IMG/VR virus record: IMGVR_UViG_3300043410_001097
Location: 1-37,914 of that record
Direction: 5' to 3' (one strand)
Length of the DNA: 37,914 bases
From: a virus
This document shows positions 1 to 37,914 of the stretch, one piece after another. Under the pieces are notes generated by a model. The model was not told the DNA's origin. It saw only the letters and a program-made list of their open reading frames with translations, and ran no database searches. Both the position numbers and the translations under genes were made by a program. Numbering within the stretch: the first letter of the stretch is position 1; each line of letters opens with the position of its first letter.

Positions 1-38
1 ATCGGGGGTACGCTCCATCAAGGAGCGTATCCCCCGAT
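1..38. repeat. Strong inverted repeat at the left edge
   Basis: Bases 1-16 pair with 22-38 around a short ATCAA loop, with one unpaired A on the right arm, giving a stem of about 16 bp. No T-tract follows on the plus strand; the minus-strand continuation lies outside the window, so a terminator for leftward transcripts cannot be tested. A related sequence (CGGGGG, one to three bases, then ACGCTC) recurs in direct orientation at about 51-65, and the right arm of the hairpin is an inverted copy of it. Confidence 0.7.
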
Positions 39-395
39 AAGAAGAAAGAACGGGGGAAACGCTCTTTCTGTATTTAGGTACGAGCCCTGCCCACGAGCCC
101 CACGCCCTACGGGCGGGCTCGGGGCGGGCGGGCTCGCGTAATCATGTCGAGGACAGTCACGGCGATAGGTCGGTCAGTGGAGCGAAGTGGAATTAGGGCA
201 AGGCTTGAGACGGATATAGGGGTAAATCGCTTCAATTTCAAATTCAAATTCACACGCCAATTTTTCCCGCGAATAATTCCCAAATTCAAATTCACACGCG
301 GAACACTGTCGGTCGGTCAAGCGGTCGGTCTGTCTGCGGAGCGGGCTTCGCGCGACCTGTCTGTTTGTCCATCTTGATTCCAGACCCCCGGCGGG
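39..395. other. Non-coding, repeat-rich region (origin or regulatory candidate)
   Basis: I find no convincing gene here. Bases 77-136 are very GC-rich and nearly self-complementary: CGAGCC and GGCTCG blocks surround a CGCCC-TAC-GGGCG core. After that comes an AT-rich patch with two exact 19-bp direct repeats at 239-257 and 281-299. The 8-mer GGTCGGTC occurs at 168-175, 311-318 and 323-330, the last two inside a 9-mer CGGTCGGTC. Iteron-like repeats, AT-rich stretches and strong inverted repeats fit a replication origin or a control region, but no DnaA box or other decisive signal was recognised. Confidence 0.5.
239..299. repeat. Pair of 19-bp AT-rich direct repeats
   Basis: CAAATTCAAATTCACACGC occurs exactly at 239-257 and again at 281-299, a period of 42 bp. 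The intervening bases are AT-rich. Only two copies exist and the unit is not palindromic, so this is not a CRISPR array. It may be an iteron pair for an initiator protein or paired operators. Confidence 0.75.
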
Positions 396-429
396 CAAAA
401 ATGGTGGCTCCCTCTTGCGAGGGAGCCAC
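396..429 (-). terminator. Intrinsic terminator of the left minus-strand operon
   Basis: Read on the minus strand, an 11-bp perfect stem (404-414 with 419-429) has a GCAA tetraloop and is followed by CATTTTTG. It sits 17 bp beyond the stop codon of the last leftward gene. Stem, tetraloop and T-run are a textbook Rho-independent terminator. Confidence 0.9.
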
Positions 430-445
430 TCGGGATGGGTCGACA

Positions 446-850
446 TTAGTTTTCTTCGACCTCGGTGTGCTGGTTCTGGATTTCCCAATCGCCATCGTTG
501 AGATATTCTTCGGCAATTTCGGCAGCGTCCTCGTTGTGACCGACCGTGACGGTGACGGTCTGGCGAGCCCAGAATGTCACGAAGTACTCGCGCTCGCGCG
601 GAATACCACCCAATTCAGAAACGAGGTCGTCATAGACCTTACAGTGACCCGCACGGTCGGCAATCTCTCCCGCTCGTGCCCACATGTCCGCGAGACGGTA
701 GTCGTCGGCGCTAATCTGGCGCTGGCTCTGTTCGGTCAGGACGCGGATTCGCTCGGTGAGCGTGGCGACCTGTTCGGTCATTTCCGCGATGACCTGAGCC
801 TCGCTCGTGACGACCGCCTCGCGGTCATCGGGGGTTGGGTTCTCGTACAT
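446..850 (-). CDS. Uncharacterised phage protein, paralogue of the 1250-1807 product
   Basis: A 134-residue acidic protein of unknown function. The N-terminal third is predicted coiled coil (EAQVIAEMTEQVATLTERIR). A helical segment with DMWARAGEIADRAGHC follows, then a beta-rich stretch (REYFVTFWARQTVTVTVG) and an acidic tail. The middle and C-terminal parts match the protein at 1250-1807 closely in order and spacing, including AxxHCxVxD, LGG and REYxV. I have a general impression of similar ADxAGxCxxYD proteins in actinophages but know no function. The start at 850 is chosen because AGAAAGG lies at SD distance and the paralogue begins alike (MYENPTPDD versus MDNEPTTPE). An alternative ATG at 889 lies five bases below TAACTT and could mark its own promoter. 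Confidence 0.8.
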   Translation of the reverse strand: MYENPTPDDREAVVTSEAQVIAEMTEQVATLTERIRVLTEQSQRQISADDYRLADMWARAGEIADRAGHCKVYDDLVSELGGIPREREYFVTFWARQTVTVTVGHNEDAAEIAEEYLNDGDWEIQNQHTEVEEN

Positions 851-897
851 GAGAGCCTTTCTGTTTGGTGTCGGCGGGATTGCCGACATTTCAAAAG

Positions 898-1077
898 TTA
901 CGCGCAAGCGGACTGGCAGTTCGTCCATTTGATTCCAGATGAATTGAAAAAGGCCCGAGGCCCCATCTGATTTCTCAGTAGGGACCTCGGGCCGATTGGT
1001 AATGGCTCATCACATGATGGGCATACCGTGGCACCTCGCCCGAAGACGTGGCACCCGCATGCTGGGCAAACGAGCAT
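898..1077 (-). CDS. Small zinc-ribbon protein
   Basis: A 59-residue protein with two CxxC knuckles near the N terminus (CPAC at about 4-7 and CPSC at about 19-22), the usual form of a rubredoxin-like zinc ribbon that binds one zinc. No further domain is visible. The start at 1077 is fixed by an almost perfect SD (AGGAGGTGATG) just upstream, the strongest on this strand. It is third in the leftward operon. The last part of the frame overlaps the terminator at 942-993, so the C-terminal residues may be translated only from read-through transcripts. The partner, DNA, RNA or protein, is unknown. Confidence 0.7.
   Translation of the reverse strand: MLVCPACGCHVFGRGATVCPSCDEPLPIGPRSLLRNQMGPRAFFNSSGIKWTNCQSACA
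942..993 (-). terminator. Intrinsic terminator inside the 3' end of a zinc-ribbon ORF
   Basis: On the minus strand a 9-bp perfect stem (985-993 with 952-960) encloses an inner 4-bp stem and is followed at once by TTTTTCAATTC. It has the form of a strong Rho-independent terminator yet lies within the coding frame of the 898-1077 ORF, 44 or more bases before its stop codon. Transcripts ending here would lack a stop codon unless the terminator is only partly efficient. Confidence 0.75.
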
Positions 1078-1119
1078 TACATCACCTCCTCTCAATCGAA
1101 GGGACTAGGGCTCCCGACC

Positions 1120-1209
1120 TTACGGGCGGAAGATGAACGCCAACATGGGCGGTACCCACAAGGGGCCAGTGAACGCGATGAATCCGATGATGTTTTGGAA
1201 TTTCGTCAT
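1120..1209 (-). CDS. Possible 29-residue membrane peptide
   Basis: The reading frame encodes a short hydrophobic peptide beginning MTKFQNIIGFIAF and ending IFRP, essentially one membrane-spanning helix with a Pro-rich middle. It lies between two leftward genes in the same orientation. No good SD precedes the ATG; instead a 10-bp hairpin (1219-1242) lies immediately upstream. Its length and weak initiation signal make it uncertain, but the hydrophobic composition is unlike random sequence in this GC-rich patch. Confidence 0.4.
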   Translation of the reverse strand: MTKFQNIIGFIAFTGPLWVPPMLAFIFRP

Positions 1210-1218
1210 GATGGTGTG

Positions 1219-1242
1219 GGGCGGGGGATTGCTCCCCCGCCC
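1219..1242 (-). other. Perfect GC-rich hairpin after the first leftward gene
   Basis: Bases 1219-1228 and 1233-1242 form a perfect 10-bp stem with a 4-base loop, eight bases beyond the stop codon at 1250. No T-run follows on either strand, so it resembles an mRNA 3' stabiliser or weak terminator more than a full intrinsic terminator. Confidence 0.6.
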
Positions 1243-1249
1243 GATTGCC

Positions 1250-1807
1250 CTAGCAGATTTCGCTGGACATCCCGTAGCCGTCAACCTCGGCGTCATACCA
1301 TGAGGCGTAGTCCTCGAACTCTGAGGTGTCCATGTCGTTGATGATTTCCTCAGCCTCGCTAATTGCCTCGTCATCGTCAGTTGCCTGAACGCTGACCGTG
1401 TAGGTGACGGGGAGCGTCACCATGAACGTGACCCGCACCTCGTAGTCGCGGTATCGGCGCGGTCCTCCGAGCGCCTCGGCAATCTGGTCGAAGACCTCGC
1501 AGTGGTTCGCGTCATCTGCCAACTTCTGAGCCTTCTCCCAGAAGTCCGAGAGTCGGGCATCCGAGCCGTCAATCTGCTCGAATCGAAGGTCAGCTACCTC
1601 GCGCTGGAGTGCGGAGATGGTGTCACGGCACGTTGCGAGTTGTGCCCACTGGCGATTGAGTTCTGCCATGGTGTCCCCGATGACAAGTACCTGGTCGCTA
1701 GTGCGGAGCAGCAGCGTGGTGCCGTCCATCTCATAGCCAGTTGGTGCGGGCGTAACCTCCCGCTCAGGTGTGCCAGTTGGTTCTGGCGTTGTTGGTTCGT
1801 TATCCAT
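1250..1807 (-). CDS. Uncharacterised phage protein, paralogue of the 446-850 product
   Basis: A 185-residue acidic protein of unknown function. It begins with a Pro/Thr/Glu-rich linker. A coiled-coil segment (TMAELNRQWAQLATCRD) and a helical block with DFWEKAQKLADDANHC follow, then a beta-rich domain (YEVRVTFMVTLPVTYTVSV) and a very acidic C terminus. The last two blocks align with the 446-850 product, so the genes are duplicates that kept the helical and beta modules while the N terminus diverged. The start at 1807 has an AGGAG SD eight bases upstream. It is the first gene of the leftward operon, and its promoter must lie in the intergenic region up to 2026. Confidence 0.8.
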   Translation of the reverse strand: MDNEPTTPEPTGTPEREVTPAPTGYEMDGTTLLLRTSDQVLVIGDTMAELNRQWAQLATCRDTISALQREVADLRFEQIDGSDARLSDFWEKAQKLADDANHCEVFDQIAEALGGPRRYRDYEVRVTFMVTLPVTYTVSVQATDDDEAISEAEEIINDMDTSEFEDYASWYDAEVDGYGMSSEIC

Positions 1808-2014
1808 TAGGACAACTCCTATCTTGGTTAGTTGCCTAGCCACTCTGGCTAGGTCTTTAGTGTCTTAGTCTCTGTGGAGTTATCAGGAGCGGTGCCCCGC
1901 TCTTCGTTCGGGCTCAGTGCCGATATACCAATAGTGACAATGATGTTGTACGCGGAAAATCCATTTGATTCCCCTATTAGGGGTAACTCGGCTCGAATAT
2001 TTCGAAACCCGTGG
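1808..2014. promoter_or_regulatory. Divergent control region between left operon and rightward genes
   Basis: No gene is apparent in these 207 bases. Three small hairpins are visible: 1835-1853 (7-bp stem CCTAGCC/GGCTAGG), 1887-1902 (GAGCGG/CCGCTC) and a CCCCT/AGGGG stem near 1971-1984. An imperfect TTCGAA-type palindrome lies at about 1993-2006. The leftward operon must be transcribed from here, but I cannot assign its -35 or -10 box with confidence. Confidence 0.5.
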
Positions 2015-2020
2015 TACGCT
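2015..2020 (+). promoter_or_regulatory. TACGCT -10 box, leaderless start at 2027
   Basis: TACGCT fits TANNNT and is followed by exactly six bases (ATCCGT) before GTG at 2027, so transcription would begin on the start codon. No SD precedes the gene and no TTGACA-like -35 is visible. It is the same box as at 10252. Confidence 0.65.
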
Positions 2021-2026
2021 ATCCGT

Positions 2027-2449
2027 GTGATGAAGCCACGCAAGAAGGTACAGTACGCTAACCCCATCCTGCACGTTATCCGTAAACGGACGACAGTGCT
2101 TGCTGTCCAGCTGACAGGTGAGGAAAGCATTGATGTACTTTCGAGCTTTTATCTCGGTGTAATCAAGCCCGATTCGTTCAACAGTGATGGCGAATTGGAG
2201 TTGCTGCATTTTGACCTCGCAATGGGAGTGCTTTCGTTTCACCCTGTTGAGAAGCCGCTTGAGATGACTATTGGCGATTGGCTTGTCTATGACGGGGACT
2301 CCCTGTCGGTTGTATCCAATTCGATGTTCTTGGCTGAATATCGAATTACCGTCCGTAACAACAAGAAGGAAAAAAGTGTCCGAAGTAAAAAAGACCGAAT
2401 CAAAGCCGTCCGACAAGGTTCAGACGAGTACAACCTCAGGCAGCTTTAG
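2027..2449 (+). CDS. Phage protein with GDW(L/I)V-type domain, function unknown
   Basis: A 140-residue protein. The pattern VLAVQLTGE near the N terminus and TIGDWLVYDGDSLSVVSNSMFLAEYR near residues 80-106 (counted roughly) matches a small domain very common in phage genomes, usually written AVQWTG...PGDWIV...FxxxYE and without a known role. The last 30 residues are Lys/Arg-rich. The start is either GTG 2027, six bases after a TACGCT box, or the next codon ATG 2030; neither has an SD. The 3' end overlaps the next gene by 74 bases in another frame. Confidence 0.7.
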   Translation: MMKPRKKVQYANPILHVIRKRTTVLAVQLTGEESIDVLSSFYLGVIKPDSFNSDGELELLHFDLAMGVLSFHPVEKPLEMTIGDWLVYDGDSLSVVSNSMFLAEYRITVRNNKKEKSVRSKKDRIKAVRQGSDEYNLRQL

Positions 2450-2639
2450 CGAAGAACAGCCGTTGCTCAAAGAAGCAGTGGCGAAAGCGCAGTACTCTAC
2501 GTCAGAGCATTTTGTCGCCATTCGCGATGAGGCCCACGGCACCATTGCCTTGATGCCCGTTGGTTGGGTTGGCGAACCCGCATTGGTTATTGCGGAAATC
2601 AAACTTGCTGACTTGAAGGACCTTCTCAAGCAGCTGTAG
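2376..2639 (+). CDS. Hypothetical protein
   Basis: An 87-residue protein I do not recognise. The first 25 residues are Ser/Thr/Lys-rich and probably disordered. The rest looks folded, with a beta-like stretch (TIALMPVGWVGEPALVIAEI) and a C-terminal amphipathic helix (LADLKDLLKQL). GTG at 2376 is chosen because AAGGA lies six bases upstream. The reading frame starts inside the preceding gene, and the shared 74 bases are lysine-rich in both frames. The next gene lies 79 bases away behind a structured intergenic element. Confidence 0.6.
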   Translation: MSEVKKTESKPSDKVQTSTTSGSFSEEQPLLKEAVAKAQYSTSEHFVAIRDEAHGTIALMPVGWVGEPALVIAEIKLADLKDLLKQL

Positions 2640-2642
2640 ACG

Positions 2643-2704
2643 AGTGGGGAGGTGCGGGCTTCTCCTACATAGGTTCGATGCCGCCTGTGAGCCCCCTCCC
2701 CACT
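2643..2704 (+). ncRNA. Compact structured intergenic element upstream of the HTH gene
   Basis: A perfect 10-bp outer stem (2643-2652 with 2695-2704) is extended by a GGGCT/AGCCC stem (2656-2660 with 2690-2694) and a third stem CATAGG/CCTGTG (one G-U) around a TTCGATGCCG loop. Nearly the whole 62 bases fold into one rod that ends 14 bases before the next start codon. It is followed by TTCTG, not a T-run. It could be an attenuator, a 5' regulatory leader or a processed small RNA. GGTTCGA recalls a tRNA T-arm, but the element is too short for a tRNA. Confidence 0.55.
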
Positions 2705-2718
2705 TCTGAAAGGAAGTT

Positions 2719-3237
2719 ATGAAAAACCCGTATACACGGTTGCGTGAGCTGTGCGGCTTGACGCAAAAAGCGTTTTGTGAGCGCAACGATTTTGGCAAGA
2801 TGACGATGGTGTACCTCGAAGCGGGGATTTACACCAGCGTGAGTGACCGACAAAACATAGCCCTAGGGAGAGAGTGCGCTAATCGCGGGATTGATGCGCG
2901 GGCAATTCTCAATGAGGAATTCGGCACGGAAAGCTTGGCTGTCGCATACAGTAAGTGGCGTACCGCTGAGAGGAAGAACATTGACACGACGAACTATCCG
3001 ACGGAACACCGTGCAGTGGGAGAACAAAGTCCGATGGAGGTTTTCGCTCGGACGGTGGCAGGTTCGATTCAGCGTTTCTGTAAGACGCTGAAGGTACAGC
3101 CCGCTACGCTAAACCGCTACATGCGCGGGCAGACGATTTCGATGCCGAAAGAACTATCCCAGGCATTTGAGGAAATGGGCTTCGACTGCACCAAGTTGTG
3201 CGAAGCACAAGCCCAGTGGGTGCAGGAGCAACTTTAG
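2719..3237 (+). CDS. HTH (XRE-like) DNA-binding protein
   Basis: A 172-residue protein with two candidate helix-turn-helix segments. The first, at about 7-35, reads LRELCGLTQKAFCERNDFG with the LTQ core of XRE proteins. The second, at about 117-150, reads FCKTLKVQPATLNRYMRGQ. A helical linker joins them. Possible roles are a transcriptional regulator or an accessory to packaging, since the next sizeable gene resembles a small terminase. The start has AAAGGAAG at SD distance, and the structured element at 2643-2704 lies in its leader. The stop TAG shares its G with the GTG of the next gene, so translation is probably coupled. Confidence 0.65.
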   Translation: MKNPYTRLRELCGLTQKAFCERNDFGKMTMVYLEAGIYTSVSDRQNIALGRECANRGIDARAILNEEFGTESLAVAYSKWRTAERKNIDTTNYPTEHRAVGEQSPMEVFARTVAGSIQRFCKTLKVQPATLNRYMRGQTISMPKELSQAFEEMGFDCTKLCEAQAQWVQEQL

Positions 3238-3395
3238 TGTGGAGTTGCCAATGTGCTGGATGTTCCAAGGCTCGCAAAGCAGAACGTGAGCTGATTCTCA
3301 AAGAGATTGAGGAAGCACCGATTGCGTTTGATTTCTTTGGGCCATACATTGCTCGGGAAAAACTGATGGGCTTTTTGAAGGGAGAGACCAAGTGA
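3237..3395 (+). CDS. Small Cys-containing hypothetical protein
   Basis: A 52-residue protein starting VWSCQCAGCSKARKAERELI. Three cysteines (CxCxxC) near the N terminus suggest a metal site, possibly completed in a dimer. The remainder is a charged helix followed by a short hydrophobic patch (IAFDFFGPYI). The start is GTG at 3237, overlapping the previous stop as TAGTG, with AGGAG eight bases upstream. No function is recognised. Confidence 0.6.
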   Translation: MWSCQCAGCSKARKAERELILKEIEEAPIAFDFFGPYIAREKLMGFLKGETK

Positions 3396-3481
3396 CTTTC
3401 TTGGATTTGGTAACGTTTGCGGGCTTGGCAGTAAGCGGCCTTATCGTGCTGATAATTGATGCGAGTCGTCGTGGTAAATGA
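3392..3481 (+). CDS. 29-residue single-pass membrane peptide
   Basis: GTG at 3392 overlaps the preceding stop (GTGA) and is preceded by GGGAGAG. The product is a short hydrophobic helix containing TFAGLAVSGLIVLIID, followed by a basic ASRRGK tail, which is the topology of a small membrane protein with its C terminus in the cytoplasm. Its coupling, SD and composition support it, although it is too short for homology to help. Its end overlaps the N-terminal frame of the next gene. Confidence 0.5.
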   Translation: MTFLDLVTFAGLAVSGLIVLIIDASRRGK

Positions 3482-4196
3482 CGTTGAAATGTTTGACGGC
3501 GGAATTGAAGTAACAAGTCCCGCTGGAAAGTTCAAGCAGATTGCCACCCCGACAGGGTTCACTGACCTTGCGTTCCGCAATGCGGTGATGGCATTTGACA
3601 CTTACTACCGTGTCGGCGGTGCCGTACCGAACATTGATGACTTGGCGAAGTTTTTGCCGAGCATGGAAAAGCGTAAAATTTCAGCCTTATTTTTGACGGA
3701 TGCGTTCAAAGAGGCGTTGGAATATCGAGGTATTTCTTTTGACCCCGAGAAGCACATTCTCACCATGGAACAGCAGACTACGCTGCTGAAGTTGTCTGAC
3801 CCGTTTGATAAGCGGGCACTGTCGACCAAGTTGAAAGAGCTTGGTGTACCGATGCCTCGGTTCCAGGCGTGGCTCAAGCAGCCGTTGTTTTTTGAGATTT
3901 ACAACAAGCACAGTCAGAACGCTTACCGTGAAGCATTGCCCGCTTTGCGAAACCGCTTGATTAGCAACGCTGAGAGCGGCGACCACAAAGCCATTGAATT
4001 GGTATTTGCGATTACAAATGAGTGGAACCCTGCACAGCAAAGCCTTGAGGATGCTCGCGTCATAATTATGAAGATTGTCGAAGCCATTACCACCCATGTG
4101 AAAGACCCTGAGGTGCGGAAAGCTATTCTCACGGACATTTCACTTTATGCCAGTACAATAGGCGAAGTGGGTTCCCCTAAAACTTTGGAGGCGTAA
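3459..4196 (+). CDS. Probable terminase small subunit
   Basis: A 245-residue, mostly helical protein. At about 120-200 it carries KLKELGVPMPRFQAWLKQP, the HTH-like DNA-binding segment, and then YREALPALRNRLISNAESGDHKAIELVFAIT, the helical ALPxxxxxLxxxAxxGDxxAxxL pattern typical of phage small terminases of the phBC6A51 kind. Such proteins bind the packaging site and deliver DNA to the large terminase. Here the large subunit lies 6 kb downstream beyond the fibre and lysis genes, an unusual separation. The start is uncertain: ATG 3459 is given, with GTG 3471 and ATG 3489 as alternatives, and none has a clear SD. The stop overlaps the next ATG (TAATG). Confidence 0.6.
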   Translation: MRVVVVNDVEMFDGGIEVTSPAGKFKQIATPTGFTDLAFRNAVMAFDTYYRVGGAVPNIDDLAKFLPSMEKRKISALFLTDAFKEALEYRGISFDPEKHILTMEQQTTLLKLSDPFDKRALSTKLKELGVPMPRFQAWLKQPLFFEIYNKHSQNAYREALPALRNRLISNAESGDHKAIELVFAITNEWNPAQQSLEDARVIIMKIVEAITTHVKDPEVRKAILTDISLYASTIGEVGSPKTLEA

Positions 4197-4522
4197 TGGC
4201 CCAGTCAACAAGCAAGCTTGCCCTGTACAAGCCTGGCGGTGGTTCCTATGGGACGAACACGCCTGACGAGACTGCCGACATCGACAAGCTCAACGACAAC
4301 TTTGACAAGATTGATGCTGCTATCGGCATTACTGTATGCACTTCCAGCACCCGTCCCGCTTCGCCGTTTACGGGTAAGCAGATTTACGAAACAAACACCC
4401 GACTGAGTTACGTCTGGAGTGGCAGTGCGTGGTTGATGGTGTCGCCGCCCGTTACTATTTTTGTCCAGAGTGGGACGCCTACCGCAAACGCGGTCAATGA
4501 CCTCTGGTTCTGGGGAGCCTAA
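4196..4522 (+). CDS. Short fibre-associated structural protein
   Basis: A 108-residue protein. It carries the pattern NTPDETADIDKLNDNFDKID near residues 20-40, often seen at the N termini of phage fibre and baseplate-associated proteins. It ends with ANDLWFWGA-like residues after a Thr/Pro-rich stretch. GGAGG precedes the ATG, and TAATG overlaps join it both to the upstream terminase gene and to the following fibre gene. It probably forms a virion decoration or a fibre adaptor. No catalytic motif is visible. Confidence 0.6.
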   Translation: MAQSTSKLALYKPGGGSYGTNTPDETADIDKLNDNFDKIDAAIGITVCTSSTRPASPFTGKQIYETNTRLSYVWSGSAWLMVSPPVTIFVQSGTPTANAVNDLWFWGA

Positions 4523-5592
4523 TGGCAACGTGGTCCGATAGCTTCAGTATACGGACAGACCACGCACTCGAACTTGTGCTCACGGAACTGTCGTATGATT
4601 CCGTAGCAAATACGTCAAGTGTGAAGGCCACCCTTCAAATCAATCCGTCGAGTACCAGCGGAAGCTGGAGTAGCGTCTCAGGCGACAACGATTACAGCAT
4701 GACGTTTGAAGGTTCAACGTATACAGGTAACTTTACGTTTGACTATCGAACTGACCGCTCGACACAAGTACTTCGTAGCGTTACCAAAACGATTACACAT
4801 GGAACAAATGGCGCTGGAACTGCCACTGCTCGTGGAAACGTAGGCACAGTTGTTCTTGGAAGCGCAACTGTCGGAACGAGTGGTAGCCCGAAACAGTTGA
4901 CGCTGACTGTACTTCCTGGAGCTCCTGCTACTGCACCAACCTTAGTGCGTAACATAGATGGTACAGGTGTCAATGTTGTATCAGGAACAAGTGGAACAAC
5001 TGCCACAATTACTGACTATGAATATCAGCAAAGTACTGATGGAACTACTTGGGGTACTGCCACCTCAATGGGTACTGACGCCACGATTGACATTACTGGT
5101 CTTACTGCAACTCAACGCTATTTTTACCAAACACGAATCCGCACTGCAGCTGGAACCAATGGAGTTGGGGCTTGGAGTGCGACGCAAGAAAGTATTGGTG
5201 CACCCGCCACAATTACAGCAGTTCGTACTGGTCGAGATGTTTTAGTTACAGCTGGAAATGCAACTGGGTCAGGAATTACTGGGTACTACGCACAAAGTTC
5301 ACTGGACAATGGAGCCACTTGGACTACCGCAGTATTGATGACTACTCAGACGTATACCTATACCAATCTGACTCCCGCAGCAACGTGTAAATTCCGAGTC
5401 TACGCAGCAGCACCGTCAGGAAACTCTGGCTCTACGACAAGTACCTCAGTATTCATTCCCGCTGGAGGAAAAATTTGGAATGGGTCTGCTTGGGCGTATG
5501 GGACTACCGCAAAGCGCTGGGATGGTGCCGCATGGAAAGATTTGACTACCGCGAAGATATGGAACGGCACTTCTTGGGTTGATTTGACCTAG
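4522..5592 (+). CDS. Tail fibre-like protein with Fn3-type domains
   Basis: A 356-residue Ser/Thr/Gly-rich beta protein. An N-terminal jelly-roll-like domain (about 1-130) is followed by two fibronectin type III-like modules (about 130-225 and 228-312); each ends in a YxxTxIRT or KFRVYAA strand. The last 40 residues carry three W-x-G-x-x-W repeats. This composition fits a host-recognition or virion-surface fibre. The gene begins inside the previous stop (TAATG) with GGGGAG as SD. Next is a phosphoesterase gene, an unusual neighbour for a fibre. Confidence 0.7.
   Translation: MATWSDSFSIRTDHALELVLTELSYDSVANTSSVKATLQINPSSTSGSWSSVSGDNDYSMTFEGSTYTGNFTFDYRTDRSTQVLRSVTKTITHGTNGAGTATARGNVGTVVLGSATVGTSGSPKQLTLTVLPGAPATAPTLVRNIDGTGVNVVSGTSGTTATITDYEYQQSTDGTTWGTATSMGTDATIDITGLTATQRYFYQTRIRTAAGTNGVGAWSATQESIGAPATITAVRTGRDVLVTAGNATGSGITGYYAQSSLDNGATWTTAVLMTTQTYTYTNLTPAATCKFRVYAAAPSGNSGSTTSTSVFIPAGGKIWNGSAWAYGTTAKRWDGAAWKDLTTAKIWNGTSWVDLT
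5470..5589 (+). repeat. Three C-terminal K-x-W-x-G-x-x-W repeats in the fibre gene
   Basis: The encoded C terminus repeats KIWNGSAW, KRWDGAAW and KIWNGTSW about every 16 residues, each followed by a short polar spacer, twice TTAK. Such aromatic, glycine-centred repeats occur at the C termini of actinophage tail proteins and may bind surface glycans; that role is inferred. Confidence 0.7.
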
Positions 5593-5595
5593 ACT
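5590..5595 (+). promoter_or_regulatory. TAGACT -10 box for the phosphoesterase gene
   Basis: TAGACT overlaps the stop codon of the fibre gene and is followed by seven bases before ATG 5603. No SD is present. It fits the leaderless set. Confidence 0.55.
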
Positions 5596-5602
5596 CAGGT
5601 AT

Positions 5603-6850
5603 ATGCCTTCGATAGTTTGTAATACCTGCCAATGGGAAAACGCCAACGGCAAACGTCTTGACCTTACAAAAAGTAACCGAGCTCTTGCGGCAGAAATCGG
5701 TGTCAGCGACGCAGCAATTCGACGTCATAAGAAACATGGCGAACAAGGCCGAGTAATTGAGGAACTTGTCGAATCAACTGGCTACTCATGGAATATTGGC
5801 AATGATGAATTTGATGGCACAAGTAAATCTTCTGAAAAAGAACTGACTACCAATGATGTAGAAGACTTCATCAAAGCCAAAGGATTGAATCCTGATGAGT
5901 GGGATTATCAGTGGAGATTCTCAGAGTGGGAACAGTTCTCAAAAGCAAATGGGCTTCGTATGCTGCACTCATTCAAAGTCAGCGGTAAGCGCAAGCCCAA
6001 AGACACCACCTTTGTCGTAGACCCTGCTGATTTCAAAAGAATTCTGGATACTTTTGTTTATGTTCATGATGAGCATAAAGGCAAAGGTGCCTCTCTCGTA
6101 TTAGTTCCTACTGACCTTCAGCTTGGGAAAAAAGACTGGAATGGCAATCACGAAGACACCATCAGTCAGGTGTTGAGGTCATTCCATCGAGCAGCAGAAG
6201 AGGCTAGGCATAACGACAACTGCGAAATTGTTATTGTCGATGCTGGAGACCCGATTGAGAACATTTGGAATGTCTCTAGTCAACGAAGTACCAACAGTTT
6301 GTCACTTCCTATGCAAGTAGCTCAAGCATTTGAGTTGATGCTTACTGGAATCCAGATTTTGTCGAAAGTAGCACCTGTCAGATATGTAGCAGTGCCATCT
6401 AATCATGGAGCTAGTCGAGTAGGAATCAAGTCACCTGAAGGTGACGTCCATGATGACTGGGGAATTGCTCTTGCTGACATGATTGCTTCTGCAACAGAAA
6501 TTGAAGTAATCAAGCCTGACTTGTATCACGATTCCCTTATTTTTGAAGCCAGCGGAAGCCAGATTGGTGTAGTCCATGGACACCAAGCAGGGAGTGCTGA
6601 CAAAGTTGGTGAATGGTGGAAAGGCCAGTCGCACGGCAATATGCCGACAGCGCGGGCTCGAATTCTTATTTCTGGTCACTGGCATAGTTTCCGTATGTAT
6701 CAATCAGGAGATGCTCGCTGGGTATTTGTCGGCCCCTCAAGTGACCGTGGTTCTTCATGGTTTACCAATATGAAAGGTGAGTGGAGTACCTCAGGTATGC
6801 TTACTTTTCAGACACGCGATAATCTCTGGTCAGACCCCAAAATCGTGTAA
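5603..6850 (+). CDS. Calcineurin-like metallophosphoesterase with N-terminal HTH
   Basis: A 415-residue protein. Residues 1-50 hold a CxxC and a helix-turn-helix-like segment (NRALAAEIGVSDAAIRRHKK). Residues 165-370 hold the metallophosphoesterase motifs in order: D171-L-Q173, GDPIEN (D216), SNHG (N267, H268), HGH (325-327) and GHWH (359-361). The usual D-x-H of motif I is D-x-Q, and GNHD is SNHG; both are tolerated in some phage members. The family hydrolyses phosphodiester or phosphomonoester bonds with two metal ions. The substrate is unknown; nucleic acid is plausible given the HTH. It lies between fibre genes, with its own apparent leaderless promoter. Confidence 0.8.
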   Translation: MPSIVCNTCQWENANGKRLDLTKSNRALAAEIGVSDAAIRRHKKHGEQGRVIEELVESTGYSWNIGNDEFDGTSKSSEKELTTNDVEDFIKAKGLNPDEWDYQWRFSEWEQFSKANGLRMLHSFKVSGKRKPKDTTFVVDPADFKRILDTFVYVHDEHKGKGASLVLVPTDLQLGKKDWNGNHEDTISQVLRSFHRAAEEARHNDNCEIVIVDAGDPIENIWNVSSQRSTNSLSLPMQVAQAFELMLTGIQILSKVAPVRYVAVPSNHGASRVGIKSPEGDVHDDWGIALADMIASATEIEVIKPDLYHDSLIFEASGSQIGVVHGHQAGSADKVGEWWKGQSHGNMPTARARILISGHWHSFRMYQSGDARWVFVGPSSDRGSSWFTNMKGEWSTSGMLTFQTRDNLWSDPKIV

Positions 6851-6856
6851 TACAAT
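6851..6856 (+). promoter_or_regulatory. TACAAT -10 box, leaderless start at 6863
   Basis: TACAAT directly follows the phosphoesterase stop codon and precedes ATG 6863 by exactly six bases. It is the best -10 hexamer in the window. Confidence 0.65.
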
Positions 6857-6862
6857 ATCCAA

Positions 6863-6949
6863 ATGGACATCGAGAACAAAGACCGAATTGGCGACTACTC
6901 AATCCCTATGGACCCCATGGATTTGCTACAGTGTGAGTCATGTCAGTAA
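6863..6949 (+). CDS. 28-residue leaderless peptide with C-terminal CxxC
   Basis: ATG 6863 opens a 28-codon frame ending in LLQCESCQ, with Met/Asp/Pro-rich middle residues. Its stop overlaps the start of the HAD phosphatase gene, giving an overlap of ten bases. There is no SD, but the TACAAT box sits at exact leaderless distance. It might be a true micro-protein with one metal-binding knuckle, or a leader peptide that feeds ribosomes into the phosphatase gene. Confidence 0.45.
   Translation: MDIENKDRIGDYSIPMDPMDLLQCESCQ
6927..6932 (+). promoter_or_regulatory. Weak TACAGT -10 candidate for the HAD gene
   Basis: TACAGT lies seven bases before ATG 6940, inside the 28-codon ORF. It fits TANNNT, but coupling from the upstream ORF would also explain expression. 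Confidence 0.35.
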
Positions 6950-7281
6950 TTCTTGACATTGACGACACTGTTCTTCGGAAGGGAATCTATCCCATCCAGA
7001 AGACAATCGACTATGTAAATGGACTCCATACTGTCGTCTACATGGTGACTGGTCGAATGGAATCTCAGCGACGTGCAACTGAAACTGCATTGCGTAAAGC
7101 AGGTATTCGATACTCGCATCTCTACATGAATCCTTACTCGACTCGGGATTCCAATAAATTCAAAGCCGAAATGGCCCATAAACTTCGTGGAGTAACTTTG
7201 GCAATCGACAACGATGCTGGGGCTCGTAAAGTTTACGAAGATGCAGGAATCAAAACGCTAGACCCTGCCTCTATCAAGTAA
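6940..7281 (+). CDS. HAD-superfamily phosphatase
   Basis: A 113-residue minimal HAD phosphatase. Motif I is LDIDDT with the nucleophile D6 and acid/base D8, motif II is VTGR (T37), Lys73 or Lys75 serves as motif III, and IDND (90-92) is motif IV. There is no cap domain. The size and motifs resemble the 3'-phosphatase domain of phage polynucleotide kinases, so nucleic acid end repair is possible, though nucleotides or sugars are also possible. It follows a metallophosphoesterase in the fibre locus and precedes the main collagen-like fibre. Confidence 0.8.
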   Translation: MSVILDIDDTVLRKGIYPIQKTIDYVNGLHTVVYMVTGRMESQRRATETALRKAGIRYSHLYMNPYSTRDSNKFKAEMAHKLRGVTLAIDNDAGARKVYEDAGIKTLDPASIK

Positions 7282-7284
7282 ACT
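7279..7284 (+). promoter_or_regulatory. TAAACT -10 box, leaderless start at 7291
   Basis: TAAACT overlaps the HAD stop codon and is exactly six bases from ATG 7291. The identical hexamer lies before 16882 and, on the other strand, before the primase. No SD is present. Confidence 0.65.
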
Positions 7285-7290
7285 TGCCGT

Positions 7291-9633
7291 ATGTCACTCA
7301 ATGACTTCACTGGCACTGGTTCTGGCTCGTCATACACGAGTAAGCCCAGTCCTGCTGAAGTAAACGATTTTCATACAAATAGTGACGTTGATAATCGACT
7401 TGAGTCACAGCACCATACTCTTGGATTTGGTCCGTATCAAGCAGCAGCTGGCGACCACACGCACAAACTTACTGCTATTACTGGATTTCCTGGAGTTGGG
7501 ACAAACGGTCTTTACTTCAAAAGTAACGGCGATGGAACTTATAGTTGGGCATCGCCTTCATCTGCCTCTGGAGCAATGAACTATGCCCAGAATCAAGCAA
7601 CGGCTGTAACCGTTCCTGGAGGTACTGGTAGTGCTCCATATTCTTTGGTGTCTAAGAGCATTACAACTAGCGGATATCCTGTATTGGTTATCGCTAGTGG
7701 AGATTTCTCTGTAGGTTCTGTTCCTTCCGCTGGATATCGAAACAACTCAATTCAAGCACTAAGAACTACATCAGGTACTACCTCATCTGTCGGTGAAGAA
7801 TTTTTTGTTGATGGAACTGTAGCTGATGCGGATACTCCGTTTGCGTTTAGTTTTATTGATACTCCCGTAGCTGGCACACATACTTACAGCATCAATCAAA
7901 ATGTGGCTAGTCCCTCAACTCTTCTTTACGACATTGTAAAAATTACAATCGTTGAACTTACGGGCGCAACGGGCCCTACTGGTGCAACTGGAGCAACAGG
8001 GGCAACAGGTGCTACTGGCCCTACAGGAGCAACAGGGCCTACGGGACCGACTGGAGCAACTGGTAGCGCAGCAACTATTGCAGTAGGAACGACTACCACT
8101 GGCGCGGCTGGTACCTCTGCTTCAGTAACAAATAGCGGCACTTCCTCTGCGGCTACATTCAACTTCACTATCCCTCGTGGCGATACAGGTGCCACTGGAG
8201 CAACAGGTGCAACTGGGTCAACTGGAGCCGATGGAGCAGCAGCCACAGTTGCTGTTGGAACTACTACAACTGGAGCAGCAGGTACAAGTGCTTCCGTAAC
8301 CAACTCTGGTACCTCAAGTGCCGCAGTATTCAATTTCACTGTTCCTCAAGGAGCAACTGGTCCGACTGGCGCTACTGGTCCGACTGGAGCAACAGGCGCT
8401 ACTGGAGCAACTGGGGCTACAGGGGCGACTGGTCCTGGCGTACAAACTGGTGGTACTACTGGTCAAATTCTCGCTAAAGCAAGTAATACCAATTACGACA
8501 CGCAATGGGTAAATACTCCTCCGCCTAGTCTTTATGCAACAAGTCCTCTTGCTTGGAATAGCGGAACTTCTACGATGTCCATTGATACATCTACGTTTGT
8601 TATGCAGGGTGGACCCCAGCAACTGTATGTCAAGAATGGCTCGACCTCAATTAGCAAGGGCCAACCTGTATACATTACTTCAGCAGATGGAACCAACATC
8701 ATCATTGGCCTCGCTGGTAATGGTGCTGAATCTACTTCAAGCAAAACACTCGGACTTGCTTCTCAGGCCCTGTCGGCTAACCAATTTGGTTGGGTAACTA
8801 CTTTTGGCGCTCTTGCTGGATTTGATACTTCAGCAGGTACTGCAGGAGACCCTGTATGGCTTGGTACTACAGGTAACTTGATTTATGGACTTTCAGGCAA
8901 ACCGACAGCGCCCGCGCATCTTGTCTACATTGGTGTTGTTACTCGAAGCAACAATAGTAACGGCGAAATTTTTATTCGTCCCCAAAATGGATTCGAGCTT
9001 GATGAGCTACACGATGTATCTATTACTTCAGTAGCTACTGGAGATGTCCTTATCCGCAATAGCGGTAACACACTCTGGGAAAATAAACCGCAATCAGCAA
9101 TAACTATTGCCGAGTCACAAGTAACAAACCTTGTATCAGACCTTGCAGCCAAAGCTGCTACAGCTGATTCCCGATTTCAACCCACAGGTGTTGTACAGAT
9201 GTGGGCTGGTAGTGCGACTTTGCCTACTGGATGGCTTCTTTGTGATGGTACGGCAGTATCTCGTACTACTTATGCCACGTTGTTTACGGCTATTGGTACT
9301 ACTTATGGAGCAGGGAATGGTTCTACTACCTTCAACTTGCCCAATCTTGTAAGTAAGTTTCCCCGAGGAGCTACTTCATCTGGAGCAACAGGTGGTTCAG
9401 ATACTCACTCACATACGTTGTCCAATAGTGGTTGGGCAAAAACTCGACGTGCTAACAACCGAACTATTGCCCAAGAAGTTACTGCAACTTCATGGACGGC
9501 TACAGATTCGGTTACTGGAACTGGTGGAGCTGACTCTACTTCTGGTACTAACGCTGTAGGTCTTGGCGGTTCTACCGACAGCGGTAGCACACTTCCTGCT
9601 TACATTTCTATGCAGTACATCATCAAGACATAG
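7291..9633 (+). CDS. Collagen-like tail fibre with C-terminal tail-collar domain
   Basis: A 780-residue fibre. The N terminus (about 1-225) is a virion-attachment and beta region with [23 protein letters not shown]. Collagen-like Gly-Ala-Thr/Gly-Pro-Thr triplets (about 225-259, 307-316 and 352-383) alternate with two copies of a beta module. A central beta region of about 260 residues follows. The tip, at about 635-780, is a phage tail collar domain ([21 protein letters not shown], then [13 protein letters not shown] and a DTHSHTL His motif). Collar domains bind receptors and often a metal through the His motif. This is likely the main receptor-binding fibre, expressed from its own leaderless start. 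Confidence 0.9.
8068..8409 (+). repeat. Two 57-residue tandem modules in the fibre, diverged at synonymous sites
   Basis: Copies at 8068-8238 and 8239-8409 encode nearly the same beta module ([23 protein letters not shown] and so on) plus collagen triplets. In the core of about 35 residues only about three amino acids differ, yet most codons differ at the third base and two Ser codons have swapped boxes (TCT/AGT, AGC/TCT). Confidence 0.8.
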
Positions 9634-9636
9634 TGA

Positions 9637-9642
9637 TACTCT
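9637..9642 (+). promoter_or_regulatory. TACTCT -10 box, leaderless start at 9649
   Basis: TACTCT fits TANNNT and lies exactly six bases before ATG 9649. There is no SD. The shift from fibre to lysis genes happens here. Confidence 0.55.
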
Positions 9643-9648
9643 CTTAGT

Positions 9649-10071
9649 ATGGAAATTAGCCGTCCCGCTCCGCGAATCATTCATATTACTTCTCCGTATG
9701 GGCCTCGTAAGGCCCCCACTGCTGGAGCAAGTACTTTTCATCATGGAATTGACTTTGGAGGAAAATTTCAAGTCAGCATTGCTCGAAAAGGCAAAGTTGT
9801 TGCCAAGGGATATGACCCGAATGGATACGGGCATTACATCTGTGTTCGTCACGCAGAAGTAACTGCCAAAGGAATTCGTTTCTGGCAGACTTTCTACGCC
9901 CACGGAAGCCATGCATCCACGCTTACTGTCGGTAAGCGAGTCAACGATGGAGACCATGTATTTATTTCTGGGCAAACTGGTGTAGCCACTGGCGACCATC
10001 TCCACTTTGAACTTCGTAAACGAGTTGGAAAAGTTTACGTTCCCGTCAACCCTGCCCTTTTCATCGTCTAG
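9649..10071 (+). CDS. M23-family peptidoglycan endopeptidase (lysin)
   Basis: A 140-residue protein made of one M23/LytM domain. The zinc ligands are visible as H31-x3-D35 (FHHGID) and H119 of HLHFE, with H84 (YAHGSH) and H117 as catalytic histidines. M23 enzymes cut peptide cross-links of peptidoglycan. There is no signal peptide or wall-binding domain, so it is either an endolysin released by the following holin-like protein or a virion-associated enzyme. The stop overlaps the SD of the holin-like gene, so the two are probably translated together. Confidence 0.85.
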   Translation: MEISRPAPRIIHITSPYGPRKAPTAGASTFHHGIDFGGKFQVSIARKGKVVAKGYDPNGYGHYICVRHAEVTAKGIRFWQTFYAHGSHASTLTVGKRVNDGDHVFISGQTGVATGDHLHFELRKRVGKVYVPVNPALFIV

Positions 10072-10078
10072 GAGAATC

Positions 10079-10249
10079 ATGCCTTCGGAAAAAACTCGTG
10101 GATACATCTATCGAATTCTTGTCGCTATTGGTGCGGTTGTAGCTGGTTATGGCCTTATCAATGCTGAACAGTTGGCTCTTTGGCTTGGAGTAGCTACCGC
10201 AGTACTCAACATCATGCCCGCAGCAAACACAAGCATCTCTGACGAGTAA
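10079..10249 (+). CDS. Small holin-like membrane protein
   Basis: A 56-residue protein with a basic N terminus (MPSEKTRGYIYR) followed by two hydrophobic helices: ILVAIGAVVAGYGLI at about 13-27 and LALWLGVATAVLNIM at about 32-46. A polar tail follows. This two-helix layout directly after a lysin gene is typical of small actinophage holins that permeabilise the membrane. GGAG of the lysin stop region serves as SD. The sequence alone cannot prove pore formation. Confidence 0.7.
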   Translation: MPSEKTRGYIYRILVAIGAVVAGYGLINAEQLALWLGVATAVLNIMPAANTSISDE

Positions 10250-10251
10250 GG

Positions 10252-10257
10252 TACGCT
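10252..10257 (+). promoter_or_regulatory. TACGCT -10 box, leaderless GTG start at 10264
   Basis: TACGCT is exactly six bases from GTG 10264 and is identical to the box at 2015. No SD precedes the terminase start. Confidence 0.65.
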
Positions 10258-10263
10258 AGTAGC

Positions 10264-11835
10264 GTGGCTACTAAGCAACAGCCTACGGCTGAAGAACTCA
10301 TCAAGCTTGCCCTTTATGAGCTCGACCAGAGTATACATAAGCCGAATATTCTCAATTACGGCGAAAAGGATTACCCCGAGCAACTGAGATTTCATAAATC
10401 ATCGGCTCGTGGACGATTTGTCTCTGGTGGAAACCGTGGAGGCAAGACCGATGCTGAAGTTGTCGAATCAATTTGGTGGGCAACCAATAGCCATCCATAC
10501 CTCAAACGCCCTGAAGAGTGGGGAAATGGACCAGTTCAGCTTCGCTTTGTCGTAGTTGATGTGGCTAAAGGTATTGAGCAGATAATCCTGCCGAAGATGC
10601 AGCGATGGATTCCCAAGTCTTACCTCAAAGATGGAAGCTGGGACAAGAGCTGGGATAGTTCCAACTACATTCTGACTTTTGCCAATGGGTCCACGATTGA
10701 CTTTGTGACCTGGGGTATGGACATGATGAAGCTTGGTGGTGTTCCCCGCCACGGAATTTTCTTCGATGAGGAGCCTCCTCAGCACATTTTCAATGAATCA
10801 ATGATGCGCCTTATTGACTACAACGGATTTTGGGTCATCGCTGCAACACCGACGAAAGGCATGGGATGGACCTTCGACCTCCTATGGGAACCTGCTACCA
10901 ACAATCCCGAAATCGGAATCGATACATTCACTCTGTCGGCAGAGCAGAATCCGTATATCCAAGCAGATGTAGACGACATGAATTTCTACATGATGGGTAT
11001 GGACAAAGAAGAACGAGACATTCGTGAAAAAGGTTCGTTCGTGGCTCGCTCGGGTCTGGTGTTCCCTACTTTCAACTCTGATTTCGAGAGACATGTTGTG
11101 GATTTTGGTCCTGCTGATGTACCTCGTAATTGGGCTATTTACGCATCGGTAGACCATGGATTGAATAATCCGACAGCATGGCTTTGGCATGCAGTCTCTC
11201 CTCAGGGAGACATCGTTACATTTGCAGAGCACTACCAAACAAACATGATTGTGTCGGAGCATGCATCAATCGTGAAGCAACGAGAGTTGTCATGGAGTCG
11301 AAGTCCTGATGACGTTGAGCGTATGGGCGACCCTGCTATGAAGCAACGTAGTGGAATTACTGGTACAAGTATTCTCCAGGAATACGCCCTCCATGGTGTT
11401 TACATCAATGTAGAGGGAATTCCTCATGATGTCATGGTTGGTGTCGAAAAGATGCAAGCATATTTTCGATTTAGGGATGATAGCCATTGGGGAGAAAATC
11501 GACCTAAATGGGTTATTTCTCGAAACTGCACTAATTTTCTCCGAGAAATGAAAAAGCTTCGCTGGGGTACTTATAGCTCAGATAAGACTGCTTATGAAAT
11601 GAATAAGCAAGAAGTTGTCCATAAGAAGGATGACCACGCTTTTGATTCCGCCCGATATTTTGCAACTACACGACCTGACCTGACTCCTTTTAGCGTAGAA
11701 GCTCAAAAAGCTCCCCCGACTACGCTAAGATACGAGGAGTTACTTCTACGGATGCAGAATGACCCCAACGTTACTTTCGTAGAAGACATTGATACCAAAT
11801 GGGTAACAGTGACCGAATACGGAGACTACAACTAA
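10264..11835 (+). CDS. terL: Terminase large subunit
   Basis: A 523-residue packaging motor. The N-terminal ATPase has Walker A GGNRGGKT at about 55-62 and Walker B GIFFDEE at about 164-170. The C-terminal RNase H-like nuclease shows YASVDHG for its first acidic residue and DDHAFDSARYF for the last. The length is typical. It powers DNA translocation into the prohead and cuts the concatemer. It starts at GTG directly below a TACGCT box. The expected small subunit is not adjacent; the best candidate is at 3459-4196. Confidence 0.93.
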   Translation: MATKQQPTAEELIKLALYELDQSIHKPNILNYGEKDYPEQLRFHKSSARGRFVSGGNRGGKTDAEVVESIWWATNSHPYLKRPEEWGNGPVQLRFVVVDVAKGIEQIILPKMQRWIPKSYLKDGSWDKSWDSSNYILTFANGSTIDFVTWGMDMMKLGGVPRHGIFFDEEPPQHIFNESMMRLIDYNGFWVIAATPTKGMGWTFDLLWEPATNNPEIGIDTFTLSAEQNPYIQADVDDMNFYMMGMDKEERDIREKGSFVARSGLVFPTFNSDFERHVVDFGPADVPRNWAIYASVDHGLNNPTAWLWHAVSPQGDIVTFAEHYQTNMIVSEHASIVKQRELSWSRSPDDVERMGDPAMKQRSGITGTSILQEYALHGVYINVEGIPHDVMVGVEKMQAYFRFRDDSHWGENRPKWVISRNCTNFLREMKKLRWGTYSSDKTAYEMNKQEVVHKKDDHAFDSARYFATTRPDLTPFSVEAQKAPPTTLRYEELLLRMQNDPNVTFVEDIDTKWVTVTEYGDYN

Positions 11836-11843
11836 GGAGAGTC

Positions 11844-12374
11844 ATGACAAGTCGTTTCAGTCTAGTAAAAACACCGATTCTTAGCCCCGGTCACTGCTGG
11901 ATTAGCAAGACAGCTGAAGGTCCGTTTATCGACACTGGTGTTGATGTTGGACGGATGCACATTGAACGTGGACGAATCTACTTGTCGCTAGAAGTTTTAC
12001 GAGAAATGGCTCGTGTTGCAGGTATCCTCGACGAAGGCAAATCGGCCTCCGTTGAACTCAAAGAAAAAGAGTGGTACGACAAGGGCTACTCTGATGCACT
12101 CAAGGAGAATTATGGAGATGTACTCAGCCGTCTTGCTGACCGTGTTGGTCCTAGCATCCTGGACGCTATTGACTCTGCAGGAGCTTCAGAAGCAGAAGCA
12201 GATTCACAAGATGCAGTCGGAGCACTCAAAACAGATTCACGAGATGCAGCTGGAGCACTCAAAGCAGATGAAAATGCTGGTGACTTTGAACGAAAAATCG
12301 CAAGCACTGGTAGCCGCAAGCGACCCGCTCGCGTTTCAGCAGATTCAGGCGATGAGTCTGCCTACAGGTTATGA
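11844..12374 (+). CDS. Hypothetical protein between terminase and portal, overlapped by a second gene
   Basis: A 176-residue protein of unknown function with AAGGAGAG as SD. The N-terminal half looks folded (SPGHCWISKTAEGPFIDTGV, then YLSLEVLREMARVAG) and resembles in outline proteins I have seen between terminase and portal in other actinophages, some of which have an N-terminal Cys pair. Only one Cys remains here. The C-terminal half is Ala/Asp/Ser-rich, carries an 11-residue tandem repeat (DSQDAVGALKT, DSRDAAGALKA) and ends in basic then acidic residues (KRPARVSADSGDE). From 12112 on, the same DNA also encodes the next ORF in another frame. Confidence 0.65.
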   Translation: MTSRFSLVKTPILSPGHCWISKTAEGPFIDTGVDVGRMHIERGRIYLSLEVLREMARVAGILDEGKSASVELKEKEWYDKGYSDALKENYGDVLSRLADRVGPSILDAIDSAGASEAEADSQDAVGALKTDSRDAAGALKADENAGDFERKIASTGSRKRPARVSADSGDESAYRL

Positions 12375-12531
12375 TGGATATCAGGACTTTGACCCCTCAG
12401 ATGAGGGAGAAGCCCAGCGTATTTCCGAGCGTAATCCGAATCTTTCCGTTGAAGGGGAAGTAAATGCCGAAGACACCCGAGCCCTTCTTGCAGAGCTCAC
12501 TGGAATCGACCCCGAATTCACAGGTAACTGA
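12112..12531 (+). CDS. Membrane-anchored coiled-coil protein encoded out of frame within its neighbour
   Basis: A 139-residue frame that opens with ATG 12112 behind a good SD (AAGGAG, five bases). It starts with a hydrophobic helix (AVLLTVLVLASWTLLTL), continues with a heptad-like coiled coil (QIHKMQSEHSKQIHEMQLEHSK) and ends in an acidic, protein-like tail (GYDGYQDFDPSDEGEAQ). It overlaps the upstream gene by 263 bases and the portal gene by 68. The part after 12374 is read only in this frame upstream of the portal start and has normal codon use, so it is very likely translated. The membrane helix could be a by-product of the other frame, and a frameshift fusion remains possible. Confidence 0.6.
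   Translation: MEMYSAVLLTVLVLASWTLLTLQELQKQKQIHKMQSEHSKQIHEMQLEHSKQMKMLVTLNEKSQALVAASDPLAFQQIQAMSLPTGYDGYQDFDPSDEGEAQRISERNPNLSVEGEVNAEDTRALLAELTGIDPEFTGN
12199..12264 (+). repeat. Tandem 33-bp repeat within the overlapping genes
   Basis: Two 33-bp units (12199-12231 and 12232-12264) differ at only a few bases. As 33 is a multiple of three, duplication preserved both overlapping frames, adding an 11-residue unit to each: a coiled-coil unit in one, an Ala/Asp-rich unit in the other. Confidence 0.8.
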
Positions 12532-14617
12532 GCTTCCCAATAGCGGAATTGACCTTACGAAGTTCCGCGAAAGCAAAGAAGCTGCCGCTCTGACTGCTTG
12601 GGTGCAGGAAGAGTGGAACAAGGCTAAGCAAAATCGCAGCCAGAAGCAGATGCAGTGGTACCAGAATATGTCAATGTTCTATGGTCAGCAGTGGATTGAG
12701 CAGACTCGTTCGGCATTTCCGAGTCAGTTCCGCGACAAGATGTTTACTCCTAAGAAACCGTACTACCACCAGCAGAAGACGGTAAACCGTATTCGAGCAT
12801 ATTCGCGCTGGGAACTGTCGAAGCTTTTGTCGCAGACTCCTAGTGCTCGTGCTGTTCCTGCATCGTCTGAAGACCAAGACCAGCGAGCTGCTTATGCAGC
12901 AGAGCAAGCATGGACTTCGATTAGCGAAGGTAAGAAACTCAAGGCGCAGTTCAGTCGCGCTATGTGGTGGATGGTGATGACAGGCAACGGATTCATCAAA
13001 ACACATTGGGACCAGATGGCTATGGACCCCGTTTCAGGCCAGCCTGGAGATATCAAATTTGGAAATATCACTCCTTTCCATCTTTTTGTTCCTGATGTGC
13101 GTGAGCAGGATATTGAAGACCAGCCGTTTATCATCAATGCCTACACGAAGCCTGTCGAATGGTGCTACCACTACTTTGCTAATGAGCTTCAAGGAAAGAC
13201 TCTTCAGCCTTCAGTTTCCAGCTCGAATCAAATCATTGATGAGGCTTACCTCAATCTTGGTGCTGGTCGAGCTCCTGATGCAGTTGTCGTCTACGAGACT
13301 TGGGTAAAGCCTGGAGCTACCAAGTTGCTTCCCCAGGGAGGTGTCATCATTAGTGTTGATAACATCCTCATCAACATCTACCGTGATGGAATTCCCTACG
13401 GACACAAGCAGTACCCGTTTACAAAATTCGAGCATGTCCCGACAAGTACGTTCTACGCTGACTCACCTATTGTTGACCTTGCTCAACTTCAGCGTGACTA
13501 CAACCAGCTGCGTTCAGAGATTTCTGAGGCAGGTCGCCGCATGGCAAAGCCTCAACTCATCGCCCCTGTCGGCTCAATCGTTCCTTCAAAGATTACGAAT
13601 GAGCCTGGACTTGTTATTCAGTACAAGCCTGGAATGGTTCCGCCTCAGCCTCTTCCGTTGAGCCCTCTTCCTCAGTACTACCTTGAGCAGCAAGACCGAA
13701 TCCTCAATGACTGGGTAGATATTTCGGGTGAGCGTGAAGTTTCCCGAGGAAGTACTCCTCCTGGAGTTACTTCAGGTACGGCTATCAATTATCTGCAGGA
13801 AGCTTCAAACCAGTACCTTACTCCTCAGTACCAAAGCATTGAGCTTGGCTACGAAAAGATTGCCGCACAGACGATTGGGCTATTCCAGCAGTATGTGGAT
13901 ATGCCGCGAAAGATTCGTACCATTGGAGCGGATGGTGCTTTTGACACCATGATGCTTCAAGGTTCCGATATCACCAATGGAACTGATATCCGTGTGGAGC
14001 CTGGCTCCAGCATTGCTAAGTCTAAGGCTGCTCAGGAAGCCCGAGTCATGGATATGTTTGCTGTCGGAATCATCGACCAAACACAGGCTAAAACCCTTCT
14101 TGAAATTGGTGGAGTCCAGAAGGTTATGGACACGCTCAACACCGCAGAGCGTAAAGCCCAACGTGAGAACATCAAGATGAAGATGCTCAATCCTATGGAA
14201 ATTGAACTTGCTAAACAGCAGCAAGTACAGAAGATTACGAGCCAGCTTGACCCGACAATGCTTCAAGACCCGATGGTTCAAAGTGAGGTTGCTAACCTTC
14301 CTGCACCGCTCATCGTTACTGTCGATGACTTTGATGTTCACGATGTCCACATCGAAACGCATAATCGATTCCGCATGTCTCAGGAATACGAACTTCTTAC
14401 TCCTGACGTCAAGGCTCAGTTTGAGCAGCATGTTGCTACACATGAGCAGTATAAGCAGCAAGCAATGATGATGAACTTCCTTAGCCAGATTCCTGGAGAT
14501 GGAACTGTCAGCCCTGGAGTCAACGACCCTCAGAACATGACCGTTGATATCGGAGGTGGACCGAGTATGTCTGCTAACGGAGCAGTTCCCGACCCTACCG
14601 CTAACACTCCTCAGTAA
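12464..14617 (+). CDS. Portal protein
   Basis: A 717-residue head-tail connector, long like P22-type and podoviral portals. Recognisable parts include WYQNMSMFYGQQW near residue 65, a wing/stem region with LAQLQRDYNQLRSEISEAGRRM, and an ISGERE...GVTSGTAINYLQEA segment at about 420-450. The C terminus is Gln/Pro/Gly-rich. It forms the dodecameric vertex through which DNA is packaged and ejected. GGGGAAG serves as SD, and the start lies inside the upstream coiled-coil gene. It is followed by a 100-base regulatory gap and the scaffold gene. Confidence 0.88.
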   Translation: MPKTPEPFLQSSLESTPNSQVTELPNSGIDLTKFRESKEAAALTAWVQEEWNKAKQNRSQKQMQWYQNMSMFYGQQWIEQTRSAFPSQFRDKMFTPKKPYYHQQKTVNRIRAYSRWELSKLLSQTPSARAVPASSEDQDQRAAYAAEQAWTSISEGKKLKAQFSRAMWWMVMTGNGFIKTHWDQMAMDPVSGQPGDIKFGNITPFHLFVPDVREQDIEDQPFIINAYTKPVEWCYHYFANELQGKTLQPSVSSSNQIIDEAYLNLGAGRAPDAVVVYETWVKPGATKLLPQGGVIISVDNILINIYRDGIPYGHKQYPFTKFEHVPTSTFYADSPIVDLAQLQRDYNQLRSEISEAGRRMAKPQLIAPVGSIVPSKITNEPGLVIQYKPGMVPPQPLPLSPLPQYYLEQQDRILNDWVDISGEREVSRGSTPPGVTSGTAINYLQEASNQYLTPQYQSIELGYEKIAAQTIGLFQQYVDMPRKIRTIGADGAFDTMMLQGSDITNGTDIRVEPGSSIAKSKAAQEARVMDMFAVGIIDQTQAKTLLEIGGVQKVMDTLNTAERKAQRENIKMKMLNPMEIELAKQQQVQKITSQLDPTMLQDPMVQSEVANLPAPLIVTVDDFDVHDVHIETHNRFRMSQEYELLTPDVKAQFEQHVATHEQYKQQAMMMNFLSQIPGDGTVSPGVNDPQNMTVDIGGGPSMSANGAVPDPTANTPQ

Positions 14618-14717
14618 CTGTTACACTAATTTCGTGTGAAAGATAACTTTCATACGAAAATCAGTTACAATTACAACAGCTAGGGCCTCTACCTGAGGTA
14701 CGGCGTTAGGAGTACAA
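14618..14717 (+). promoter_or_regulatory. Intergenic control region before scaffold and capsid
   Basis: A 12-bp stem with one G-U pair (14631-14642 with 14647-14658, loop ATAA) follows the portal stop, with no T-run. TACAAT at 14666-14671 fits the -10 box used elsewhere and would give a leader of about 40 bases to GTG 14718, which has an AGGAG SD. Two short palindromes, GTAACTGTTAC (14614-14624) and TACCTGAGGTA (14690-14700), flank the box. A separate promoter for the highly expressed head genes is plausible. Confidence 0.5.
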
Positions 14718-15557
14718 GTGGACGACCTTACTGGTACAGATTCAGTAGATACCTCGGCGGAGATACCTACAACGAATTCAGGGCCTGTAGACGGCGGAGC
14801 CCCCGCCACCGAAGAAGGTGGAGGGAATCCCGCGTGGGAGTCTCTTCGTACAAAGCTCGACCCCATTAGCTTCAAAGCTATCGAGGAAGACCTCAAGGGA
14901 TGGGACAAGAACGCGGAATCGCGTATCTCGAACCTGAACTCGCAGTTGAAGTCCTACAAGGACCTTGGCGAAGTGGACCAGCTCCAATCCTATGCATCTC
15001 TTGCACAGCAGATTGACAGCAATCCTGAGGCTATCTACGAAGCTTTGGGCAACTTTCTTCGTCAGAATGGACGACTTCCTGAGACCGAAGCAGAAATGCA
15101 GGAGGCTCTGGATGAAACGGAAAGCAATGGTCAGGAGTACCGTGACCCCCGTCTCGACCAGCTTGAGCAACAGCAAGAGCAAATGCGTGAGTTCCTTGCA
15201 CAGCAGGAACAAATGCGAGTCGAGCAGGAAGCGGATGTAGCTCTTGAGCAGGAAATCGGGCAACTCCAGCAGACTCATCCCGACTTCACGGATGATGACA
15301 TTCAGGAAGTTCTGATGCGAGCAGCATTTGAACTGTCGAATGGAAGCAACCGTTCGTTGGATGAGATTGCACAGGAGTACATCGAAAAGACCGTCAACCG
15401 TATTCGCGCTGTACCGCGACCTGGTGACACGGCACCCCGACTTCTTCCGACTTCGGGAGGAGTACCTACTAGCAATGGACAGGCCACTCCGCTCGGGAAG
15501 ATGTCGAGAAGTGACGTACAGTCGCTCATTGCGGCTTCACTTCAACAGGGTGTTTAG
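14718..15557 (+). CDS. Scaffolding protein
   Basis: A 279-residue, acidic, Gln/Glu-rich, largely helical protein. It starts with a disordered Asp/Thr/Pro/Gly-rich region, and at about 140-200 has a long coiled coil (LDQLEQQQEQMREFLAQQEQ and onward). A conserved-looking QTHPDFTDDDIQEVLMRAAF segment follows, and then a basic C terminus. Position between portal and capsid, composition and size match scaffolds of podoviruses, which organise capsid assembly and then leave or are degraded. It starts at GTG with AGGAG SD. Confidence 0.8.
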   Translation: MDDLTGTDSVDTSAEIPTTNSGPVDGGAPATEEGGGNPAWESLRTKLDPISFKAIEEDLKGWDKNAESRISNLNSQLKSYKDLGEVDQLQSYASLAQQIDSNPEAIYEALGNFLRQNGRLPETEAEMQEALDETESNGQEYRDPRLDQLEQQQEQMREFLAQQEQMRVEQEADVALEQEIGQLQQTHPDFTDDDIQEVLMRAAFELSNGSNRSLDEIAQEYIEKTVNRIRAVPRPGDTAPRLLPTSGGVPTSNGQATPLGKMSRSDVQSLIAASLQQGV

Positions 15558-15588
15558 TCACCGCTAAACCAAGAAAGCAGGTAGCCAA

Positions 15589-16812
15589 GTGGCAACCAAC
15601 CTCTCGACCATCGACACCTACATGAAGGAGGTGTACCAGGGACGCATCCGTGAGCAGCTGAACGACGAAATCGTTGCACTCAAGCGAATCACGCGAAGTG
15701 GCTCGGGTGTCACCAACGAAACTGGTGGAAAGTACGTTACCTTCCCCATCCACACCCGCCGCAACGCGGGTATCGGCTCGCGCCTTGAGTCGGAAGCTCT
15801 CCCCACCCCTGGTCAGCAGGGTCACGCGGCAGCCCGCGTTGGCCTCAAGTATGGCTACGGTGGAGTTCAGCTCACGGGTCAGGCAATCTCGCTCTCGTCG
15901 ACGGATGCAAAGGCATTTGCCCGCGCACTCGACAACGAGGTTGAGGGCCTCAAGAACGACATCAAGAAGGACATGAACCGCCAGATTTATGGCACGGGTA
16001 ACGGAGCCATCGGCACCGTCAAGACGACCTCGACTTCGGTCAACGTCATTCCTGTCACTGACGCTCGTCTCTTCCAGATTGGTGCTGTCGTCGACATCGT
16101 TACGCTCCCCTCGACTGTTGCAGTTGCTGGACGTACCGTCACGGCAATCTCGCTGGCTTCTGGCGCGAACACTGTTACCCTTTCGGGTGCTTCGTTCAAC
16201 GTCACGGCTGGTCAGATTCTCGCTCGTTCGGGTTCGGGACCCGCTGCTGGTGGAAACCGTGAACTCACGGGCCTCGGCGCAATCGTCTCGAACACTGGCT
16301 CGCTCTACAACGTCGACCCCTCGACTGAGCCTGAGTGGACCGCCGAAGTCAACTCGAACAGCGGAACGGGTCGTGCCCTTTCTGAGTCGCTCATGATTCA
16401 GATGGTGGACCGTATCCGTACCCGTGGTGGTTCGACGACGCTCATCCTCCAGTCGCTCGGTGTTCGCCGTGCGTACTTCAACCTCCTGTCGCAGTACCGT
16501 CAGACGGTCAACACGCAGGACTTCACGGGTGGATTCACTGGACTCGCGTTCACCACTGACCGTGGAGAAATCCCCGTCATCGCTGATGTTGACGCTCCTC
16601 TCGGAACGCAGTACTTCATCAACGAAGACACCCTCACCTACTACCGCGACGAGGACTGGCACTGGCTTGACCGTGACGGCTCGATGTGGAAGCAGGTCCG
16701 TGACGCCAACGGCGACTACGACGCTTACTACGCTCGTCTCGTGGAATACCACGAGCTCGGCTGTGACCGCCGTAACTCGAACGGTGTCATCCAGGACATC
16801 ACCGAGGCGTAA
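15589..16812 (+). CDS. Major capsid protein
   Basis: A 407-residue HK97-fold capsid protein. The N-terminal arm and E-loop region (KYVTFPIHTRRNAGIGSRLE) is followed by the helical spine (DAKAFARALDNEVEGLKNDI), an inserted beta region rich in Ser/Thr/Val (about 145-225), and a C-terminal core with LILQSLGVRRAYFNLL and GLAFTTDRGEIPVIAD. The start is GTG 15589 with AGGTAG upstream. Codons end mostly in C, unlike the neighbouring genes, as expected for the most abundant virion protein. A good terminator follows at once. Confidence 0.9.
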   Translation: MATNLSTIDTYMKEVYQGRIREQLNDEIVALKRITRSGSGVTNETGGKYVTFPIHTRRNAGIGSRLESEALPTPGQQGHAAARVGLKYGYGGVQLTGQAISLSSTDAKAFARALDNEVEGLKNDIKKDMNRQIYGTGNGAIGTVKTTSTSVNVIPVTDARLFQIGAVVDIVTLPSTVAVAGRTVTAISLASGANTVTLSGASFNVTAGQILARSGSGPAAGGNRELTGLGAIVSNTGSLYNVDPSTEPEWTAEVNSNSGTGRALSESLMIQMVDRIRTRGGSTTLILQSLGVRRAYFNLLSQYRQTVNTQDFTGGFTGLAFTTDRGEIPVIADVDAPLGTQYFINEDTLTYYRDEDWHWLDRDGSMWKQVRDANGDYDAYYARLVEYHELGCDRRNSNGVIQDITEA

Positions 16813-16824
16813 GCCTTAGTGCGT

Positions 16825-16855
16825 GGGGCCAGTCGGTAACGGCTGGCCCCATTTC
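16825..16855 (+). terminator. Terminator after the capsid gene
   Basis: An 8-bp perfect stem, GGGGCCAG (16825-16832) with CTGGCCCC (16843-16850), is followed by ATTTCC. The T-run is short, so termination may be partial. It separates the scaffold-capsid unit from the next leaderless gene. Confidence 0.75.
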
Positions 16856-16869
16856 CGTATGTGAAAGGG

Positions 16870-16875
16870 TAAACT
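16870..16875 (+). promoter_or_regulatory. TAAACT -10 box, leaderless start at 16882
   Basis: TAAACT is exactly six bases from ATG 16882 and lies just after the capsid terminator, so a new transcript is needed here. No SD is present. Confidence 0.7.
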
Positions 16876-16881
16876 TTTAGC

Positions 16882-17367
16882 ATGACCGACCTCACGATGA
16901 GCACATCGCTTACGAATGACCCGAAAGTTTGGAATTCCGAACACGGCGAATTTATCAATGAGAATCACCGACGATTTGCGGAGATTCTGTCGGATTTCAA
17001 GCCCACTTACTCTTTGGTATATATTCCTGAAGCAGACCGAGTATCTGCAGATGACCATGCAAAGCCTTTTGCAATTCTCGACAGTCCCGATGGAGTTCCT
17101 TCGTACATTGTTCGTTACTTGACTCCTCAAGAAATGGATACACCTGAAAAGATTATTGCTTGGCTTTTCATGGGGGATACTGTCCGTCATGGAGCAGAAA
17201 ATGTCTTCAAACGCATCCAAGCAGAAGAAGATGCGAAGAAGCTCATGGAAATGAAAAACCGCGAGGATGAGCTTGAAGATATGGCTGAGTTTGCCGAGTT
17301 TCTTCTTGAAGGTGGAAACAACCACCTTCACACCTTCAAGCACGATGGAAAGGTGTACAACCGCTAA
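16882..17367 (+). CDS. Head-region hypothetical protein
   Basis: A 161-residue acidic protein I do not recognise. The N-terminal half is a compact alpha/beta region (NENHRRFAEILSDFKPTYSLVYIPEADR). The C-terminal half is a highly charged helix (AENVFKRIQAEEDAKKLMEMKNREDELEDMAEF, given here in parts). It lies between capsid and tail-tube genes, where podoviruses often have a head-completion or chaperone protein. Its stop overlaps the next start (TAATGA), so translation is coupled. Confidence 0.65.
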   Translation: MTDLTMSTSLTNDPKVWNSEHGEFINENHRRFAEILSDFKPTYSLVYIPEADRVSADDHAKPFAILDSPDGVPSYIVRYLTPQEMDTPEKIIAWLFMGDTVRHGAENVFKRIQAEEDAKKLMEMKNREDELEDMAEFAEFLLEGGNNHLHTFKHDGKVYNR

Positions 17368-18023
17368 TGAGCTATAACATTCCTACACGCACCGCTGCTG
17401 ATGTTGCTGCAGCGGTCAAGCGAGTATTTGGCGATGAATCAGGTGTACAGCTAGTCGATAACGACATTATTACTTGGGTAAATCAGGCACAGGTACATAT
17501 TGCATCAAGTACCCGAGTTCTCAAGACCAAGGCAACTACAGTAATCGTCAATGGTCAGAGCACTTATACCCTGTCGGGGCTCAATCCCAATATCCTTCAA
17601 ATGGAAAGCATCCTTATTGATGGACGCCGAATTGGCAACATGTCCACTGCTCAGGCCGAAGAAAGCATTTCAAGAATTGACCCTCTTGCAGAGGAAACTG
17701 GATTTCCGCGATTCTGGTATGAGTGGGCTGGAGAAATAACTTTCTGGCCTAAGCCTGACTTTGATGGACAAATGGTTATTCGGTATACCGCTCTTCCTGC
17801 GACGGTAGTAAATATCTCTGATGTGATGTCAGTTCCTGATGAATTCTTCAATGACGTCACAAACTTTGTTCTTCAAAAAGCATACGAAATGGATGAGAAT
17901 GTCCAGATGATGATGCTTGCCAAAAAGGACTTTGACGAGTCAATGTCTGAGCTTACTGACGAAGAGCGTCAGGCACAGAACATGACTTACGAAACGCTTA
18001 CCATCTACAACAACTTCTTCTAG
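17367..18023 (+). CDS. Tail tube/adaptor protein, T7 gp11-like
   Basis: A 218-residue protein in the place of the podoviral tail tubular protein A or head-tail adaptor. It has an N-terminal helical part (ADVAAAVKRVFGD, then DIITWVNQAQVHIAS), a beta core with YTLSGLNPNILQMESILIDGRR and FPRFWYEWAGEITFWPKPDFD, and a C-terminal helical bundle. Adaptors of this type form the ring below the portal. It starts within the previous stop codon. Assignment rests on fold-like pattern, length and order rather than a catalytic motif. Confidence 0.7.
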   Translation: MSYNIPTRTAADVAAAVKRVFGDESGVQLVDNDIITWVNQAQVHIASSTRVLKTKATTVIVNGQSTYTLSGLNPNILQMESILIDGRRIGNMSTAQAEESISRIDPLAEETGFPRFWYEWAGEITFWPKPDFDGQMVIRYTALPATVVNISDVMSVPDEFFNDVTNFVLQKAYEMDENVQMMMLAKKDFDESMSELTDEERQAQNMTYETLTIYNNFF

Positions 18024-18030
18024 GAGAATA

Positions 18031-19587
18031 GTGCCTGGTCATCTTGTACCGATTGGTCCTTTTACTGGTGGACTCAACACGTTCAGTGACCCCTCAGCAA
18101 TCAACGATAAAGAACTTGCTGTAGCCACCAACGTTGAACTTGACCTTGATGGCTCAATCAAGTCACGTCCTCCTTTTGTTGATGCCGCAATCGACTTTCC
18201 TTTGGGCTCAACTGGTGACATTTATCTACTTGGTTACTACTATGACTCGTCAGGTTCTCCGTATCTTCTTGCCAGTAATGGGCTAAATAACACTTACTTC
18301 TTCAATGGAACTAGCTGGGTTAGCGTATTTGGTGCTGGAGGTACGGCGTTTGCCGCTACAGCAATGACTCAGTATGACGGTAAAGCATGGCTAGTAGCTC
18401 CTCGTAGTTCGTCTGGAACTACCTATAGTGGCTATTGGGTTCCTGGTAGTACTTATGGAACTTTTACCCAACAAACAAACATGCCTAAAGGCGATACCAT
18501 TGTCAACTTCAAAGACCGACTTTGGGTTACACGAAACACCGATTCTGTCGTCACTTATAGCAACATCTTTTCTGACGCAGCAGGTCTTTGGACAGTATCT
18601 AACGCTCAATTTGTCGTTGGAACTGGAGATGGTCAGTCCATTGTCCAAGTAATTGTGTATTTCAATTCATTGTTGATTTTCCGTAATAGAAGTATCTGGA
18701 GTTTTGCTTACTCTGGAGACCCTGGTACTGGAGGTGCTCAGTCTCAAGTAGTTGGTGGAATTGGACTATCTGGTAAAGATTCAGTAGTTCAATTTGAAAG
18801 CTATGTCTACTTTATGTTTGAAGACCGAGCTTACGAATTTACTAATGGTAGGGCCGCACACCTGAATATCAAGGTTCCGTTCAAATCTGGTAGCCAGTCA
18901 GGAATCTACTTGCCGTTTGCTGTATCAGAGTTCAATCGTCGTATTGTTTTTTCTTACTACGACACGATGTATGTATTCAATTTGGTGACTCGTACATGGA
19001 CTACTTGGACTACTTCGGTATACGGTTCCATTGGAAAAATTATCAAACAAGAAAGCAATAGTTCAGACACGCTGGCTTACGCACATAGTTCAACTACCGT
19101 TACTGGTGGAACTCGTAATGCTAAAACTCTCACTATTAGTGATGTTCTTGGCAGCGTTGGAGAATCAATGTCTTGCGTCGTACAGACCAAGAACTTGGAT
19201 TATGGTGCATCCTCTGAGTACAAGCGACTTTTCTGGTGGGGTGTCGATGCAAGTTTTCGTGGAACAGTTACAGCTGTTGCTGCACCGATTACATTTAGTC
19301 AGCAAATTACTTGGGGACAGTTGCGAGCAAGTACTTGGGGTACTGTCCGTAACTTTACTTGGGGCCAGCCGTTGAGCGCTCAGATGTACGTTGAGACCGT
19401 TCGTAGTACTGTCGGAATTACTGCTGGACGTCAATTCATGAAATTCCTCAAGAGCCTTCGTTTTCGACAGATTTACTTCAAGCTAACAACTACGACAATG
19501 GGTACTACGAGTACTGCACCGATGCGTATCTTCAGAATCCACAGTTTTGTCAATTTGAAACAAACTGTGGCGAAACCCATTACATAG
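18031..19587 (+). CDS. Tail tube/nozzle protein, T7 gp12-like
   Basis: A 518-residue beta-rich protein beginning with PIGPFTGGLNTFSDPSAINDKELAVATNVELD, the pattern seen at the start of many podoviral stabilisation or tail tubular B proteins. Repeating beta blades rich in Ser/Thr/Tyr follow, e.g. RLWVTRNTDSVVTYSN. It likely forms the nozzle beneath the adaptor ring. GTG 18031 has AGGAGAATA as SD seven bases after the previous stop. Confidence 0.72.
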   Translation: MPGHLVPIGPFTGGLNTFSDPSAINDKELAVATNVELDLDGSIKSRPPFVDAAIDFPLGSTGDIYLLGYYYDSSGSPYLLASNGLNNTYFFNGTSWVSVFGAGGTAFAATAMTQYDGKAWLVAPRSSSGTTYSGYWVPGSTYGTFTQQTNMPKGDTIVNFKDRLWVTRNTDSVVTYSNIFSDAAGLWTVSNAQFVVGTGDGQSIVQVIVYFNSLLIFRNRSIWSFAYSGDPGTGGAQSQVVGGIGLSGKDSVVQFESYVYFMFEDRAYEFTNGRAAHLNIKVPFKSGSQSGIYLPFAVSEFNRRIVFSYYDTMYVFNLVTRTWTTWTTSVYGSIGKIIKQESNSSDTLAYAHSSTTVTGGTRNAKTLTISDVLGSVGESMSCVVQTKNLDYGASSEYKRLFWWGVDASFRGTVTAVAAPITFSQQITWGQLRASTWGTVRNFTWGQPLSAQMYVETVRSTVGITAGRQFMKFLKSLRFRQIYFKLTTTTMGTTSTAPMRIFRIHSFVNLKQTVAKPIT

Positions 19588-19600
19588 TTCAAAAATGCTT

Positions 19601-19606
19601 TAGAAT
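19601..19606 (+). promoter_or_regulatory. TAGAAT -10 box, leaderless start at 19613
   Basis: TAGAAT is exactly six bases from ATG 19613. There is no SD. It would start the transcript for the internal virion protein cluster. Confidence 0.65.
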
Positions 19607-19612
19607 ATTTAC

Positions 19613-19816
19613 ATGGTAAATCCCATTCGTGCTCGGTTTTCTGAACCCGCACAAGGGGGCGGAGGATTCAACGCCTACGCTGCTGGTAATAAGCATTACG
19701 GAGCAGGTCGTCCGATGCCTACCACTGGTAAAATTGCCAACAAATACGGTTACGCAGAGCGTGACGCAAAAGCCGCTGCACGACGCAGCGCCCTGATGAA
19801 AAGGATAGGAAGCTAG
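19613..19816 (+). CDS. Small basic Gly-rich protein
   Basis: A 67-residue, strongly basic protein with a Gly-rich N-terminal half (EPAQGGGGFNAYAAGNKHYG) and a helical Lys/Arg/Ala C-terminal half (AERDAKAAARRSALMKRIG). No family is recognised. The basic character suggests a DNA-associated or minor virion component. It is first of three small basic genes before the internal virion proteins, and its stop shares a base with the next GTG. Confidence 0.65.
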   Translation: MVNPIRARFSEPAQGGGGFNAYAAGNKHYGAGRPMPTTGKIANKYGYAERDAKAAARRSALMKRIGS

Positions 19817-19989
19817 TGGCTGTTCCTAAAGGTATGAACCCCAAAGCTTTTTTCGCAATGGAGGCCAAGCGCAAGCACGGTAAGGCTGGAGCTGACGAGA
19901 ATGACTCGTACCTCAAGCCTGGTCAGAAAGACACGGATGACAAGAACTCGTCCCGCGCTAAGGCAATCCACAAGCGAATGAAGAAGTAA
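19816..19989 (+). CDS. Small Lys-rich protein
   Basis: A 57-residue protein, Lys/Asp-rich, with GMNPKAFFAMEAKRKHGKAG near the start and a basic end (AKAIHKRMKK). AGGAAG lies at SD distance, and the GTG start overlaps the previous stop (TAGTG). No function is recognised; it is too polar to be a membrane protein. The composition and setting match the flanking small genes. Confidence 0.55.
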   Translation: MAVPKGMNPKAFFAMEAKRKHGKAGADENDSYLKPGQKDTDDKNSSRAKAIHKRMKK

Positions 19990-19991
19990 TC

Positions 19992-20141
19992 ATGGGTAAG
20001 CCTAAGTTTGACCTTGGCATGGCTATCAGGCACATGCCGCAGACTGGCGGCGGTATGCCCAGTCCTGTCAATCCCACCAAACCTGCAACTGATAAGCGTC
20101 AGCCCAAATTTGACGCAATTCAACGACGACTCGGAAAGTAG
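19992..20141 (+). CDS. Small basic Pro/Met-rich protein
   Basis: A 49-residue protein with PKFD occurring twice, near the start (MGKPKFDLGM) and near the end (QPKFDAIQRRLGK), around a Gly/Pro-rich centre. It lies two bases after the previous stop with GAAGAAG upstream. The repeated PKFD motif may be a binding motif for a larger virion protein; this is inference. Confidence 0.55.
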   Translation: MGKPKFDLGMAIRHMPQTGGGMPSPVNPTKPATDKRQPKFDAIQRRLGK

Positions 20142-20143
20142 CT

Positions 20144-20629
20144 ATGGTCAACGCCGCGAAGAAGGATGCTCGCTGGGAAAAATGGGCAGCAGCAGATAGT
20201 GATTATGTCACTCAAGCTGCTCGTCTTGCCCAGCTCCTTCGTCGTAGCAATCTTGACGCAACTACGGCTTCTGCTCAGCGCAGTCAAGATTTTTCTCGTG
20301 CTATGAACGAACTTGGCTTCAATCAAGCCCAAGGAACTTGGAATGAGTTGGACAAAACCCGTGGAATTGGTCAAGCGACTAATGCTTTGAATCAGAATTT
20401 CGCTGACCGTGGAATGGTTCGTTCTACTGGCTACGATACTTCTGGGTCTCAGCTCCGAACTGATTTCAACCAAAAGCAAGCTGACCTTTCAAACGAATTG
20501 ACTCGTGCAGAAAATCAGCAAACTCTTGATATGCAACGAGCGACGGAAGACACTGAACAGGCTCGTCTTCAGGCCCGTAATGAGGCAGTAAAGCGCCGTC
20601 AAGCAAGACTGTCCTCTGGACTTTACTAG
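20144..20629 (+). CDS. Helical Gln/Arg-rich probable internal virion protein
   Basis: A 161-residue protein made almost wholly of charged helix: ARLAQLLRRSNLDATTASAQ early, and LTRAENQQTLDMQRATEDTE late, with a Gly-containing break (RGMVRSTGYDTSGSQLR) between. No catalytic motif is visible. It sits two bases after the previous stop, with GGAAAG as SD, and nine bases before a similar helical gene. Position after the tail nozzle matches small internal core proteins of T7-like phages. Confidence 0.6.
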   Translation: MVNAAKKDARWEKWAAADSDYVTQAARLAQLLRRSNLDATTASAQRSQDFSRAMNELGFNQAQGTWNELDKTRGIGQATNALNQNFADRGMVRSTGYDTSGSQLRTDFNQKQADLSNELTRAENQQTLDMQRATEDTEQARLQARNEAVKRRQARLSSGLY

Positions 20630-20637
20630 GAGTATCC

Positions 20638-21591
20638 ATGGTTGCATTTTTTGGAAATACCACAGCTAACCAACTTGGTAACATACGTCAAGGAATTCCT
20701 GCAGGTACGCCCTACACTTTGTCGGCTGTTGACCCGCTTGCTGGAGTAACTGGACTTACGCATGCTCCTGGCGCTTTTAGAGGGCAGGATATTAGTTCTA
20801 TAGTCACTGCTCCTGATGTATCTCCTGTACAAGACCTTCAATACTGGCTTGACCAAGCTCGTGGTATGGATACGACTGACTGGGCAGGTCTCCAGAGTGG
20901 CTACCAGGACGTTGCAAGTCAGGCAAAAAATCGTATTGCAGCTATGTATCGAGCTCTTCAAGGTGAGCGTAAACAAAGTGGCAAGCAGTATGAGGCTGAC
21001 CGCGCAGCGGCAGCAGCTAGTATTTCAGGCGCTGCTGATACTGCAGCAAATGATATCAAGGCAGCCTACGAAAATGCTTACCAGAACCAAGCCAATGTTG
21101 CAGCACAACTTGGACTTGATAATCCTCTTGCTAACGAAGCAATGACTGCCATGGGTACTCGTGCTGCTGAAAATCAAGCAACTACTCGTAATAACCAGGC
21201 ACGATTCCTCTCTAACAACGCTACATCACTAGCCGATTCTCTTGCCTTCAATCGAGACATGATTGGCGGTGCTGGATTTGCAAGCAACGAAGGACAAGCA
21301 AATATTGAGTCGCTTCTCATGAACCGACTCAACGACCTTCAACTGGCAAAGCAACAGAGTGGCTCCCTGTCGAAACTTCTTCCGTTGGCTCAGGGACTCC
21401 AGCAGTTTGACGCTTCGCTAACTCCTGGTATGACATTTGACCAGCAACTTTCTGCAGCACGACAGGCGGCTGACCAGCAACTTGCCATGCAAAAGCTTCA
21501 GCAAAGTTGGGTGGATACTCTTATGAAGAATGGAAAGTCATACGAGGAGGCTTCGGCAATCGCCAACCAAATCCTCGCCGCTCAGCAGTAA
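20638..21591 (+). CDS. Probable internal virion protein
   Basis: A 317-residue Ala/Gln/Asn-rich helical protein. The N-terminal 70 residues form a Gly/Pro-rich, non-helical part. From about 75 on it is long amphipathic helix (YQDVASQAKNRIAAMYRALQG, then SISGAADTAANDIKAAYENA), and it ends with SYEEASAIANQILAAQQ. It is placed just before the giant virion protein and resembles T7 gp14/gp15-type ejection proteins in composition and order, not in any motif I can name. AGGAG is the SD. Confidence 0.62.
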   Translation: MVAFFGNTTANQLGNIRQGIPAGTPYTLSAVDPLAGVTGLTHAPGAFRGQDISSIVTAPDVSPVQDLQYWLDQARGMDTTDWAGLQSGYQDVASQAKNRIAAMYRALQGERKQSGKQYEADRAAAAASISGAADTAANDIKAAYENAYQNQANVAAQLGLDNPLANEAMTAMGTRAAENQATTRNNQARFLSNNATSLADSLAFNRDMIGGAGFASNEGQANIESLLMNRLNDLQLAKQQSGSLSKLLPLAQGLQQFDASLTPGMTFDQQLSAARQAADQQLAMQKLQQSWVDTLMKNGKSYEEASAIANQILAAQQ

Positions 21592-21600
21592 GGTAGTTAT

Positions 21601-24600
21601 ATGGCGTCAAGTCAAAAGCTTCCTGACAATACTGTTTCCGAGTATCTCAAAACGCTCGGCGGTGGGGCCTCTTTCAAGCCCCTTCCTGGAGCAGTAAGCA
21701 CTACTCCTTCTTACAATGTCAATCAAGATGCATCTAATCAAGATGCACTTTCTTGGCTGTTTGACATGCTTAGTCGTCCTGAGTATGCCGTTACCGAAAC
21801 TGCTAGCTCCATTGCTGACTTATTTGATAAGAAGCAACAATTTGATGCATTGAGTGGGGCAGGGCACGTTTTGTCGGCTCCATTCCGAGGATTGTTTTCT
21901 ACAGCAGCTCCTGACAAAATTACGGGTTCTGGTTTGATACAGCAAATCACAAATATTGCTAACCAAGATAACCCGAACTATAAGCCTGATACTTCAGAAC
22001 CTGCAAATATCAATCGTGGTCTTGCTGGGTTTGGACTTGATGTAGCCCTTGACCCGCTTACTTATCTGACCCTTGGTGGTAGTGCTGCCGCTAAAGCGGC
22101 TAAAGAAGCAGCGAAAGCAGCCGAGGCTGCCAAAATGGCTGGTTCGGCAGGTGCCACATTTGCTAAGACCGCTGAGGGTCAATCTGCTATCAAAGCACTC
22201 GAAGAAGCGGGTGCCCTCAAGAATGGTCAAGTAGTACAACAAAGCACAGTCCCTCCCATCTCAACTGACTCGCTGATTAGCACCTACCGAGGAAAACTTC
22301 CTGAGGCTAAGAAGTATGTGGTCAATATCTTCGATAACGCGGCTAAAACACTTCCCGAATTTGCTCAAAAAGGCTACAACTATGGTCGTGGCCTTGGCGC
22401 TGATGCAGCAGCCAACGTTGGTCCGACAGTATTCAGTACTCGGGAAGAGGCACTTCTTGCCCTTGCCAAGGAACAGGAACGTCTTGGTGGCAAGTGGGTA
22501 GACAACGTAGTCCAGGATGGGCGAGTAGCCACCCGTGACCTGCCTAAGGACACGGCTGCTGCGTCTATTGACGAACTTACTCCTATGTCCTCAGTGTCTA
22601 AAGAGGCCTCTGTCGTAGGTAAGCCTGCTCAGTTGGACATTCCGATGGGTATTACGCCTGAAGGACAGCAGCAGACTCTTCGTGAGATTATCAACTTGTC
22701 TGAACGACAAGCTGGGGCGGCCTCCCGTACCCGTAGCACTCAGACTGTACGGAATATCCTCAAGGGACAAGAAGCAGCTACCATTCCTTCCACGGTTGGT
22801 AAGGCTCTTACCTTTGCCAAGTGGCGTGACGAAGCTACCGCATATTTACGGGGTAACTACAAGGCTCTCTCTGAGACAACTAAGAGTGGTCGAATAGTTG
22901 GTACTGGTCCTCAACTTGAGACTATTGACCAACTCAATAAGAAGATTGATGAAGCAGCCAAGCTTGCTCAAATTGGTGGAAAGCCGATTACCCCTGAGGT
23001 AATCAAGCAACTTGAGGCTATGGCAAAAACAGGGAATCTCCCCGCAGGGGTTCTCCAAAAAGCCAAACAGATGCGAGCAGAATTGGATGCTCTTATCTCT
23101 AAGCGAAACATTGCAAAGGACTCTTTCGACGAGGACATGGCTGCTTTGTACAAAAAGTACAAAGACACCATCAAGGAACACGGCGCTGCCTCAATTCTCG
23201 GTGACGCGGCAGTAGCAGCAGGTGGAAGACTCGATGCTGCCCAGACCTTGACCAATATGTACAAGGAAAATGCTGTTCTCCTTGAAAGCGTGTTCGGTAA
23301 GGCCACACTAGGAATCCTCCGTGGAATGTCCAACAACCCTGTCATGTTGGAACGAACACTGACCGACATCAAGGGAATCTTTGACAAGTCAGGCCTCCTT
23401 GACGATGCGTTGGTCAAGGTAGAAATCAACGACACTAAGCGTCTTCAAGCTCAACGTGCTGTACTCAAGCACATCGGTGTTGATTACAGCGCTTACAAGA
23501 GTCGTGTACTTACCACTCGGAAGCTCCTCAATGAAGGTGTAGCATTTGGGCGCTCCGCTTCCGTCCAGCAGACCATCATCCGCCTTGCTAACGAGGACAT
23601 GCGACGCATTGCTGTCGGGTATGGGATTACCAAGGAAGAGGAAGCCCTCAAACTCATTGAGGAGATTGTCCCTAACGCAATCAACGAAGTTCTTGCTAAG
23701 AACTTTGACATCAAAAAGCTCGCTGACATGTACAAGTTCATTTCCAAAAATGGAATTCTTCGTACCCATGCAAGCCTCGGTAAGGGAACGGGGCTTGACC
23801 CTGTAGCCCTCAACACCTACAAGCAGTGGGAAATCTACAAGGCAATCAACAAGCAGGTCAGTACTGAGCTGCACAAACTGATTCCTTCAGGCCTTGCTGG
23901 GGACAAGCTTGCTCGTCAGAAACTCCGCATCACACTTGCTGGTATGCGTATGGCTGATGAGGCGCTCCGCCGCATTGGAATCCCCGTACACATTGACTAC
24001 CAAGGTGAGCGCATTGCTTTGTCGATGGCAGATGTCATTGAGACAGTTCTCCAGCAGAAGCACAAGGCAGACCTTCTCACTGAAGGTGGCAAGGTTTCTA
24101 AGGTCGGAAAGACTGCAGATAACTATGTTGAGTTGGCGTTCTTCAATGCTGAGACTGCAGTAGCACCTACTAAGTTCCTTGACTCTGTAATGGTCATGCT
24201 TGGTGGAGGCAAGAAAGCCGACATCGTGAAGATGCTGGGGAGCACCGAGCGTAGGACTCCTGGCGGTAAGGCCATCGACAATAAGTGGGCGACCGATAAG
24301 ACGCTTGGGCGATACCAGTTTGCTGCCATTATCAAAGATAAAAACGGCAACATCATCCAGAAAAACAAGTTCATCAAGGGCTCTAAGCTCGGTGAGGCTA
24401 AGGGCAAAAAGGGCAACTATGTCGAATGGAACGGCAAAGAGGTCAAGTCCACAATGGCTGACCTGCTCATCAGTTCCAAGAAGGAACTAGAAGCCAAGGC
24501 TATTGCTAACATCGAGTACCTCAAGCAGATTACCGATGCTGACTCAATGGTCATTGCTGAAGAAGCATTGAAGACCCTCAACCGTATTGCTGAAGACCCG

Positions 24601-27228
24601 CGCAACGTCATGGAGTTGCTGACGTTCCTCCGCACCCCCCAGACATTTGTAGTAGATGCAGCGGCTACTGTCGGTGCCAGTGCGGCAGCCGCCGCAACTG
24701 CCTCACTCAAGACTGAACTGGCTGTAGGAATCCATGCCACGACAGCCGCTGAGAGTGCTTTCAGTAAAGCACAGGTTTTCCGTGAGACTCTTGCCAAGCT
24801 TCCCAAGAAGCCTCAAGAATCCTTGGGAGATAAATATTTCCGCGACTTTATGGCTCGTGAGAACGCGAAGGCTGCCAAGCTTACTGTCGATGACCTCCAC
24901 GACCTCAATGACGCAATGGCAGCTAAGGTCGCTTCGGGCGAAATTACCGCAGCGGATACTGAAAGTATCCTCATGCGCGACACCTCAATAGCCACTAAGG
25001 AACTGGGCTTTGACGCTGCTGCAGAAATCAACCTTGGGATTATCCGCATCAACATGGGCGGCGTATACCGATTCTTCAAGAACGATTACGGTCAGAAGAA
25101 CGAGCTCATCAACCTATTTGAGTCCACTCGTTCTGGTCACGAAATAGCTCAAGAACTTCTCGGTACCCGTGTAAAAGGCCTTCAAGAACTAAACAAAAAA
25201 TTTAGTCAAGTGCTTCCTGACGGTAAAACTACGGTCCTTCAAAAAGCTTTCCAGGATTTGCAGATAGGTAACACTCCGTCTGACCCCATAATCAAGGAAG
25301 CTTACGACGAGTTAGACAAGCATATGAGTGCGTTCTTTGACCTTACCCAAGAAGGCCATGACGCACTTTTCGGAAACCAGTTTTTCCGCACAGGTCAAGG
25401 TGTTGAGTACATCAATGAGACACTCAAAGCGTATGACGTACTAAGTCTCGGTAGCGAAGGTAAGTACGCTAATGACTTGTTTGATATTGGTCTAGCAGCT
25501 AAGAGTATCCCCGAAGGTGGAGACATTCTTACTGCAATGACAGGCCAGTGGCGAAAGTGGGAAATCAAAGACCCGATTGATTTCATTAGCCGACTCAACG
25601 CCGCCTCAATTCACATGGCTACAGATGTATCTGTCGTATCTTCTTTCGTGCGAGACGGCAAAAAACTAGGCTTTGTATCTATTGAGCCTATTGCTGGGTG
25701 GGTAAAGCTCTATTCATCTAAGAAGAGTCGCTACACGCAACTGCTTCCTAGTAATGTATATGTCGAGCCTGAAGTGGCGGCAATGTTTCATCGCATGGAA
25801 GAGGTTGGCAGTGCCAGCTTGCACTTCAAAGGCAAGCTAGGCGAATTTACCAAGAACTATTACGACCCGCTTCAAAGTGCTTGGAAGACAGGCATTACTG
25901 TCTACCGTCCTGGACACCACCTGCGTAACCTTTTCGGTGATGAGTCCATGACTTTCCTTGACCAAGGAATCGCCTATGCTCACCGAAGCGCAGGCCTCGC
26001 GTTGCAGTTGATGGCTAGTAGGACAAGTTACGAGGGTGTTGACCTTATTACCATACTTACTAACTATGGTAAGCGTGACCGAGGCAATCTCATCGGTGAA
26101 CTAAATGCTGGTAGAAGTCTTGAAGTAAAAGCTGGTGGGGATGTAATCAGTGGCGGCAAGTTTGGGAAACTTACTGTAGATGAACTTTTTACTCAAATCC
26201 ACAGTCGAGGAATTCTTCCTACGACAGCAGTTATTGAGGACATCTACCATGCCGAAGGTGTTGCTGGGAAATTCTCTCAAACTATGGATAAGGTTGTTTT
26301 CCGAGACACCAAATACGCAAACTTCTGGGGAGGAATCTCCGAGGGCCGTGACCACTTCAGCCGTATCAAGCACTTCATGCAGATTGTCGAGAAGGCACAG
26401 AATGGACACAAGAGTGTCCCTGCCTTCAAAACCAAAGAAGCACTTTTTGACTATGCGGCTAAGCAAGTATTGAAGTATCACCCCGATGCTTCTCTTCTTA
26501 CGACTGGTGAGCGCATGGTTGCTCGCCGACTCATCCCTTTCTACTCCTGGATGAGTCGGGCGCTCCCTGCAGTTATGGGCGCTGCGCTCACCAATCCCGC
26601 TCGTGTAACGGTGTTCAATAAGGCCAGCTACAACTTGGCTGTGGCTATGGGAGTGAATCCTGACTCCCTCTCTGACCCCTTCCCGAATGACCAGCTATTC
26701 CCGAGCTTCTTGACGGAAAAAGCAAGTGGGCCGCAACTAAAGGTTGGCGGGAAGTATTACGGCATCAACCCTGGAATCGTGACATGGGACCTTGCCAACA
26801 CGTTTGCTCCTGGACTCCCTGGGTCAGGACAACCCTCCCTATCGGGCGCACTTTCTCCCATTACAGGTCAGCTATCTCCGCTGCTCCGACTTCCGCTGGA
26901 GTTGGTAGCAGGTACCTCGCTCGGTACGGGCTCCAAAATCAACGACATGTCCGACTATATTGACCAGAACATTCCTGGGCTCAACTACCTTGCGACTATT
27001 TCTGGATATAGCCCGTCAGGCTCTGTATTCTCGATGCTTCAAGGCATGGGGCCCGACCCTCTGTACCAAGTTGCTCAGGGGAACCGAACGGCTTTGTCGC
27101 AGGGATTGTCGTTTGCTAACTATGTAACAGGTCTCGGTCTGTCAGAATTGAGTAAGCCCAACTACATCAACTACGCTGAGATTGAAAAGCGTAACCGAGA
27201 AGCTCCGAGGACAAGAAGTGGTTTCTAG
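21601..27228 (+). CDS. Giant internal (ejection) virion protein
   Basis: A 1875-residue, mostly helical protein, the largest in the window and by position the T7 gp16-like ejection protein. Near residue 145 it has GFGLDVALDPLTYLTLGG, followed by an Ala/Lys-rich helix. A long central helical region follows. Near residue 1435 it has WKTGITVYRPGHHLRNLFGDESMTFLDQG and near 1640 RRLIPFYSWMSRALPAVMGAAL. The last two patterns recur in large phage virion proteins of the PLxRFG-containing kind. No transglycosylase Glu motif or other catalytic site was recognised, and the wall-cutting activity may reside in the adjacent NlpC/P60 protein. The C terminus overlaps that gene by 11 bases. Confidence 0.7.
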   Translation: MASSQKLPDNTVSEYLKTLGGGASFKPLPGAVSTTPSYNVNQDASNQDALSWLFDMLSRPEYAVTETASSIADLFDKKQQFDALSGAGHVLSAPFRGLFSTAAPDKITGSGLIQQITNIANQDNPNYKPDTSEPANINRGLAGFGLDVALDPLTYLTLGGSAAAKAAKEAAKAAEAAKMAGSAGATFAKTAEGQSAIKALEEAGALKNGQVVQQSTVPPISTDSLISTYRGKLPEAKKYVVNIFDNAAKTLPEFAQKGYNYGRGLGADAAANVGPTVFSTREEALLALAKEQERLGGKWVDNVVQDGRVATRDLPKDTAAASIDELTPMSSVSKEASVVGKPAQLDIPMGITPEGQQQTLREIINLSERQAGAASRTRSTQTVRNILKGQEAATIPSTVGKALTFAKWRDEATAYLRGNYKALSETTKSGRIVGTGPQLETIDQLNKKIDEAAKLAQIGGKPITPEVIKQLEAMAKTGNLPAGVLQKAKQMRAELDALISKRNIAKDSFDEDMAALYKKYKDTIKEHGAASILGDAAVAAGGRLDAAQTLTNMYKENAVLLESVFGKATLGILRGMSNNPVMLERTLTDIKGIFDKSGLLDDALVKVEINDTKRLQAQRAVLKHIGVDYSAYKSRVLTTRKLLNEGVAFGRSASVQQTIIRLANEDMRRIAVGYGITKEEEALKLIEEIVPNAINEVLAKNFDIKKLADMYKFISKNGILRTHASLGKGTGLDPVALNTYKQWEIYKAINKQVSTELHKLIPSGLAGDKLARQKLRITLAGMRMADEALRRIGIPVHIDYQGERIALSMADVIETVLQQKHKADLLTEGGKVSKVGKTADNYVELAFFNAETAVAPTKFLDSVMVMLGGGKKADIVKMLGSTERRTPGGKAIDNKWATDKTLGRYQFAAIIKDKNGNIIQKNKFIKGSKLGEAKGKKGNYVEWNGKEVKSTMADLLISSKKELEAKAIANIEYLKQITDADSMVIAEEALKTLNRIAEDPRNVMELLTFLRTPQTFVVDAAATVGASAAAAATASLKTELAVGIHATTAAESAFSKAQVFRETLAKLPKKPQESLGDKYFRDFMARENAKAAKLTVDDLHDLNDAMAAKVASGEITAADTESILMRDTSIATKELGFDAAAEINLGIIRINMGGVYRFFKNDYGQKNELINLFESTRSGHEIAQELLGTRVKGLQELNKKFSQVLPDGKTTVLQKAFQDLQIGNTPSDPIIKEAYDELDKHMSAFFDLTQEGHDALFGNQFFRTGQGVEYINETLKAYDVLSLGSEGKYANDLFDIGLAAKSIPEGGDILTAMTGQWRKWEIKDPIDFISRLNAASIHMATDVSVVSSFVRDGKKLGFVSIEPIAGWVKLYSSKKSRYTQLLPSNVYVEPEVAAMFHRMEEVGSASLHFKGKLGEFTKNYYDPLQSAWKTGITVYRPGHHLRNLFGDESMTFLDQGIAYAHRSAGLALQLMASRTSYEGVDLITILTNYGKRDRGNLIGELNAGRSLEVKAGGDVISGGKFGKLTVDELFTQIHSRGILPTTAVIEDIYHAEGVAGKFSQTMDKVVFRDTKYANFWGGISEGRDHFSRIKHFMQIVEKAQNGHKSVPAFKTKEALFDYAAKQVLKYHPDASLLTTGERMVARRLIPFYSWMSRALPAVMGAALTNPARVTVFNKASYNLAVAMGVNPDSLSDPFPNDQLFPSFLTEKASGPQLKVGGKYYGINPGIVTWDLANTFAPGLPGSGQPSLSGALSPITGQLSPLLRLPLELVAGTSLGTGSKINDMSDYIDQNIPGLNYLATISGYSPSGSVFSMLQGMGPDPLYQVAQGNRTALSQGLSFANYVTGLGLSELSKPNYINYAEIEKRNREAPRTRSGF

Positions 27229-28036
27229 CCTAAACCCCATGACTGCACAGGCAGAGGAATTCTCTGCCGCTAAAGCGAACCAGTTTCAGCCTGTAGCTAC
27301 AGGTACTCCTGTAACAACTGGTAATACAAGTCTTCTTCCTGGAGTCCGTTCAGTTTCACTTCAGACGGTTCCCACTGGTACCAATATTGGTACTACCGCT
27401 TTGTACCGTGGAATCAATGGAGTACAAGACAACGTAGACCGAATCAATGCATTGTTCAATGCTGATATGGCTGCTCGTCAAGCTTCCCAGCAAAGCCAGC
27501 AATCTGCTCTTGGAGGCAGTTCATATAATCCCAAATATGGAGACATGAATCTTGCTGGACAGGCATACAAAAATGATGGCTCGCTATCAGATAGTCGTAA
27601 TCGACTTATGCGTAAAGCTTCCTCTTATATCGGAGACCCGTATGTACTTGGTGGTACTTCGCATCAGGGAATCGACTGCTCAGGGCTCGTCATGTCGGTC
27701 TATAACAAGATGGGATTCAACGTCTCCCAACACAATGCGACGTGGCAAGGACAGCACATTCCTGGAGTCCGAACCAGCGTAGACAACCTGCGACCTGGAG
27801 ACCTTGTGGCCTGGAAAGATGGAAGCCACATCGCTATCTATGCAGGCAATGGCGAAATAATTGAATCGGCAAATACTCGCGTAGGCACTGTACGCCGAAA
27901 GCTCTGGGCAAATCCCGACGATGTTGTTGGTATTGCTGTCAGACTTCCTGGAGAGGGACTCGTCAATAACCCTGGAGTGACCAATAAGAGGATACACCGA
28001 CAGACTGAAACTGCGTCTGGGCGAGGAATCGTCTAA
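27218..28036 (+). CDS. NlpC/P60 peptidase, virion or lysis enzyme
   Basis: A 272-residue protein. The first 115 residues are Thr/Gly/Gln-rich and probably disordered. The NlpC/P60 domain (about 125-255) shows the catalytic Cys154 in GIDCSGLV and His204 in GSHIAIYAG, with PGDLVAW between. This family cleaves D-Glu-diaminopimelate or similar links in peptidoglycan stem peptides. GTG 27218 is chosen for its GAGGA SD; it lies inside the preceding gene. Coupling to the giant virion protein suggests a tail-associated wall hydrolase, although endolysin activity is also possible. Confidence 0.82.
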   Translation: MVSSLNPMTAQAEEFSAAKANQFQPVATGTPVTTGNTSLLPGVRSVSLQTVPTGTNIGTTALYRGINGVQDNVDRINALFNADMAARQASQQSQQSALGGSSYNPKYGDMNLAGQAYKNDGSLSDSRNRLMRKASSYIGDPYVLGGTSHQGIDCSGLVMSVYNKMGFNVSQHNATWQGQHIPGVRTSVDNLRPGDLVAWKDGSHIAIYAGNGEIIESANTRVGTVRRKLWANPDDVVGIAVRLPGEGLVNNPGVTNKRIHRQTETASGRGIV

Positions 28037-28311
28037 TGACTAGCCAGGAATTCGATAACCTTGTCAGCGAGTATGGCTGGGTAGTTGCCGTCTCTGTTGT
28101 AGTTATTGGATTCTTTACAATGGTTGGAAAGGCTTGGGGTAGCATCGTCAAGTTTGTCAAGGTAGTAGATATTCTTATTGACCTTCCTGATAAGCTTCAG
28201 GCCATAGAAGATAAGTTGCATACAGTTGAGCACGAAGTAACCACTAACTCTGGTACGAGTATCAAAGATGCAGTTCGCCGTATCGAAGAGCGACTCAGTA
28301 CAGAGGCTTAG
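28036..28311 (+). CDS. Single-pass membrane protein, holin-like
   Basis: A 91-residue protein. A hydrophobic helix (WVVAVSVVVIGFFTMVGKAWG, about 15-33) is followed by an amphipathic helix and a coiled coil (LPDKLQAIEDKLHTVEHEV), ending in a charged tail. This one-helix plus coiled-coil layout resembles actinophage membrane proteins coded near lysins, often annotated holin-like. It starts within the previous stop (TAATG). Its 3' end overlaps the opposing RuvC-like gene by 17 bases. Confidence 0.65.
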   Translation: MTSQEFDNLVSEYGWVVAVSVVVIGFFTMVGKAWGSIVKFVKVVDILIDLPDKLQAIEDKLHTVEHEVTTNSGTSIKDAVRRIEERLSTEA

Positions 28312-28711
28312 GCTCTAGAAGACCTTGCGTCTCAAGATAGTAGTAGCCATGATTGTAGGCGTCTACATCGTGGCTTTTACTATGGTTACTAGGGCGTTTT
28401 AGACCTGAGTGCAGAGCCGCGACAGTCAGTACTGTCGGTTGTTGAAGCACAAACTTGGCGCTCTGCTCTTTAGCAAGTAGCTTCAGAGCTCCAATTACTT
28501 GAACGGCTACGAACCTACTTCCTGTTTGCGCGACTTGTCGCCCACCGCGTAGACGATAGTCTTCGCAGACAATGACCTTGATGTTTCCCGTGAAACTCTT
28601 GAGTTTTTCGAGTAGTTCCTCGAAGGGGAGCGCTTCTTTTTCGATGAAGGTTCCATCATCTTCCCAGTATGCGATACCTGTCATATCTCCAGGGTCGACA
28701 CTCAGAATCAT
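28295..28711 (-). CDS. RuvC-like Holliday junction resolvase
   Basis: A 138-residue RNase H-fold nuclease. The motifs are in the expected order: ILSVDPGDMTGIAYW (D at about 5), VIVCEDYRL (E near 40) and HDVDAYNHGYYY near 120, providing the C-terminal Asp pair. Phage RuvC-like enzymes resolve recombination and replication junctions before packaging. The start at 28711 is supported by an ATGA overlap with the FmdB-like gene and AAGGA upstream. The DNA for the last catalytic motif also forms the plus-strand terminator. Confidence 0.8.
   Translation of the reverse strand: MILSVDPGDMTGIAYWEDDGTFIEKEALPFEELLEKLKSFTGNIKVIVCEDYRLRGGRQVAQTGSRFVAVQVIGALKLLAKEQSAKFVLQQPTVLTVAALHSGLKRPSNHSKSHDVDAYNHGYYYLETQGLLEPKPLY
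28345..28378 (+). terminator. Terminator for the rightward late transcript
   Basis: A 13-bp stem with one bulged T and one G-U pair (28345-28358 with 28363-28375, loop GCGT) is followed by CTTTTAC. It is read on the plus strand, 34 bases after the last rightward stop codon, and lies within the coding sequence of the opposing RuvC-like gene. Confidence 0.6.
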
Positions 28712-28881
28712 CGTGCGTCCTTGCCCCATCCGCTTCCAGGGAAGATTGCGGCAGGAGACGAGTACACCTTGTTCATGCCAACCTTGCAAAGTGAACACTC
28801 AACTATTGAGTCATCAGATACTGAATGAGTGACCGCAATGATTGTGTGGCATTGAGGACATTTGTAGTCGTAAAGCGCCAT
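28708..28881 (-). CDS. FmdB-like zinc ribbon protein
   Basis: A 57-residue protein starting MALYDYKCPQCHTI, with the second knuckle CSLC at about 29-32, and ending in VYSSPAAIFPGSGWGKD. This order (Y-x-Y/F-x-C-x-x-C, CxxC, F-x-GSGWxxD) is the classic FmdB/CxxC zinc ribbon, common in actinobacteria and their phages and thought to be regulatory. The start overlaps the polymerase stop (TAATG) with AGGAG as SD, and the stop overlaps the RuvC-like start (ATGA). Confidence 0.8.
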   Translation of the reverse strand: MALYDYKCPQCHTIIAVTHSVSDDSIVECSLCKVGMNKVYSSPAAIFPGSGWGKDAR

Positions 28882-30638
28882 TATTCTCCTACCCAGTAAC
28901 CGACATCAACTGCAAAGCGAACATCGAACTTTGTGTCTCCTGTCACGGCGTTTACATTTTCCATAACAGAACGGATGCGCTCCATGTATTCATCGACAAG
29001 TTCGGTCTTGACCTCAAAGGTAATCGAGTCATGTACTTGAAGAAGCATGTGACAATTCTCGGACTCCAGTTGCTTATAGCACTGGACCATTATTCGCTCA
29101 ACGATGTCAGCCGCGCCTCCCTGAATGACAGAGTTCATGGCTTTATACCCATCGCTACGTTCCTCAAAGTGGCGCTCGCGGCCTGTCCACATCTTGATTG
29201 TGCCTGTAGCTTCGACCTTTTTGGTGCATCGTTCATTGAGTTGGCGGAACTTGGGATAGGTAACAAAGTAGTTCTCGCGGATTCGCTGTGCCTCAATCTT
29301 GCTCACACCGAAAACATCCATGATGCGCTTTTCCCCTGCGCCATATTGCATGGAATACACAAGAGTCTTTGTATCTTGTCGAGACATTCCTAGTTGCTTG
29401 GACATCTCAGTAAAGATGTCACGTCCTTCAAGAAAGACCTTTTGTAGTTCCTCTTCCTTGGCGTATGCCGTAGCAAGGCGCAGTTCCAACTGGCTGAAAT
29501 CGGCATTGACTAGCGTGTAACCATCCTGAGCGATAAAGCACTCCTTGACTTTTCCGTTCCACGGCTTGTCTGAGGCTTTCGGAATCTGCTGAAGATTCGG
29601 TTCAGAGCATGACAATCGACCAGTAGCGGTACCATGAGTCTTGTACGAACACCGCAATCTACCGTCACTATCAAGTAGTTCAAGATAAGGTCTGTATGCG
29701 GCGCTGACGGCTTTTTGCCAGCCACGAAATTCCTTGATAAGTCGCGCAACAGGAGACTCCATCTTCTCTAGCATTGTGTCGTAATGCACCATTGCCATCT
29801 TGTCGAATGACGGCTTGCCAGTTTTGGCACTTTTCTTCACGACAGGAAGGCCAAGTTCATCGATGAGCAACTTCTTCAACTGCATGGGCGAAGCAGGATT
29901 CATGTCCAGTTCGGCTTTGATACGCTCCATCTCAGCCTCGCCCTTCTCGATGTATTCTTTAGCGAGTGTCTGGTCAATACGCACACCGCGCCTACGCATT
30001 GCAAGAAGAACTCGCATGAGGTCTTGCTTGTCAGCCCAAATGTTACTCGGAAGTTCTCGCCATTCCTTCATCGACTCCAGCTTGTGCCATACTCGCCAAG
30101 TCAATTCAGCATCTGTAATGGCGTAATCCCACATCATCTCAGGTGTAGTGTTCTGCCAGCCAGTCTTCTTTTCTTTCTCAATTACGGGGTCATAGACTTT
30201 AGATGCACCATCAAGGTAGTACTGTCCAAGCGCGTCTAGCCCTTTGTTGAACGGCTTATTTTCGTTGATGAGATGGGCCATCGTGCAGATATCAAGAAAG
30301 TTGGTGTTATCCATATGGATGCCGATAGTACTCAGGGAAAGAATGTCGAACTGTGCATTTGCAAAGACAAACTGAAAGTCTATACGCTGGAGGAGTTTCT
30401 TGAGCATCTCAAGAGTCTCAGTTCCATAGTTGGTTCCGACAACGTGACCGAAGGGGAAGTAGTGACTGTACGGATTGCCATGGATAACAAACGCGATACT
30501 GACGCCGATGCACTTATCGTCTCCAGCGCCTACCTTGAATCCAGTGGACTCAGTATCTACGGCGATGGTCAATTCAGTTGTATCAAGTGCTACTTGGAGT
30601 AGTGCTTGTCCTTGTTCTTCAGAGTTCAAAGCCATCAT
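28881..30638 (-). CDS. Family-A DNA polymerase with 3'-5' exonuclease
   Basis: A 585-residue replicative polymerase. The exonuclease has VDTEST (D28, E30), NAQFDIL (D98) and YAITDAE (D176). The polymerase domain has motif A NADFSQLELR (D380), motif B R420-x3-K424-x3-Y428-x3-Y432-G433 and motif C QVHDSI (D537). The residue equivalent to E. coli F762 is Tyr428, as in T7. The 5'-nuclease domain is absent. Two tandem ATGs (30638, 30635) follow GGGAG. The gene overlaps the helicase stop by 20 bases. It will copy the phage genome with the adjacent primase, helicase and SSB-like protein. Confidence 0.95.
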   Translation of the reverse strand: MMALNSEEQGQALLQVALDTTELTIAVDTESTGFKVGAGDDKCIGVSIAFVIHGNPYSHYFPFGHVVGTNYGTETLEMLKKLLQRIDFQFVFANAQFDILSLSTIGIHMDNTNFLDICTMAHLINENKPFNKGLDALGQYYLDGASKVYDPVIEKEKKTGWQNTTPEMMWDYAITDAELTWRVWHKLESMKEWRELPSNIWADKQDLMRVLLAMRRRGVRIDQTLAKEYIEKGEAEMERIKAELDMNPASPMQLKKLLIDELGLPVVKKSAKTGKPSFDKMAMVHYDTMLEKMESPVARLIKEFRGWQKAVSAAYRPYLELLDSDGRLRCSYKTHGTATGRLSCSEPNLQQIPKASDKPWNGKVKECFIAQDGYTLVNADFSQLELRLATAYAKEEELQKVFLEGRDIFTEMSKQLGMSRQDTKTLVYSMQYGAGEKRIMDVFGVSKIEAQRIRENYFVTYPKFRQLNERCTKKVEATGTIKMWTGRERHFEERSDGYKAMNSVIQGGAADIVERIMVQCYKQLESENCHMLLQVHDSITFEVKTELVDEYMERIRSVMENVNAVTGDTKFDVRFAVDVGYWVGE

Positions 30639-31863
30639 CGTCTCCCTTACTGAACTGCTGATACAACTTCGATAGGTCTAGCGAGAAGCCGAGCGTATCG
30701 TTGTCTCGTGCCATGTTGAACGCATCAACAGTAGCGCCGAGTCGGTTCTTGAGCATATCGACAGTGAGCAGTCCTGTTTCTTGTGTCTTCAACGATAGTA
30801 CGAAATCTACGTCAGTAGTTATGTATGTCGAGCCGTAGACGTCTGAGAGTTCAACGCCCTTCTTCTGTCCATCATTGGGCTTCTTGCGGTTGTGGTGAAT
30901 CATCAGCATTGCACAAGAGTACTTATTGCGAATCATCGATAGGTAGTGGATAAGACTCTTGACTGCTTGTTCATCCGTAAGTTCCTTTGAGGAGACCTTT
31001 TGAAGCGAGTCAATGATGACTACATCGGGCATGTGCTCATCCATGATTCTGTCGAGGAACACTTGTCCTTCAGGAGAGTCAAGATGAATCGGGGTACCAA
31101 ACGGAGCCACGAGAAAATTGCGATTCAGTGAGCGCTTATCCTCATATCCCTTGCCAATAGTTCCCATGAACAGGTTGAGCGGAGCCGCTCCCATCTCAAG
31201 TGAAAGGAACAGCACCTTTTTTGAGCCACCACTGTTGTTCCATTTGAGGAACTTGGGCATGCCAATAGCTAGGTGTGCTCCGACAGCAATAGAGAACTGG
31301 GTCTTGCCCGTGCCAGGGAAGCCTGTGATGAGACCGAATCCGCCTTGAGCGAGTAGCCCATCGAGAATCCAGTCAATCTTGAATTCGGCATCCACAAAGT
31401 CTTGATACCCGTAGACAAGCCGACCATCACCAAGTACAGGTGCGGTCTGGTTGGCTGACTTGATGAGGCTAGTGATGTCCACGTTGTCGAGAGAGTTGTA
31501 GCCGTGCTTCTGTCGGGCACGATTCACGAAGTCAGTGAGTCGAGTATCGCGGTCGCGGCGATTCTTGTACTTGCCCCAGCGGTCATCGATGTCATAGAGC
31601 ATTGCCGCGATTTGCTCGTCAGACCAGCCCATCTCTGCACCCATGTGGGCGAGTTCAGACATTGCCGATGAGCGGTCACGCTTATCAGGCCCGACAAACT
31701 CTGTTGCTGGTCGATTGAACTTTTCCAGCATTTCGGGAGTCCATTTAGCAAGCGCCTTGACATCATCAATACTCGGAAGAATTCCCAGTGCAAGTGAGGC
31801 GTCAACAAGTTTGCGTACAGCGGGGATGTGACCGAAGTCATCAATCGAGTAGAGGTCGCTCAT
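30619..31863 (-). CDS. RecA-fold replicative helicase/ATPase
   Basis: A 414-residue protein. The N-terminal 150 residues are helical (PSIDDVKALAKWTPEMLEKF, then SDEQIAAMLYDIDDRWG), like the PriCT-type region often joined to primases. The RecA-like ATPase has Walker A GFPGTGKTQ at about 181-189, a VLFLSLEM strand, Walker B VVIIDSL near 281-287 and a MLMIHHNRK sensor strand. Such AAA_25/RepA-like ATPases act as phage replicative helicases or loaders. The start at 31863 has AAGGAG upstream and overlaps the primase stop (ATGA), so helicase and primase are made as a coupled pair rather than one polypeptide. Confidence 0.82.
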   Translation of the reverse strand: MSDLYSIDDFGHIPAVRKLVDASLALGILPSIDDVKALAKWTPEMLEKFNRPATEFVGPDKRDRSSAMSELAHMGAEMGWSDEQIAAMLYDIDDRWGKYKNRRDRDTRLTDFVNRARQKHGYNSLDNVDITSLIKSANQTAPVLGDGRLVYGYQDFVDAEFKIDWILDGLLAQGGFGLITGFPGTGKTQFSIAVGAHLAIGMPKFLKWNNSGGSKKVLFLSLEMGAAPLNLFMGTIGKGYEDKRSLNRNFLVAPFGTPIHLDSPEGQVFLDRIMDEHMPDVVIIDSLQKVSSKELTDEQAVKSLIHYLSMIRNKYSCAMLMIHHNRKKPNDGQKKGVELSDVYGSTYITTDVDFVLSLKTQETGLLTVDMLKNRLGATVDAFNMARDNDTLGFSLDLSKLYQQFSKGDDDGFEL

Positions 31864-32414
31864 CGTTCCCACTCCTTGACGATGACAGGCATGTTTCGTT
31901 TGTGGTTTGTTGTGCAGATAGGTCGAAGAATTTGGTCAGCATCCCAGCCTGAAGTATCGGCATGCATGACATAGGCGATTGCTCGGTTACGGTCTTCAAG
32001 TACTTCAATGTCATCGAGGAATGTGTCAAGTTTCCAGTAGCAGTGGTTATGCCCAGGAATTGATGATTGAACTACCAGCGTAGGCGGAGGCACAAGAAGG
32101 TCGCCCTCAGTGGGCCACGGGTCAGGTGCATTGCCATCGAAGTCAACCCAGAGACTCCAACTACCAAGAACGTTGTCTTTTGCAGGGTTTGCTGCTTTGA
32201 ATAGTGCAGGAGAAAAGAAGACGTTGGCTTTGATAGCCGACCACTTCAATGTGTGCTTGATTACTCCTTCTCGCTGTCGAGGCCAAGCAAACATGAAGGG
32301 GGTCCATTTGCCTTCGTACTCGACAGGGAGATAGACGTAAGTCGGATTTTCCGATACGGGCTCTTCGCCCCAGAGATAGTTGTAGAAATCTCTTAGTTCT
32401 TGTGATGCATCCAT
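31860..32414 (-). CDS. AEP-superfamily primase (prim-pol)
   Basis: A 184-residue compact primase of the archaeo-eukaryotic type. It shows hhDhD as LWVDFDG, the second motif GHNHCYWKL, and the downstream WDADQILRPICTTNHKRN pattern typical of RepB-like or prim-pol domains (D-x-x-Q-x-L-R-x-P-x-T-x-N-x-K, with the P here at the I-C position shifted). It will lay primers for the polymerase. The SD GAAAGG lies six bases before ATG 32414 and is part of the interleaved RNA structure at 32418-32471. Confidence 0.75.
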   Translation of the reverse strand: MDASQELRDFYNYLWGEEPVSENPTYVYLPVEYEGKWTPFMFAWPRQREGVIKHTLKWSAIKANVFFSPALFKAANPAKDNVLGSWSLWVDFDGNAPDPWPTEGDLLVPPPTLVVQSSIPGHNHCYWKLDTFLDDIEVLEDRNRAIAYVMHADTSGWDADQILRPICTTNHKRNMPVIVKEWER

Positions 32415-32417
32415 GAG

Positions 32418-32471
32418 TCGCCTTTCAAGGGCTGCCCTCCCGCGAAAGGCGAATAACTCGGGAGGGCAGCC
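32418..32471 (-). promoter_or_regulatory. Interleaved RNA structure that can mask the primase SD
   Basis: On the minus strand, arm A (32471-32459) pairs perfectly over 13 bp with arm C (32442-32430). Arm B (32452-32444), in the loop between them, pairs perfectly over 9 bp with arm D (32426-32418), which contains the primase SD and ends three bases before the ATG. The order A-B-C-D with A:C and B:D is that of a pseudoknot or a two-state switch. The A:C hairpin lacks a following T-run. Confidence 0.7.
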
Positions 32472-32477
32472 AGTTTA
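32472..32477 (-). promoter_or_regulatory. TAAACT box upstream of the primase leader
   Basis: Read on the minus strand, TAAACT directly precedes arm A of the RNA structure. It is identical to two of the leaderless -10 boxes. A transcript starting seven bases downstream would contain a shortened arm A and the full B, C and D arms. No -35 box is evident. Confidence 0.45.
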
Positions 32478-32489
32478 TGTCGCTAGAGC

Positions 32490-32996
32490 CTACTTAGCGA
32501 AAGGGTTTGCTGCGGAGGTCGCACGAGTTGCGGGTGCGGCCTTCTTCTCGACAGCGGGAGCGGATTCGTTGCTCGCCTTAGCAACCTTGACGCTCTTGAT
32601 GTTCTGGAATTGCTTTCCAGCGTTCTTGCCCTTACCCGTCTGCGAGTAAACCTGCAAGGTTCCCTGAAGTCCGATGATGTCGTCACGGTCAACCGAGTTC
32701 ACGGCATCGCGCGAAACTCCGAGGTCCATCAGACGCTGAACGTAGAAGCCAATCTTCTGACGCTCCTTGTCGGTCATGTTCGAGGCGTCAACAGGAAGTT
32801 CGAACATCTCGCTCTTCTTCTGTCCCGTGTCACCGAGGATGTACTCGATGATGACCCACGAACGGTCAGGGTAGTTCTGCGAGCCGTTCTTGACGAACAT
32901 ATCGCCAATCTCGAACTCGTAGATACCGTCCTCCACCTCAAACGAGGGGAGTTCAATGTCATTGGTGTCGATGCCAAAGTCATCCAACAGTCCCAT
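32490..32996 (-). CDS. Probable single-stranded DNA-binding protein
   Basis: A 168-residue protein. A beta-rich region (about 15-70 with GIYEFEIGDMFVKN and SWVIIEYILGD) is followed by a small helical part (DKERQKIGFYVQRLMDLGV) and another beta segment (IIGLQGTLQVYSQ). A flexible Ala/Lys-rich tail ends in NPFAK, recalling the DxPF-type tails of SSBs. I associate this pattern with actinophage proteins in replication clusters, often called ssDNA-binding. The codons are C-rich like those of the capsid gene, as expected for an abundant protein. AAAGGAAAATC precedes the ATG. Confidence 0.6.
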   Translation of the reverse strand: MGLLDDFGIDTNDIELPSFEVEDGIYEFEIGDMFVKNGSQNYPDRSWVIIEYILGDTGQKKSEMFELPVDASNMTDKERQKIGFYVQRLMDLGVSRDAVNSVDRDDIIGLQGTLQVYSQTGKGKNAGKQFQNIKSVKVAKASNESAPAVEKKAAPATRATSAANPFAK

Positions 32997-33022
32997 GATT
33001 TTCCTTTGTTTGTAGTTACTTG

Positions 33023-33928
33023 TTATTCAGTTTCACCGATGAAGACAGGCTCATCATCCTCAGAATAATCTTCGGATACGGGGATGCCTTCCTCGGGGAG
33101 TGAGTCCGAAGCGATTTCCACCGATTCGTACTCTTCGAGCCCAACGTTATCATCGCTGAGCCAGTCGTGCACAATCTGGACGAATGTGCCCGTGTCGCAC
33201 TGAAGGGGAAGCCCTCCGATGCGAGACTTTGCGTCTACGAGTGCGCTCGGGTGTGATTGCACGAGTCGCTCGTAGGTAGTATTTTTGCCCGAACCCTTGA
33301 TTTCGTTTGTGACGTGAGCTGTGACGTGCATCAACTTCTGGATACCATCATTATTTTTCGGGGAGAACCCAGGCTTTGTGACCTTGACCTTGCGGTGGTC
33401 GACAGTCTCACGCTCGTGAGCCACGAGGATGACGTGAAGTCCAGGGATACTCTGAAACATCTCGACAGCCTTTCGGCAAGCATCTCCAAGAGGCTTGTAG
33501 AGTCGAGCATCAACGGCCTCAGTGGGAATTTCATCCTTCATGGCACCGACATCTTCGCGGAAGAGGTCGTCAAGAAGCATGTCAGCAGCAGTGCTGAATT
33601 CGTCAATGACGACAGCGCCGATGTTGTCGAATCCCGCATCCTTGGTTCGGATTGCTTCAGCGATAAGTGCGAGGTCAGAGAACTGACGGTATTGCACTCG
33701 CACTACATCGTTGAGGAGAGCGGGGTGGTTTTCCAGCGATACCCAACCTTCTCGGGTGTCGATATAAAGCACCTTCTTGCCCTTGCTGATGTACTGGGCG
33801 AGACCAGTGGCGAGAACAGTTTTACCAGTCCCAGGCTTGCCATAAAGCATTGCCATGAGGCTCTTGTTGACTCGTTCTGTACCGAGGTCGGTCATTCGCT
33901 CCAGAATGTCATTTAGTCGTTTATTCAT
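33023..33928 (-). CDS. Sak4-like RecA-fold ATPase
   Basis: A 301-residue ATPase with Walker A YGKPGTGKT at about 29-37, Walker B AVVIDEF near 104-110, and a VILVAHERE strand for sensor 1. This AAA_24/Sak4 group of phage RecA-like proteins works in single-strand annealing or recombination, commonly next to an SSB and a Cas4/RecB-like nuclease, as here. The C-terminal 40 residues are very acidic. It starts within the previous stop (TAATG). Confidence 0.82.
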   Translation of the reverse strand: MNKRLNDILERMTDLGTERVNKSLMAMLYGKPGTGKTVLATGLAQYISKGKKVLYIDTREGWVSLENHPALLNDVVRVQYRQFSDLALIAEAIRTKDAGFDNIGAVVIDEFSTAADMLLDDLFREDVGAMKDEIPTEAVDARLYKPLGDACRKAVEMFQSIPGLHVILVAHERETVDHRKVKVTKPGFSPKNNDGIQKLMHVTAHVTNEIKGSGKNTTYERLVQSHPSALVDAKSRIGGLPLQCDTGTFVQIVHDWLSDDNVGLEEYESVEIASDSLPEEGIPVSEDYSEDDEPVFIGETE

Positions 33929-34830
33929 TAGTTGTTTTCTTCCGTGTTTTCTTGAGAGGTCTGAGTGAACTCTCGGCGTTCCCGCACTTTGTACTCTGAA
34001 CGTAGCATGAGTTCAACGTTTCCGCCAACCAGTTCGGTAGAGCACAAGTCTCGGAATGAGCAGGACTGGCATACCATCTTATTTGCTACTCGATGTGCTC
34101 GTCCTTCTTGGTCTTCAATGGGCAGAGTCTTGAGCGCCTGAATTTCGTTGGCGACAGTAATCTGTTCAAGGAAGGTGTTGCGTACTCGCGTAGTGTTCGG
34201 CTTGAGCAACATGAAGTAGTTATTTTGCTCAGGCGTAACGGCCTTGAGTTTGCGGGTACGAATCATGTTGTATGCACCGTGCGATACATCGTAGCCAAGG
34301 GCTCGAAGCGCTCCGATGTATTTCGGAATCTGCGGTTGCATATCCGTGGCTTCGGGAGTGTAGAAGTCGTACACAAATTTGTGGTCGATTACTACGATTC
34401 GTCCCTCAGGGTCTTTGGCAATAAGGTCAACAACGAACGGGTAGTGTGCGTCAGTTTCCTCATCGTAGAGAAGATTGAAGTCTGCCTCGACAGCCATAAT
34501 TTCCCAGCCCGATTCAATGAACGGTTCGTGAGCAAAATACCCGTAGTCTCCATTGAAAAGTGAGTCGAAGAGCGATGCGCGATTGCCCGCTTCCTCAAAT
34601 CCTGATTCAATGATTTCACCGTAGGTAACGTGTGCTTGCTCAAGCGCCGAGTCAAAGTCTTCGCCATCGAGAATTGCCTTGTAGAAGGCTTCGAGGATTT
34701 TGTGCCCTGCCGAGCCTGTTGCAAGACTGTGGCTTTCAGACACTCGCTGGAGGCTGAGTCCGTATCCGTAGTAGTGCTTACGGCGACAAAGGAGGTAGGA
34801 ATCTACCTCGGAGTGGCTAACTGTGCTCAT
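33928..34830 (-). CDS. RecB/Cas4-like PD-(D/E)XK nuclease with Fe-S Cys cluster
   Basis: A 300-residue nuclease. YLLCRRKHYYGYG supplies the first Cys, at about 15; GSAGHKILEA gives the conserved His, PFVVDLIA and VVIDHKF the Asp and D-x-K, and QPQIPKYIGAL the QxxxY motif. The C-terminal VCQSCSFRDLC brings three more Cys, giving the C-x(n)-CxxC-x5-C cluster of AddB/Cas4 enzymes that usually bind 4Fe-4S. It likely makes single-strand ends for the Sak4-like ATPase. No Cas1 or CRISPR is near. The start at 34830 has GGGAG. Confidence 0.85.
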   Translation of the reverse strand: MSTVSHSEVDSYLLCRRKHYYGYGLSLQRVSESHSLATGSAGHKILEAFYKAILDGEDFDSALEQAHVTYGEIIESGFEEAGNRASLFDSLFNGDYGYFAHEPFIESGWEIMAVEADFNLLYDEETDAHYPFVVDLIAKDPEGRIVVIDHKFVYDFYTPEATDMQPQIPKYIGALRALGYDVSHGAYNMIRTRKLKAVTPEQNNYFMLLKPNTTRVRNTFLEQITVANEIQALKTLPIEDQEGRAHRVANKMVCQSCSFRDLCSTELVGGNVELMLRSEYKVRERREFTQTSQENTEENN

Positions 34831-35090
34831 TAGTTCTCTCCCTTGATAAGTAGAACGGTGCGGCACGGATACGGGGTATTGCACGTAAAGCAAAACCCGA
34901 TTTTACCTTCATCGAATCGGTTATGGAAGCACTCGCAATCGTCACAGAACGAGTCCTCGTCTAGTTTTACGCTACAACCGTTTCGGTGAATACTGTCGAG
35001 TATTGCGTAGATGCGTTCACGCTCAAAGTTGCGCCCCTCTTGCCACTCCCAAGCGCCACACGCTTCACACGGTTGCTGTATTGCACTCAT
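34830..35090 (-). CDS. Cys-rich zinc-binding hypothetical protein
   Basis: An 86-residue protein with about ten cysteines in pairs: CEAC near residue 8, CDDCEC in the middle and CFTCNTPYPC near the end, plus one His beside the central group (CFHNRF). It probably binds two or more zinc ions. GGAGG is the SD. TAATG overlaps link it on both sides to the exonuclease and the RecB-like nuclease, so it may serve in DNA metabolism; no catalytic residues are evident. Confidence 0.65.
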   Translation of the reverse strand: MSAIQQPCEACGAWEWQEGRNFERERIYAILDSIHRNGCSVKLDEDSFCDDCECFHNRFDEGKIGFCFTCNTPYPCRTVLLIKGEN

Positions 35091-35686
35091 TAGTTGTCCT
35101 CCTTCGGAGGCATGGCACGAGCAACCATTACAGGCACGGTGTCTGCAACGTACTTGTAGTACGACATAGCCATTCGGTGCGTTGAGATGATGTCGTCAAG
35201 TGCTCGGTGCTTAGTACCCACCATAGTGTCGGGGTACCCCACGTTACAGGCTTTCATCATCATGTTGATGGCTGAGGTATCGAGGTGACGATAGTGAAGT
35301 TGTCGGTCAAGTCGCGGCATATATTCAGCAATAAATGCACGGTCAAAGTGGACACTCGCTCCTGCAAGAACAACATCTTCTTCAGCGTCTGCGATTACCT
35401 TGAGGATAAGGTCTTCGATATCACTGAGCAGAAGCATTTGGTTCTCGTTTGATGCGTAGGCACGGGACATCTCAGAAAGAAGCCCACTCTCCGTGTGCAT
35501 TTGAAGCACAGGCGGATTGCTAACGAGAAGTTCGTGAATTGAGGGGAAATCTGCGTAGTACACGAATGAGTTGTTCATGGGTGACAGAACATTGAGTTGC
35601 CTATCGGTAGTGAACCAAGCCACTTCCAGGATTCTGTCGTCTTTCGGGCTAAGCCCAGTTGTTTCAATGTCAAGCCAGAGATGCAT
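35090..35686 (-). CDS. DEDDh 3'-5' exonuclease (oligoribonuclease/DnaQ-like)
   Basis: A 198-residue exonuclease. ExoI is WLDIETTG (D5, E7), exoII is GASVHFDRAFI and exoIII is HRALDD, so all four acidic residues and the His are present. The length and the GASVHFDRxFIxxYMPxL pattern are very close to oligoribonuclease, which degrades short RNA to nucleotides; phage copies could recycle nucleotides or proofread. AAAGG lies seven bases before ATG 35686. An upstream ATG at 35701 is possible but has no SD. Confidence 0.85.
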   Translation of the reverse strand: MHLWLDIETTGLSPKDDRILEVAWFTTDRQLNVLSPMNNSFVYYADFPSIHELLVSNPPVLQMHTESGLLSEMSRAYASNENQMLLLSDIEDLILKVIADAEEDVVLAGASVHFDRAFIAEYMPRLDRQLHYRHLDTSAINMMMKACNVGYPDTMVGTKHRALDDIISTHRMAMSYYKYVADTVPVMVARAMPPKEDN

Positions 35687-35744
35687 TTGTTTGCCTTTCA
35701 TGTAGTCCAAACGAGGACCTTGTATATGGAACACGTTAGCGTAC

Positions 35745-36368
35745 TTAGTCTTTCGTGTCAACTTTATCGAGAATATTCTTTTTGGATGTCCAATACTTTT
35801 CGTTCTCTTCGATTTCCTCGGGAGTTGCTTTAGTTTCGCTATCGTGTTGTTTTACCTCACCGTGTTCGGGGAGGGGTAGGTACGGCTGGTCAGCAGGAGG
35901 ACGTTCGCCGTAGTATTTATTGTTCGCGGCATGCCAACGATTATGGCAAGGCGAGCAAATTCGATGGACATTGTTGGGAGCATTGTTGATGACACTCTTA
36001 TCGGGGCCATGGTGACGGTCTCCCTTATTCGGGCCAGTCTTGATGGGCTGAATGATGTTGCCATTGCATCCAATGATGGGCTCGATACCTCCACCTGCGT
36101 GACGCAAGAACGCCCACTCGCATTGCATGTTCTCGAAGATGGGGTATAGCATTGCTGCTCGCTTACGTCCTGTCGAGCGAATGTCTGTAATCTCTGAGAC
36201 ATCAAGCATCGGTCTACCGACAGAGCGCTTCTCTACTACGTCTTCGGCAATGACTTGCCCAAGCGAGCAACAACAAAGAAGGAAGCCATCTTCTTGCTCG
36301 ACAGTTGCGAGGCACTCAATGTGCAAGCCAGTGACACATCCCCAGCAGGATGATGCAACGATACTCAC
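35745..36368 (-). CDS. HNH endonuclease
   Basis: A 207-residue protein. The N terminus has several Cys (SSCWGC, then FLLCCCSLGQ) and may bind metal. The HNH core, at about 105-170, runs GDRHHGPDKSVINNAPNNVHRICSPCHNRWH (in parts), with HH, N and H in ββα-metal order and a CxxC supporting zinc. The GTG start overlaps the helicase stop (GTGA) with GGAG upstream, so it is fully inside the replication operon rather than a free-standing homing insert. It could nick DNA for packaging or recombination, or cut host DNA. Confidence 0.8.
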   Translation of the reverse strand: MSIVASSCWGCVTGLHIECLATVEQEDGFLLCCCSLGQVIAEDVVEKRSVGRPMLDVSEITDIRSTGRKRAAMLYPIFENMQCEWAFLRHAGGGIEPIIGCNGNIIQPIKTGPNKGDRHHGPDKSVINNAPNNVHRICSPCHNRWHAANNKYYGERPPADQPYLPLPEHGEVKQHDSETKATPEEIEENEKYWTSKKNILDKVDTKD

Positions 36369-37914
36369 AGTATGTCTCCGTTCTTGATTGCTTCGAGGAT
36401 GCTTTCAGCATTGACCTCAATAGTTTCTTCGGTCATGGTATCAGCGAACTCCGACACCATACGTTCCTTGCGATAGATAGTGTTTGACATCCAAGTATCT
36501 ACTGATGTCGGGATTCTATAAACGTAAACATCGTTTTCCTCAGTCTGACCAATTCGGTCAGTTCGAGCGTAGGCTTGGTCACGTTTTCCAGGATTCCACT
36601 CTTCGTCAAGAATGTGTGTGGCAGTAGCCGAGGTGAGATTGAGCCCCGTACCACCAGTCTTGTAGTTGCATAGCACGATATCCCAGCGAGGTTCTTCATT
36701 GGCTCCACGGAAGAAGTTGCGTTTGATTTCATCTCGCTCATTTTTCGAAGTCTTACCTGTGAGCGTAGCCACTCGAAGACCAGCCTTCTCTAGTCGTACA
36801 GCAAATTCATTGAGTGCCGTAGTGAATTGGCTAAACACAACTTGACGGCGACCTTCAGCATGGATGCGAAGAATGTAGTCCATTGCTACATCAAACTTTG
36901 CTGATTCCTGTACTTCATCACCGACAGAGAAGATGACGTTGCCTTCCTCATCCCTTAGTTCAATACCTCCAGGCCAAACATTTGCTTGACGTTTGCGAGT
37001 GATGAGCGCGATGAGATGCATGATGGTCATTCGTTCACCACTTTCGAGCATTATTTGTGCTCGCTCCGAGAGTTGTCGAATTACAGCGTATTGCTTGGGG
37101 TACTCCTCTTTGTCGATATCTACACGGATGATGTGGTTCTTCTGAGCGGGCAAGACGATACCAGCATCCGTTCGATTACGGGCTAGATAGCGACCAGCGA
37201 TGAGGGGCTTGAGGTTTTCAAGTTGTCCGTCACGAAACTCAATCTTTCCCGAGTGGTAGTTCTGGATACAGAATGACCCCATGAATGAGCGCTGACTGTG
37301 AAATAGAAGGGGGTCACATAGATGCAGAAGCGCATAGATGTCGAGCGGGCTATTGAGGATAGGTGTTCCCGTAGTAAAGCAAAGATTCTTGACGCTCTTT
37401 GAAACAAGGTGTTTATCAAGCAAGAAGGTAGGTCGAATTGTAGTTTCCTGATGTACCGTCCAGCCACAGTTCGGGCACGGCTTAGGGATACGAGCCTTGG
37501 TCTTGACATCGGCATACAGGCCTCGGATAAAGCCGAAGCATTTGCCACACTGATTGTCTGCTTTACACAGCATCTCGATGTATTTGTAGTTGGCGCTCGC
37601 TGTGTTCTTGAGGTTATGCGCTTCATCCACGATGATGCTATCGAGTTGCCACTGAATGAATCGTCCGAGTAGGTCATTGTCTCTACGCCAAATCTCGTAG
37701 TTCACTATGACGATAGCCTCAGATTCTTGCTCAATCTCATCCATCATGGCGTGACGAGTCTTCGGAGTCTTGCGTGACAAGTTGTATACAGTTCGATGCG
37801 GAGCCAATTCCATTACCTCGCCAGCGAATTGGTTGCAGATATCGGCTTGGCAGACGATGAGTACTTTCTTGGCTCGAACGAGGTCGAGCCAGCCAATGCT
37901 TTGTCTGGTCTTGC
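36365..37914 (-). CDS. SNF2-type DNA helicase/translocase, 5' end outside the window
   Basis: 516 codons are visible and the frame remains open at the window edge, so the start is missing. The first visible residues, KTRQSIGW, are the end of Walker A (expected GxGKT). Motif II is IIVDEAHNLKN. A Cys4 zinc insertion (CGKC, later CPNC) follows, and motif III is CFTTGTPI. The C-terminal RecA domain carries VVFSQFTTAL, NYKTGGTGLNL and AYARTDRIGQ (motifs IV-VI). SNF2-like enzymes move along duplex DNA; in phages they aid replication, recombination or anti-defence. It overlaps the HNH gene. Confidence 0.88.
   Translation of the reverse strand, partial: KTRQSIGWLDLVRAKKVLIVCQADICNQFAGEVMELAPHRTVYNLSRKTPKTRHAMMDEIEQESEAIVIVNYEIWRRDNDLLGRFIQWQLDSIIVDEAHNLKNTASANYKYIEMLCKADNQCGKCFGFIRGLYADVKTKARIPKPCPNCGWTVHQETTIRPTFLLDKHLVSKSVKNLCFTTGTPILNSPLDIYALLHLCDPLLFHSQRSFMGSFCIQNYHSGKIEFRDGQLENLKPLIAGRYLARNRTDAGIVLPAQKNHIIRVDIDKEEYPKQYAVIRQLSERAQIMLESGERMTIMHLIALITRKRQANVWPGGIELRDEEGNVIFSVGDEVQESAKFDVAMDYILRIHAEGRRQVVFSQFTTALNEFAVRLEKAGLRVATLTGKTSKNERDEIKRNFFRGANEEPRWDIVLCNYKTGGTGLNLTSATATHILDEEWNPGKRDQAYARTDRIGQTEENDVYVYRIPTSVDTWMSNTIYRKERMVSEFADTMTEETIEVNAESILEAIKNGDIL

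Follow-up and report, generated by a model that had tools for sequence, protein, structure and literature searches.

TANNNT boxes six to seven bases before virion-strand start codons point to leaderless transcription in a family of phages related to Microbacterium phage Shocker

In actinobacteria, more than one fifth of the genes are leaderless and a TANNNT motif about 12 bp before the start codon marks them (Zheng et al. 2011, PMC3160421). Mycobacteria appear to translate leaderless mRNAs robustly (PMC7148126). Among phages, Thermus phage phiYS40 makes middle and late mRNAs that lack leaders (reviewed in PMC3594737), and Thermus phage P23-45 has extended -10 promoters with no -35 element for its middle and late genes (reviewed in PMC7403470). 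In addition, a leaderless transcript was predicted for gene 90 of mycobacteriophage Adephagia (PMC11373665). The DNA analysed here (the window) comprises positions 1 to 37,914 (37.9 kb) of the IMG/VR virus record IMGVR_UViG_3300043410_001097 and carries TANNNT boxes with six (d6) or seven (d7) bases between box and start codon on its plus strand. These boxes are very probably host sigma-A promoters, consisting of almost nothing but a -10 box, that yield leaderless mRNAs for the virion-strand genes.

Gene content, relatives and host of the window

Gene functions were assigned in PHROG and Pfam scans. The plus strand encoded the virion genes; terminase (10264), portal (12464), major capsid protein (15589) and tail-tube-type protein (17367) with their neighbours, a 1875-aa internal-type protein (21601) and a peptidase-like tail protein (27239). 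The minus strand encoded the replication genes; DNA polymerase, helicase/primase, recombination ATPase, exonuclease and SNF2-type helicase. No terminal repeat was found in the 37.9-kb window. Positions 1-2000, possibly an end or packaging region, had a GC content of 57% compared to 45-52% in the rest of the window and carried minus-strand ORFs of 160 and 197 aa without a PHROG match.

Named matches for capsid and terminase were Microbacterium phage Shocker (62% and 49%, respectively), Cellulosimicrobium phage DS1 and Arthrobacter phages Jasmine and Adat. All named hosts among the capsid matches were Micrococcales. A capsid-protein search in 84,980 bacterial and archaeal genomes gave no prophage or host link for the window, and no near-identical phage records of it were found. 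With Microbacterium, Arthrobacter and Cellulosimicrobium as the hosts of its relatives, the window most likely belongs to a phage of actinobacteria, and its host would be expected to produce leaderless mRNA. The T7-type RNA polymerase family PF00940 was absent from the window, which may be a fragment, and from ten relatives, and the same search was positive for T7. This agrees with the proposal of an earlier, sequence-only reading of the window that no phage RNA polymerase is needed; judged from gene content, transcription in this phage is not T7-like.

Boxes and genes along the plus strand

The sequence-only reading had reported nine boxes, at d6 before 2027, 6863, 7291, 9649, 10264, 16882 and 19613 and at d7 before 5603 and 6940. 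All nine hexamers and spacers were correct when re-read. As a list of box genes it held for the most part, except that 6940 is doubtful because its box is explained by coding, and that 21601 had been left out. Orthologous starts were compared in up to 14 relatives, and a wider scan covered 80 loci of the phage family.

The first box, TACGCT (2015-2020), is preceded by TGG as in an extended -10 element and stands at d6 to GTG 2027 and d9 to ATG 2030. It leads a gene of unknown function (2027-2449) with a leaderless-type start, and TACGCT was present at d7 in all three orthologues (relatives G002, G004 and G006). Shocker (L054) has two leaderless-type starts, at approximately 525-550 and 3557-3582, with a nearly identical upstream element, GTGCTACCCTAAC, which resembles the box region before window gene 2027, GTGGTACGCTATC.

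The exonuclease/metallophosphoesterase-like gene (5603-6850; phrog_284, E 5e-40) was preceded at d7 by TAGACT (5590-5595), whose TAG also ends gene 4522-5592. The box was found at d6 in G004 and at d8 in G006, with a clear SD instead in G002 (d6 or d7 in 1/3 orthologues). This variation suggests switching between leaderless and SD modes, which has been described for bacterial genes (PMC3160421). A conserved 28-aa micro-ORF with a leaderless-type start (6863-6949) followed, with TACAAT at d6 (6851-6856); its box was at d6 in G002, G004 and G006 (d6 or d7 in 3/7 orthologues). The micro-ORF ends in DPMDLLQCESCQ and a stop codon, and ten distinct counterparts (G002, G004, G006, G010-G012, G014, L067, L069 and L113) shared a similar size and the same C-terminal motif and stop; their starts were leaderless-type in the nearest relatives and SD-led in some others. 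The CxxC of the micro-ORF suggests metal binding or a disulfide, and its C-terminus, CESCQ, resembles the N-terminus MPSIVCNTCQ of the exonuclease-like protein.

TACAGT (6927-6932), at d7 to ATG 6940, lies within the micro-ORF as its Leu-Gln-Cys codons and is doubtful as a promoter. Gene 6940-7281, HAD phosphatase/polynucleotide-kinase-like (phrog_415, PF03767), had no orthologues beyond a near-identical contig and appears to be an insertion that separates the micro-ORF from the tail fibre gene (7291-9633). The leaderless-type start of the latter had TAAACT at d6 (7279-7284), with the TAA being the stop codon of gene 6940-7281, and the box was at d6 in G002 and G006 (2/7 orthologues). In G002, the tail fibre orthologue has a -10 box formed by the TAG stop of the micro-ORF itself. 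The endolysin/metallo-endopeptidase gene (9649-10071), also with a leaderless-type start, had TACTCT at d6 (9637-9642) preceded by TGA, and TAATCT stood at d6 in G006 (1/2 orthologues).

The leaderless-type start of the large terminase gene (10264-11835) had TACGCT at d6 (10252-10257). Its orthologues carried TAAGTT at d6 in G002, G004 and G016 (3/11), so that, outside the nearest relatives, the box occurs at a single more distant locus. In addition, the portal, scaffold-region and capsid genes were SD-led, and the earlier suggestion of promoters at each module border therefore applies in part. Further downstream, a small conserved virion-region gene (19613-19816, 67 aa) had TAGAAT at d6 (19601-19606), and a box at d6 or d7 in 8/11 orthologues and 14/34 loci of the wider scan, among them Shocker at d7. 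The gene of the large internal-virion-type protein (21601-27228, 1875 aa) had TAAGGT at d6 (21589-21594), the TAA being the stop codon of gene 20638-21591, with the box in 7/9 orthologues and 10/23 loci of the wider scan; both starts are leaderless-type. Gene 27239, considered as an extra d7 site beyond the first nine, was rejected with the box in 0/4 orthologues.

As in the actinobacterial leaderless class, the SD of TANNNT genes was weak or missing and TANNNT showed a sharp peak six to seven bases before the start (about 10-12 bp). It had been claimed that box starts lack a good SD while nearly all other plus-strand genes have one. SD matches were indeed shorter at box genes (p = 0.007); however, genes 3489, 20144 and 27239 had virtually no SD, and AAGG was retained upstream of 21601 and 10264 despite the box. 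Alignment of 53 distinct boxes showed no information for a -35 signal and a preference for G at -14 (0.7 bit), similar to extended -10 promoters. The boxes could alternatively be RNA-level start signals, or promoters whose transcripts have a leader a few bases long, instead of marking strictly leaderless starts. The start-associated sequences (SAS) of cluster K mycobacteriophages, situated 3-9 bp before starts with a presumed role in translation initiation (PMC11373665), offer a precedent, but these are 13-bp conserved sequences that reach beyond the ribosome binding site, whereas the sites here are constrained essentially at the T, A and T of the box and have a weak SD. We consider this alternative very unlikely.

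Conservation, strand bias and the hairpin behind the capsid gene

A terminator-like 13-bp hairpin (16823-16852) was identified right after the major capsid gene, and just 3' of it TAAACT (16870-16875) stands at d6 to gene 16882-17367, which encodes a conserved 161-aa protein between the capsid and tail-tube genes and has a leaderless-type start. A strong hairpin, whose best local fold had a median energy of -31 kcal/mol, was present directly 3' of the capsid stop codon in 52/52 relatives. The hairpin thus occurs throughout the family, with varying genes downstream, and no long perfect stems were found upstream of the leaderless starts other than the one after the capsid gene. The 16882 box was found at d6 or d7 in 12/12 orthologues and in 44/51 distinct loci of the wider scan, and the seven loci without it were mostly the most distant. 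The hexamers varied (TAAACT, TAGGAT, TAAAAT, TACACT) with T, A, T and the spacing constant, and the start defined by the box gave most orthologues an equal length of 156 aa. Hairpin and box together suggest that transcription ends behind the capsid gene and restarts for the next module from a host-type promoter. The predicted fold of the 16882 protein (pLDDT 66) gave no significant PDB match and matched only its own orthologues in a viral structure library.

A scan of related genomes, as the sequence-only reading had advised, showed that box and spacing were kept at orthologous starts across large divergence and that SD-type neighbours almost never had a box. A d6 or d7 box was found in 2/116 orthologues of twelve other genes taken together, and in 5/241 distinct loci for six control genes, the matched control being SD-type neighbours within the same loci. 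The difference between 16882 and these controls was large (Fisher 5e-39), with the loci being related and not independent trials.

The boxes could also be a by-product of compact gene junctions, with TAA or TAG at a set spacing from the following start and a fortuitous final T. At 5603, 7291 and 21601 the upstream stop codon does form the first three bases of the box, which makes the match cheaper there, and family-wide 6/86 boxes begin with a stop codon and 25/86 lie two bases behind one. However, 80/86 boxes do not begin with a stop codon, SD-led junctions lack the box, and the upstream stop of 16882, the best conserved site, is 69 bases away. Where extra genes lie between the capsid gene and the 16882 orthologue, as in Shocker, the upstream stop has moved and the box has stayed with the orthologue. 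Such a by-product is thus a highly improbable source of the boxes, and host promoters for leaderless mRNAs are the preferred explanation.

Of 24 plus-strand genes in the window, eight had TANNNT at d6, a number that rose to 11 with d7 included, and none of the ten minus-strand genes had a box. The background in the same upstream regions was 0.7% per position (binomial 5e-12 for 8/24 at d6). The earlier advice to compare with shuffled sequence was also followed, and 5000 dinucleotide shuffles gave a mean of 0.37 and a maximum of 4 at d6, and a mean of 0.74 and a maximum of 5 at d6 or d7. A scan of ORFs whose starts were chosen mechanically found five sites at d6 and three at d7 in the window compared to 0.45 per spacing; extended to eleven relatives, it showed the d6 peak in most genomes, with a sum of 45 compared to 8.7 expected from other spacings. 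The starts annotated by the depositors of Shocker included five d6 and one d7 sites compared to 0.7 expected per spacing. Among 1216 distinct candidate starts in the 80 loci, 61 had the box at d6 compared to about 16 per spacing, and 0.8% of internal ATG/GTG codons were preceded by a box family-wide. TANNNT is a loose motif to which starts may have been chosen to fit, and single sites can be chance, such as 5603 and 6940 (the latter coding-constrained) or the unkept d7 box of 27239, but shuffles never approached the observed counts, the peak also appeared with starts chosen mechanically or annotated by others, and the box was kept at orthologues, so that chance, which may hold for 6940 alone, is refuted as a general explanation and has hardly any probability left.

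In a panel of other phages, Min1, BFK20, T7 and PA6 showed no excess of the box, so the pattern is not common to all actinophages, and the more distant isolates DS1 and Adat had two sites each, a non-significant excess. In eleven family genomes, d6 boxes preceded 40 of 303 ORFs on the virion strand (background 6) and three of 270 ORFs on the replication strand (background 2.4), a strand difference with Fisher 4.5e-9. The d6 peak is restricted to the virion strand.

Proposed transcription and comparison with known systems

The host sigma-A (sigma-70-type) polymerase would recognise TANNNT, often with G at -14. With the box six, sometimes seven, bases upstream, the first transcribed base would be the A or G of the start codon. 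The actinobacterial ribosome would initiate directly on the 5'-terminal AUG or GUG of the resulting leaderless mRNA. On the virion strand, such promoters would serve gene 2027, the exchangeable genes (exonuclease-like, micro-ORF, tail fibre and lysin), the terminase gene, 16882 (from behind the hairpin 3' of the capsid gene), 19613 and 21601, and the mostly SD-led genes in between would be transcribed from the promoter upstream. Conservation at orthologues, the Micrococcales hosts of the family and the absence of PF00940 support the original proposal of a sigma-70-type -10 box with leaderless starts, in which the promoter role and the exact +1 are predicted. Little more than TA, T and a start codon is required for a leaderless promoter, and an upstream stop can be reused in it, so that exchangeable phage genes could carry their own expression at very low cost.

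A further possibility is a timed switch that arose independently of the Thermus phages, with SD-led early genes, virion genes on leaderless transcripts lacking a -35 element, and a phage factor moving the host polymerase and perhaps the ribosomes. The strand bias of the d6 boxes given above would fit a leaderless class limited to middle/late genes, with timing read from gene content only. No factor redirecting the host polymerase or shifting initiation factors was noticed in the PHROG/Pfam scans, and we regard such a switch as unlikely.

Gene callers built around SD sites can misplace starts of this kind and overlook short leaderless ORFs, which matters for annotation. Shocker is a cultured relative with six precise predicted 5' ends, at start codons 550, 3582, 16907, 18521, 21224 and 23449, which makes the promoters testable at once. 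Searches of open-access full texts, with few subscription journals among them, gave no account of an actinophage family whose virion genes include a leaderless set.

The late region of T7 likewise has a terminator directly behind the capsid gene and before the tail genes, but T7 has its own RNA polymerase and its annotated starts lack TANNNT at d6 or d7. Adephagia gene 90 is also a predicted leaderless case in an actinophage, but a single gene with no genome-wide pattern. phiYS40 shares a leaderless class, there of middle/late genes, but is an unrelated phage of another host phylum for which an initiation-factor shift was reported. P23-45 shares the extended -10 type without a -35 element and encodes gp39, an inhibitor of -10/-35 promoters, of which no counterpart was noticed here in the PHROG/Pfam scans. 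The actinobacterial TANNNT genes, which the sequence-only reading had rightly called well known, have the box at the same distance, likewise read as a -10 box giving leaderless mRNA (PMC3160421), and differ in being on bacterial chromosomes, whereas the present genes belong to a phage family and to its virion strand only. Overall, the mode is already known from actinobacterial hosts and from phiYS40 and P23-45, and its use by the present family seems undescribed; it would add an actinophage case in which leaderless gene starts are both family-wide and strand-specific, in an arrangement kept in dozens of relatives.
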